Shown here: one piece after another, positions 1-64,000 of the stretch
Numbering within the stretch: position 1 is the stretch's first letter
Layout of the letters: each line of letters opens with the position of its first letter
NCBI GenBank assembly: GCA_034440635.1
Contig: JAOTON010002228.1
Location: 224,001-288,000, forward strand
DNA from: Lepas anatifera
Lineage: Eukaryota > Arthropoda > Thecostraca > Lepadidae
Direction of reading: 5' to 3'
Length of the DNA: 64,000 bases
Position numbers and translations under genes: made by a program
Notes under the pieces: generated by a model
What the model saw: only the letters and a program-made list of their open reading frames with translations
Database searches by the model: none
Told to the model about the DNA's origin: nothing

Positions 1-835
1 AACACAAGTTTAATTAAAATTGTCTAAGAAATCAAGGAGCACAACAATAAGATAGGAAACAAAAATTGGCACACGCTGTAGTTATACACAAAATTTCCGA
101 ACAAAAACTCCCGCAAAATGGCCACTGCAGTTGAAGCGCAAGTAAACCCCAATAATTATGGAAAAACTACCTGTTCAGTATGTGATGTATGTGATGTATA
201 TTTCTCTCATTGACATTAAAAACAAATCAGGCCTCGTTCAGATACAAAATAGTAATATCTGTCGGTTTTCCCGGAGCCAAGTAAATAGAAAAATATGCGA
301 ATGATTTAGGTCATATTCACGAATTTTCGAATGTTTATTTCGAGCTTCTAAACCATATTCATTTACGTAGTTCCCATTTTACGATGTGGCACTCACGACA
401 CAGCATAGCCAATCACTGCCTAGTCACCAACGCATTGGGAACTCACAGTCAGGGCCTTGTGCTGCCAGCAGACCGTTGTCGCTGCCTGAAGGAACGCCTG
501 TTCAGTGCGTGCCCGTCCTGCCGCCGGACTTCGGTGACGGCACACACCGCTTCAGTGGTTACCTTTGCCGCTCTCTCGGTGGACTGGGTGTGGTTGGGGA
601 CTTGCGTTTTGAGTGGTACAGTGATGCACTGCTCGAGAAAGCTGTCATTCATGTCTCGCACCAACGGTGGTTCGACGTCTTCACCGGCTTCAATGGCTTT
701 CGTGATGTCCACCAGCTGGCTGTATGTCTCCGCATTGAGGTTGATCCGAGGAACCTTCAGCTGTCGAAGATTCCTCAGCCTGAGGAATCCTCAGCCTGCT
801 GTCGCTGCCATCGTACACATCGGATGTGCTGCACT
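1..835 (+). repeat. F1 left inverted-repeat arm
   Basis: The first ~420 bp (1-421) pair with 5145-5555, and 422-835 pair with 1239-1656. The inner part includes the stretch gtacacatcggatgtg near 813, whose complement is near 1246-1261. Small mismatches and short indels are scattered along both arms, so the palindrome is not freshly made. Confidence 0.85.
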
Positions 836-1194
836 ACTGTCTGCTTGGTTTCGGGCTCATCATCCCCGAGCATGGCAAGAAGGATGACTTCAGCATGTGC
901 CACGTGTGAGTTTCTCGCCACGCTGCTCTGGATGACTTCGAGGGGAGTCCCGCTGAAGTATTTCCTTTGAAGGCAGAGCTCCTTGCAGACGTGCTGTGGT
1001 GCGTATATCACGTCCCACTTCTGCTTCACGTCGATGACCAGTGGCACATACACACAAACCACGCAGCGCGCCAGGGTGCAGGGCTCATCAGAGGGGTCCT
1101 TCACCGACATGTACACACGGAGCAGACGGCTTTGAGCCGTGTACCAGCGCGCCATACTGAGCTTGCCATGCTCCGTCTTCCACGCTTGTGGCAT
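449..1194 (-). pseudogene. Decayed DDE transposase C-terminal fragment in F1 loop and left arm
   Basis: Read on the minus strand from 1194, the first frame contains HGKLSMARWYTAQ, then a VCVYVPLV segment, an AP pair and LLAMLGDDEP. These line up in order and spacing with HRVRWMARAIYAAK, AEVYVTRW, AFAP and VAMALFDH of the transposase encoded at 2107-3702. After a frame break the segment 712-449 reads FLEQCITVPLK...PNHTQSTERAAK. Its T-E-R resembles the D-T-A-E-R that carries the presumed last catalytic Glu in the nested transposase. The family link is an inference from this motif order. The gene lacks its 5' half and cannot make a working protein. Confidence 0.5.
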
Positions 1195-1361
1195 CTCTTG
1201 TCACTGATATGTGCACTGATTCCACGACACAAGCGTGCAGTGCAACACATCCGATGTGTACGACGGCAGCGACAGCAGGCTGAGGATTCCTCAGGCTTAG
1301 GAATCTTCGACAGCTGAGGGTTCCTCGGATCAACCTCAATGCGGAGACATGCACCGAGCTG

Positions 1362-1625
1362 GTGGACATCACGAAAGCCATTGAAGCCGGTGAAGACGTC
1401 GAACCACCGTTGGTGCAAGACATGAATGACAGCTCTCTCGAGCAGTGCATCACTGTACCACTCAAAACGCAAATCCCCAGCCACACTCAGTCCACCGAGA
1501 GAGCGGCAAAGGTAACCACTGAAGCGGTGTGTGCCGTCACCGAAGTCCGGAGCCAGGACGGGCACGCACTGAACAGGCGTTCCTTCAGGCAGCGACAACG
1601 GTCTGCTGGCAGCACGAGGCTCTGA
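1362..1625 (+). pseudogene. Inverted copy of the same transposase C-terminal fragment (F1 right arm)
   Basis: This 87-codon frame is nearly the same protein as 712-449 on the other strand, including the HTQSTERAAK motif, with differences such as ARG/GLN swaps. It lies in the right arm of the palindrome, so F1 carries two opposed copies of one transposase tail. The same arrangement occurs in element E1 further along the window. Confidence 0.5.
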
Positions 1626-1654
1626 CTGTGAGTTCCCAATGCGTTGGTGACTAG

Positions 1655-1662
1655 GTAGGCAG
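1655..1662. repeat. Left 8-bp target site duplication of hAT-like element E0
   Basis: gtaggcag directly precedes TAGGGTGCCAAT; ctaggcag (5137-5144) directly follows the mirrored end. Seven of eight bases agree, as expected for an aged hAT insertion. Confidence 0.7.
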
Positions 1663-1795
1663 TAGGGTGCCAATAAAAAACGAAAATTTGATTTTTAAAA
1701 CGGCCCTTAGCCCAATACTGCGGGGTGGTGAGACAACATCGTGTGTAAAATTTGAACGCAATCGGTGCATATTTAGAGGTGTCGCCAGTCGACTG
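1663..1795 (+). repeat. E0 left terminal inverted repeat
   Basis: Begins TAGGGTGCCAAT and runs to the gaggtgtcgccagtc segment near 1776-1790. It pairs with 4997-5136, with mismatches in the middle (for example cggcccttagcccaat versus cggcccttggtgggat). Confidence 0.75.
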
Positions 1796-1796
1796 A

Positions 1797-2100
1797 ATGT
1801 TTCCACCATGGGCTAAACAACAACAACGTACGTATATTTCTAAGAGATGCATAAAAGCGGCGAAAGCGAAACACATCCATGGATACATGTACGCCAGGAG
1901 CTGCGGAGACCCGGACTCCGTAGAGCACCTGCTGACGGAGTGCCCAGCCTACCAGGGTGCCCGCCGGAGAAGATGTGGGCCCACACCAACACAACACGAC
2001 ATCTTCGCAACACCTGCATTAGCCATATGGGCGTTCCTGAGAGAGGTGGGGAGGGTCCCCCGATCCCCCCTAGAAGCTGGCCAAGAAGAAGATGTAGGTA
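1797..2100 (+). pseudogene. Fragment of a non-LTR retrotransposon reverse transcriptase C-terminus (zf-RVT-like)
   Basis: The plus-strand frame from 1797 contains CGDPDSVEHLLTECPAYQGA, which resembles the C-terminal zinc-finger region (C..C...H....C) that follows reverse transcriptase in many arthropod-type non-LTR elements. It is followed by FATPALAIWAFLREVGR, typical of the last helix of such proteins. The first cysteine of the finger is missing, and two overlapping frames (1797-2228 and 1847-2206) share the similarity, so a frameshift is likely. Only this tail is present, with no upstream RT. It lies between the E0 left end and the transposase stop codon and overlaps nothing functional. 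Confidence 0.6.
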
Positions 2101-2106
2101 CTCAAA

Positions 2107-4347
2107 CTACTCATTGCTTCCGCTCGGCCGTGGAAGGCACGCCTTCGATGTTCCTGGCTGCTCTCGCCGATGCTTTTCGACGACCTGCAAGAGGTACTGG
2201 CGCTGATCCTCGTTCTTCGTCAAGTTGAGGTTGAAGGACTGGATCAGCGCCACCCCTCGCTCCGCCGTATCGTTTGTGACGCGCAAGCCTGACAGGCGTT
2301 GAGACGCCACAAGGAAGCCTGGGTCACTCTTCCACTCCTCTGGCTCCTTCAGGAGGAACGCTTTCTCCGCTCCGACTGCTTCTAGGAGGACTCCGGACGT
2401 CTGGCTTGCGAATGACGCAAGTGTGGCTGAGAAGAGGCGTGAGTCGGAGACAGCGATGCGCTTCGGTGGTTCCTCAGATCCTTCCTCGTGTTGTATCGCT
2501 TCCGCCAGCGCTTTCTTATCAGCGGCTGGCAGACGATGGTCGAAGAGAGCCATGGCAACCAGAGGCTCGCTCAAGTACCACAAGTGCCGGGAGAAGGTCT
2601 TCAGGCATGCCTTGCCGATTTCAGCATCGTGGAAGTTGCGGAGATCGACGGCCAGCTTCAGATCATTTGCGGGCGCAAATGCAGCCACGGGCGCCTCGAA
2701 CCAGCGGGTCACGTAGACTTCAGCGACGAAGAAAGTGAACCGGCTGAGGTCTGACAGCTGGCGCAGCGAGCACACCGCTACCAGCTGGGTAGCGAACAGC
2801 GTCATCTTCGCCGCGTAGATCGCACGAGCCATCCATCGCACACGGTGCATGGCGCCCGGTCGCCGGAACTTCATCTTCGGGATGACGGTTCCACCACCTA
2901 GCAAGACGATGAAGAGCTCCAGCATCTCCTTGTAGTCGTCCCGCGGATGGCTGGTGTTGAGGAGCTTGGTCCACTCCTGTAGAAGTGTGTCCCGCTTGTT
3001 GAGAAGTGTGGGCGGCAGTTGGTCGGCCTTTGGCGGCTCCGGCTTGCTCTGGTCGATAGAATGCCACTGTTCCCTGAATCTTTTGAAGATGCCGATGTCA
3101 GGACCCGAAGACGGCCCCATGCAGACACAGAACGCTCTTTCCAGCACCAGCTCAAGTATATGATGCCGGCAGGCAAGGCTGAGCAGACGCCTACCAAGCT
3201 GCTGCTCTAGCAGGTTGCAAGCGCCAGAGAGGGCTCCCGTGTTGGCGGCAGTCGTGTCAAAGGACATAGCTACTACACGCTCTGCGAGCCTCCAGTCATC
3301 AAGCGCTTCAGCCACGGCGCTTGAGATGGTCTCTCCAGTTCCATTTTCCAGCGTGGGAACGCCGATGAGCTTCTGGGCTCCGTCACCAGAGACGAGGATG
3401 GCAAGTCGATCCACCCGCTTACCGTCGCAATCTGGCAAAATCTTGCCGTCCCAATGCACGGTGAGAGGCATTGTAGGGACGAAGGATGCCTTGACTTCCG
3501 CTGCCAGCTTAGATCGGTAGCTAGCGCGAGCCTGTCGGATACTTTCCGGATTAAGGATAAGCTCATGAGGATTGTGACCGAGGCTACTGGCGGTCGCCGC
3601 GACGATGCGGAGCGCTGTGCGGTCGCTTACGCCAGTACGGTCAAGAGCGCTCGCTAGCTCCTGGGAAAGAACGATCTGTGAGCCCCGTGCACGTCGTTTC
3701 ACAGAGCTCTCCTGACCGGTTCGGTGATATCAGGCGCTCTGGGGCCTGGTGGACTAGATTCCGCCGAGGAAGAAGATGAGAGCACCACGAATTCGCCCTG
3801 CTGTGATGTTGAGGCTTCTCTTGCTCGTTTATGTGCCGCCTCTGTCTGCTCCCGGCGCTTAACTCGGCGTTCGAGCACCGTATCTCGTCCCTGCATGATC
3901 CCTCGGCGCCCTTTCTCTCGCTGTGCCACAAGGAACTCACGATCAGCTTGGATTGTCATCAACGTCATCGCGTCGGTATGGGCGACATCAAAAAGATCAC
4001 CGAGGGCCTCTTGAAACTCTTTCTCCTTTGGCTTGTTTGACGTTTTTCTTACTCTTCAGCAGCGCCCTCCAGTTCTGGAACAAGACCTCCAGCTTGCGAG
4101 CAGCGCTTCTTTTCGTAATCGTTGGAATCCTTGCTGTGTCCCAGAAACTTTGCACCTCTTGAACAGTGGCCGTGGCGCTCGCGTCGATGGTAATCCTTTT
4201 TACCTTATGGAAGTAAAAAAATCGCTTCAGCACGTCACCACGAGAGGGAAGCTTTGCGCCGACGATCGGTTCGGGCCTGGGCTGTCCCACCAACCATACG
4301 GCTGTAGCTGCCCGCGAGCGAGCCATTCTGAAAAAGAAATGGCTCAT
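2107..4347 (-). pseudogene. hAT-like DDE transposase of E0, broken by two frameshifts
   Basis: Three minus-strand frames together look like one transposase. The N-terminal piece (4347 to about 4030) has RGDVLKRFFYFHKVK and KLEVLFQNWRALLK, a DNA-binding-type N-terminus. The middle piece (about 4030-3699) continues in another frame with FQEALGDLFDVAHTD, then REFLVAQREKGRRG and a Ser-rich stretch. The last piece is an uninterrupted 531-codon frame (3702-2107). In it, VHWDGK (Asp85), SFDTTAAN (Asp149), ACRHHIL (a CxxH after the second Asp, as in hAT proteins) and NDTAERG (Glu481) form a plausible DDE set. The annotated start codon at 3702 is GTG; the frame is really open from a stop near 3727, so the true protein began far upstream. 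Frameshifts lie near 4030 and near 3700-3740. The role, cutting and pasting E0, is inferred from the fold and from the element's ends. The exact family name is not recognised. Confidence 0.7.
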
Positions 4348-4996
4348 TTGCGACTGGAATCTTTGACTTTGCTACAATATATTGAGCAAAAACTAGCGCC
4401 CCCCCGGCAACTCCCCCCTGATTGGCGATCCTGGATGAGAAACAAGTCCTTCAGCAGTGAAATCTGGAAAATATTCAAGCCTAAGAATGAAATCCAAACA
4501 GTATTTCATTTACGCTTTGCAGTGATCCCACCACGGGGTTGATTAAGCTATAGTGGCATTCCAGTTTTATAGCAGGTGCCATTTAGCTAGATCAAAATAC
4601 ACGCTTCAGTAAATTTTATGAGGCATTGCCCAATTTTGCACGTAAGCTCCGAACCTTTCAAGAGTGCACCATTATCAAATAGATCTGTAAGTTTTCAGCA
4701 CAATGTATTTTGTAGGAAAACACTGTTTGAGCGGGGTTTGGCGTAGATGTCCGTAGAAGTTACCTTTTTTGTCTGGAACGGCCTGCCATCCTTCGCGCCT
4801 GGTCCGACACGTCCTCACAAATAAATTCACAGCACAAATGTTTATTTATAGATACACCATAAAAAACTCACGCGCGTGCACGAGCAATCATTCAGATGCA
4901 TACCTCCGTGTTTTCGGCCAGAAAGTCGCAGACAGCGTTTGCACTCGTAACACTGGCGACGGGCTAGTTTGGAGACAGGGCACGCAGGTTTCAATT
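4348..4996. other. E0 non-coding region upstream of the transposase
   Basis: No coding similarity was seen. It lies between the transposase N-terminus and the right terminal repeat, and would hold the transposase promoter; no convincing TATA or initiator can be claimed. Confidence 0.4.
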
Positions 4997-5136
4997 CACT
5001 GGCGACACCTCTAAATATCAACCGATTTGCTTCAAACTTGGTGTGAGAAGTTTTTTCATTACCCTACAGTATCCCACCAAGGGCCGTTCAAAAATAATCA
5101 TTTTCAATTTTTCCCATGTTAGCTATTGGCACCCTA
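4997..5136 (-). repeat. E0 right terminal inverted repeat
   Basis: Mirror of 1663-1795, ending ATTGGCACCCTA, followed at once by the ctaggcag duplication (5137-5144). Confidence 0.75.
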
Positions 5137-5555
5137 CTAGGCAGTGATTGGCTATGCTGTGTCGTGAGTGCCACATCGTAAAATGGGAACTACGTAAATG
5201 AATATGGTTTAGAAGCTCGAAATAAACATTCGAAAATTCTTGCATATGACCTAATTCATTCACATATTTTTCAATTTCCTTGGCTCCAGGAAAAACTGCA
5301 AATATTACTATTTTGTATCTGAACGAAGTCTGATTTGTGTCTAATGTCAATGAGAGAAATATACATCACATAAATCACTGAACAGGGAGTTTTTCCAGAA
5401 TTATTGGGGTTTACTTGCGCGTCAACTGCAGTGGCTATTTTGCGGGAGTTTTTGTTCGGAAATATTGTATATAACTACAGCGTGTACCAATTTTTGTTTC
5501 CTATCACATTGTTAAGCTCCTTAATTTCTGAGACAAATATAATTAAACTTGTGTT
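5137..5555 (-). repeat. F1 right inverted-repeat arm, outer part
   Basis: Reverse complement of 1-421, beginning ctaggcagtgattggc and ending aattaaacttgtgtt. It resumes the arm broken off at 1662. Confidence 0.85.
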
Positions 5556-5620
5556 AACCCATAGAAAATTAAGCTATCACATGAATATTAACACATTTTC
5601 GCCGACCAATACGAACCCTT

Positions 5621-5940
5621 GTGGTAGTGGCAGTTCCAGGACTTCATTCTGGAGAGTGCTTGGGCCCATACGCGTCGGAAAAGGGGGGCCAGGAGGGGCT
5701 TGGCCCCCATTTCTTGGCCAAAAATGTCCTGATCTCAGTCAAAATGAGAGAAAACCGGACATTCTTATATCCAGCTGCTGCAGAAGGCAACGAGGAGCCC
5801 AAATTCGAACAGTTTTTGGTCCTGATGTTGAAAGTTTTTTGTCAGCATCAGGTTGAAGTTTGGCTGGTCCCCCACTTTTTTGCCGAGGAGCGTGGGAGGG
5901 GGACTTGAGCCCTCCCCATCCCTATTTGTACCCACTACTG
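5621..5940. mobile_element. Possible hAT-type MITE remnant
   Basis: Ends look like gtagtggcagttccagg (left) and cccactactg (right, i.e. cagtagtggg inverted). G-rich and C-rich blocks (ggggggccaggagggg; cttgagccctcccc) lie just inside, as in the other hAT-type ends of this window. No clear 8-bp duplication was found, so the boundaries are tentative. Confidence 0.3.
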
Positions 5941-6708
5941 CTTTGAAAGGCCTTCGAGTGTACATTAGGCCAGGCCACGTGTTTCAAATTAGGTTACGAT
6001 GGCTCCAAGCTCCCATGAACACCTCGTCAAGAGCTGCGTTCGCTAACGCCATCTGTGATCATGTTCTGGAACTAATGACAGATCTTCCACTTTACGGTAA
6101 AACTACGGAAAACTGGAAACAGATAGAGCGATGATTTTTATTCTCAAATGTGCAGAATTGTTCATTATCTCAATCTATGGAAAAGTATTAGTCATTACCT
6201 GACTGAATTAGACAAGTAGTTCAAAAACGTGCAAATTTCGGGAAAAAGGAAAACTTTTAACGGCCGGGCGCGGGAAAAATTTTTTCGATTTTTAAATTTT
6301 AGACCGCGTATTCGTAATCAGCACACCAAAATGCATCTAAAAACAGATGGGGACAAAACATTCGAACAACTTTTTGCAAAACTGGCCAGGCTACTCATCA
6401 GCCCGTTGCCGGGCGGCCATTGTTGTGAGCTGCTGGTGTGACGACATATGCTGACGTCACGATGAGCATCAGTCAATCGAAGCCCTTGAAGCGTTTCAAG
6501 TACGGTAGTGGTAGCCAGATCATGACATCATCCACAGGCAGATATTTATTTATTTTCCTAGAGGAGTATTTTTAAAAACAAAATATTAGGCTTATTGAAC
6601 ATTTTTTTCAGAGAAATCATGAATGGTTTCATTATTTTTGGCTAAAAGTACGCCTAATATCACTAAATTCCACGATTTGACCAAGGTGCCACATTCCCTT
6701 TAAACTAT
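5941..6708. other. Unassigned intronic/intergenic sequence
   Basis: No gene, repeat unit or terminal motif was recognised. It separates the hAT-type remnant from the 5'-truncated Penelope fragment. Confidence 0.4.
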
Positions 6709-7374
6709 ATGAGCCACCATCCACAGGCTCACAAAAGAACGGTCATGCAAACGCTAGCTCAGCGGGCTTCCAATGTTTGCGAAGAGATGACAGCACGTGA
6801 GAAAGAGCTCAAAAACATGAGATCTACGCTGGAGGATAATAACTATCCAGAAGAGTTTGTGAACTCACAAAGCAAGAGAGTTAAGAGGCGCAATGGACCT
6901 AAACATGAAAAACCAGACATCCAAGCCACCAACGCTGAAGAACGAATGAAGATCCTTTTAATACCATATCAAGAAGGAACATCGGAACAGATAAGAAGAG
7001 TGTGCACAAAATACAAGATGAGAGCCTACTTTAAACCACACAAAACTCGCAGCCAACTTTTGGTTAAACCCAAGGACAAAATTTCAAATGCGAAGAAACC
7101 TGGCCCCATTTACCAAATGGAGCGCACGGCCTGCAGCAAAATATACTTAAGAGAAAGCGGGAGAATGATGTCAGTTAGGTCTGCTGAACACAAAAAGTCT
7201 CTAAAAGCCCTGAGGGAGATGACCCTAACCGACCGACCACAAGAAGCCACAGCCGAATACTCGTACGAAACCGGACACACTATTGATTGGGACGCAAAAG
7301 TAATCACTTTCGAATCCAGAACAAAACAACGCCAAATTAAGGACGCCATCCAAATCCAAACAACACCAAGATAA
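6709..7374 (+). pseudogene. Penelope-like element 1: linker plus degenerate GIY-YIG endonuclease
   Basis: The 221-codon frame matches the C-terminal part of Penelope-like retroelement proteins. A basic linker (HHPQAHKRTVM..., residues 3-60) is followed by LLIPYQEGTSEQIRRV (83-98), FKPHKT, LLVKPKDKI and then a GIY-YIG-type module with GPIYQ (132-136) and KIYLRESGR (144-152). Active members read YIGESGR there, so the core Ile-Gly has changed to Leu-Arg. C-terminal ETGHTIDWDAKVIT is the conserved tail. The reverse transcriptase is absent: the copy is truncated at its 5' end near 6708, as usual for retroelement insertions. The frame may look open only because the insertion is fairly young; an active enzyme is unlikely. 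Confidence 0.75.
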
Positions 7375-7595
7375 AAAATAAATAGAAATATAGGAAAATG
7401 TGTCATGTACTAAGGCTGGCTCGACCTGCTCAAGCGAAAATGAGGAACAAGGAAGAAAACACTCACGCGTTGTGATGTTGAATATTTGAACAGTTAGTAG
7501 CACGACAAAGATTATTCCATCGAGTTTACCGAAATGTGTTTCATATAGCTATGTAGTGTGTGCTATTATATCTTGTTTTTTTTTCACTTGATAAT

Positions 7596-7632
7596 AGGAC
7601 TGAGATGGCCCCGAAACCGGTCGTATGATAAA
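7596..7632 (+). ncRNA. Degenerate hammerhead-ribozyme-like motif of a Penelope terminal repeat
   Basis: ggactgagatggcc-ccgaaaccggtcgt has the order CUGA-GA, short stem, GAAA, ACCGGU, C. This resembles the minimal hammerhead motifs known from Penelope-like terminal repeats. One core nucleotide between CUGA and GA is missing, so cleavage activity is doubtful. Confidence 0.35.
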
Positions 7633-7699
7633 CACAACCTTTGGCTTTGCGTAGCACTTAACCTTTCAGTAAGCCCCAATTATGTTTTGCATGGACATA

Positions 7700-7874
7700 A
7701 GATTATATCCTAGCGCACCGAAGCAGGAGGTACTGAAGGCTTGCAGGGTGGCGTTGGAGGAAAGGGAAGAAAGAGCATCCCGACAGAGGAGGTGCTAAAA
7801 TTATTAAATAAGTCTTAGAGATCAATAATTTTAGCCTCGGATCTCAAAAACACTTCATTGATACCATACACGTA
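7700..7874 (+). pseudogene. Penelope-like element 2: reverse transcriptase fragment (5' part)
   Basis: Broken frames read AHRSRR and VALEEREERAS-type text, then a segment EINNFSLGSQKHFID at about 7820-7864. This resembles the Penelope RT block just before the conserved HGTAMGT motif. The similarity stops near 7874, where a foreign 0.6-kb segment begins, and the RT resumes at about 8466. Confidence 0.5.
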
Positions 7875-8465
7875 TATTTGACAGTAAAAACCTATTAAAA
7901 ACGGGCATGGGTTAACACGGATGACATAAAAACATCGTTTTAAGACTCCCGGCAGACTGATTTGAGAGGAGGAGGCAACGCGAGTTGGCAGTGTATAAGT
8001 TTCATGCATCAAGAACTGCGGTGACAAATAAGAGCAATACGTGGTAGACACTCGGAGAAAAAGAAAACTAAAAATTTTCGGGTGAGAATAAAAAGTAAAA
8101 TAAATTCATGGGTTATGGTTCATCACAGAAGTGAGGCCGCCTCATCCAAATCTCGCAGACGAGCTGAGGCGAGCCAACCGACGCAGAGAACCTCCGGGCA
8201 GCATAAGACGGCCGAAGCACCTCAACAGCGCCGCCCAGCACCAGCACGAGAACATTTATTGAATTTATTCAAAATAATCGCAAACAGATAAAATCCATTC
8301 ACAGGCGAAGTCAAAGCATTAAAAAAGACTATCCAAATCACAAGAAACGAGACAGTGTACTTCCTAAAAACGGTAAAAGTTAAAATACATAAATATAAAA
8401 AACAGAAGAGCTAATACGAGCTAATAGAGCATTCAAACTGATGGTACGGCAATCAGTTCAAAACT
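7875..8465. mobile_element. Insertion splitting the Penelope RT, partly an inverted Penelope 3' UTR
   Basis: This segment interrupts the RT. Its right part (8240-8435) is the reverse complement of 13145-13325: both share text for aagtacactgtctcg, tctgttggcaattatt-like and gaataaat tails. It therefore contains a minus-strand copy of the untranslated end of another Penelope-family element. The left part was not recognised. Confidence 0.5.
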
Positions 8466-8800
8466 GGGGAAGAACTATGCATGTACATACATGGGACAAT
8501 GGGAGGAGGAGCCGATGAAGAGAGCACATAGGACGCCCTTAATTTTCTTCAGATTTATTGATAACATTTGGGGCGCGTGGGGGGAGGGAGAGGAGGAGCT
8601 TCTCAAATTCCACAACCTAGCTAATAGCATTCACCCAAAGATCCAACTTGATCTGCGTAGGTCGGAAAAGGAGAGAGAATTTCTAGACGTTTTAGTTTAG
8701 GTCAATTCGGATGGGACCTTTGGAACAGATCTGTATTGTAAGCCTTCTGATTCGAAAACATGCCTCCACTTTAACTCCTAACATCCTTAAAACACAAAGA
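8466..8800 (+). pseudogene. Penelope-like element 2: reverse transcriptase palm fragment
   Basis: The frame through 8491-8697 reads MGQWEEEPMKRAH...FFRFIDNIWGAWGEGEEELLKFHNLANSIHPKIQLDLR...REFLDVLV, then continues after a stop with DGTFGTDLYCKPSDSK. This is the Penelope RT catalytic region; the usual YIDDIF is here FIDNIW, with the second catalytic Asp replaced by Asn. Stop codons and the lost Asp show that it is dead. Confidence 0.75.
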
Positions 8801-9088
8801 AAGCTATCCCGCTTGGGCTAGCGACGCGGCTCAAGAGGATTTGCTCCAAGGAGAAAGATTATACACAACATAAGGAAACTCTGAAATCCAGATTAAGCGA
8901 GAGAGGCTATCCAGAAGAAATGGTTGAGGAACAATTTATAATAGTGGACAAAATCAAAAGGGAAGGTCTCTGAGGTGAAAAATAAAAACAATGCACTTAG
9001 AGGGATGGTAGGGTACCGCTTGTAATTACGTTCTCTGATTATCTGCCAAACATCAGAGATACTTTCCGAGAGAAAAGGCATAAGAACC

Positions 9089-9600
9089 ATGAAACAAATA
9101 TTCCCACACGACCCATTACTGGCATACCGGCGAGGCAAACACTTAGCTGATATGTTAGTGCATGGTCAGACATCGAAACAAATTAATGGAGGCTCATTGG
9201 GAAATAATTATGTTTGGAAAAATTGTGCTATATGTAAATTTATCTCCGACGGTGCACCCAAATTACCAGCGGCAGGTGGGGTTCGCCATGAATGTACGTA
9301 CGATAGGACGATAGGATGTAGGAGCAAATATGTGTATGGAATCTGGTGTGAGAAGTGTAGAAAAATATGTTATCTGGGCGAAACGGGGGATGTCTTTTAT
9401 AAAAGGGTTCAAAACCATTTGTCGACCATCAGAGGAGAGAAAGCTCAAGTTAATACCATAGTGAGGTAGCATTTCAACAGAGAGAATCACGATATACCAG
9501 CCTTCAAGGTATTAGGGGTAGAAAGGGTATGGAAAAACAATGCAGATTATCGTAGGGAAAGGGAACGGCGGTGGATAGGATTGTTATGTACAAACCAGGA
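9089..9600 (+). pseudogene. Penelope-like element 2: GIY-YIG endonuclease domain
   Basis: The 126-codon frame contains a CxxC pair (NCAICKF), then YGIWCEKCRKICYLGETGDVFYKRVQNHL: the GIY...YLGETG core of a GIY-YIG endonuclease with extra cysteines, as seen in some Penelope clades. After a stop at 9467 the same frame continues HFNRENHDIPAFKVLGVERVWKN...RERERRWIGLL, the typical C-terminus. It lies in the right order and orientation after the RT at 8466-8800, so both belong to one decayed element. Confidence 0.75.
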
Positions 9601-9730
9601 AAATGGGGGGCTTAAACAGGGGAATGAGGTAGGAAAATGGAACAATGAATGAGATAGGATAATGGAACGATAGATGATGGAATGATGATAATGGAATGAG
9701 ATAGGATGATGGAACAATGTATTCAAATGA
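9600..9730. repeat. Imperfect short tandem repeat (aatgagataggataatgg type)
   Basis: Repeats of gaatgaggtaggaaaatgg, gaatgagataggataatgg and ggaatgagataggatgatgg follow the end of Penelope element 2. Confidence 0.6.
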
Positions 9731-9964
9731 GTGTTGGTAATGACGCAATCGATAGAACAATTTCATTTGATAAAATTCAATTTAGATATAGTTCTGAATT
9801 TTGATTCAGCATGCATCTGAAGAGTTTTTCTTAGACGAGGTCTCACTCTCAACGAAGAAGCGTGCTAGAGCGAAGGAAAACGCCCGTCATTTTTTAATAA
9901 CTGTTGGTCAGACTGCTGAGGAAGTGTGAAATACACTATACGTACAAAGTTATGCTGATTTGAA

Positions 9965-10010
<46 letters not shown>
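9965..10010. repeat. (TA)n microsatellite
   Basis: About 45 bp of almost perfect TA dinucleotide repeat, within what is probably intron 1 of the GPCR gene. Confidence 0.95.
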
Positions 10011-10140
10011 AGAAAAGCGAGAAAGAAACACCAGAAGTCCTCGAAGAAAATTTCTCGCGGTAGTTGAGCTGAGCAGCCCATGAAAAACCATCAGCTCATC
10101 ACTTTAACGCAAGACGAACACATCAAGCTTCCAGTGCGGT

Positions 10141-10146
10141 ACTTAC
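10141..10146 (-). promoter_or_regulatory. Splice donor of GPCR exon (gtaagt)
   Basis: On the minus strand the exon ends ttccaag and is followed by gtaagt, a consensus donor. The intron is in phase 1, after the first base of a Gly codon (PYFQ|G). Confidence 0.8.
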
Positions 10147-10498
10147 CTTGGAAGTAGGGAACAATCTTGCACATAAATCCACCGAAGATGAACTGCTGCA
10201 GTATGATTCCCACCAGGGTGAACGGCATACAGAAAACACCGAGTAGCATGTCGGAAATGCTGAGGTTCAGAAGGTAGACGTTGGTCACCGTTCTCATCTT
10301 GGTGTTTTGAATCAGCGTGACGATAACCAGGACGTTCCCGAGCACAGTGAGGAACAGAATCAGCGTGTAGAGACAGATCTGGAGGCCCCAATCGGCCCAG
10401 ATCTCAGCGGCGCTAGGCGTGGGGTAGAATCTGGGGAATGGCGTGGTGCTGGTGTTGGAGAGGACTTCAGACTGTTGCTGCCACGTTGTGTTGTTCAT
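10147..10498 (-). CDS. First coding exon of a cholecystokinin/sulfakinin-type class A GPCR
   Basis: This exon encodes 117 residues plus one base. The N-terminus is short and has candidate N-glycosylation sites (Asn2/Asn3-Thr and Asn15-Thr-Ser). TM1 is about residues 38-63, with the conserved Asn in VLGNVLVIV. The first intracellular loop is NTKMRTVTNVYLL. TM2 is about 73-97, with LNLSISD carrying the conserved Asp and then MLLGVFCMPFTLV. The exon ends in FIFGGFMCKIVPYFQ, with Cys110 as the TM3 disulfide Cys. MRTVTN, FCMPF and FIFG..C are characteristic of cholecystokinin/gastrin and insect sulfakinin receptors, which signal for brain-gut peptides at the plasma membrane. Orexin/allatotropin-type receptors are the closest alternative but usually differ at FCMPF. 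The ATG at 10498 was chosen because the open frame's farther start is GTG. Later exons were not seen and should lie left of the window. Confidence 0.8.
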
Positions 10499-10508
10499 CC
10501 TCACTCCA

Positions 10509-10640
10509 GATGCTTCAGATACGTCCGGATGCCTGAGATACCTCCATATGCTTCATATACCTCTAGATGCCATCAGATATCTCCGAATGCTTCAGATACC
10601 TCCGGATACTTCAGAGACCTCCAGATGCTTCAAATGCGGC
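10509..10640. repeat. 19-bp minisatellite abutting the GPCR start codon
   Basis: About seven imperfect copies of gatgcttcagatacctccg begin only ~10 bp upstream (minus-strand sense) of the receptor's ATG, in the presumed 5' UTR or promoter-proximal region. Confidence 0.8.
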
Positions 10641-11825
10641 CCAGGTGCTAGCGGCAGATGTAAAATTTTGTAATAATTTGTCTGTGCTCCTCAGCTTCTT
10701 CGTTCCGGAAGGTTTTCACGTTCTGAAGCAAAACAAGGAACCAAGTCACGAGCTGCAAAATTAGTGTAATTCATGATAGGTAACTGCCGTCATCAAGATT
10801 CTGAAAATGGCCTATTCGCGAATATACATGTATTCCCTGACTGCTTTTTCTCATTTTATCATCTGGGACACTCGGGAAGATAGATCAAATGCCATAAAAT
10901 AATCGGGTTATTTTCAATTTGCTCTCTTCATTTGAGAAAGGATTAAGCAATGACACTCTTGATATGATATATTCCTCAAATTTTATTAAAAAGCAACTCT
11001 TCCTGCCCTGAACTAGAAATGGTTTGGACCAGTTTCTCTAGACGAAATGGAATATGACTTCTGGTGTCTGCTCCTAGGCAGTGATACAATATAGGTAGGG
11101 AGAGGCCGCTGATAAAACGCTCGGAACAAGAAATTTCTTTACATCGCCCTGAAGAGGAAATTTAAAGAGCTCGACGTTTGAACCGGATTTTCTCTCCTAA
11201 ACGTGTCATTTCCGTTCCACGACCTGGCCTGGACTCAGATTTTGCGACCTTGCTGACTGGCTCTGAATCCAACCACCCAGTCCGCCTGCGGAAACTCCCC
11301 GGTCCGGCAGAGCTGCGGCCACCACCTCCGCTTAGAATGTTTTAAGCGTCAACTCTGAGGTATTGTGATTGATGCAGTCCTTGGAACCTGGTCTTGCAGA
11401 TCACAAACTATCCAAATTGCTGTCTTCGATACCCGCCTGGTGATGCCATGCTAAATGAGGAAATGCCTTTATAGCAGTGTGGCAAGAGCTATGTACTGGC
11501 CGGATTTCCGGTCGATGGAGGGGGTCGTCAGGTCCAGGATGCTATTCGGGCCAGAAGAACGCTACTTGCGGCCTATCATTGGCGCTAGATATGATGGCTA
11601 GGGGGCCGATGCTGGGAGGAGAGGGGTTAAACGTGACGTCTCTGGCCGGCACCAAGAATGTATCAGGGGAGTACTTCAGGAGACGCTCGGGCTTATCAGG
11701 GGTGGCACCCGTGTTGCTTCGACCTCCCATCCCTAAATCCTCGTACGTCGGACTGGTCAAAAACTAGACAAGAGCTCTAGCATAGAACGCCTTACCGGCG
11801 CCTAGGGTTACCACCAACTTGGGGG
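10641..11825. other. Unassigned sequence upstream of the GPCR exon
   Basis: No coding similarity was recognised. The 96-codon frame near 11477-11767 has no recognisable domain. Promoter elements for the receptor could lie here, but none can be named. Confidence 0.4.
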
Positions 11826-12561
11826 TTGTGGGAATGACCTAGGAGCCTAAAACGATGATAAAACAGAGGACAGTAAAAGCGCTAAAAGACTTCAAGCCCA
11901 CCCTTCGGCAAGAAAAGCCAAAATGTAAAAGTATAATACAAAGGCAGCCTCAAAAAGCCAAAAAGAGCCAAAGTTAAGAAACTAAAACGCCTAAACCCTA
12001 TAAAGTCCAAAAAATTGTTAAAACAAAGTAAAGATAAAAGCGTGGGATGAGGTAAACGCAACATTTCTGTCCTTGACCGTCGGCAGGCGAGGAGTGCAAG
12101 GTGGAGGTGGCTAGAGACCTGAGGTAAACTTTATCCAAACACTGAATGACTGGAAGCCAAAGGTTAACTTTTGGTTGATTAACCAAACCCAAAGTTTATC
12201 ATGAGCTTACCTTAGGCCTCCAGGCAATCAGTGTTTGGAAAAAGTTTACCTCAGGCCTCAGACCACCTCCATTTTGTACTCCTGGCTTGACGACGCTCAA
12301 GGACCGAAACGTTGCGTTTACCTCATCCCACGCTTTTTATTTTTACCTTGTCTTAGCCTTTTTGGGCTTTTTCGGCTTTAGGCTTTTTAGTTTCTGGACT
12401 TTGATATTTTTTACTTTTTAGGCTGCCTTCGTCTTAGGAATTTTTATTTTGGCTTTCTTGGTCTTTTTGCCGATGGGTGGGTTTTAAGTCTTTTAGCGCT
12501 GAAGTCTTTTAGCGTCTTCTGTTTTATCATCGTTTTGGGGTCCTAGGTCATTTCCACAACA
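11826..12561. repeat. 0.73-kb palindrome made of two inverted Penelope-type terminal repeats
   Basis: Left arm 11826-12185 and right arm 12195-12561 meet at about 12190. Matching pieces include ggaatgacctaggagcc / ggtcctaggtcatttcc at the outer ends, and cgtgggatgaggtaaacgca / tgcgtttacctcatcccacg inside. Both arms contain a hammerhead-like segment (see the separate entry). Penelope-like elements are known to carry terminal repeats in inverted orientation. The right arm leads directly into a Penelope C-terminal coding remnant. Confidence 0.7.
12285..12320 (+). ncRNA. Hammerhead-like motif in the palindrome (mirror at 12055-12090)
   Basis: cttgacgacgctcaagg then accgaaacgttgcgtt. The two arms together suggest an ancestral CUGACGA core, a GGUC/GACC stem II, GAAA, and a small ACG-UUG-CGU stem III. 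Each copy has core changes (U for C, C for A), so this is a fossil motif. No good stem I could be drawn. Confidence 0.3.
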
Positions 12562-12589
12562 CTGCGGTCTATGGCACCCTATCTGCAGC

Positions 12590-13136
12590 ACGCCTTTTGA
12601 GAACTTATTAACCACCAACTGGCCAACCAGGAATCGTATCAAACCTGAAATATCTACACTTATTAACTGGGACAGCAAAACCTACGAAATCAGGATTAAT
12701 GTGGTGGTTCAAATAAAACTGCCACGCAAACCTATATTTTTCTGCGTCGTTACTTAGAACAGTCGACGTGAACTTGTCGCTTTTGTGGATTCAGGGGCCA
12801 GGTATCTAAGAACCAAATACGTATCCCCAACCACTCGATTAAACAAATATTGCAATTGTAGTCGTTTCCCCAACGCCGACCACGCTGCGTAGATCTCCCA
12901 CCTCACTCCCCTGTTCCTGCCTTCAATATTGTTAAACTATCCCATCCCGGCTCACTCGCTCCCTGCGAACTTCGCTGAGCGCCGCGGCCGTGTCAGCACT
13001 GTTAGCGGGGAGGGGGGACTTTTCTGTTCGGTGCCGAGGGGCATGAACACATTTCTAGCCGCTTCCGGGGCCGACTTCTTTTGTGATGATTTTAATACTT
13101 TCAAGACATGTGTGGTGAGATTTGTAAATGTTCGGT
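12590..13136 (+). pseudogene. Penelope-like element 3: C-terminal coding remnant
   Basis: A plus-strand frame reads STLINWDSKTYEIRINVVVQ, a stop, then NSRRELVAFVDSGARYL and RLNKYCNCSRFPNADHAA, another stop, then a 69-codon open tail (12929-13138). INWD..KTYE is the motif after the GIY-YIG core in Penelope proteins (compare TIDWDAKVIT in element 1). Two in-frame stops make it dead. It is preceded by the palindrome and followed by an untranslated region shared with 8240-8435. Confidence 0.45.
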
Positions 13137-13144
13137 AGGAACTG

Positions 13145-13325
13145 CACTATTAGCTCTTATCTCTTTTTATGTTTCTGTGTTTTTTATATTCATATATTTT
13201 AACTTTTATTGTTTTTAAGAAGTACACTGTCTCGATTCTTGTGATTTAGATAGTCTTTTTTAATGCTTTGACTTGGCCGGTGAGTGGATTTTATCTGTTG
13301 GCAATTATTTTGAATAAATAAATAA
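13145..13325 (+). repeat. Penelope-type 3' untranslated segment, inverted copy at 8240-8435
   Basis: Shares aagtacactgtctcgattc, gatagtctttttaatg and the gaataaataaataaat tail with the reverse complement of 8240-8435. Confidence 0.75.
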
Positions 13326-13984
13326 ATAAACTGAGCTACGGCTTTATTGGTAGTGTCATATTCTGGGAGTTCATATGAACTCTTTAGCCTGATGTTTTAT
13401 GAATTAATGGCCCTTTGCCTTTTCCCATTTAAGTATATCTCGAAACGTTGAAGAGAGCCCATCCTAATTTTGTCTTTTACTTTTTACCCAAATGTAGCCA
13501 CACTTCCTACGTGGGTTGCACGAAAACACAATGGATACAACATCGTCATATTTCAAATTTGACTATTTAACTTGGGAGAAAAGTCAGATGCAGATCGATG
13601 GAATAAAGTGGCGGAGTCTGATTGGTTATCTATTTTTGCATATTTTAGAACTGATTTAATCGTTTTTCATTGTTCCTACTTAATGTTTTGAGTGGGCATC
13701 GTCAGGATTGGATTGCACGGTTGCAAAGTCTGGAAATTCATCAGACTTGCGGATTGGACTTGGACTTGCAATCCTTGTTTATTGGGGGATTTTGGATTGG
13801 ATGTAAATCTCTTTTTAAGTAGTGGATTGTGGATTTAGACTGAACTCCTTTTTTAAGCATTGCACTTTTTACGTCTAAATATAAAAATGATTCATCCTTA
13901 TGCATGCAACCATCCATTGGTACCTTATGATCGCAATCACAGCGACTCATTCAAAGTGGCCACTTCAAAAGCGTGACGGTCATC
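13326..13984. other. Unassigned, with a gaaacgttgaag trace of a Penelope end
   Basis: tatctcgaaacgttgaagag near 13435-13455 resembles the 3' half of a hammerhead motif. The rest shows no recognisable gene. Short tggatt/ggattg repetition occurs at 13700-13850. Confidence 0.35.
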
Positions 13985-14275
13985 GGTCGCGCCGGGCCTG
14001 GCGGATCGGCGAAGGGCCGGGCCCGGCGGGTCGGTGAAGGGCCGGGCCCGGCGGGTCGGGGAAGGGCCGGGCCCGGCGGGTCGGGGAAGGGCCGGGCCCG
14101 GCGGGTCGGCGAAAGGCCGGGCCCGGTGGGTCGGCGAAGGGCCGGGCCCGATGGGTCGGTGGAGGGCCGGGCCCGGCGGGTCGGGGAAGGGCCGGGCCTG
14201 GCGGGTCGGCGAAGGGCCGGGCCCGGTGGGTCGGGGAAGGGCCGGGCCTGGCGGGTCGGCGAAGGGCCGGGTCAC
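13985..14275. repeat. GC-rich 26-bp minisatellite
   Basis: About eleven copies of a 26-bp unit containing gggccgggcccg and gcgggtcggcgaag. The unit holds the palindrome gggcccggcc-type core and gives Pro/Gly-rich frames on both strands, which are artefacts of the repeat. Confidence 0.9.
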
Positions 14276-15319
14276 CCATCACGCATAGGAGAGAGGGGTT
14301 TGCCGTCAACGTGCAGTGGAGGGTGTGTCCTATGGTGACGCCCCCGAGATCTCTGAAACAAAGGGGGTTAGAAAAACGCCCATTCGGTGGTTGGTGGAGA
14401 CTATAGTGATCTACATCATATCCAACTTGCATTTCCCTAGATCTTCAAGGTTGAGCAAGTTCATAAAAATAAGCTTGGAGTTTGGAACCTATTGAGAAAT
14501 ACCGTAATTATATAGAAAAGGCCGAGCATACATTTAAAGCAGACTAAAGCCATAAGGCAAAGGTCCCATGCAATATTTTCTAACATTTTGGGGGCCAAGA
14601 TCATTCAGAGTCTGACCTATTCCTCAGTATTTTTTGACCCACTTCCCATTTAATAGGTAGGCTGGAGTGCCCGTAATATCGTAAATGGACTGAACAGACG
14701 TGAGCGCGTGGCCCCAGCCCTGAAATCCCTGGGCTATAGCCATACATGTAGTAATGCATACACACAACACACACAATAACTTGAGGGTGGGTGGAGCCGA
14801 TCCACCCAGTGCCTCCCTCCCGCCACCTCTCCCAGCCAATCCACCCAGTGCCTCCCTCCCGCCACAGCTCCCCCGCGCCGGCACTCCGCTGGCCGACATG
14901 TTCTTATTTGTTGAAGAAACGAGACATGCAAATGATAAAAGACTGCTCTCCGACGACTCTTGCAGTACACTGTCGCAGTCAGTTGCGCGTCGCTCCGAAA
15001 TCTCTAGCCGAAGCACACGCGACACCGACCGAAATATGCCAGAGCTCCAAAGGGGGCGAATAGAGCAAGCCAAAGTTTTAGTTCAGGGGGGGCGGGGGGT
15101 AGAAGCATGGAACGGTAGGATGAGTGACAGTTAAGTAGATGCATAGCAGCCATTTAGGAAAGAGGATAGGCTACAAATAAACCCATTTGTTTAAAAGTGT
15201 TATCTACAACGATCATGTTGAGTAAAGTACTGTCTGGTTTGCGACGATTGAATTCCTTCTGTGTGTTTGTGATTGAAGGCTGAAAAGCCCTGTCTTATGG
15301 AGGCCTCAATATATGTACA
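14276..15319. other. Unassigned; one short local duplication
   Basis: A ~27-bp segment (starting atccacccagtgcctccc) occurs twice, at about 14799 and 14839. Frames over 14624-15134 have no recognisable domain. Confidence 0.4.
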
Positions 15320-15770
15320 TCTAAATCTACACTGAAAAACAGCGAAGAGCCCAAGGGGCTCTTGAAGAACTGTGTGCGTTCTCGTAGTCCCTATCAAAAA
15401 AGGCAGCACTTTTTGAGAACCGTGCAGGTTCTTTGCAGCTGGAATCTTCAAGTGGGTTCTTAGATTCTTTACATCGGGTTCTTCGATTCTTTGCTTTAGG
15501 GTTCTAAAGTTCTCGGGTTTTATGTTTAAGGGTTCTACGGTTCTTGTTTTCCCTATTAAAAAAGGCAGCACTTTTTAAGAACCCAGTGAATTCTTCGCAG
15601 CCAGGTCAAAAAACGTTCTTGCGAAAGCATGCTGAAAAACGACGAAGAAGCCAAGGGGCTCTTTAAGAACTGGGTACATTCTCGCCGTCCCCAATGAAAA
15701 TGACAATTGAGTTCTTCGGCTCTTTGCTTTTGGACTCTTAGATTAAACTCTTAAACTCTTAGTAAACCTT
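15320..15770. repeat. AAGAACC/GGTTCTT repeat family, tandemly repeated pieces
   Basis: Recurrent blocks are gaaaaac-gacgaag-ccaaggggctctt (15331 and 15629) and ccctat(c/t)aaaaaaggcagc (15396 and 15552), each followed by gttctt/aagaac pairs that could form hairpins. The family continues after the GC-rich insertion, at 18385-18440 (ctctttttaagaacccagtg). Confidence 0.6.
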
Positions 15771-16029
15771 CAGTTTACTTAAATTTCACTCGAAACTAGC
15801 CCAATACTACCAAAATATGTGCAGTGTCCCAGATCGGAGTTATTTTGCAATAACGTTTAAGTGTTCATTTCTGACCAACGGCCGTTTGCACTCTTTTCCA
15901 GATATCTGTTCCCATGGGGGGGGTGTGTTCGTCAGTGTATGTACATGTCTTTGTGAATCTGCGTTTGTGGATACTATGGTCTTGCATATTTATGTATATA
16001 TCTTTGTGAATCTGCATTTCTAGGTCCTC

Positions 16030-18357
16030 TTGTGTTTATTTGGTGAAGAAAAAATGTGCATGAGTGCTAGGTGAATACGTTTGCGTTGCCTTCTCCTGCT
16101 GTCTGTCCCTATGGGGTGGTGTTGGGCGATGTGTTTACTGTGTGGGTATGTATATGTCTCTGTAGCTCTGCGTGTTTGACCCTTTTGAAGGGATCTGTCA
16201 TGTTTTTCGGTGAAGAATGAGTGAATGAAGACTGAATGAATGTGTATTGAGCACTCTTCCTCTTGTCTTTGCTAAGACTTGGTTAATCTTTCCTGTCTCT
16301 TGGTGGTAGGGTGCAAAGACAAGGTAATCCCTTAACCGCTCCCTGCCCTATCCGAAATTTAAGAAAAATTACTTTTCTTCCCATCTGTGCTCCCCAAACC
16401 CCACCTGGGTGGTGCGAGAGTCATGACATGGATGGAGCTGTGGGCTATACCGGGAGTACTGGGGGTAATTAGCTGGACTCACACCTGCCTGCCCTGGCAG
16501 CTCTCTCCCTGGATCGATGGTCTGTCGACTGGAGGCGTCCGGTGTGGGAGAATACTGGTTCTCTCGGCGACATGCAGCCCCCCTGGATGGAGTGGCGGGG
16601 GCGATTGGGGCCGTCTGCTTCGTGCTCCGTGGCGAATCACTGGCTGCATGCCTCATTCGGGACCACCGGACACCGTGCTCTTTACCGACGTCGCCCGCGG
16701 CGCTGCATACCTCGTCTGAGCACCGGAAACCTAGCTGCTGCGAGGTGGTGGCTGGCGCTACACTCTCCCCCTCCCTCGTGGGCGGGCGTGAGCGACCCCT
16801 GCCCGATCTGTTGTCGTACTCATCGGCGTGTGCGAGATGAGGCGTGTCGGGGGAGCAGTGCTGGCGTTATGAAGTCCATTCGGGCGCTCGATATGCTCTA
16901 CACCAGTTGATCCCACAGCGCCGCATGCCGTTCGCCTGAAAGCTGATCTGGGACTCGTGCGCGGACACCGTTTGCAGGATGAACACGCTGGGCCTCAGCG
17001 GCGACTCGGATGGCTCTGTTTCTGCAACTTAGTATCCGGCCCCTTTAACAGTGCAGAGGTCGGCGCTGGTGGGGACGTACATTCCTTGATGGCGGCGTTA
17101 CTATATTCCTCCGAGGACACTGACTCTTCAATCTCTGGCGACGTATGCCGGCGCTGATCGCGGACTCGTACCGGATGGGACCGTCTCCACGGGCTGCACC
17201 ATTGGCCGCTGGGTCTAGGCGGGGCGACGCTCTTTCGCTGCCTCCGGCGCCCTCTCATGCATCCTCGAAGGTGCATGTCTGGATCTCGTCCCTTGCTGAC
17301 AATCTTCATCGCCATATATCTTGAAGTGACGCATCGAAATGGATGCATGTGTGGCTAGAGAAGTGGCCCTGCTTTTTTCGTTGACTGGAGTGTTGGCCCC
17401 TCACTGCCTCCGAGTTGACGTGCTCGGAAGCGGGGCACAATTAGTCTGTACGTGCGGGAGTTACGTGCGGCGCGGCCACGTTGTGAAAACAGCTACTCTA
17501 CTCGGCAATCAAGGTTTTGTGCGAAAGAACGCCTCAGGTGTTGCTGGTGGCTTGAACCTGTGTGATGAATGTCTCATAATCTCCGATGATACTTATGTGC
17601 TGGGAAGTGCTTCTTCTTTTATTATAATTCTTGGCGTCACTTTCCAGCCTGATGAGTCTCGCCGATCTGCTGTTTGGCGCAAAGGCTGTCGTTGTTATGT
17701 GCAATCTGTCCCTCATCATACTCATGCCGTCATAATCGTATCTATACCTAGGTCATAATGGACAGACTGGCGTGTGACGCCGCGGGGATGGGCCGGGTGC
17801 TGGATGCTGTGGCTTGGGGTGCCGACTGAGACACCTAGCGGTTGGGGTCCAAATGAGAGCTTCAATATGTTGTCGACACTCGTGTATCACTGTTCATCAG
17901 ACTCTTCACTTGGCTGGTCATGAGACCGTGGAGCTGGGACGACGGTGATACATGCGCTACTTAAATTGTACAAGGCCAGTATTTGATTGAGTTGCGTTCG
18001 AGTTTGGATGGGGTGCGGCGGATGGCTGCGGGTTGATACTGCTGGAATCTAACCTTACTTGAGATGCGTCGTGTTTGTGGTGGGGGTTGGTGATGTGCCG
18101 CCTGCGTTCTGGATGTAGGCGCTCGTCTGGGAACGGGGGCTGTGCCGGTGGGTGCACTGGTGAGGGTAGTGTACAGACCCTCACCCTCGCACCCTGCGGG
18201 GCGGTCGTGTGTTCCCCGCTGAGCGCCTGATACTCGCCGACGCTCCTGGGGGAGCTTCCTGCTCATCGCTGACCTAACTATGAATTGAGTTTTAACGTCG
18301 AAGAGTGTAAACTATGAATAAATGCCTCCGCCACCGAGGTGGGGGGCAACCGGAAAA
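16030..18357. mobile_element. GC-rich insertion of unknown class, ending in an A-rich tail
   Basis: A 2.3-kb block of clearly higher GC content separates two stretches of the AAGAACC family and ends in accggaaaaaaag. That position and the A-rich end suggest a non-LTR retrotransposon read left to right, but no RT or endonuclease motif was recognised. The frames (for example 16542-16910 with DPCPICCRTH) are short and interrupted. The left boundary is approximate: gt(a)tatatctttgtgaatctg is repeated at about 15950, 15995 and, diverged, 16145. Confidence 0.35.
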
Positions 18358-18559
18358 AAAGATTCTTTGTTACCTGGTTCGTTCTCCCTTATATTAAATA
18401 TAGCGGCTCTTTTTAAGAACCCAGTGGATTATTCACGACAATCTTAACAATTCCTTACCGAAGTATTCTTTATTCCTCTCGCCACAAAAACAAACCATTG
18501 AGTTCCGGCACATTACATATTTGGAACAATACAGCGGGGGACGGTAATATGCAAAAGTT

Positions 18560-18790
18560 AGAATCTTGTTCCAGTCGCTTAGAACATGCTTTAGGGTGGT
18601 TAAACGTTTTAAGTGGTTTACTTTACATAAAAATGTAATTACACTAAGCAATAATTGCTAATTACACTCTTGTTCCAATAGGTTAGAACAACAAGCCTTC
18701 TGGCCTTTAGCCTTTTAAGCGGCTTTACATACAAATATCATTATACTAAGCCATAATTCCTAACTACACTCTTTTCTCAATATAATCTTT
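18560..18790. repeat. ~110-bp tandem duplication
   Basis: Two diverged copies share cttgttccagtcgcttagaac / cttgttccaataggttagaac, then aagtggtttactttacat / aagcggctttacatac, then tacactaagca / tatactaagcc. Confidence 0.65.
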
Positions 18791-18954
18791 ATGTCACAGT
18801 AAAGACTCCGTTGAAGTTGTCGTTATTCTTCGGGTCGAATTTCCTGAGAGGACCTAACAAGTTTGTACTCCACGACTGCCAACTTGGTCGTATTGCTCAG
18901 CAAAGCTATCAAATATTCGTTGAACACTCCGGTGGTCTTGTCCCGTCTCCTCGT

Positions 18955-19450
18955 GATCTAGAGTGGCCTGAATCCTGAACAATGTCCACATTGAACAGAG
19001 TGGTCCAACTCTTCCTGGCGGACTGCTGCTCCTTCAACCTTTGCTTCTTCTCCCTTCTCTCTCCAAGGCTGGCTTGTCCAGGTATTGTTGCGCCTGCTCT
19101 GCGACCGTGAGGAGCTCGCTACTCGCCTTCAGTGGGTCCAGCTCGTCCACGCTCTTCGTCTCATTCCCCTAGGCGACCAGCTGCCGCTCCTCCGTATGTG
19201 TGGCTAACTTTCCATTGGTCCGCTCCTTCTACCCCAGCTCGACCTGCTGCTTTCTCTGCATCTGGACCGTGAACAAGATGAAGCCGGACAACTTTCACTT
19301 CCAAAGCTTCTGTTCTTTTGAGGATCATGGAACGACTAACTGCTAGCACAGCATGCAGCTTACTCAGCCTGCAGTCCATGGTCCCGGACGGCCACCTCAT
19401 CGACAGGCTGCTGACGAGGATGTTCTCGACGTTGGCCGAGCGTTCGAACT
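18955..19450 (-). pseudogene. Possible decayed coding region of unknown identity
   Basis: Minus-strand frames read like protein over several hundred bases: FERSANVENILVSSLSMRW, then SVDELDPLKASSELLTVAEQ, then REKKQRLKEQQSARKSWTT. Shifts between frames and stops occur. The Lys/Glu-rich helical text looks like real decayed coding sequence, but no family was recognised. It could equally be chance in a GC-rich stretch. Confidence 0.25.
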
Positions 19451-19726
19451 CAGAGTATTCTTCAAGGAACTCTAGGGACAGCCCGAAGCCCCTTGTGTGG
19501 CGGCAGCCATGGATAGGCAGTGATTGGCGCCATCAGGGAAACAGCGGGAGGAGGTCACCAGTGGCGCCGTCAGCCCGCTCAACATCTGTCCACCCGAGCT
19601 GCAGACCGTGCTGGCCCGGCAGGGGTGGAGCTTCGGGCTGTCCAGTCTGCTGTCCAGTCTGCGGTCCAGTCTGCAGGGCTCTGGTACCAGTCTGCAAGGT
19701 ATGGAAATATGTCAGATGATACACAT

Positions 19727-20857
19727 AGGTAATACAAACCATTTTTTTAATAATCACACCACCAGCCTTCTAAAACCAAACTGGGGAGAAGAAAAACATC
19801 AACCATTTGCTAAAAACAAAAGTTAGTATTTTTGTACTCATTGCCAAATTTTCCTTCCTCTTGAAGTTTTGTGGGTGTTCACTGTCAGCTCCCTTGCACC
19901 AGGCCCCCTTTTCACCAGTGACAATTTTGCTTTCTCCAAAATTTGCACCACTTTCACTGGCCTCAGGGGCACTCACTCAGACAAGAACTCCTTGAAAGTA
20001 CCATATTTTGCAGAATGGGCCTGGCCAAGGGAGCTGACAATAAACAGTCACAAAACATAGAGGAATCAAAACGAGCTGAAAAATGTGAATACCAGCTTCC
20101 CTACTTTTAAGCTAGTATGGAGAGTATCACACTTTCAGTGGGGCAACTGTGGTCCGGGTTCCCAAGAATCGCTACGTTCCAAACAATGGGAACATTGACT
20201 TATATTTGGAAACGTTTAATCCATAAATGGAAACGCACGTTCGCAAGGATGGGAACGCCCGGAACGATGTTTTCAGAAAACACAACATGAATTTGGAAAA
20301 GATAAGGGGAACCTTTCCACCTGGTCACTTTCTAGTCATCTTAAAATTTGAGGGGAGTTTCTACTTTCAATGAGGAAATCTGTCTTAGAACGCTCCCTCA
20401 AATATTCGTCTGTACTGCGTGATCCAGCCCCGGTCAAGAACGATGAAAAGATTGCTCTGAAACTGTGCAACCAGACAAATATTATTTTTTTGATAATTTT
20501 CGGGGAAAGTCAATGAAAAGTGATAGAGTGAAAACAAAATTTCAAAATTGAAGGCTTCAAAAATATTTTTAGGTACTGGTATCACACAGTTGCTGCCCCT
20601 TGGTTGCTGCCCACCATGTACAAACCTACCGGACTAAATAGATGAAATCTGTGCCTTTCGTCTGTTTACGAAGTAAGTAGTGCTTAAAAGTGGTAATTTC
20701 GCATTTCCTAAGCTGTTTCATATTGCATCGTATCAGAAAGTGTTTAGCTCTGGCAGATTTTGTCGCCCAAATTGTTCGAATCATTCCGTAGTGTTTTGAT
20801 AAATTTATGGTGCATCACTGCATCAACGCGATATTTACTGTGGTGCTTCATTCATGG
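19727..20857. other. Unassigned
   Basis: No gene was recognised. Purine-rich ggaaacg/gggaacg words near 20150-20270 recur inverted around 21680-21750, hinting that 20.15-21.75 kb may be one older, heavily decayed element. Confidence 0.3.
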
Positions 20858-21060
20858 GCAGATCCAGGGGGGCAAAAGGGGTCACGTTCCCCCCCCATCA
20901 ACCCTCGGCGCCCCCCGATCAACCTTCGGCCCCCCATTGACCCTCGGGGGCCCTCTGAAAGGTCGACGATGCACCTTGAAATGTCGCTATCCACCGCTCC
21001 CCCAGGATGCGAAAATCGGCGCACACCAATAGGATTTTGCGCCCACCTGATAGGTGTTGC
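20858..21060 (+). mobile_element. hAT-type MITE fragment (gggcagatccaggggg end)
   Basis: Starts catgggcagatccagggg and continues with short blocks: ctctgaaaggtcgacgatg, ttgaaatgtcgctatcc, cacctgataggtg. These parallel the 420-bp MITE at 26788-27207 (ggaaagttcgatgg, ctgaaatgtcgtt, cttgataggttt). Only the first half is present. Confidence 0.5.
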
Positions 21061-21489
21061 CTAAGGTCTCAAGCTCCCCCTCAAGATATCATAGTTCATG
21101 TAACATGTAGTAACAAACAGTTCAACACATGTAATATGTTTGTAACATGTAGTTCAAAACATGTAGTAAAAATAAACGCGGACATTCGCGGACGCAAGGG
21201 AGAGGGCTCATTCCGGTCATGGCCCCCCAAAGTGCTGGAGGGGGCAAAACTATCTTTTGGCCCCTAAACGCCGGATTTTTTTTGAAAAAAGTGTTTACAC
21301 TAGGTCTGTAGAGTAAAAACAAATATTCGCTCCAACCCCCCCCCAGGAGAGCGATGATGTACTTGGAGAGGTAGCTTATACTAGGTCTGCCGAGCACCCG
21401 AATGGCACGTCCCAGCCCCCCCCTATCACAGGAGAAGAGGCAGACATGGGTTTGCCCCCCCCAACTCGCGTCCGCCCCTGAACGCGGAT

Positions 21490-21674
21490 ACTGATCGAAG
21501 GCAATGGCGGGAGAGGCTTGAGCTCCTAGCCCCCCCCCCATGAACTCCTGGATTCCCCACTGCCCTTTGATGTGAGAACTGGCGACTCCGCAATAGACTT
21601 TGTCACCCCCTGTTTGGATGATGCCCCTTTCGACCGTTGCCTCCGCCGCTGGGAAAACCTGGATCCGCCTATGG
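21490..21674. repeat. hAT terminal sequences resembling the 50-bp satellite unit
   Basis: Two right-hand ends occur, gaactcctggattccccactg ending at 21560 and acctggatccgcctatgg near 21657-21674. Upstream of the first is cttgagctcctagccccc. Read inverted, this is CAGTGGGGAATCCAGGAG, a G-run, GGCTAGGAGCTCAAG: the same order of blocks as one unit of the 50-bp satellite at 24.6 kb and beyond. Confidence 0.6.
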
Positions 21675-22235
21675 AAACAAGTTTTTCCAAATATGGATCA
21701 TTGCACCCATTGTTGGGAAAGTAGCCATTCCTGGGAACGCTGACCAGTTTCCCCCATGGGCTGTGTGCATTTTTCTCCCCAGTTCAGTCCAAGATTTTGG
21801 TGGCTAGTTTTGTGATTGTTCTAAATAGATGATGCAATTGTCATGTTGCTTCCAAATATGGGTCTGTGCATCTTTCTTTCCCGCTTTGTTGCAAATTTTA
21901 AATGGCTGGTGGTGTGACTATTCTATATATTGTTGGTTAACTTTTCTGGCCTGTTCATGTTGCCATACTTTTCAGACTGCTTTTGGGTATTTTGTCATAC
22001 TTTTCAGACTGGTTTGTAGGTATTTACATAGTTGTTCTCCCTTGTTTGATGCGAATCTTCCGTAGCAAGCGGCACAATCATTCTAGGTATATAGCTATAA
22101 GTGCATTTCGCCTTGCCTGTTGCCATACTAGCTATAGGGGGGGGTTGGGGGCTGGAAGTCTGCCCCGCCAGCACCTCGAACAGCATCCGGCTATGCGTTT
22201 AATATTGGGGCTCGGACATTTCTAGGGGGGGGCTT

Positions 22236-22249
22236 GAGCCCTCTTGGAT
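22236..22249 (-). mobile_element. hAT terminus CAGTGGCGGATCCAAG
   Basis: cttgagccctcttggatccgccactg ends near 22259, preceded by a G run at 22225. Inverted, it begins CAGTGGCGGATCCAAG, a widespread hAT terminal sequence. Its partner end was not identified. Confidence 0.5.
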
Positions 22250-22259
22250 CCGCCACTGG

Positions 22260-22998
22260 TCTGTTCCATTTGAGGATTAAGATACCGGTTCTCAAGCCAT
22301 ATTTTACCAGCTTTATTTTAAAGATATCTCGGAGAAATATGACAGATGCATAGACCAATCTATGGGACACAGATACTTTTTAAAGACTTTTGGCACCCCT
22401 TCGCCCAATCGACTATCGATGCCCTATGAAAGATCAATGAAACTCTCTGACAGGTCAATGGGGCCCCCATAAATGTCGCTTCCTTCCCGAGTAGCAGGAA
22501 TAAACGCTATCGCGATCGGATTTGGCACCCAACGGTTATATTTTTTCCGCCCCTGGCATTGGCGTCCCCCAGGTCTGGATGACGCCCTGAACATGTGTCC
22601 CTCCCCTGATTGACAATATAAGATCTGCCTATGGGCGGATGGACAAAACCAACCCCCCCCTCCTTTCCCAAACCCTGCCTCCGACAGGAAGACGGTAAAG
22701 TCAACCCAACGGCACATCGACGGTGGATCCCGTGACCATTCTTCAAAGCGCAAAGCGTTTTGTTTTGTTCTTCAGAAACACTATGTTATTGAAATTTTTC
22801 CAGGGCTGGCCCAATCCAAACATTTTGCCAGGTCTACCACAAAGCGTCGGTGGTACCACAGTTTTGTACAACGATGCAAATTTCCCATAGGCCAGTAGCC
22901 ACATTTAGTTACCACACACGACAGTTGTTACCAATTAACAAAGTGCCGTCACACTTACCTTAGCAAAACAGGCGCCAGATGCTCCACTTCTCAACTCA
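22260..22998. other. Unassigned, with decayed hAT-type pieces
   Basis: tctgacaggtcaatgggg and cataaatgtcgctt near 22445-22480, and gatctgcctatgggcgg near 22620, are decayed parts of the same MITE family. No gene was seen. Confidence 0.35.
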
Positions 22999-23344
22999 AG
23001 AAGCTTCCCAATGCAAATGAACCATCCGCTGTCGCGTCGTTGTGTTGCCATGGCGACGCAGCTCCGCAGCGTCACGCACGCGCACAATCAGCTGAGACAA
23101 TTCCCGAGAAGTAGTTCGAAACCGCTATCCCTTCTTTGGGTTTTTTTACGAAGAAACTAAAAAACAATGCATTTGAGTGCCGGTTCTCGCCTGAGAACGG
23201 TCCCAATGGGTTCTTATCTGAAAGATACGTGGGGCTTCTTACACTTTCCCGCCAAAATGCAAAGAACTCAATGAGGTATTCGGATAGAACAAAGAGACAC
23301 CACTGAAGTCTTATGGAAGAAGTTTGTGGCAAAGTTCTCCTGAG
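22999..23344 (+). mobile_element. MITE X copy 1 (TCAAGAAG...CTCCTGA)
   Basis: A ~345-bp sequence starts tcaagaagcttcccaatg and ends aaagttctcctga. Its reverse complement occurs at 53361-53702 with the same two limits. The ends TCAAGAAG and TCAGGAGAA are short inverted repeats. Target duplications were not recognised. Confidence 0.6.
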
Positions 23345-23740
23345 CGGTTTTGAGTGTACTGATAGGTATATGTTTTCTCTTTTGTCACGTATTCGAAGTT
23401 ATATTACCAATGTTTTTTCGGAGGTGGGGGAATATGTCATGGTAGTTGTTAAATACCTAGGTCAATGCTACTCAGCTAATGAAAGGTTACGACTACCTGT
23501 AGGGTGGATTTATATCTCTGGATAGGAGGATGCGCAGTCACTCGGTATTTTTCATATTGACCACTACAACTTGTTTCCGTTTTTTGAAGAGGATTGTGGC
23601 ACTTGGAAATTTGTTAATAGTATAATGGTTATCTTTGCGTTGTCATAGTTGACCGCTTTCAAATTCAGACACTCACAAACGTTTTCGAAAATCCATGTCC
23701 CTCGACCGGGATCACCTTTTGCTCCTAACAATATTCCCCT
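23345..23740. other. Unassigned
   Basis: No recognisable gene or repeat. Confidence 0.4.
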
Positions 23741-23744
23741 TTAA

Positions 23745-24147
23745 CCCGCGCCCCGGTGGGTCTCCGGGCCACCTTCGCCCTGGTTTGAACACCGCTCGAA
23801 CTCGGCCCCTTTGCGGGATAGCGAAAATACGGCCGTTGGTAGATAGCTCATACAAATTCATGAATAAACTATATTAGTCACTTTTTGGCTCAGGTCAATA
23901 TTAAGGTCATGACAGGTCAAAGGAGGTGGCATTTTGAGAAGAGAGTTTGGGCTCTAGCATCTGACAGCGTTGAGTTAGAACCATTTTAAGCACTATTCGC
24001 TTCCTCTCGTCACGGCGAATCGAATGATGTATAATATGGCCATACTAGGTCAAAACACAAAAATGACCTGACCTCAGGTCAGGTCAAGGTCATTTCTTAA
24101 CCTAGCATAGTTCAATATGCAGATCAATCGACTGGCAATAGCAATCC
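23745..24147 (+). mobile_element. piggyBac-like element P1, 5' half
   Basis: After ttaa (23741-23744) comes cccgcgccccggtggg, then gccaccttcgccctggt, the start of the TTAA family seen complete at 41761-42952. The closest relative is at 48617-49570, sharing gctcgaactcgg...gcgggatagcgaaaa and a run of AGGTCA words. Similarity stops at caatccaaac (24147), where the macrosatellite begins; it resumes at 40103. Confidence 0.7.
24064..24092. promoter_or_regulatory. Cluster of AGGTCA/TGACCT hexamers in P1
   Basis: tgacctgacct, a central c, then aggtcaggtca form a perfect 23-bp palindrome (24064-24086), followed by another aggtca (24087-24092). These are canonical nuclear-receptor half-sites in direct and everted arrangement. 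Binding is not shown by sequence alone. Confidence 0.6.
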
Positions 24148-24584
24148 AAACCTCGGCCTGCGGCCTCGGCAGGTGCCGCTCTGGCGCAGGAGAAGCCGGT
24201 GACAATGTACGTTAGCCAAACAGTTCGATTGACAGGCGAGTTTTTTCAGCAGTTTGATACTTATAACAACGCAATGTTGGAGTTTTAGGTTTTGTGTTCT
24301 CATTATGGCTCCATTCAATCCCCTGTCTAGGCCCATGTTTTCCTAAATTAGCATGTCTCTGCATACTGCACCACGCTTGCCCTCTGTTCATATCATCAAA
24401 TAAATAAACACACGCATAATGTTTGTTTTGTTAAGCAAAGACTGGGCATGACAAGAAGAAAGGAGATCCAATATAAAATATGATGGGTTTTCCGACGGTA
24501 TTTCACCCATACCTGCAGATTTTCACCAAATTCAGCCTATTTGTTACCGAGTTATGCCCCAGCTCGAGACCTCAGCCCCACCAC

Positions 24585-26760
24585 CGAACTGATGTCTTGG
24601 ATCCGCCTATGCTCGAGCTCCTTACCCCAACCCCTTACATATGTCCTGGATCTGCCTATGCTCGAACTCCGTAGCCCCACCTCTATACTGCCCTGGACCC
24701 GCCTATGCTTGAACTCCTTAGCCCCTACCCCTAATGATGTCCTGGATCCGCCTATGCTCGAGCTCCCGAGCCCCACCCACGTACTGATGTCCTGAATCCG
24801 CTTATGCTCGAGCTCCTTAGCCCCACTCCCGTACTGATGTCCTGGATCCGCTTATGTTTTAACTCTTTAGCCCCTACCTGTTTTAACTCTTTAGCCTCTT
24901 GATGTCCTGGATCCGCTTATGGTCGAGCTCCTTAGCCCCACCCCCGTACTGATGTCTTTGATCCGCCTATACTCGAGCCCCTTAGCCCCGGCCCCGTACT
25001 GATGTCCTGGATCCGCCTCTGCTCGAGCTCCTTAGCCCGACACCCATACTGATGTCCTGGATCCGCCTATGATCGAGCTCCTTAGCCCCATCTCCGTACA
25101 GATGTCCTGGATCCGCCTATGCTGGATCTCCTAGCCCCATCCCCGTACCGATATGCTAGATCCGCCAAGCTCAAACCCCTTAGCCTCTAACCCCGTACTG
25201 ATATCCTGGCTCCGATTATGCTCGAGCTCCTTAGCCCCACCCCCGTACTGATGTCCTGGATCCGCCTATGCCCGAACTCTTTAGCCCCTACCCCTCTGCT
25301 GATGTCCTGGATCCGCTTATGCTTGAGCTCCTTAGCCCCACCTCTGTACTGATGTCCTTTATCCGCCTATACTCGAACCCCTTAGCCCCACCCCCGTACT
25401 GATGCCCTGGATCCGCCTCTGCTCGAGCTCCTTAGCCCCACACCCATACTGATGTCCTGGATCCGCCTATACTCCAGCTCTATAGCCCCACCCCCGTACA
25501 GATGTCCTGGATCCACCTATGCTCGATCTCCTTAGCCCCACCCCCGTACTGATGTCCTGGATCCGCCTTTACTCAGGCTCCGGAGCCACACCCCTGCACT
25601 GATGTCCTGGATCCGCCTATGCTCGAGCTCCTTAGCCCCATCCCCGAACTGATGTCCTGGATCTGCCTATGCTCGAACTCCGTAGCCCCACCTCCGCACT
25701 GCCCTGGATTCGCCTATACTCAAACTCTTTATTCCCTACCACCCTACTAATGTCCTGGATCCGCCTATGCTGGAACGCCCGAGCCCCACCACCGTACTGA
25801 TGTCCTGGATCCGCCTATGCTCGAGCTCCTTAGCCCCACCCCCGTACTGATTCCTGGATCCGCCTTTGCTGGAGCTCCTTAGCCCCACCCCCGTACTGAC
25901 GTCCTGGATCCTCCTATCCTCGAACTTCTTAGCCCCACCTCCGTACTGATGTCCTGGATCCGCATATTCTCGAACTCCTTAGCCCCTACCCCCGTACTGA
26001 TGTCCTGGATCCGCCTATGCTCGAGCTCCTTACCCCACCTTCTTCCTGATGTCTTGGATCCGCCTATGCTCGAACTCCGTAGCCCGTACCTCCCCCACCC
26101 CCTTACTGATGTCCTGGATCCGCCTGTGCTCGAACTTCGTAGCCCCACCTCTGTACTGCCCTGGATCCGCCTATGCTCGAACTACTTAGCCCCCACCCCC
26201 TACTGATATCCTGGATCCGACTATACTCGAGCTCCCGAGCCCCACCCCCGTACTGATCAGCTGAATCCGCTTATGCTCGAGCTTCTTAGCCCCACCGCCG
26301 TACTGATCTCCTAGATCCGCCTCTGCTCGAGCTCCTTAGCCCCATCCCCGTACTAATATCCTGGATACGCCTATGCTCGAACTCCGTAGCCCCTACCCCC
26401 CTACTGATGTCCTGGATCCGCCTATGCTGGAACTCCCGAGTCTCACCCCGTACTGATGTCCTGATTCCGCTAATGCTCAGCTGCTTAGCCCCATCCCCGT
26501 ACTAATGTCCTGGATCCGCCTATGCTCTAACTCCCTAGCCCGACCCTCGTACCGATGTCCTGGATCCGCCTATGCTCTAACTCCCTAGCCCGACCCTCGT
26601 ACCGATGTCCTGGATCCGCCTATGCTCTAACTCCCTAGCCCCACCCTCGCACTGATGTCCTGGGTCCGCCTATGCTCGAACTCTTTAGCCCTTACCCCCA
26701 TGCTGATGTCCTGGATCCGCTTATGCTCGATCTCCTTACCCCCACACCAGTAACGCCCCA
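24585..26760. repeat. 50-bp satellite array A
   Basis: About 43 head-to-tail units of 50 bp, each with cctggatccgcctatg, ctcgagctccttagcccc and cgtactgatgt; gtactgatgt recurs at exactly 24781 and 24831. Read inverted, each unit begins CATAGGCGGATCCAGG, a hAT terminal motif, followed by a G-rich block and ctaaggagctcgag. The many short frames over it come from the repeat (50 is not a multiple of 3). Confidence 0.95.
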
Positions 26761-26787
26761 CCTCCGTGCCCCCCGCCCCCGAAACGA

Positions 26788-27207
26788 CATAGGCGGATCC
26801 AAGGGGAAAGGGGACAGGTGCCCCCCATAGAATCTTAGCGGCCCCTGAAATTGTCCCGGAAACCCCTGGAAAGTTCGATGGCACCCCCTGAAATGTCGTT
26901 TTCCCCGAGATGCAGGTATCGGGGTCTACTGATAGGTTTTAGCGCCTACTTGATAGGTTTTCCGGCCAAAAGTGGCGTCCCTGGTGTAGATAGCGCCCAC
27001 CAGGAAGTTTCCCCTTCCACCTCGCCCCCGATAGGCAATCCTGGATCCGCGTATGGGAAGCGACATTTCAGGGAGCGTCATCGACCTTGAGAGGCGTGTC
27101 TTTACAATTTCAGAGGGCGCCGATGGTCGATTGGGGGTTGGGGGAGGGGATGGGGGAGAAGGGTGGGGGGGGGCACCTAGCCTACTTATTCCCTGGATCC
27201 ACCCATG
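26788..27207. mobile_element. hAT-type MITE, copy 1 (420 bp)
   Basis: Starts cataggcggatccaagggg and ends ccctggatccacccatg, i.e. imperfect terminal inverted repeats CATAGGCGGATCCAAGG / CATGGGTGGATCCAGGG. It directly follows array A. No 8-bp target duplication was found, so it may have spread with the macrosatellite unit rather than by transposition. Confidence 0.7.
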
Positions 27208-28380
27208 GTCCAAAAACAGAAACATAATACTCTTATTGTAAACTCAGACTTTTACGGTACTCTAATTACTTGTGATGCATTATGGGTAGTGTTGGGTACT
27301 TTTTTACCAGACCATAAATAAAAAGAAACGGCCGCGCCGATCGCCGGCGTTGCCGCGACGTGGACGCAGGGGTGACGCGTGGTGATTTGCTACAACGATG
27401 CGTGGAGAAACGGCATGTTAGTAAAGGTAACTTGGTGTTTCATTGATATATATGCAGATGGAATGTCGACATATGTCTCTTACCTAGCTGCATGCAAAAT
27501 TTCATTTCCCTCCAATGACTCTAACCACCCTAAACCCCGGTGTGAAGCAAAAATGAACTGATAAAATGACCACTGTGAAATGCATTTTACGGCTTATAGC
27601 GCGGAAGCCGTAAGAGATAAGTGGGGGGTATGAGTGAGAAAAATGACGGCAACGAAGTTTTCTATCCAGCCGTGTTAAGTTCATGACCGTAGCTATCATG
27701 GTCTGGAAACGAGGGGGCTGAGAATAAAAATTTTAAAAACTTATATTTTATTTTTGCCTATAAAATAAAAAGTTTCAGTCTGAAAGTTTTTATCTCTAAA
27801 TATATAATAAAGGAGGCTATTCTCTCTTATTATCTGAAATGGGAACTAATTTTTATCAATTAGATCGGAAGATATAAGGGTTTGAATGATATTTTGGGAA
27901 ATGCAGACCTCCACGGAATGGGCCAAAAAGGACCCTTAAATTTCCGTTTTTGTTTTGTTTCTGTGTTTGTGCAGTACTGCACAAACCGGCCTTTAAGTTG
28001 GTATTTGACTCAGAACCTGAACTGCTGTAGCTTCAGATATTTCGAGCCTGTAGTTTAGGCCATGAGTTTTATGCCAAATTTAGGGTGCAAAGTTTAAAAG
28101 CTAATTTAGAGCCCTAAATTTAAAGCTTTTTCTTTCCAACTTTTTGTGTGAACTACAAATTTCCCTGATGTAAAAGGGTGCAAGTTTGAAGAGTCTAGAT
28201 GAATTAGCAAAAAATAGAAAAATAAAAGTTAAAAATCACATAATGCAAAATTCTGGGCAAAATTTTGAAAATTTTGAAAATTGACAACCGTGGTGCCTAT
28301 TCATTTGGAAGTGCCTTCTATCCACAAAAGTTTTAGGTCTCTGATACCAGCGCTCAGAACAGACAACAACAACAACAGAC
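27208..28380. repeat. AT-rich segment of macrosatellite unit 1
   Basis: Contains cgcgccgatcgccggcg, then long AT-rich text, the inverted pair ttttacggctta / gaagccgtaag, and an (ACA)n tract at about 28362-28381. No gene was recognised. Diverged copies occur in units 2 and 3 and at 39060-39960. Confidence 0.7.
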
Positions 28381-28814
28381 AACCTCGGCCTGCGGCCTCG
28401 GTGGGTGCCGCTCTGGCGCAGGAGAAGCCGGTGACAATGTACGTTAGCCAAACAGTTCGATTGACAGGCGAGTTTTTTCAGCAGTTTGATACTTATAACA
28501 ACGCAATGTTGGAGTTTTAGGTTTTGTGTTCTCATTATGGCTCCATTCAATCCCCTGTCTAGGCCCATGTTTTCCTAAATTAGCATGTCTCTGCATACTG
28601 CACCACGCTTGCCCTCTGTTCATATCATCAAAGAAATAAACACACGCATAATGTTTGTTTTATTAAGCAAAGACTGGGCATGACGAGAAGAAAGGAGATA
28701 CAATATAAAATATGATGGGTTTTCCGACGGTATTTCACCTATACCTGCAGATTTTCACCCAATTCAGCCTATTTGTTACCGAGTTATGCCCCAGCTCGAG
28801 ACCTCAGCCCCACC

Positions 28815-31125
28815 ACCGAACTGATGTCCTGGATCCGCCTATGCTGGAGCTCCTTACCCCACCCCCTTAAATATGTCCTGGATCTGCCTATGCTCGAACT
28901 CCGTAGCCCCACCTCTATACGGCCCTGGATCCGCCTATGCTTGAACTCCTTAGCCTCTACCCCTACTGATGTCCTGGATCCGCCTATGCTTGAGCTCCCG
29001 AGCCCCACCCACGTACTGATGTCCTGAAGCCGCTTATGCTCGAGCTCCTTAGCCCCACCTCCGTACAGATGTCCTGGATCCGCCTATGCTGGATCTCCTT
29101 AGCCCAATCCCCGTACCGATATGCTGGATCCGCCTATGCTCAAACTCCTTAGCCTCTACCCCCGTACTGATATCCTGGCTTCGCTTATGCTCGAGCTCCT
29201 TAGCCCCACCCCCGTACTGATGTCCTGGATCCGCCTATGCTCGAACTCTTTAGCCCCTACCCCTGTGCTGATGTCCTGGATCCGCTTATGCCTGAGCTCC
29301 TTAGCCCCAACTCTGTACTGATGTCCTTTATCCACCTATGCTCGAACCCCTTAGCCCCACCCCCGTACTGAAGCCCTGGATCCGCCTCTGCTCGAGCTCC
29401 TTAGCCCAACACCCATACTGATGTCCTGGATCCGCCTATGCTCCAGCTCTTTAGCCCCACCCCCGTACAGATGTCCTGGATCCACCTATGCTCGATCTCC
29501 TTAGCCCCACCTCCGTACTGATGTCCTGGATCCGCCTTTACTCGAGCTCCGGAGCCACACCCCTGCACTGATGTCCTCGATCCGCCTATGCTCGAGCTCC
29601 TTAGCCCCACCCCCGAACTGATGTCCTGGATCTGCCTATGCTCGAACTCCGTAGCCCCACCTCCGTACTGCCCTGGATTCGCCTATACTCGAACTCTTTA
29701 GCCCCTACCACCCTACTATTGTCCTGGATCCGCCTATGCTGGAACGCCCGAGCCCCACCACCGTAATGATGTGCTAGATCCGCCTATACTCGAACTCCTT
29801 AGCCCCATCCCCGTACTGAGGCCTGGATCCGCCTTTGCTGGAGCTCCTTAGCCCCACCCCCGTACTGATGTCCTGGATCCGCCTATGCTCGAACTTTTTA
29901 GCCCCACCTCCGTACTGATGTCCTGGATCCGCCTATGCTCGAACTCCTTAGCCCCTACCCCCTACTGATGTCCTGGATCCGCCTATGCTCGAGCTCCTTA
30001 CCCCACCTTCTTACTGATGTCCCTGATCCGCCTATGCTCGAACTCCGTAGCCTCTACCCCCCCCCCCAGTGATGTCCTGGATCCGCCTTTACTCGAGCTC
30101 CGGAGCCACACCACTGCACTGATGTCCTGGATCCGCCTATGCTCGAGCTCCTTAGCCCCACCCCCGAACTGATGTCCTGGATCTGCCTATGCTCGAACTC
30201 CGTAGCCCCACCTCCGTACTGCCCTGGATTCGCCTATACTCGAACTCTTTAGCCCCTACCACCCTACTAATGTCCTGGATCCGCCTATGCTGGAACGCCC
30301 GAGCCCCACCACCGTACTGATGTCCTAGATCCGCCTATGCTCGAGCTCCCGAGCCCCACCCCCGTACTGATCAGCTGAATCCGCTTATGCTCGAGCTTCT
30401 TAGCCCCACCCCCGTACTGATGTCCTGGATCCACCTATGCTCGAACTCTTTAGCCCCTACCCACGTTCTGATGTCCTGGATCCGCTTATGCTCGAGCTCC
30501 TTAGCCTCACCCCCGTACTGATGTCCTTGATCCGCCTATACTCAAGCCCTTTAGCCCCACCGCCGTACTGATGTCCTAGATCCGCCTCTGCTCGAGCTCC
30601 TTAGCCCCACACCCATACTGATGTCCTGGATCAGCCTATGCTCGAGCTCCTTATCTCCACCCCCGTACAGATGTCCTAGATCCGCCTATGCTCGATCTCC
30701 TTAGCCCCATCCCCGTACTAATATCCTTGATCCGCCTATGCTCGAACTCCGTAGCCCCTACCCCCCTACTGATGTCCTGGATCCGCCTATGCTGGAACTC
30801 CCGAGTCTCACCCCGTACTGATGTCCTGAATCCACTAATGCTCAGCTGCTTAGCCCCATCCCCGTACTAATGTCCTGGATCCGCTTATGCTCTAACTCCC
30901 TAACCCGACCCTCGTACCGATGTCCTGGATCCGCCTATGCTCTAACTCCCTAGCCCGACCCTCGTACCGATGTCCTGGATCCGCCTATGCTCTAACTCCT
31001 TTAGCCCCACCCTCGTACTGATGTCCTGGGTCTGCCTATGCTCGAACTCTTTAGCCCCTACCCCCATGCTGATGTCCTGGATCCGCTTATGCTCGAGCTC
31101 CTTACCCCCACACCCGTAACGACCC
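28815..31125. repeat. 50-bp satellite array B
   Basis: About 46 units of the 50-bp repeat in unit 2. Variant order matches array C at a constant offset near 4.59 kb over most of its length (ttagcccaacacccatac at 29401 and 33989). Confidence 0.95.
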
Positions 31126-31151
31126 CACCTCCGTGCCCCCCCCCGAAACGA

Positions 31152-31573
31152 CATAGGCGGATCCAAAGGGGAAAGGGGACAGGTGCCCCCCATAGAATCT
31201 TAGCGCCCCCTGAAATTGTCCCGGAAACCCCTGGAAAGTTCGATGGCACCCCCTGAAATGTCGTTTTCCCCGAGATGCAGGTATCGGGGTCTACTGATAG
31301 GTTTTAGCGCCTACTTGATAGGTTTTCCGGCCAAAAGTGGCGTCCCTGGTGTAGATAGCGCCCACCAGGAAATTTCCCCTTCCACCTCGCTCCCGATAGG
31401 CAATCCTGGATCCGCGTATGGGAAGCGACATTTCAGGGAGCGTCATCGACCTTGAGAGGCGTGTCTTTACAATTTCAGAGGGCGCCGATGGTCGATTGGG
31501 GGTTGGGGGAGGGGGATGGGGGAGAAAGGTGAGGGGGGGCACCTAGCCTACTTATTCCCTGGATCCACCCATG
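31152..31573. mobile_element. hAT-type MITE, copy 2 (422 bp)
   Basis: Near-identical to 26788-27207, with the same ends cataggcggatcc and ggatccacccatg. Confidence 0.7.
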
Positions 31574-32903
31574 GTCCAAAAACAGAAACATAATACTCTT
31601 ATTGTAAACTCGGACTTTTACGGTACTCTAATTACTTGTGATGCATTATGGGTAGTAATGGGTACTCTTTTACCAGACCATAAATAAACAGAAACGGCCG
31701 CGCCGATCGCCGGCGCTGCCGCGGCGTGGACGCAGGGGTGACGCGTGGTGATTTGCTACAACGTTGCGTGGAGAAACGGCATGTTTGTAAAGGTAACTTG
31801 GTGTTTCATTGATATATATATGCAGATGGAATGTCGACATATGTCTTTTACCTAGCTGCATGCAAAATTTCATTTCCCTCCAATGACTCTAACCACCCTA
31901 AACCCTGGTGTGAAGCAAAAATGAACTGATAAAATTACCACTTTGAAATGTACTTTACGGCTTATAGCGCGGAAGCCGTAAGAGATAAGTGGGGGGTATG
32001 AGTGAGAAAAATGACGGCAACGAAGTTTTCTATCCAGCCGTGTTAAGTTCAATACCGTAGCTATCATGGTATGGAAACCAGGGGGCTGAGAATAAAAATT
32101 TTAAAAACTTATATTTTATATTTGCCTATAATATAAAAAGTTTCAGTCTGAAAGTTTTTATCTCTAAATATATAATAAAGGAGGCTATTCTCTTTTATTA
32201 TCTGAAATGGGAACTAATTTTTATCAATTAGATCGGAAGATATAAGCGTTTGAATGATATTTTGGGAAATGCAGACCTTCACGGAATGGGCCAAAAAGGA
32301 CCCTTAAATTTCCGTTTTTGTTTTGTTTCTGTGTTTGTGCAGTACTGCACAAACCGGCCTTTAAGTTGATATTTGACTCAGAACCTGAACTGCTGTAGCT
32401 TCAGATATTTCGAGCCTGTAGTTTAGACCATGAGTTTTATGCCAAATTTAGGGTGCAAAGTTTAAAAGCTAATTTAGGGCCCTAAATTTAAAGCTTTTTC
32501 TTTCCAACTTTTTGTGTGAACTACAAATTTCTTTTATGTAAAAGGGTGCAGGTTTGAAGAGTCTAGATAAATTAGCAAAAAATAGAAAAATAAAAGTTAA
32601 AAATCACATAATGCAAAATTCTGGGCAAAATTTTGAAAATTTTGAAAATTGACAACCGTGGTGCTTATTCATTCGGAAGTGCCTTCTATCCACAAAAGTT
32701 TTAGGTCTCTGATACCAACGCTCAGAACAGACAACAACAACAACAACAACAACAGACAACGACGAGACCGGAAAAACTGTCAGAATAGAAGCCGTTTCTT
32801 ACTTCGTTCGTCACCGGCCTCTGACAACAACAGACAACGACGAGACCGGAAAAACTGTCAGAATAGAAGCCGTTTATTACTTCGTTCGTCACCGGCTTCT
32901 GAC
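31574..32903. repeat. AT-rich segment of macrosatellite unit 2, with two hairpin minisatellite copies
   Basis: As in unit 1, but followed after the (ACA)n tract by two copies of a ~75-78-bp repeat (from 32761 and 32839) containing gaccggaaaaactgtcag and cgttcgtcaccggct. The repeat can fold, pairing agaagccg with cggcttct. Confidence 0.7.
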
Positions 32904-33344
32904 GACCTCGGCCTGCGGCCTCGGGAGGTGCCGCTCTGGTGCCGGAGAAGCCGGTGACAATGTACGTTAGCCAAACAGTTCGATTGACAGGCGAGTTTTT
33001 TTCAGCAGTTTGATACTTATAACAACGCAATGTTGGAGTTTTAGGTTTTGTGTTCTCATTATGGCTCCATTCAATCCCCTGTCTAGGCCCATGTTTTCCT
33101 AAATTAGCATGTCTCTGCATACTGCACCACGCCTGCCCTCCGTTCATATCATCAAAGAAATAAACACACGCATATTATTTGTTTTGTTAAGCAAAGACTG
33201 GGCATGACGAGAAGAAAGGAGATACAATATAAAATATGATGGGTTTTCCGACGGTATTTCACCTATACCTGCAGATTTTCACACAATTCAGCCTATTTGT
33301 TACCGAGTTATGCTCCAGCTCGAGACCTCAGCCCCACCACCGAA

Positions 33345-35710
33345 CTGATGTCCTGGATCCGCCTATGCTCGAGCTCCTTACCCCACCCCCTTACATATGT
33401 CCTGGATCTGCCTATGCTCGAACTCCGTAGCCCCACCTCTATACTGCCCTGGATTCGCCTATGCTTGAACTCCTTAGCCCCTACCCCTACTGATGTCCTG
33501 GATCCGCCTATGCTCGAGCTCCCGAGCCCCACCCACGTACTGATGTCCTGAATCCGCTTATGCTCGAGCTCCTTAGTCCCACCCCCGTACTGATGTCCTG
33601 GATCCGCTTATGTTTTAACTCTTTAGCTCCTCCCTGTTTTAACTCTTTAGCCCCTTGATGTCCTGGATCCGCTTATGCTCGAGCTCCTTACCCCCACCTC
33701 CATACTGATGTCTTTGATCCGCCTATACTCGAGCCTCTTACCCCAGTTACGTACTGATGTCCTGGATCCGCCTCTGCTCGAGCTCCTTAGCCCGAAACCC
33801 ATACTGATGTCCTGGATCCGCCTATGCTCGAACTCTTTAGCCCCTACCCCTGTGCTGATGTCCTGGATCCGCTTATGCCTGAGCTCCTTAGCCCCAACTC
33901 TGTACTGATGTCCTTTATCCACCTATGCTCGAACCCCTTAGCCCCACCCCCCGTACTGAAGCCCTGGATCCGCCTCTGCTCGAGCTCCTTAGCCCAACAC
34001 CCATACTGATGTCCTGGATCCGCCTATGCTCCAGCTCTTTAGCCCCACCCCCGTACAGATGTCCTGGATCCACCTATGCTCGATCTCCTTAGCCCCACCT
34101 CCGTACTGATGTCCTGGATCCGCCTTTACTCGAGCTCCGGAGCCACACCCCTGCACTGATGTCCTCGATCCGCCTATGCTCGAGCTCCTTAGCCCCACCC
34201 CCGAACTGATGTCCTGGATCTGCCTATGCTCGAACTCCGTAGCCCCACCTCCGTACTGCCCTGGATTCGCCTATACTCGAACTCTTTAGCCCCTACCACC
34301 CTACTATTGTCCTGGATCCGCCTATGCTGGAACGCCCGAGCCCCACCACCGTAATGATGTCCTAGATCCGCCTATACTCGAACTCCTTAGCCCCATCCCC
34401 GTACTGAGGCCTGGATCCGCCTTTGCTGGAGCTCCTTAGCCCCACCCACGTACTGATGTCCTGGATCCGCCTATGCTCGAACTTTTTAGCCCCACCTCCG
34501 TACTGATGTCCTGGATCCGCCTATGCTCGAACTCCTTAGCCCCTACCCCCTACTGATGTCCTGGATCCGCCTATGCTCGAGCTCCTTACCCCACCTTCTT
34601 ACTGATGTCCCTGATCCGCCTATGCTCGAACTCCGTAGCCTCTACCCCCCCCAGTGATGTCCTGGATCCGCCTTTACTCGAGCTCCGGAGCCACACCACT
34701 GCACTGATGTCCTGGATCCGCCTATGCTCGAGCTCCTTAGCCCCACCTTCGAACTGATGTCCTGGATCTGCCTATGCTCGAACTCCGTAGCCCCACCTCC
34801 GTACTGCCCTGAATTCGCCTATACTCGAACTCTTTAGCCCCTACCACCCTACTAATGTCCTGGATCCGCCTATGCTGGAACGCCCGAGCCCCACCACCGT
34901 ACTGACTTCCTAGATCCGCCTATGCTCGAGCTCCCGAGCCCCACCCCCGTACTGATCAGCTGAATCCGCTTATGCTCGAGCTTCTTAGCCCCACCCCCGT
35001 ACTGATGTCCTGGATCCACCTATGCTCGAACTCTTTAGCCCCTACCCACGTTCTGATGTCCTGGATCCGCTTATGCTCGAGCTCCTTAGCCTCACCCCCG
35101 TACTGATGTCCTTGATCCGCCTATACTCAAGCCCTTTAGCCCCACCGCCGTACTGATGTCTTAGATCCGCCTCTGCTCGAGCTCCTTAGCCCCACACCCA
35201 TACTGATTTCCTGGATCAGCCTATGCTCGAGCTCCTTATCTCCACCCCCGTACAGATGTCCTAGATCCGCCTATGCTCGATCTCCTTAGCCCCATCCCCG
35301 TACTAATATCCTTGATCCGCCTATGCTCGAACTCCGTAGCCCCTACCCCCCTACTGATGTCCTGGATCCGCTTATGCTGGAACTCCCGAGTCTCACCCCG
35401 TACTGATGTCCTGAATCCGCTAATGCTCAGCTGCTTAGCCCCATCCCCGTACTAATGTCCTGGATCCGCTTATGCTCTAACTCCCTAACCCGACCCTCGT
35501 ACCGATGTCCTGGATCCGCCTATGCTCTAACTCCCTAGCCCGACCCTCGTACCGATGTCCTGGATCCGCCTATGCTCTAACTCTTTAGCCCCACCCTCGT
35601 ACTGATGTCCTGGGTCTGCCTATGCTCGAACCCTTTAGCCCCTACCCCCATGCTGATGTCCTGGATCCGCTTATGCTCGAGCTCCTTACCCCCACACCCG
35701 TAACGACCCC
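33345..35710. repeat. 50-bp satellite array C
   Basis: About 47 units in unit 3, variant for variant like array B over most of its length. Near 33600-33660 it shares with array A (24840-24910) an irregular insert (gttttaactctttagc twice) that array B lacks. Confidence 0.95.
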
Positions 35711-35738
35711 ACCTCCGTGCCCCCCGCCCCCGAAACGA

Positions 35739-36162
35739 CATAGGTGGATCCAAAGGGGAAAGGGGACAGGTGCCCCCCATAGAATCTTAGCGCCCCCTGA
35801 AATTGTCCCGGAAACCCCTGGAAAGTTCGATGGCACCCCCTGAAAACTCGTTTTCCCCGAGATGCAGGTATCGGGGTCTACTGATAGGTTTTAGCGCCTA
35901 CTTGATAGGTTTTCTGGCCAAAAGTGGCGTCCCTGGTGTAGATAGCGCCCACCAGGAAATTTCCCCCTTCCACCTCGCTCCCGATAGGCAATCCTGGATC
36001 CGCGTATGGGAAGCGACATTTCAGGGAGCGTCATCGACCTTGAGAGGCGTGTCTTTACAATTTCAGAGGGCGCCGATGGTCGATTGGGGGTTGGGGGAGG
36101 GGGATGGGGGGAGAAGGGTGAGGGGGGGCACCTAGCCTACTTATTCCCTGGATCCACCCATG
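35739..36162. mobile_element. hAT-type MITE, copy 3 (424 bp)
   Basis: Third copy, starting cataggtggatccaaagg and ending ggatccacccatg. Confidence 0.7.
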
Positions 36163-37410
36163 GTCCAAAAACAGAAACATAATACTCTTATTGTAAACTC
36201 GGACTTTACGGTACTCTAATTACTTGTGATGCATTATGGGTAGTAATGGGTACTTTTTTACCAGACCATAAATAAACAGAAACGGCCGCGCCGATCGCCG
36301 GCGCTGCCGCGGCGTGGACGCAGGGGTGACGCGTGGTGATTTGCTACAACGTTGCGTGGAGAAACGGCATGTTTGTAAAGGTAACTTGGTGTTTCATTGA
36401 TATATATGCAGATGGAATGTCGACATATGTCTTTTACCTAGCTGCATGCAAAATTTCATTTCCCTCCAATGACTCTAACCACCCTAAACCCCGGTGTGAA
36501 GCAAAAATGAACTGATAAAATTACCACTTTGAAATGTACTTTACGGCTTATAGCGCGGAAGCCGTAAGAGATAAGTGGGGGGTATGAGTGAGAAAAATGA
36601 CGGCAACGAAGTTTTCTATCCAGCCGTGTTAAGTTCAATACCGTAGCTATCATGGTATGGAAACCAGGGGGCTGAGAATAAAAATTTTAAAAACTTATAT
36701 TTTATATTTGCCTATAATATAAAAAGTTTCAGTCTGAAAGTTTTTATCTCTAAATATATAATAAAGGAGGCTATTCTCTTTTATTATCTGAAATGGGAAC
36801 TAATTTTTATCAATTAGATCGGAAGATATAAGCGTTTGAATGATATTTTGGGAAATGCAGACCTTCACGGAATGGGCCAAAAAGGACCCTTAAATTTCCG
36901 TTTTTGTTTTGTTTCTGTGTTTGTGCAGTACTGCACAAACCGGCCTTTAAGTTGATATTTGACTCAGAACCTGAACTGCTGTAGCTTCAGATATTTCGAG
37001 CCTGTAGTTTAGACCATGAGTTTTATGCCAAATTTAGGGTGCAAAGTTTAAAAGCTAATTTAGAGCCCTAAATTTAAAGCTTTTTCTTTCCAACTTTTTG
37101 TGTGAACTACAAATTTCTTTGATGTAAAAGGGTGCAAGTTTGAAGAGTCTAGATGAATTAGCAAAAAATAGAAAAATAAAAGTTAAAAATCACATAATGT
37201 AAAATTCTGGGCAAAATTTTGAAAATTTTGAAAATTGACAACCGTGGTGCTTATTCATTTGGAAGTGCCTTCTATCCACAAAAGTTTTAGGTCTCTGATA
37301 CCAGCGCTCAGAACAGACAACAACAACAACAACAACAACAGACAACGACGAGACCGGAAAAACTGTCAGAATAGAAGCCGTTTCTTACTTCGTTCGTCAC
37401 CGGCTTCTGA
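36163..37410. repeat. AT-rich segment of macrosatellite unit 3, with one hairpin minisatellite copy
   Basis: Very similar to unit 2; it carries a single copy of the ~75-bp hairpin repeat (37345-37410) instead of two. Confidence 0.7.
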
Positions 37411-37829
37411 CAACCTCGGCCTGCGGCCTCGGCAGGTGCCGCTCTGGCGCAGGAGAAGCCGGTGACAATGTACGTTAGCCAAACAGTTCGATTGACAGGC
37501 GAGTGTTTTCAGCAGTTTGATACTTATAACAACGCAATGTTGGAGTTTTAGGTTTTGTGTTCTCATTATGGCTCCATTCAATCCCCTGTGTAAGCCCATG
37601 TTTTCCTACATTAGCATGTCTCTGCACACTGCGTCACGTTTGCCCTCTGTTCATGTCATCACATAGATAAACACACGTATAATGGTTGTTTTGTTAAGTA
37701 AAGACTGGGCATGACCAGAAGAAAGGAGATACATTATAAAATATGATGGGTTTGCCGACCGTATTTCACCTATACCTGCAGATTTTCACCCAATTCAGCC
37801 AATTTGTTAACGAGTTAGCTTCGGTTACC

Positions 37830-38410
37830 CTACTCCCAGTCCGCATGCGCAGTAACGTCTGCAGTGAATGAGAGCAAAGATACCGTTATAGTTGACTGAA
37901 GCATGTTAATATGCCGTTTGTTTGTCTCCTGGTCTAAATGATCCCTTAGAGCCTATTATTCCTTAGAATTCCTACTGCACATGCGCATAATAGTGCAGCG
38001 TCATAATTTCATCAATTAGGATTAGCAGATGCTATTCTGCTTTTACTCGCAAAAATTTGAGCGAAATCGGTCTATTGGCTCCCGAGATAGCCTCCATGAC
38101 CATAAGTTCTAATGCGCATGCGCACTGACCTTTGTTGTTACCAAGGGTGACAAAACACTCATGCTAACTTTAAGCACGTTGGCTTTCCCTCTGTTGAGGT
38201 CCTCCTCTGAAATATCCTCGCCTTTCAGGCCTATTTTCATAATTTCTGCTGCGCATGCGCAGAGCAATGCAGCTTCAATGACATTTTGGCTTACATTTCG
38301 TGATACTCTTCTGTTCACAAAATTTCAAGAAAATCGACCCGTAGGTTGCCGAGATAGCCTCTGTTACCATTAGTTCCAGTGCGCATGCGCAGTGACCTTT
38401 TGTTGACCTG
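37830..38410. repeat. ~266-bp tandem repeat with tgcgcatgcgca palindromes
   Basis: The block gagatagcctc...ttaccattagttcc...gcgcatgcgca...tgacc recurs about every 266 bp (palindromes near 37843, 38113 and 38379). A second palindrome lies within the monomer (37978 diverged; 38250). tgcgcatgcgca is the consensus site of NRF-1/EWG-type transcription factors. Confidence 0.75.
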
Positions 38411-39059
38411 AACACCACATTCGAAATCTGCATGTTCGATTGCCTCTCATTGATATTGTTCGGTAATTTGGTACGGAGTGCAACGAAATCTTCAATCTTT
38501 CATATGCTTATATACATACATGGTGGCTATTCCAATGGTGGTAGATACAATGGGCGGAGCAAGCGGCTGAACACCCCCCCCCCTCCCAATGTCAGAATAT
38601 CTATGGTTAATACAAACACAGAAGCTGTTCCGAGGCAATGGCGGGGAAGGCTGCAGTCCCGTACCAGCCCCCATCCTCACTGCTCCCCCGTCCGAAATGT
38701 TTCCCATGAGCTATCTCAGCACGCCTCTGGACCCTGCTACCGTTCCCTAGATACCTGAGGGCATCACTGCTCACTTCCTCGGATCTCTAAACACGCCTCG
38801 GCACCCTCTGCCCTCTAGTCAGGGTCCCGTCCGCCCCGACCGGCTAGCCACCCGCTGTATGCACTCGGATAAAAATGTTATGCCTTTCTTGCACGCATTT
38901 ACCGGCTGAAGCCCACTGCCGCAGCACAGAAGATCCATGCAAGAAGGGCAAAATGACGTCACTACTGCTGCGGGAAAAATGGGACCGAAGTATTTTGCCC
39001 CTCAGTGGCGAACTAGTCGTCGGAGCGTCATGAAACAAAAACGGCAGAGCTCTTAATTT
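38411..39059. other. Unassigned, with decayed hAT-type C-run pieces
   Basis: caatggcggggaaggctgcag with a C run near 38575, and caagaagggcaaaatgac inverted against ttgcacgcatttaccggctg nearby; no gene was recognised. Confidence 0.3.
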
Positions 39060-40102
39060 CCCATACTAAAAGTTTAGAGAGAGCCATATATCTCAGTTGA
39101 GTATAAAGGCACTTTATAACGTGATGAATCTATTACAACCTATGAAATCCGCATCAAATTCAGTCTTTATCATCATATAGCTCAAAACCTATGGGAGACG
39201 CGCGGGAATGGTCAGGCAGACGGTTGTAGAACTTGAGCCGGGCTTTTTTTGGTACCAATTTCGAAAAGAAAATTTGGAAATATGTAGTCCTAAATTCCCA
39301 AAAAAACAAAAAAATGGTATATTTTTTGCAGAAAAATATTTCCCATTAACTCAGAAATTTGCATTTAGAATATGTTGTTGTAATGACAATACCCATCTCA
39401 ACAAAAAAACTGCGTTCAAAAATGTCCAGAATTTTGAAAGTTATATGGTTTTAAAGTTTTAGGCCATAATTGCAATGTTTTGGAAAAAGGGCCAAAACTG
39501 ACCTTCAAAATTATACTTTTGGTTCAGTTTAGTGTCTATGCAGTAATGCACAGTCCATTCTGTCTGTAAAAATCCAGTTTGGAACACCTAGCACCATATC
39601 TTCAGATATTTCGAACTTATAACTTTGGTAATGCATTTCACTACAAGTTGGAGGTAAAAGTTTCAAAAAATCATTTTGGAAGTACAAATTTGGATTTTTT
39701 GCTTCAAACTTTGAGCAACAACTGGTAATTGATTGTGTGTAAAAGAGTGTAAGTTTGAGAGCTGTAGACTAAAAATAGAAAAATAGAAAAATAAAAGTTT
39801 ATAAAAATATAATCCAAAATTTTGGAAAAGTTTTTGCAAAATTCGAAAATCTGCAGCCGTCGGGATTTTTTATGGGTTCCTGCCTTTCATCCCTGCAAGT
39901 TTCAAGTATCTGATACCAGTCCTCAGAACAGACAACAACTACTACTACTACTACTACGGACAACAGAGAACGAAAAACTGTCAGTATAGAAGCCGTTTCT
40001 CACTTCGTTCGTCACCGGCTTCTGACAACGACGACGACGAGACCGGAAAAACTGTCAGAATAGAAGCCGTTTCTTACTTCGTTCGTCACCGGCTTCTGAC
40101 AC
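39060..40102. repeat. Diverged copy of the macrosatellite AT-rich segment, with two hairpin minisatellite copies
   Basis: Shares block order with 27.9-28.4 kb: gtctatgcagtaatgcaca, tcagatatttcgaactt, aaatagaaaaataaaagtt, ctgataccag, cagaacagacaacaac. A (CTA)n run replaces (ACA)n, then the ~74-bp hairpin repeat occurs twice (aaaaactg at 39973 and 40047). It ends caccggcttctgac at 40102, exactly where P1 resumes. Confidence 0.7.
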
Positions 40103-40647
40103 AATTATATCAAAATAAAAACTGTATCATTGTTTCATGCGAAGTTATTGACCTAAGTCTGAAAACTGCTTAAGTAGCCCCAGATAACCTCTCAAAGGTC
40201 ATAGGTCAGAAATTGCAGCATGAGCCTGAAAGGGGGCCCAGGATACTACGAGTTGGAGAATATGAAGTTATTATCAGCTGTATCTACACAACACAGCCCA
40301 ATTTATGTTTTTCCCATGTAATTCCAATGGAGAGGTCATATTCCGTACATGGCCTTACATCATCAATATTAAAAATCCTGGAACAAGTTTTGTAGTAATC
40401 GGTGGGCCCATTATGTGGTATAAGTTTCAATCCGATAGATTCACCAATTTCTTACTTATGCTACTTGAAATAAATTATTGAGGTGAGGTCACTTGACCTG
40501 AGATGTCTCAACCTTAAATTTTGGAAGACGTTGCGGGGTTCATAAAAAATAAGGTGTGCCAAGTAAGGCGGCGCTTTGCGCCACTGTTTTTTCGTGCGCC
40601 GGAAAAAACCGAGGGGGTGTTTAAACACACCCTCACCGGGGCGAGGG
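40103..40647 (+). mobile_element. piggyBac-like element P1, 3' half
   Basis: atcaaaataaaaactg continues the family where 24147 left off (compare 49215 in P4). It runs through aggatactacga...ggagaatatgaag, tccaatggagaggtcat and ggcggcgctttgcgcc, to caccggggcgagggttta: the expected inverted end, with ttta in place of ttaa. From 40272 it belongs to the left arm of the large inverted duplication; its copy is at the window's right edge. Confidence 0.7.
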
Positions 40648-41088
40648 TTTACGCCCTCATTATCGAAATTCGACTTCCAGGTTTACCCAAACATTACTGT
40701 AAAATTCCAATGAGGCACATGCAGCCGCGGTAATGCAGATTTGATATTAGAACACGGTAACTCGAGTACACATATTCTGGCTTTTTAGGAAGGCACAAAC
40801 GGCTGTGGAGGACCACTGAAACCGTATCAACGGGATTTCCTGTGATACGAAAAAAGCTTTGGCGATGTAGCTCTGGTTCCCTAGTAATGCATGATGGCAC
40901 TCATACAAAGGAATATAAACAATGAACATTCCTGCTTGAAAAATCAAATTTAGTGCAATGATTTAGTAAAAGTCATTTGATTCAAAATATCAAATCGCAA
41001 TAAGAGGTCACAGTAGTAAAGACAATTGCTTTAGCAGGGTGGAATTCCATGAACGGTTCTGTTTTTTTTTGTCCAAAGCACGCTATAA

Positions 41089-41364
41089 ATGAAAGCGAGA
41101 AAGGTCGCCGCGATAGCTCGTTTTCTATTGCAGCAATACGCAGATTTTAGTGGGTTTCGAGAAACCTCACCACTTATGACCAAAAATACCCCTCGAAACG
41201 CAGGTCGGCTAGCATCCTACCATGATGGTGAGATGTATTTTGCATTTCATAGTAGAGTCTGGCTGGTCCGGGTCAGTGAAATAAACGCGACGGCGGCTTC
41301 AAGAAGGGCTCCGACTGAGCAGTGCCAGGCCAGCGGGCCAGCAGTGGCTGCTGGACGTCCTTAG
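41089..41364 (+). other. 91-codon open frame conserved in both arms
   Basis: The frame contains ARFLLQQYADFSGFRETSP, then YHDGEMYFAFHSRVWLVRVSE, and is repeated at 63158-62868. A 2-bp indel after SEINAT makes the two C-termini differ. It has no recognised domain. Conservation only reflects the recent duplication, so this is not evidence for a gene. Confidence 0.2.
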
Positions 41365-41495
41365 AAGCGCCTGCTAATTGCCAGCGACGTCAGCCGACAG
41401 ACCCAGGCTTCGATTCAGCGGAGGTGAGATCAAACGTCCGGCCTCCAGACCAACGCACCACAACACCGCCAAATCTCTGTTGTCTAACTCTGCAC

Positions 41496-41503
41496 GTCGA
41501 GAG
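41496..41503. repeat. Target site duplication of E1 (gtcgagag)
   Basis: gtcgagag before TAGGGTGACCCC and atcgagag (45573-45580) after the mirrored end: seven of eight bases match. Confidence 0.7.
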
Positions 41504-41760
41504 TAGGGTGACCCCTTTTACAACTTTTGTTTGAAAATACTGCTTCCAGGGTGTTTTCTAATGTATTCTGGGGCGCTGATTCCGAATATGACCTCAGAAT
41601 TGCAAATTTGTAAAATTTCGAGACCGCGCATGACGAATGAAAATTCTCACAAATACCAAATTTCGAGCATTTGACTGCGTAAGGTCAAAATCGGTCAGCA
41701 AAGCAGTTATGTTACCCATCTCGCGGTATTTCTGATAGTTTGCAGTCATTTCAGCATTAA

Positions 41761-42952
41761 CCCTTGCCCCGGTGGCGGGTACGAGCCACCTTCGCCCTGG
41801 TGGGGGGGGCTAAAAAAGACCCCACGATCTCAAAAACTAAGAGAGCTAGAAAAAAACGCAAAACGGCAATCGAAAGCTCTTCGAAAATGATATCGAAAAT
41901 GTTTTGGTCATTTTTCTTGTCAGGTCAATATCAAGGTCACCAGAGGTCAAAATAGGTCAAAATCGCTAATATAAGGTGTACTAAGAAAACCTCATATATC
42001 TCAGAAACCATAATAGCTAGAAACATTTTTCTAACACCATTTGAAAGCGCTTGAGATGTGCTTCCATTACAGTGGCATTTATTTTCGTGTCAGGTCAAAG
42101 CCTAGGGAGCTACAGGTCACTAAATATTGGGCATATTCTTGGGAATGTCCATAGCCACCCATGCATAAGGGCGTTTACTATTTCGCTAATAGCTTCCAAA
42201 CCAAACAAGATACAGCCATAGTTTATGCACCATTGCAATCCTCTCGTCAATACGAATCGAATGATATATGATATTGCTATGCCAGGTCAAATTTAAGAAT
42301 TTGACCTGACCCAGGTCAACGGTCTGACCCAACTTGACCTGGTATAGTCATGATGTATATCATTTGACTTCCAGTGACTATACAAACACTTTGGTGACAA
42401 AATAAAAGCTCTATCTTATTTTATTCAAAATTTATAGAGAAAAACACCAAAAATGCTTATTTGACCTAAGGTGACCTTTTAAAGGTCACAAGTCAAAAAT
42501 TTTGGGATCAGCTCCAGAAATTTGCTAAGAGCGAGTCGCAACCGATGTTTGAAGTTGATTCCATCCATACTTACTGAGAAAAGCTCATTTCGTGATTTCC
42601 CCATGTATTGACAATGGGGAGGTCATGCTCTGCACATGACCTTAGGTCACCAATATCAAAAATCCCGGAACAAATGTTGTATCTCCTGGTGGGTCCAGTA
42701 TGTGGTATGAGTTTCAACTTGATCAATTAACCCTTCTTTTAGTTATGTGGTCCTAAGTATTTTTTGAGGTGAGGTCACTTCGCCTGGCCTGGTGACCTGA
42801 CCTGATATGACCTTGAGCCAAAATTTTTCAGTAAAGATGTAAAAATGATAAAGGAACAGCTAGACCAAGTTTGGCGGCGCTGCGCCCCGCCGTTTTTGGT
42901 CACTTCGGAAAAACCCGAGGGGGGTCTAAAAATACCCCCACCCGGGCGAAGG
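41761..42952 (+). mobile_element. piggyBac-like element P2 (1192 bp), complete
   Basis: Flanked by ttaa on both sides (41757-41760 and 42953-42956). The ends CCCTTGCCCCGGTGG and, inverted, CCTTCGCCCGGGTGG are imperfect terminal inverted repeats. Three paralogous places have the uninterrupted ttaa: 45318 region, 56058 region and 58421-58424 (ggatgttaatgctg or its complement). That shows insertion at TTAA with duplication, as known for piggyBac and Kolobok elements; the CCC start favours piggyBac. No transposase is encoded. It contains about 20 AGGTCA/TGACCT hexamers. Confidence 0.85.
41930..41959 (+). promoter_or_regulatory. Direct repeats of AGGTCA, including a DR4
   Basis: aggtca words occur at about 41931 and 41935-41941, then 41944-41949 and 41954-41959, the last two separated by exactly four bases (aaat). 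A DR4 is a known binding arrangement for several RXR heterodimers. Function is not shown. Confidence 0.5.
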
Positions 42953-43437
42953 TTAACATCCTGGGACAAGGTCATATATACTGTGTGCGACAGGGTTTTA
43001 AATATATCTCTTTTGTTGGCAGCACCAATCGCAGCGCCACCTGTGGAAATATTGAGAACATAGGTAATGCAATCCTACAGGCGTGGTGTCAACGAGGAAA
43101 ATAGCGAGAGTAAAACGACCTTTCTGTCATCGGGGTATCATTGTAACTGTATTCCAAAATTTACCACATTTGCCTCTGTGGGCAGTTGTCTATGGAATTG
43201 AATGGGCTGGTCTGAATTGCTGATCAGATTATTTCGATATTTACGGAAGCGCCAACAACTAACAAGTGCTTGCGAAACCAAATCATTGTTATGTTTCAAC
43301 TTTCGAAGCTTTCTCTTTATAGATCGACCACTGAAAGCACGTATTTCCGCTTTGAAACACCTTTCAAAAATCCTGCTGACCTTGGAAACAGAAGGGCTCG
43401 AAGACTGAATCAAGTGATCGTGCACATTAAATCTTGT

Positions 43438-43882
43438 CTAGTCAGTATTTGATAAACGCAAAAACATTCTCTTCAGTTGACTCCCGGAGACAACTGGATA
43501 TTTCGCTTCGTATCTGTCATGGGCAGCGTTACCCAGGATTGGATGCCCTGCTGTTAAAGAAGTGGCCGCCCTGCCGATTCGTGCCTTCCACAGCGGAACC
43601 TGCCTCTGGCGAAGGCACGAAGGCGAAGGCACTATTTTGCTGGACCACCTTCAGATTACTGTGCCTCAAACACCCCCGTTGCCGACTGGCCTGCTCAGCC
43701 AGATGGAGCGGGACGAGTATCAGATCCCACTTCGGTCTGATATCTACGACACATGGCACGTACACACACATCACGTAGGTGACCAGCGTCGACAGCGACG
43801 CAGTGAGGCCCTATGCCGTCTGCCACCTTGCCTGACGCATCTTGCCATGCTTTCTGTTGACCACAGTACCGACTTAATCTGA
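43438..43882 (-). pseudogene. E1 transposase tail, deleted copy (left half)
   Basis: The minus-strand frame reads HGKMRQARWQTA, VMCVYVPCVVDIRPKWDLILVP and NLKVVQQ, then jumps to PEAGSAVEGTNRQGGHFFNSRASNP. It matches the F1 fragment (HGKLSMARWYTA, VCVYVPLV, PLEVIQSS) and the opposed copy at 44340-44853, from which it differs by loss of about 110 codons, including the HTQ/NTQST-ER segment. Confidence 0.45.
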
Positions 43883-44339
43883 GAGTACCGCTCCAGCACA
43901 GTCGTACACCAGCTGAAGATGCGACCTAAACGTGACACGATTTTGGCAGTGTTGACAAGCCGTTATGCTTTATGACATTGAAGCATTTCACTCGCAGAAG
44001 GTGCACCTGTATATTGATAACCTTGGCTACTGGACCTAATCAAGCTGTTGGTCCGGTAGTGATGCCATCGAGGTGGCAGAGCAGAGCACAATACACCAGG
44101 TCTGCCTGGTGAAGCAGACACACCACTCGTTCGAGGCTACGGCCAACGGCCTGCTCCAACACTACCATTCATCCTACCTGCCAGGCTCTGGCATGATTCG
44201 TTCCGTCTCCGCCGACGATCGCAACCCTCAATATTGACCTCAGCTCCTGGAGGAATTCTAGGAGCTTGCGCGCGACCTCAGCACCAGTATACTTACTTTC
44301 CCATGTTAAATTCCCGTTGTAGAAGTCGCCTGGGTGCAG

Positions 44340-44853
44340 ATGTGCTATGCACCTTGGATATCAGATCAAAGTGGGATCTGATGCATGCCTTGCTCCATCT
44401 TTAGGGACAGTGACCTGAAGGTGGTGCAGGGAAGTGTCACCAGGAATTCCTACATGACTGGCACAAAAACCATCCCATTGGCTGCGCAGGGTGACCCGAA
44501 GGAATCAACCATTGCAGAAGCTGTCAGTCTGATCAAGCAAGTGCGCGGACACCGCGCCGAGCAGTCCGTCCGCCGCTTCCCAACGCCAGTCATAAACCTC
44601 AGTGCGATATGCCATACCGAAATGAACGACATTCGAGACGTTGCCACCTTAGCTGCTATTGAGCCGCACCAAACTCCTGGATGCCAACCAGCTAGATGAG
44701 TGTTTGGTAACGTGGCAAACGACTGGCGTGCCGAACAACACACAGTCCACTCAACGTGCAGTGAGATCAATGCCAGAGGCAGGTTCCGCTATCGAAGGCA
44801 CGAATCGGCAGGGCGGCCACTTCTTTAACAGCAGGGCAGCCAATTCTGGGTAG
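44340..44853 (+). pseudogene. E1 transposase tail, longer copy (right half)
   Basis: Plus-strand frames read DIRSKWDLMHALLHL, DLKVVQGSVTRNSYMTGTK, PLAAQGDPKEST, then in another frame LLDANQLDECLVTWQTTG, NNTQSTQRAVRSMPEAGS and RQGGHFFNSR. NTQST-R corresponds to PNHTQSTERAAK in F1, but the presumed catalytic Glu is Gln here, so an active enzyme is excluded. Confidence 0.5.
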
Positions 44854-45579
44854 CGCTGCCCAGGGCAGCTACGAAGCAAAATATCCAGTTGTCTCCGGGA
44901 GTGAAGTGGAGAGAATGTTTTTTGCGTCTACCAAATACTGATTCGACACCATTTAATGTGCACGATCACTTGATTCACTCTTCGAGCCCTTCGAATTCCA
45001 AGATCAGCAGGATTTTGGAAAGGTGTTTCGAAGTGGAGATACGTGCTTTCAATGCTCCATCTATAAAGAGAAAGCTCCATAGACAACTGCCCACGGAGGG
45101 AAATTTGGTAAATTTTGGAATACAGTTACAATGATACCCCGATGACAGAAATGTAATTTTACTCTCGCTATTTTCCTCATTAATACAACGCCTACTAGAT
45201 TGCATTACCTATCTTCTCAATATTTCCACAGGTGGCGCTGGGATTGGTGCTGTCAACAAAAGAGATATATTTAAAACCCTGTCGCACACAGTATATATGA
45301 GCTTGACCCAGGATGTTAATGCTGAAATGACTGCAAACTATCAGAAATACCGTGAGATGGGTAATATTACTGCTTTGCTGACCGATTTTGGGCTTACGCA
45401 GTCAATTGCTCGAAATTTGGTATTTGTGGGAATTTTCATTCGTCATGAGCGGTCTCGAAATTTTACAAGTTTGCAATTCTGAGGTAATATTCGGAATCAG
45501 CGCCCCAAAATACATCAGAAAACACCCTGGGAGCAGTGTTTCCAAACAAAAGTTGCAAAAGGGGTCACACTAATCGAGA

Positions 45580-46180
45580 GGTACTCATAAAACGCGTTTG
45601 ACTATTTAAGGAAAACCAAATATCTATGGCGTACGGTATTAATAATGTTTGGTCCTCGGCTGCTTGAATTGATGAATCATTGATGTGGTTTGATGTCTAT
45701 GAAACCATGAAATGGTAGCTTTTGATATAGATTTAAAACGTTGCCGAATATTTATAATACAACTCAGGAATAGACGGGAAATATTTGTTCTTTTGCTCAT
45801 ACCGGAAGCCGACATTGCACAAAAGCAAAGAAATGGGAATAGGGCGTTAATATCGTTCACGACGACCCCGGCTACCGGCAGGAAGACCACGGCTCTAGCT
45901 ACCGAAGCCATCTCAAGTGAGAGAGAGAGAGAGAGAGAAGCAATGAGATGGAGATATTTTGGCTGTAAACGGTCAGAAGACCTCGGAATTTTCGTCTGAA
46001 CTTTCTTTGTGGTTGAGTGGTTGGTTATGGGGCGCCACCACATCAGCTGAGACCTTCTACGTGGTTGCGTGGTTGGTTATGGGGCGCCACTACAGCAGCC
46101 GACCGTTACAGCGTCAGTCTTGCTGCCGAGTCTTGGCTGACGGAGACGTTGTCACCCCCTGCAGAGTTGAATGTATGTTA
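45580..46180. other. Arm sequence with (GA)n and a duplicated ~60-bp block
   Basis: A (GA)n tract (45917-45937) is shorter in the right arm. The block ggttggttatggggcgccac occurs twice, about 60 bp apart (46018 and 46072). No gene was recognised. Confidence 0.5.
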
Positions 46181-46375
46181 CGGGCAATATGGGATTTCAG
46201 GCATTTTGCGAACTGCCCAGGCATTTTGCAGGCTGCCCAGAAAGCAGGGCAGTTTGCGAACTGCCCGGCCATTTTGTTAGTTTGCAAACTACCTGGGCAT
46301 TTTGCATAGTGCCCGGCTCTCCGGTCATTTTACAAACTGCCCACCCGGCGGGCAGTTTGCAAAATGACCGGTGTT
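46181..46375. repeat. Clustered short palindromes gggcattttgc/gcaaactgccc
   Basis: About nine alternating copies of gggca-ttttgc and ttgc(g/a)aactgccc occur, in both orientations, so neighbouring copies can form hairpins of ~18-20 bp (for example gccggtcattttacaaact against agtttgcaaaatgaccgg). The mirror copy is at 55010-55200. Confidence 0.75.
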
Positions 46376-46719
46376 CACATGAATCGGAATGGCTGTAGGC
46401 TTAGATTGAAATTATAAAACAAAAAGGAAATGATTTGAGCCACGTGACAACAGGACTGGTGGAGGAACTAGGGGGCACCGGGGGCACATTGACCCCCTTA
46501 AATGAGAAACTTAAAAAACTATACCTATTGCTTTGAATGGAAAAAAATGTATTGAAAAGTCCATGTTGCCCCGTCTCCCCCTCGATCCGAACGTTTTGCC
46601 GCTCCTGACAGCACACGGTGGCCGTCCAAGAAGCGGCATGAATGCAACACTTTAGCGGGTTTGAAAATTGGGCGGCTAATTCTTCGTGACTATAGCCCAG
46701 AAAATGTACTTGAACATTG

Positions 46720-47698
46720 AAAACTCCCCTCAGATTTTCCGGTGGCACTGAAAAATGGCGGCGTGAACAATGCTATACTTGCCGTAGCCCATCGCTGATA
46801 AATTCCGCAGCTATTCTGAACATTTTAAACTTGGGTCATCTCGGTTAAGGTCATTAGACCAGGTCCAGTGGACTGCCCTAAAATGTTTCCGATTGCATTA
46901 GCCAGGACAGGATTAATCTATCGATCTGAAACTTACTACATAATGGGCCCACTCGGGGCCAAAAACGTATTCTAGTATTTTTTATTTCGTTGCAAGGGTT
47001 ATGGTGTCAGGTGCGAGGTACGAGTCATGATCTCCCCATTGTAAATGTATGGTAAAAACGCAAATTGGTTGAAAATTCTCTCAATTTTGGTCTATACGGC
47101 TTAGAAGACTTCTTACTCTTGGGATCATTTTTTCCTAGGCCACACGCAAGGTTCATTTCGCATATTTGACGTGTGACCTTTGCGAGGTCATTTGGGAATA
47201 CCTAAGCAGGTTTTGAGGCAATAACATCGCAGGAAATGGCGACAGATTTTCAGTTTGATACTGATTCTTTTGGATTGCCACTACGATTCGATTGATATGA
47301 TTGTTGACGATGTTTAGTCAGATAATAACATTGACCTGACCCTAGATTAGGTCATTTCTTTTTTCATAGTATGGTTGTGGTATACATCATTCGAATTCTG
47401 GTAATGAGAGGAATGAAATGGCCCTAAATGAAATATATGAATAGATATAATGCGATGAAATAAATTGACCCAGTCATTCGGTTGAAATAAAAAGTATTAT
47501 CAGAACATTATTTAATATATCTTGACCCCAATAATAGCCTGATAAAAAATGTTAGTGATACAGTTTCAGCCTTTTTTATGGGCAGCTAACCACTTCTCAC
47601 GTTTTTTCGTTGCCTCACTCGGGAGCCTAGTTCGGGGGAAGGTTGACAACTCCCCCCCACTTGGGTGAGGGTGGATATGAGGCCCACTGGGGCGTGGG
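46720..47698 (-). mobile_element. piggyBac-like element P3, 3'-truncated
   Basis: On the minus strand, after ttaa (47699-47702), it begins cccacgccccagtggg and runs through gagaagtgg, AGGTCA-type words and gtcacacgtcaaa-type text, to gccgccatttttcagtgccaccggaaaa. There the family similarity stops, without the usual end. The right-arm copy (53703-54675) additionally lacks its first ~23 bp. Confidence 0.6.
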
Positions 47699-47702
47699 TT
47701 AA

Positions 47703-48616
47703 AGGCCCTCGATGTAATGATTGCTCCCCCCGGTTTATATCTGCAGTTCTGTTTCACTTTAAATCGGCTCGCCAGTGTTGTGCCTGTTCAGGTTTCTTTC
47801 TTTTAGAGGGCTTTCCTGTCATCATGTGTCACGTCCAATATCAGCGGGCCGCGACCAGCATACATACGTCAATATTAGTTACCATTGCGATTTACAACCT
47901 ATTGCCATGGGTATGTGATTAGGAGGTCATCCCAGGCAGGCGTGCCACGGAACGTCATGGTACAATGGTACATGTACTATGTCAGGGAACATGTACCCTG
48001 TACGTACTGGTATACGACCATGAGGTAGCTGGACCGTCATCGATCCATTATTTATTTGCCTGAACAAAGCCACCAAACTCTACCCCTGGAGGGACACTTC
48101 TGACTCGACTGCACGCGCGGACGCATCTCCTGTGGTCTCTTGACCACTGAAGACTGACAATGACTTAAGAACTTTGATTCAGGCACAGAATGGATCGGCG
48201 TCGTTTCGACCTTGCACGTTTTGCCTGGTGTGTGTTGTTTTGTTTTCATACAGACAGCATGGGTATAAATTTATATATACAATCTAAATTCGATCCAATA
48301 CAACGCCGATTAGTGATCATAAAAGTGTTTGGATCACGATGGTAAAGCAGACCACTAGACAGACGAAAACGGCACCGTACTCCGAGAAGAAGAAAACCAA
48401 AACACAACGCGAGAAAGGTCGACTAGAACGAACTGAAACTAACACAAACAAGTACAAGCCGACTTCGAACCGTTACACCGAGACCAACTTCCCCCTCCGA
48501 TAAAAATGTTGGTACCCCAGAGACCAACTCTGGGAGCCCCGAAGACGAACTATTAAGACCCTCCGAGACAAGGATTCCGATGATGTCTGAGCTTACATAA
48601 TCAACTTTTGAAACAA
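47703..48616. other. Left part of the central spacer, unassigned
   Basis: Not part of either arm. No gene was recognised; frames at 48052-48249 and 48423-48698 have no recognisable domain. Confidence 0.4.
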
Positions 48617-49570
48617 TAACACCAGCCCCGGTGGGCCTCCGGGTCAGTGATGGTGGAACGTTCAAATATAGGAGGGGGGGTTCGCCATGGGCTTTCAACC
48701 CATCTCTTTCAAGTCAACGCCATAGGGCTAGTGATAAAATTTCTGGTTTAAAGGGGTCACCGTGCCGCGGTGACCCCTTCCTCCAGTCATTTCCACCGCC
48801 AGTGCTCCAAGCCACCTTTGCCCTATGGTGGGGATCGGGAGCTGTTCAAACACCCCCCCCGAACTCGGCTCCTATGCGGGATAGCGAAAAAACGCAAACG
48901 CTGTTGGATAGCTAATACAAATTCATGACGAAACTACATTTTTCATTTTTTGGCTCAGGCCAATATTGAGCTCATTACAGGTCAAAGAATGTGGCATGTT
49001 AGAAAAAGAGTTTCCGGGTTCTAGCTCTGACAGAGTGGATTTAGAACACTGGTTTAGGCACCATTCGCCTTCTCTCGTTACGGTGAATTGCATGATGTTT
49101 AATATGACTGTACTAGGTCAAAACAAAAATGACCTGACCTAAGGTCAGGTTAAGGTCACTATTCACCCTAGCATAGTTATGCATATCAATCGGCTCGCAA
49201 GAACAATACAAACGTAATAGAATCAAAATAAAAGCTTTATCATTTCCAGCAAAGCTGTTGACCCAAGCCTGAATCCAGCTTAAGCAGCTCCATATGACCT
49301 CTGAAAGGTCACATGTAAAAATTGCAACATGAAGCTGGAAAGGAGCCCAAGATACTACGATTAGGAGAATATGAAGGTCTTCTCAGCTGTATCTACACAA
49401 ATACAGCCCAATTTCTGTTTTCCCATTCATTTCCAATGGAGAGGTCATCTTCTATACCTGACCCTAGGTCATCGATATGGGATATTCCGGAATATTTTTG
49501 TAGTACTCGCTGGGCCCATTCTGTAGTATAAGTTTAATCCGATAGATTCACCCATTTCTTACTTATGGGG
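48617..49570 (+). mobile_element. piggyBac-like element P4, with a 180-bp internal insertion, 3'-truncated
   Basis: Begins agccccggtgggcctccggg and continues, after a ~180-bp insertion, with gccacctttgccctatggtgg. It then follows P1 closely: ctaggtcaaaacaaaaatg, ggagaatatgaagg, tccaatggagaggtcat. The end at 49570 lacks the terminal GC-rich block, and no ttaa is seen at the left end. Confidence 0.65.
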
Positions 49571-52330
49571 GATTCCAGGACAGATCGACCAAGGCTTGAC
49601 ACCACCATGTCTTCATAACTCCAAAACGCATTGCCTGATTAACAAGTTTTGTATATCATTGAACTCGTCTTTAATTATAAATTATTTTGAAAACAGAAAA
49701 TTTCAAAATTTGAAAAGTTTCGAATTTTAATTCGTTTGACCTTTTCTTTTTGACCCAGGTTGACCTTTTGCAGTTGAAATTGCCCTTTTAGACACCTCAA
49801 AAATTTTATTCTTAAAATACCTTTCGATAAAAATGCGTTCTTGCTGTAAATTCCAAATTTTTAGCACCTAAGGTAGGTATACAGACGGTTTTTGACCACT
49901 GCGGTAGTACAGCCTTGTGTTTAACACCGCAAACAAAGTGATTGCTTTTGTAATCGGTTGCTTGCAATCATATTGCATGGTCTTTTTGACATTTTCATCG
50001 TGCAAGTGTCAGAATTTATGAAAATTAACACGCGCCCATACGAGGGGGCAGGCAACCGGCCTCCTCAGGTTTCCACAGGTCGTAAAAAACACCTTCGCGC
50101 AGCGCCAGGTCAAGAGACCTAACCTTGAAAAGGCTTTGGAGGTGCATCAGTAAGATCAAATTTAACCTATCGTGCTTAGATTCACATCACATAGTAAGGT
50201 CACCGACCAAGATAATTTTGCGTACCAGGCTTTCTATATTGATAGCCTGGGACAAGGTCAGGGTCACGATCTTTCCATTAGAAAAGCATGGGGCAATTGG
50301 TAAATTTTGATAACTTGCGAGAATTGAGAATTGTCGAGAACTGAAATGGGGTTTTATTTTTACGTTATCGTGTCTGACTTGCCACTGCAGTTTGATTAAT
50401 ATTATTTTTACCATACAGACCTAAGCCCGGCTCCAGGTCAAAGCAGGTTTATTTTGAAATTTGACTAGACAAGATTATAAGATATATAATCCGATCAGGC
50501 TCGACAATAACATTCCGATAGTGCTGAACATTTTTTCTACGGTCCTCCTCTGTCAGCTATTATGCCACAAAATTTAGGTTTCCACTTAGTTCCTGTAAGG
50601 AATACATTTACCTCGAGCAACCTCAAAGGTGACCCGACCAAGCGCTTGTAGGTAACATTGTCGGAAGTGATTAAAACTGGCTATTTAGCGGCGTCGCTCC
50701 CAGTGCGCTGTTCATTCTACATGGTTTACTGATCAGCAGAGATAATCCACAATTAGGCCACGGAGCCTGTGTGATATAACATGCCTCCAAACTCAACACT
50801 GCGATGGCTCGTGTTTTTTCAGAACTTATGCCTGAAGCATGAAAGTGAGAGAAATGACTGAAGAATGTACATCTCCTGACGGAGAGCTGTACTGCACAAC
50901 GCAAAAATATATTTAACTTCATCAAATGGTGCTGCCATGCACACGATTTCAAAGCAATGCAAAGGCTTAATTCCAGTGCAAAAGTTATATCGATGCAAAA
51001 TTCAATTATGTAAATGAAGTGTTTTCACTATGTCTCACAGCAAGGGCACCTGTGACTATATCGAGAGCACTGCGAAACCGGCAACCTATCACGATGGTTT
51101 AAAAAGTCCAGTGAAAGATCAAATACGTGATGCCAAAGGTACGCATGGTTTTCTTACGCATACATTTTTTCACCAGAATTAAGTTCTTCTACATTCCGCA
51201 ATCAAGCATAGCCAATGTTGCCAGACAGCTCCAAAGTCTGTTCGCCGATGCGATCATGGAAAAATGAATACAAGTTTCAAAGAAATAAATAATAAGACTG
51301 TAAATAAGACTGTTCATGAAATCTCTACAAACAAAGGAAGAGATGTTCGGGTTTCGTTTACCTAAGTTCGAACCAAACAGTGTCGTGCTGTGCAAATAAA
51401 CTTGATTTTATGGGTGCTGCGTGAATGGTTGCAAATTTAGCTATGGCGAATGTCCAATGCAATGGGAATGTTAAACATAGTGGTATAGATTATTTAGCTT
51501 AAGTAATGAGTGATCTGACGGCCATCATTGTAGGTGAATGAGTGCGTCTGTACAGGACAAAGTCAGTGTCAGTGTTGAAGTCATCTCAATGTATTCCTTT
51601 ATTCTTCAATGATTCTACAAGGCACCAGGAGTGTGGAATTATATCTATTTGTGTGTGCCCGACCACCTCCAATGAACCATGGAAACAGTGGTGAACGTGG
51701 TAAAACATCCTTTGAATGTTCTCTTTTTTCATTTCAAATACTACTCATTGGTGCAATGTAGTTCAACTGGCCTGTGTGAGAGCTAAACACGTGATACATT
51801 TTGCTATCTATTTTCACGTAGTGGCTCTTGATATTGCTTCAAATTTTCCCACCCGTAATCATTAAAAAAAGAACACTAATAAAAAGCCTTTCGAAGTGGC
51901 GTTTGAACTGGGATCTGTGTCAGCTATGAAATGATCACCTTTTAAAAATATCATGTGAGGCAACCTGTTCAAGTGACCAAGTCGAATGCGTTATGATTTC
52001 AGGACATTTTTCGCATATTGAAGCAGCATGGAAATTACTTCCTGGGAATGAAAGCCTTTCAGACGTTTTTTTCATTGTATGAATCCTCTCAAACATATGC
52101 TGTGCTGCACTGGGTCACCTTGTATTGATAATATTTTTCCATCTCCGGGAACGATGTAATTGTGTGAGTTAGTGGTGCTTATAGGATAAGTTATACTTGT
52201 TTCAATTATTGATAAAGTCCCGAAATCTTTGTAAATTTTTGTTTAAGGCTGCAAGGCCCATTACAAATAAGTTCCTTTGCCCTCGTCTCCTTCGAAGCAA
52301 TGGATCCCTTTCTATTACTCAGGGGTGTAA
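49571..52330. other. Central spacer, mostly unassigned
   Basis: AGGTCA-type words near 50108, 50198, 50258 and 50438, with gatagcctgggacaaggtca, suggest a further, strongly diverged TTAA-family piece at about 49.9-50.65 kb. The rest shows no gene or repeat. Confidence 0.35.
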
Positions 52331-52339
52331 TTTTCTATC

Positions 52340-53240
52340 TCTTTGGGGTGCCCGAGCACCCCCAATCCTAAGTCAAGCACCCCCAATTATGTGCTGAGCA
52401 CCCCCAATACATGTGCCGCCCCTGGCTTATCACCGATACCCTTTAAGAGTGTCACCCTATCTCATTACTGCCACCCTGATTCGTGCCGCCCCTGTCAAGT
52501 TTTTCCCGTCCCGGGTTCATTACTTCCACTCGGATTGGTTCCACCTCTAGCTAATCAATGCCACCTGACTTATTCTTTCCCTCTGATTTATGACGCCACA
52601 TCACTGCCGCCCCCGCCTGATCACTGTCGCCAACAATTAAGCAATGCCGCCCCCCCGGATGATAACTGCCACCTTTTGTTCATCACTGATCAGCTGGCTG
52701 ATCACTGACACCCCTGGTTTATCACTACCGCCTTGATTTATGCCGCCCCTGGCTAAACACCCCGGTTTACTTCAATACCCATATACTTGCCCTTCCTGTT
52801 TAGTCACTGTCGCCCACCGAATCATCATTGCCGCCCCCAGCTGATCACTGTCGCCCCTCGTTTACTACTGCCGCCCCTGACTGATCACTGCCGCGTCCTG
52901 GCCGATCATTGCCGCCCCTTGACTGCTAACTACCGCCCCTGGCGGATGACTGCCGCCCCTGGCGGAAACTGCCGCTCCCTGGCAGATCAATGCCGCCCCT
53001 TGGCAGATCACTGCCGCCCACTGACTGATAGCTGCCGCCCCCTTGACTGACCACTACCGTCCCCTGGCTGATCACTGGCGCCCCCTGACTGATAACTGCC
53101 GCCCCTTAGCTGATTACTGCCGCCCCTGGCTGATCACTGCCGCCCCCTGACTGATCACTAGCGCCCCTGATTGATCACTGCCGTCCCTAAGTGCCACCCC
53201 CTGGCTCATAACTGTTGCCCCTGACTGATAGCTGCCGCCG
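52340..53240. repeat. ~22-bp minisatellite (gatcactgccgcccctg type)
   Basis: From about 52410, some 35 degenerate copies of ctgatcactgccgcccctga. They are preceded by gtgcccgagcacccccaat repeated three times in variant form (52351-52410), which resembles a transposon end. Confidence 0.8.
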
Positions 53241-53360
53241 CTTGACTGATATATATCCGCTTGTCATATATTCATCCTAGTAGTCTTTCACGTTTTACAT
53301 AACATCGAGTCTCATGTTACCTATAGTATCTGACTTTGGTATATCGTGTAAAATTGTCAG

Positions 53361-53702
53361 GAGAACTTTACCACAAACTTCTTCCGTAAGACTTTAGTGG
53401 TGTATCTTTGTTCTATCCGAATACCTCATTGAGTTCTTTGCATTTTGGCGGGAAAGTGTAAGAAGCCCCACGTATCTTTCAGATAAGAACACATTGGGAC
53501 CGTTCTAAGGCGAGAACCGGCACTCAGATGCATTGTTTTTTAGTTTCTTCGTAAAGAACCCAAAGAAGGGATAGCGGTTTCGAACTACTTCTCGGGAATT
53601 GTCTCAGCTGATTGTGCGCGTGCGTGACGCTGCGGGGCTGCGTCGCCATGGCAACACAACGACGCGACAGCGGATGGTTCATTTGCATTGGGAAGCTTCT
53701 TG
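53361..53702 (-). mobile_element. MITE X copy 2
   Basis: Reverse complement of 22999-23344, starting tcaggagaacttt and ending gggaagcttcttga. It stops exactly where the right arm of the inverted duplication begins (tccaccctcacccc). Confidence 0.6.
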
Positions 53703-56523
53703 ATCCACCCTCACCCCAGTGGGGGAGTTGTCAACCTTCCCCCGAACTAGGCTCCCGAGTGGGGCAACAAAAAACGTGAGAAGTGGAAAAAGGAAGAGAA
53801 GTTGCTGCCCATAAAAAAGGCTGAAACTGTACCACTAACATTTTTTATCAGGCTATTATTGGGGTCAAGATATATTAAATAATGTTCTGATAATACTTTT
53901 TATTTCAACCGAATGACTGGGTCAATTTATTTCATCGCATTATATCTATTCATATATTTCATTTAGGGCCATTTCATTCCTCTCATTACCAGAATTCGAA
54001 TGATGTATACCACAACCATGCTATGAAAAAAGAAATAACCTAATCTAGGGTCAGGTCAATGTTATTATCTGACTAAACATCGTCAACAATCATATCAATC
54101 GAATCGTAGTGGCAATCCAAAAGAATCAGTATCAAACTGAAAATCTGTCGCCATTTCCTGCGATGTTATTGCCTCAAAACCTGCTTAAGTATTCCCAAAT
54201 GACCTCTCAAAGGTCACACGTCAAATATGCGAAATAGACCTTGCGTGTGGCCTAGGAAAAAATGATCCCAAGAGTAGGAAGTCTTCTAAGCCGTATCGAC
54301 CGAAATTGAGAGAATTTTCAACCAATTTGCGTTTTTCCCATACATTTACAATGGGGAGATCATGACTCGTACCTCGCACCTGACACCATAACCCTTGCAA
54401 CGAAATAAAAATACTAGAATACGTTTTTGGCCCCGAGTGAGCCCATTATGTAGTAAGTTTCAGATCGATAGATTAATCCTGTCCTGGCTAATGCAATCGG
54501 AAACATTTTAGGGCAGTCCACTGGACCTGGTCTAATGACCTTAGCCGAGATGACCCAAGTTTAAAATGTTCAGAATAGCTGCGGAATTTATCAGCGATGG
54601 GCTACGGCAAGTATAGCATTGTTCACGCCGCCATTTTTCAGTGCCACCGGAAAATCTGAGGGGAGTTTTCAATGTTCAAGTACATTTGCTGGGCTATAGT
54701 CACGAAGAATTAGCCGCCCAATTTTCAAACCCGCTAAAGTGTTGCATTCATGCCGCTTCTTGGACGGCCACCGTGTGCTGTCAGGAGCGGCAAAACGTTC
54801 GGATCGAGGGGGAGACGGGGCAACATGGACTTTTCAATACATTTTTTCCATTCAAAGCAATAGGTATAGTTTAAGTTTCTCATTTAAGGGGGTCAATGTG
54901 CCCCCGGTGCCCCCTAGTTCCTCCACCAGTCCTGTTGTCACGTGGCTCAAATCATTTCCTTTTTGTTTTATAATTTCAATCTAAGCCTACAGTCATTCCG
55001 ATTCATGTGAACACCGGTCATTTTGCAAACTGCCCGCCGGGTGGGCAGTTTGTAAAATGACCGGAGAGCCGGGCACTATGCAAAATGCCCAGGTAGTTTG
55101 CAAACTAACAAAATGGCCGGGCAGTTCGCAAACTGCCCTGCTTTCTGGGCAGCATGCAAAATGCCTGGGCAGTTCGCAAAATGCCTGAAATCCCATATTG
55201 CCCGTAACATACATTCAACTCTGCAGGGGGTGACAACGTCTCCGTCAGCCAAGACTCGGCAGCAAGACTGACGCTGTAACGGTCAGCTGCTGTAGTGGCG
55301 CCCCATAACCAACCACTCAACCACATAGAAGGTCTCAGCTGATGTGGTGGCGCCCCATAACCAACCACTCAACCACAAAGAAAGTTCGGACGAAAATTCC
55401 GAGGTCTTCTGACCGTTTACAGCCAATATATCTCCATCTCATTGCTTCTCTCTCTCTCACTTGAGATGGCTTCGGTAGCTAGAGCCGGGGTCTTCCTGCC
55501 GGTAGCCGGGGTCGTCGTTAACGATATTAACGCCCTATTCCCATTTCTTTGCTTTTGTGCGATGTCGGCTTCCGGTATGAGCAAAAGAACAAACATTTTC
55601 CGTCTATTCCTGAGTAGTATTATAAAAATTCGGCAACGTTTTAAATCTATATCAAAAGCTACCATTTCATGGTTTCATAGACATCAAATTATATCAATGA
55701 TTCATCAATTTAAGCAGCCGAGGACCAAACATTATTAATACCGTACGCCATAGATATTTGGTTTTCCTTAAATAGTCAAACGCGTTTTATGAGTACCTCT
55801 CGATTAGTGTGACCCCTTTTGCAACTTTTGTTTGGAAACATTGCTCCCAGGGTGTTTTCTGATGTATTTTGGGGCGCTGATTCCGAATATTACCTCAGAA
55901 TTGCAAATTTGTAAAATTTCGAGACCGCTCATGACGAATGAAAATTCTCACAAATACCAAATTTCGAGCAATTGACTGCATAAGTCCAAAATCGGTCAGC
56001 AAAGCAGTAATGTTACCCATCTCACGGTATTTCTGATAGTTTGCAGTCATTTCAGCATTAACATCCTGGGTCAAGCTCATATATACTGTGTGCGACAGGG
56101 TTTTAAATATATCTCTTTTGTTGACAGCACCAATCCCAGCGCCACCTGTGGAAATATTGAGAAGATAGGTAATGCAATCTAGTAGGCGTTGTATTAATGA
56201 GGAAAATAGCGAGAGTAAAATTACATTTCTGTCATCGGGGTATCATTGTAACTGTATTTCAAAATTTACCAAATTTCCCTCCGTGGGCAGTTGTCTATGG
56301 AGCTTTCTCTTTATAGATGGAGCATTGAAAGCACGTATCTCCACTTCGAAACACCTTTCCAAAATCCTGCTGATCTTGGAATTCGAAGGGCTCGAAGAGT
56401 GAATCAAGTGATCGTGCACATTAAATGGTGTCGAATCAGTATTTGGTAGACGCAAAAAACATTCTCTCCACTTCACTCCCGGAGACAACTGGATATTTTG
56501 CTTCGTAGCTGCCCTGGGCAGCG

Positions 56524-57040
56524 CTACCCAGAATTGGCTGCCCTGCTGTTAAAGAAGTGGCCGCCCTGCCGATTCGTGCCTTCGATAGCGGAACCTGCCT
56601 CTGGCATTGATCTCACTGCACGTTGAGTGGACTGTGTGTTGTTCGGCACGCCAGTCGTTTGCCACGTTACCAAACACTCATCTAGCTGGTTGGCATCCAG
56701 GAGTTTGGTGCGGCTCAATAGCAGCTAAGGTGGCAACGTCTCGAATGTCGTTCATTTCGGTATGGCATATCGCACTGAGGTTTATGACTGGCGTTGGGAA
56801 GCGGCGGACGGACTGCTCGGCGCGGTGTCCGCGCACTTGCTTGATCAGACTGACAGCTTCTGCAATGGTTGATTCCTTCGGGTCACCCTGCGCAGCCAAT
56901 GGGATGGTTTTTGTGCCAGTCATGTAGGAATTCCTGGAGACACTTCCCTGCACCACCTTTAGGTCACTGTCCCTAAAGATGGAGCAAGGCATGCATCAGA
57001 TCCCACTTTGATCTGATATCCAAGGTGCATAGCACATCTG
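56524..57040 (-). pseudogene. E1 transposase tail, longer copy (right-arm counterpart of 44340-44853)
   Basis: Same frames as in the left arm, with VQGSVTRN changed to VQGSVSRN; the NTQSTQR motif again lacks the Glu. Confidence 0.5.
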
Positions 57041-57494
57041 CACCCAGGCGACTTCTACAACGGGAATTTAACATGGGAAAGTAAGTATACTGGTGCTGAG
57101 GTCGCGCGCAAGCTCCTAGAATTCCTCCAGGTGCTGAGGTCAATATTGAGGGTTGTGATCGTCGGCGGAGACGGAACGAATCATGCCAGAGCCTGGCAGG
57201 TAGGATGAATGGTAGTGTTGGAGCAGGCCGTTGGCCGTAGCCTCGAACGAGTGGTGTGTCTGCTTCACCAGGCAGACCTGGTGTATTGTGCTCTGCTCTG
57301 CCACCTCGATGGCATCACTACCGGACCAACAGCTTGATTAGGTCCAGTAGCCAAGGTTATCAACATACAGGTGCACCTTCTGCGAGTGAAATGCTTCAAT
57401 GTCATAAAGCATAACGGCTTGTCAACACTGCCAAAATCGTGTCACGTTTAGGTCGCATCTTCAGCTGGTGTACGACTGTGCTGAAGCGGTACTC

Positions 57495-57939
57495 TCAGAT
57501 TAAGTCGGTACTGTGGTCAACAGAAAGCATGGCAAGATGCGTCAGGCAAGGTGGCAGACGGCATAGGGCCTCACTGCGTCGCTGTCGACGCTGGTCACCT
57601 ACGTGATGTGTGTGTATGTGCCATGTGTCGTAGATATCAGACCGAAGTGGGATCTGATACTCGTCCCGCTCCATCTGGCTGAGCAGGCCAGTCGGCAACG
57701 GGGGTGTTTGAGGCACAGTAATCTGAAGGTGGTCCAGCAAAAAAGTGCCTTCGCCTTCGTGCCTTCGCCAGAGGCAGGTTCCGCTGTGGAAGGCACGAAT
57801 CGGCAGGGCGGCCACTTCTTTAACAGCAGGGCATCCAATCCTGGGTAACGCTGCCCATGACAGATACGAAGCGAAATATCCAGTTGTCTCCGGGAGTCAA
57901 CTGAAGAGAATGTTTTTGCCTTTATCAAATACTGACTAG
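57495..57939 (+). pseudogene. E1 transposase tail, deleted copy (right-arm counterpart of 43438-43882)
   Basis: Reads VCVYVPCVVDIRPKWDLILVP, NLKVVQQ, then PEAGSAVEGTNRQGG, with the same internal deletion as the left arm. Confidence 0.45.
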
Positions 57940-58798
57940 ACAAGATTTAATGTGCACGATCACTTGATTCAGTCTTCGAGCCCTTCTGTTTCCAAGGTCA
58001 GCAGGATTTTTGAAAGGTGTTTCAAAGCGGAAATACGTGCTTTCAGTGGTCGATCTATAAAGAGAAAGCTTCGAAAGTTGAAACATGACAATGATTTGGT
58101 TTCGCAAGCACTTGTTAGTTGTTGGCGCTTCCGTAAATATCGAAATAATCTGAACAGCAATTCAGACCAGCCCATTCAATTCCATAGACAACTGCCCACA
58201 GAGGCAAATGTGGTAAATTTTGGAATACAGTTACAATGATACCCCGATGACAGAAAGGTCGTTTTACTCTCGCTATTTTCCTCGTTGACACCACGCCTGT
58301 TAGATTGCATTACCTATGTTCTCAATATTTCCACAGGTGGCGCTGCGATTGGTGCTCCCAACAAAAGAGATATATTTAAAACCCTGTCGCACACAGTATA
58401 TATGAGCTTGTCCCAGGATGTTAATGCTGAAATGACTGCAAACTATCAGAAATACCGCGAGATTGGTAACATAACTGCTTTGCTGACCGATTTTGATCTT
58501 ACGCAGTCAAATGCTCGAAATTTGGTATTTGTGAGAATTTTCATTCGTCATGCGCGGTCTCGAAATTTTACAAATTTGCAATTCTGAGGTCATATTCGGA
58601 ATCAGCGCCCCAGAATACATTAGAAAACACCCTGGGAGCAGTGTTTTCAAACAAAAGTTGCAAAAGGGGTCACCCTACTCTCGACGTGCAGAGTTAGACA
58701 GCAGAGATTTGGCGGTGTTGTGGTGCGTTGGTCTGGAGGCCGGACGTTTGATCTCACCTCCGCTGAATCGAAGCCTGGGTCTGTCGGCTGACGTCGCT

Positions 58799-58806
58799 GG
58801 CAATTA
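58799..58806. repeat. 8-bp target duplication ggcaatta (left)
   Basis: Identical to 62863-62870. The left arm has the single unoccupied copy (taattgcc, 41375-41382). Confidence 0.85.
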
Positions 58807-59217
58807 CAGGGGGGCCAAAGTTTAGTTCCAACTAGTCTGGCAATCCCGTTGTGACGTCACCGCGAGTATGGCCGAGGGCATTTAGCGCTAAAAGTGCGGA
58901 ACGAAGGTGGTTTTCTAAAAAAATATTAAAAATACTTGTAGCCCCTTTAGAGATGTGATTTTCAGTCAGCATAAAGCTGCAACATTTTCTTCCCCAAAAC
59001 TGGCCTCAAATAGTGCCAGACAGACGCAATTTCTGATCTGAGGGCATCCATCTAAGGGCATATCAGGCTTTTCCTAAGGCCGACTTCCAACATAGTCCCG
59101 GGGCAGAATCGCCCTTATTGGTGTTATCTTCAGTCAGAGAGCTGGGAATACGATCGACCACTGCAAAACATGGAAGGGCTGCGGGTTGTCGCCGAAAGGA
59201 AGGCCGATACTGATGTC

Positions 59218-59490
59218 TTAGGCGGCACATGCTGATGGCATAGGCGGATGCAGGGGGCTGATGGCATAGGCGGATGCAGTAAGTAGGGTGATGGCATAGG
59301 CGGATGCAGGAGGCTGATGGCATAGGCGGATGTAGGAGGCTGATGGCATAGGCGGATGCAGTAGGCTGATGGCATAGGCGGATGCAGGAGGTTGATGGCA
59401 TAGGCGGATGCAGGAGGCTTATGGCATAGGCAGATTCAGGAGGCTGATTGCATAGGCGGATGCAGAAAGCTGATGGCATAGGCGGATGTA
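59218..59490. repeat. 26-bp minisatellite with CATAGGCGGATGCAG
   Basis: About eleven copies of gatggcataggcggatgcag plus gaggct (for example 59290 and 59316). CATAGGCGGATGCAGG differs by one base from the hAT tip CATAGGCGGATCCAGG of the 50-bp satellite. Confidence 0.9.
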
Positions 59491-59519
59491 TCGACCAAGG
59501 TACTTCATTATAAGGAGAG

Positions 59520-60580
59520 GACTCACTGGCAGAGGCGCATGCAGGGACAACGGCAGATGCAGAGGGCAGATCGGAACGATTGCGAAAAGACGGATAGTGA
59601 CAAGGGCGGATTCAGGGAGAGAAAGGTCGAAGGGGGCAGTGGCAAATCAAGGGGTAGAGGCAGATGCAGATGTAGGGGCGGATGGAGGAGCAGAGGCAGA
59701 TAAATGGACAGAGGCGGAGGTAAAGGGAGGGACGAATGGAGGGGCACATGAGGATGCAGACAGCTGCAGTGCCTGCAAGGGACAGGCAAAAGCAGGAGAC
59801 AGGGGCAGAAGCAGGAGACAGAGGCGGATGAAGGAGACAGAGGTTTATTCAGGAGCAGAAACAGCAGCAGAGGCAGATACGGTGGCAGTGAGCAGTGGTG
59901 GATCTAGCCGGTCGGTTTGGGAGGGGCAAATCAAAGTCGCAAAGCAAAAGAAAAAAACGTTACGCAGTTAAAAAACGCTACAATATGACTTCCCAGTATA
60001 ATTTTCGGTATGTGAAGCGAAAAGCAAAAAAAAGTCACTGGGTGAAAGATATGGGCTGAAGATTCTTTTTCCCCTCCAAGGCCCCAAATGTCCACTGAAC
60101 TTAACAGGTTCTGTTTGAAGTTGAGAGTTGAGGCACCAAAATTTTGCTTTCAAACTAAAAAGGAGTCGGGGAAAAAGGAGTCCTATCGCTTGGGGGAAAC
60201 ATAGTTTTGCCCCGAGATTTTCCGTTTGGGGGGCAAATGCCTTTTTGCCCCCTCCCCTGGATCCACCACTGGCAGTGAGATGGAGCGGCAGAGGCGGGTG
60301 CATGGGGAGAGGTGGATGCAGGAGCAGAGGTGGTGCAAGGGCAGACAGAGATAGGGGGCAGAGACGGATGCAGGGTCAAAAGCGGATACAAAAGAGAGAG
60401 GCCGATGTGCAGGCAGGGGCGGGTACAGAGGACAGAGGCAAATGCATGATGCCTTCTCATGCTGAGCCTCAGCGGAGGGAGGACCAGGATATCTGATGGT
60501 AGGATATTCCAGATGGAATTGGGGCTTTGCCAATTATGCACCTGAAAGAACATTGTTGAAGAAAGGGCAGAGGCGGAGCC
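59520..60580. repeat. Degenerate gcagaggcggatgcaggg repeats around a MITE
   Basis: Irregular repeats of cagaggcggatgcaggg, gcagatgcag and similar run from 59520 to 59892 and from 60280 to about 60580. They are an older relative of the 26-bp array. Confidence 0.7.
59893..60271. mobile_element. 379-bp hAT MITE with perfect 8-bp target duplication
   Basis: Starts CAGTGGTGGATCTAG and ends CTGGATCCACCACTG, giving good terminal inverted repeats, and is flanked by gcagtgag on both sides (59885-59892 and 60272-60279). It has gaggggcaaa / tttgccccctc just inside the tips. No coding capacity. This is the clearest hAT insertion in the window. Confidence 0.9.
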
Positions 60581-62862
60581 AGGATAAAAGTGTTAAGAAC
60601 CCATGCTGGATTTTCATTATCAATAGAGCTATAATATTGCCTGAATTTAAGCATGTGCCATTAAAATTCCCTTTATCATTTTTCACCTAATTATTTTGCA
60701 TTATATCCCAACCAAAGTGCTGCAATACCATGGAATAGAGACACCATGGTATCTCTATTCCATGGCAATACCATAGAAAGTATTCTGAGCAGTGACATAT
60801 TCAACTAAAAATTACAAAGGTGTACATTATATTATTGAAGCATTATATAAGCTGCAAATCCAACTGAAACCCATAATGTCCCTTTCACTGGCTCTTGATA
60901 CAAAGATATCAGCAAATAATTATAGCTGCATTCAAGTACTATGTCATGCCTTCGCAGCTTAGTTGTTTCCAGGTGCATGGTGAATGAAGGTCAAAGGATG
61001 CACAACCTCCTCCTATCATCTTGTACCTCCTCTCTGACTGAGGGCAGAAATGTGACCATCAGGACATGACCTCAAACACATGACAAACTGGAAGTTAATG
61101 TCTCACCATTCTAAAAAAAAACAAGCAAAATGTAAACCATGTCGTGTCAAATGCAATGTCAAAGAATATATGCCTACAGTGCAACACTATGTGTTAAAAT
61201 TCAGTGTTGTCTTGTGTTCAGTATCATCAGTGATAATGGAATATGAAAAGTCTTCTGTCATGTGTGGGTATACTCTGAAATTTGTTGATAATTTGAAATT
61301 GATGCAGCTTCAACAAACATCAAAGTAGCATCATGAGACACAAACCAACAAGGTTGAAAGTTCCTTCACCTCAGAAGCTTATCCATAGCACATGACAATG
61401 CAGCTTCATCAGCAAGCCCCTGTTCTTAAACTAGGAGTCAATGCTCTGGTCATTTTTTGTTGCAGCATCTGAGCACTTATGTGTGTATTTGCTAAATGAT
61501 ATAACGCATGTTTTTATTCCATTTGTCATAAAATTGGAACCAAGTAATATACTCCATACTTTAACATAGTAAGATAGAAAGGTGACCATAATGAATAGAA
61601 ATTATCCATATGAATTTATATTTCTGAATTTGAATCTATTTGGATGTGCTTGAGTTCAGAAAATTGAATTCACAATAGGTTGGTAAATTGTTGATTGGCT
61701 CTTGCTTATGAAATCGTGGATCCCAAATATTCAGTGTGATCATGCATTCTGACAAAGCATTAAATATGAATCTTCATGTTGGTATTAGATAACTGGAAAA
61801 TTATTTGCCATAGTGTGAGCAATGACAAGCAAACTCACTCTGACAAATAATTTTCCTGACCATTTGAGAGCCGACAACTTGCAGAGCACATTATGAAGGA
61901 AATAATTTTATCAGATTTTGCTGATCTGAAGGATCTGGTGGATGGATATACCTAAATGTATAATCACATTGAATTTTCTATATTTGCATCCAGGGTTGTA
62001 TGGGGAGGCCAAGTAACAACTTATAATACTCATATATACATATAGAGCAGCTTAATACTTATAATATAGAGCAGCACTGTAAAAGTCATCAGTAGGTATC
62101 TGAAATAATTTACAAAACTTGACCTCCCTCTCTCCTATTAGCAAACTTCTGTGATTACACTGCTTAACATATCAGTTTGTTTCACCTTTCTTAACATTCT
62201 TAACTTCAAACTGCAATTTCCTCTTGAAATCAGTGCCCATTAATGAGCACATACCAAGAAATTGTAAATAAAAAACATCGCTATCTTCCATTTGGACCCA
62301 TCTTCAGAGATTTCATATTCCACAAATATCTAAACATACGTGCTCTCGTTGAGCGATTTGTTTTAGCCTTAGTCATTGACCTTTCTGCATCCTAGAACGA
62401 CAGAGTAATGCACTATGCTCTCATAAATTTCAATGTCATATGTAGCCCCTCATAAAAAGTGAACTTTCTAACCACAACCAGTCTTTTAGCCCTTTCACCG
62501 CCACCACACACAACAAAACCAAACGGTCACACAGGCGATCACCCTTGCATTTGCAATTTCAGAACAAAACACAAAAGATCAACAACGTAAATGTATGCCT
62601 CAGTTGCGCAGAAATAGCAAGTCTGGTACATCTAGTATCAAACCAGCTTAAGACATACTGGATCTGCAAAAAACATACTGCTTTAAATAAAACCTATGTA
62701 TTGCAAAGTATCGTCCTAATTTATCGAAAAAATTTCATTTTAGGTGAACGTTTTGAAGAAAATGTAAATATTTTGTTGTGAGCAAGATTAGAATAATTTA
62801 CCGTAAAGTGCTAGTAGGTCCTTGGTAGAAGACTTTGACCAACCTTATCTTTTAGGGTCTTG
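60581..62862. other. AT-rich part of the 4056-bp insertion, no recognised gene
   Basis: A small local palindrome (ataccatggaatagaga repeated inverted at 60727-60770) is present. Frames at 61080-61328 and 62545-62781 show no recognisable domain. Confidence 0.45.
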
Positions 62863-62867
62863 GGCAA

Positions 62868-63158
62868 TTAGCAGGCGCTTCTAATGACGTCCGGCAGCCA
62901 CTGCTGGCCCGCTGGCCTGGCACTGCTCAGTCGGAGCCCTTCTTGAAGCCGCCGTGTCGCGTTTATTTCACTGACCCGGACCAGCCAGACTCTACTATGA
63001 AATGCAAAATACATCTCACCATCATGGTAGGATTCTAGCCGACCTGCGTTTCGAGGGGTATTTTTGGTCATAAGTGGTGAGGTTTCTCGAAACCCACTAA
63101 AATCTGCGTATTGCTGCAATAGAAAACGAGCTACCGCGGCGACCTTTCTCGCGTTCAT
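62868..63158 (-). other. 96-codon open frame, right-arm copy of 41089-41364
   Basis: Same protein text as the left arm up to SEINAT, then a different C-terminus because of a 2-bp indel. No recognised domain. Confidence 0.2.
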
Positions 63159-64000
63159 TTATAGCGTGCTTTGGACAAAAAAACAGAACCGTTCATGGAA
63201 TTCCACCCTGCTAAAGCAATTGTCTTTACTACTGTGACCTCTTATTGCGATTTGATATTTTGAATCAAATGACTTTTACTAAATCATTGCACTAAATTTG
63301 ATTTTTCAAGCAGGAATGTTCATTGTTTATATTCCTTTGTATGAGTGCCATCATGCATTACTAGGGAACCAGAGCTACATCGCCAAAGCTTTTTTTCGTA
63401 TCACAGGAATTCCTGTTGATACGGTTTCAGTGGTCCTCCACAGCCGTTTGTGCCTTCCTAAAAAGCCAGAATATGTGTACTCGAGTTACCGTGTTCTAAT
63501 ATCAAATCTGCATTACCGCGGCTGCATGTGCCTCATTGGAATTTTACAGTAATGTTTGGGTAAACCTGGAAGTCGAATTTCGATAATGAGGGCGTAAACC
63601 CTCGCCCGGTTGAGGGTGTGTTTAAGCACCCCCTCGGTTTTTTCCGGCGGCAAGAAAAAACAGTGGCGCAAAGCGCCGCCTTACTTGGCACACCTTATTT
63701 TTTATGAACCCCGCAACGTCTTCCAAAATTTAAGGTTGAGACATCTCAGGTCAGGCCACCAGTGCAGGTCAAGTGACCTCAACTCCATAATTTATTTCAA
63801 GTAGCATAAGTAAGAAATTGGTGAATCTATCGGATTGAAACTTATACCACAGAATGGGCCCACCGATTACTACAAAACTTGTTCCAGGATTTTTAATATT
63901 GATGATGTAAGGCCATGTACGGAACATGACCTCTCCATTGGAATTACATGGGAAAAACATAAATTGGGCTGTGTTGTGTAGATACAGCTGATAATAACTT

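What the first reader, a model, noticed from the sequence alone, without database searches (positions are those of the whole stretch)
40272..64000. Giant recent inverted duplication whose arms record each other's insertions
Arms of ~6.2 kb of shared sequence flank a 6-kb centre. The left arm alone has a TTAA-flanked 1192-bp element; the right arm alone has a 4056-bp element with a perfect ggcaatta duplication. In each case the other arm is the intact empty site (58421-58424; 41375-41382). This dates both insertions after the duplication and gives near-proof of their target-site behaviour.
Basis: seen in the sequence. Interest (0 to 1): 0.85.

Follow-up and report, generated by a model that had tools for sequence, protein, structure and literature searches.

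The report
Inverted duplication carrying arm-specific mobile insertions
A stretch of what is probably an animal genome was copied backwards beside itself, and because mobile DNA later landed in one copy but not the other, each copy shows what the other looked like before; it is a clear example of ordinary genome rearrangement rather than a new kind of element.

Summary
In detail: inverted arms, a 1192-bp TTAA-flanked element in one and a 4056-bp GGCAATTA-flanked element in the other, each with the unbroken site in the opposite arm. The host contig shows a larger duplication: left arm 13,352-47,676, right arm 53,703 to 68,728 (4.7 kb past the window), 196 mismatches in 9,996 aligned columns. 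Homology stops at both ends, and no third near-identical copy of the outermost arm sequence or its flanks ranked in the searches, which argues against wrongly joined haplotypes. The right arm looks derived: it is cut inside a repeat that runs on from the left arm into the spacer and lacks two segments that are contiguous in other genomic copies. Best reading: a fold-back or template-switch inverted segmental duplication with a 6-kb spacer. Both elements belong to repeat families with matching target duplications. 'After the duplication' is well supported for the 4056-bp element, likely but unproven for the TTAA element, whose private changes exceed half of the inner-arm (1.35%) but not of the outer-arm (3.03%) divergence. 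New example of known kinds.

The parts
13352..47676 (+). Left arm of the inverted duplication (taken as the source copy)
   Evidence: self-BLAST of 134 kb of the contig; homology ends at 13352
53703..64000 (-). Right arm (taken as the derived copy); continues outside the window to position 68728 (contig C2084:292728)
   Evidence: cut inside a repeat at 53703
47677..53702 (.). Spacer between the arms; at least partly repeats (its 50400-52300 part matches the 39 other places scored, 87-93% for the best piece of each)
46171..49567 (-). Repeat copy straddling the left inner boundary (46171-47712 plus 48478-49567, interrupted by 47713-48477); the two parts adjoin in other genomic copies; the right arm keeps it only up to 53703
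   Evidence: six of six fetched copies L003-L008 adjoin within about 25 bp (L004 is interrupted further on)
53357..53703 (+). 347-bp dispersed repeat abutting the right arm's inner end; another copy in the left arm at 22996-23343 (97%)
41761..42952 (+). Left-arm-only 1192-bp TTAA element (presumed non-autonomous)
   Evidence: TTAA 41757-41760 and 42953-42956; 39 other full or near-full copies among the 40 places scored; flanks read in 20 of 40, the window copy included
58807..62862 (+). Right-arm-only 4056-bp element with 8-bp target duplication GGCAATTA (58799-58806, 62863-62870)
59893..60271 (+). Smaller element nested in the 4056-bp element, GCAGTGAG on both sides; also present in the C675 copy
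   Evidence: many copies jump from query 1086 to 1461, the C675 copy aligns through; flanks
41375..41382 (.). Empty site of the 4056-bp element in the left arm (TAATTGCC on the + strand)
58421..58424 (.). Empty TTAA site in the right arm
41501..45575 (.). Inner foldback element in the left arm (long inverted ends 90-93% alike, TCGAGAG on both flanks); its second end holds a further empty TTAA site at 45316-45319. Right-arm counterpart about 55802-58680
24152..40098 (.). Left-arm-only 15.9-kb insertion: head-to-tail units of about 4.4 kb with 50-bp minisatellite cores, splitting an element that is unbroken in the right arm (at 64165) and nearly so in the spacer copy (48852-49567)
15740..18360 (.). 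Left-arm-only 2.6-kb insertion; right arm is the empty site (no target duplication seen)
   Evidence: left edge: 22 other places of the surrounding repeat stop at 15743-15744 and a different 93-99% family (16 places) starts at 15764; right edge not tested
19600..22194 (.). Segment missing from the right arm (2-bp GC overlap at the junction)
   Evidence: 16 other places run unbroken over the full left-edge query, all 39 other listed places over the right edge
22506..23565 (.). Segment missing from the right arm (2-bp AC overlap at the junction)
   Evidence: all 39 other listed places run unbroken over the left edge; over the right edge 18 of 38 distant places do, the other 20 start beyond it

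Best explanation
This is a genuine, bounded inverted segmental duplication. Left arm plus spacer are in the original order. A broken or stalled end at the right edge of the spacer (now 53,702) was extended by copying the left arm backwards from position 47,676 out to 13,352, with two stretches (22506-23565 and 19600-22194) left out during copying or deleted later. This gives arm / 6-kb spacer / inverted arm, as in fold-back or template-switch inverted duplications. Later, mobile elements entered single arms: the 4056-bp element the right arm; the 1192-bp TTAA element, a 2.6-kb element and a 15.9-kb tandem array the left arm. The inner arms were probably homogenised by conversion after the TTAA insertion. 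Shown: the arms, their bounds in this assembly, the insertions and target duplications, the truncated inner end. Inferred: that the assembly is right, the copying mechanism, the conversion and the order of events.
For: Arms and bounds. The contig was read 43 kb left and 35 kb right of the duplication with no collinear continuation. Genome searches over both outer boundaries (best 40 candidates scored each) list the arm part only in this pair and no near-identical second copy of either flank. No N in the 134 kb. Right arm derived: it is cut inside a repeat that continues from the left arm into the spacer, adjoining in six of six fetched copies; missing segments are unbroken elsewhere, junction overlaps 2 bp. 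Insertions: 8-bp duplications perfect in 6 of 8 copies with both ends readable, the window copy included (7 and 6 of 8 letters in the other two); TTAA on both sides in 18 of 20 flank pairs read, the window copy included, of 40 places scored. Conversion: inner 86/6363 versus outer 110/3633, also for the outer block found only in the pair, 22/634, p = 2e-4; a 678-bp identical run, P = 0.002 under random placement. Spacer geometry as in PMC3907307 (abstract and passages).
Against: No reads were available, so the assembly itself is unproven. The 0-2 bp junction overlaps are close to chance; at the inner junction at most 1-2 bp are shared. Skipping in copying cannot be told from later deletion, and the cut inner end could also come from a later loss beside the 347-bp repeat. 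Within the large repeat of the outer arms the two arms are not each other's clear closest relatives: over 22195-22505 they differ by 14/311 (4.5%) while two other places are 96% over 22050-22700, and over 15600-15744 a third copy on the same contig is 99% to the left arm, the right arm 97%. So part of the outer divergence may reflect conversion or transposition rather than age. The TTAA copy's private changes could have been carried in.
Confidence: 0.75

Rival explanations
1. Assembly artefact: the arms are two haplotypes of one locus, joined head to head.
For: 1.3-3% divergence with large insertion differences is what a heterozygous animal can show between haplotypes (recalled); false duplications occur in assemblies (PMC9516828, start of abstract in the search listing only).
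Against: Haplotypes would stay alike outward; here homology stops on both sides, in flanks that are not shared. No N in the region. The right arm is cut inside a repeat and lacks two segments.
Confidence: 0.08
2. The duplication came from a small inversion with staggered breaks (chromatid or isochromatid model): the spacer was inverted and the staggered stretch was copied at both ends.
For: [quoted passage not shown]
Against: The repeat 46171-49567 runs in one orientation from the left arm into the spacer, apart from an insert, so at least the left 1.9 kb of the spacer is not inverted relative to the left arm.
Confidence: 0.12
3. Alternative transposition using transposon ends made the inverted copy.
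For: The right arm's inner end abuts the end of a dispersed 347-bp repeat without matching target duplication. Sister-chromatid transposition can give inverted duplications, and an end without matching duplication is predicted for reversed-ends events (PMC3744419, passages).
Against: The 347-bp repeat also lies on several of the contigs that carry the larger repeat, shows no target duplication in either copy read, and at the outer boundary the nearest dispersed repeat ends 22 bp outside.
Confidence: 0.1
4. The TTAA element was present before the duplication and was later cut out precisely from the right arm.
For: TTAA-specific elements of the piggyBac kind excise without a scar (recalled; search listing only). 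Its 1.60% private substitutions exceed half of the inner-arm divergence.
Against: They equal half of the outer-arm divergence (p = 0.89), and moved copies can carry older changes. Insertion into one arm is simpler.
Confidence: 0.2
5. One giant transposon with multi-kilobase inverted ends.
For: Long inverted arms around a spacer; much of both arms is repeat sequence.
Against: The outermost arm sequence was listed only in this pair; no target duplication seen at 13352/68728.
Confidence: 0.03

Closest known systems
Fold-back inverted duplications with a normal-copy spacer (human, PMC3907307; abstract and passages)
   Same: Original arm, few-kilobase spacer, inverted copy; some junctions lie in repeats.
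   Different: Here the event is interstitial with the contig continuing on both sides, and the inner junction shows at most 1-2 bp of shared letters.
Inverted duplications at inversion breakpoints (staggered-break models, PMC7584159; passages)
   Same: Inverted copies flank a central piece.
   Different: The central piece is, at least in its left part, not inverted relative to the left arm.
Palindromes with arm-to-arm conversion (human Y, PMC6790999; passages)
   Same: Inverted arms around a small spacer; inner arms more alike than outer arms, as conversion could give.
   Different: Arms still differ by 1.3-3% and carry large unshared insertions; four arm ORFs scanned gave no Pfam match above its cut-off.
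Related-empty-site evidence for transposons (method name recalled; the one search for the phrase, showed no paper holding it among the 6 listed)
   Same: A paralogous copy shows the uninterrupted target.
   Different: Nothing of principle; here two elements are reciprocal and one target exists four times.
Non-autonomous hAT-like and piggyBac-like elements (defining features recalled)
   Same: 8-bp and TTAA target duplications.
   Different: Inverted ends are weak or imperfect and no transposase was linked to either.

Membership tests
Fold-back inverted duplication (PMC3907307) | Normal-order spacer between non-inverted and inverted copies | tested here: met
   6-kb spacer contiguous with the left arm through one repeat
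Fold-back inverted duplication (PMC3907307) | Inverted microhomology of 2 bp or more, or homologous repeats, at the spacer/inverted junction | tested here: inconclusive
   at most 1-2 bp; a 347-bp repeat abuts the junction
Fold-back inverted duplication (PMC3907307) | Adjacent terminal deletion, translocation or ring | tested here: not met
   contig continues on both sides (1,224,378 bp); a translocation cannot be judged without an outgroup
Haplotype mis-join | Homology continues outward from both arms | tested here: not met
hAT superfamily (4056-bp element) | 8-bp target duplication | tested here: met
   6 of 8 copies perfect, window copy included
hAT superfamily (4056-bp element) | Short terminal inverted repeats | tested here: inconclusive
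   CAGGGGGGCCAAAG against CAAGACCCTAAAAG, 7 of 14 letters
hAT superfamily (4056-bp element) | Moved by a hAT transposase | not tested
   one ORF of the element was scanned with Pfam and gave nothing (61056-61325)
piggyBac (or Kolobok) superfamily (1192-bp element) | TTAA target duplication | tested here: met
   18 of 20 flank pairs TTAA/TTAA (one of them read with a one-letter shift), one TTAA/CTAA, one TTAT/TTAT; window copy included
piggyBac superfamily (1192-bp element) | Matching terminal repeats and related transposase | not tested
   ends CCCTTGCCCCGG and CCTTCGCCCGGG look similar but imperfect; no transposase was sought
Conversion-maintained palindrome | Homogenisation between arms | tested here: inconclusive
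   inner 1.35% versus outer 3.03% and 3.5% in the pair-only outer block; 678-bp identical run; rate differences not excluded

The most novel reading that the evidence does not exclude
The two arms are still exchanging sequence by conversion, and conversion tracts run up to but not across arm-specific insertions, so unshared insertions of several kilobases persist in arms that are otherwise being homogenised. The locus would then be a natural measure of how large heterologies limit conversion in a palindrome, with insertions older than the sequence around them.
Probability: 0.35. Interest if true: 0.5.

Novelty: new member of a known kind. Interest (0 to 1): 0.36.

Why it matters
It gives clean paired filled and empty sites for two repeat families, fixing their ends and target duplications. 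It also shows that in such pairs not every arm difference is an insertion: outside copies were needed to tell two missing segments from two further insertions. The gap between inner and outer divergence makes conversion around heterologies testable in one locus.

Tried and rejected
Giant transposon with long inverted ends: disfavoured, outermost arm sequence listed only in the pair. Haplotype mis-join: tested and made unlikely. The 347-bp repeat as a Helitron, hAT element or solo LTR: flanks of the two copies read did not fit (features recalled). Rfam and tRNA scans of the window: nothing at the thresholds used. Pfam on ten ORFs: only a 7tm_1 exon at 10091-10549 passed its cut-off. Two protein searches to place the host: best identities 79% and 54%, so no species placed. 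Spacer as a probe for a second haplotype: unusable, 50400-52300 is a repeat. The private-substitution clock is an upper bound only, since moved copies can carry changes; the 20 TTAA copies read were those most like the window copy. Left out of the divergence counts: 13,986-14,872, which holds tandem repeats; left out of the 4056-bp count: its minisatellite and nested element. The arms are multi-copy repeat in part: the first 1.5 kb of the right arm has many copies at 82-88%.
Full report
What was claimed and what is there. Self-comparison confirms this. With both inserts taken out the arms align over 6,198 columns with 79 mismatches and 12 small indels (13 gap runs were printed, one being my own mis-cut). 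The 1192-bp element lies at 41761-42952 between TTAA copies, and the 4056-bp element at 58807-62862 between GGCAATTA copies. The other arm holds the unbroken site in each case.

The duplication is larger than the window. The window is C2084:224001-288000 of a 1.04-Gb assembly of 2,126 contigs. I read 30 kb to the left and 40 kb to the right of the window. The inverted homology goes on in blocks to 13,352 on the left and 68,728 on the right. Over eight aligned blocks there are 196 mismatches in 9,996 columns; a stretch of tandem repeats at 13,986-14,872 was left out. No N occurs in the 134 kb.

It does not look like two haplotypes joined head to head. Haplotypes would stay alike outward, but beyond 13,352 and 68,728 only scattered matches remain. 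A genome search with 1,401 bases over the right outer boundary lists the arm part only in this pair, and for the flank part only a short dispersed repeat. The same search on the left, with 1,440 bases, lists the arm part in the pair only, and for the flank only a 393-bp dispersed repeat that ends 22 bp outside the boundary. Each search scores only its best 40 candidates and both lists were filled by the dispersed repeats, so weak or short copies could be missed; a near-identical second haplotype would have scored above them. Reads were not available, so this remains an argument from sequence.

Which arm is the copy. The repeat at the inner end of the left arm runs 46171-47712, is interrupted by about 765 bp, and goes on at 48478-49567 in the spacer. 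In the fetched relatives these two parts adjoin, within about 25 bp, in six of six loci (L003-L008; L004 is interrupted further on). The right arm stops inside this repeat at 53703 and abuts a 347-bp dispersed repeat. So left arm and spacer are most simply in original order and the right arm is the truncated copy; a later loss beside the 347-bp repeat is the alternative. This is the geometry of fold-back inverted duplications, where a normal-order spacer separates the two copies (PMC3907307, abstract and passages). It is not a full match: the event is interstitial and junction microhomology is at most 1-2 bp, so I say that it works like one, not that it is one.

The other large arm differences are of two kinds. 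Two are insertions in the left arm. The 15.9-kb array at 24152-40098 splits an element that is unbroken in the right arm and nearly so in the spacer's own copy. At 15740 the surrounding repeat stops at 15743-15744 in the 22 other places listed apart from the pair, and a different family begins at 15764 in 16 places (the right edge was not tested). Two others are losses in the right arm: the sequence across 19599/19600 is unbroken in 16 other places over the whole query; across 22194/22195 and 22505/22506 in all 39 other listed places; and across 23565/23566 in 18 of 38 distant places at 68-82%, while the other 20 begin beyond it. The losses have 2-bp overlaps, as has the 15.9-kb insertion; the 2.6-kb insertion has none. 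Overlaps this short are little more than chance. The losses may be skipped template or later deletions.

The two elements of the finding. The 4056-bp element is a repeat family with sharp ends; of eight copies whose two ends I could read, the window copy included, six have a perfect 8-bp duplication (one of them spread over two loci and read with a one-letter shift), one has 7 of 8 and one 6 of 8 letters. Its terminal repeats match in only 7 of 14 letters, so hAT is a likely label, not a tested one. The 1192-bp element is a homogeneous family at 94-96% to the window copy among the 40 places scored; I read the flanks of 20 of them, the window copy included, and 18 have TTAA on both sides, one TTAA/CTAA, one TTAT/TTAT. 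Each arm also holds an inner foldback element, so the TTAA target exists four times and is empty three times, one of these within the left arm itself. The insertion is therefore authenticated even without the large duplication.

Dating. Inner blocks differ by 86/6363 (1.35%), outer blocks by 110/3633 (3.03%), Fisher p = 2e-8. The outer block found only in the pair, 13,352-13,985, gives 22/634 (3.5%), p = 2e-4 against the inner blocks. In 1,500 columns near the inner end, with six outside copies, 8 changes are on the left, 11 on the right and 1 is unclear, so the arms change at similar rates there. The 4056-bp element has 31/3415 private substitutions (0.91%), between half the inner and half the outer divergence. 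The TTAA copy has 19/1191 (1.60%), more than half the inner divergence (p = 0.003) and about equal to half the outer (p = 0.89). The simplest order is: duplication; TTAA insertion; 4056-bp insertion; inner arms homogenised last. A 678-bp identical run has P = 0.002 under random placement. Against this: private changes are only an upper bound on age; precise excision of the TTAA element from the right arm is possible; and within the large repeat of the outer arms other genomic copies are as close to the left arm as the right arm is (two places at 96% over 22050-22700, against 14/311 = 4.5% difference between the arms over 22195-22505; a third copy on the same contig at 99% over 15600-15744 against 97% for the right arm).

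Verdict. The parts are of known kinds; the value lies in the paired sites and in the testable hint of conversion around insertions.

Noticed in passing
window 24152-40098: Head-to-tail units of about 4.4 kb, each with a 50-bp minisatellite of about 41-46 copies and, at most unit ends, a 78-bp tail block; the insertion begins at a unit start and ends with the tail block, with a 2-bp AC overlap at the target. How it entered is unexplained.
   Followed up: partly
window 285-1694 and 1-5669: Another palindrome (416-835 against 1239-1658, 96%) inside an element with inverted ends (-105 to 424 against 5136-5669, 91%) and a 540-aa open frame at 2107-3729; of 120 listed relatives the few with names are arthropod proteins.
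   Followed up: partly
C2084:1,025,340-1,033,398: Third copy of pieces of the large repeat that makes up window 15.6-23.3 kb, 96-99% alike, on the same contig about 790 kb away.
   Followed up: partly
window 22996-23343 and 53357-53703: 347-bp repeat with 44 further matches listed, some close together in opposite orientation, several on contigs that carry the larger repeat; no target duplication seen in the two copies read.
   Followed up: partly
window 10091-10549: Open frame on the minus strand matching the 7tm_1 receptor family above its cut-off, the only likely host gene exon among the ten ORFs scanned.
   Followed up: no
L013:3021-4388: 456-aa hAT-type transposase frame 5.6-7.0 kb left of the window; named relatives include zinc finger BED domain-containing protein 4-like of Hydra and insects.
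   Followed up: no
window 59893-60271: Small element nested in the 4056-bp element, flanked by GCAGTGAG on both sides; shared with the C675 copy, so it probably travelled with the larger element.
   Followed up: partly
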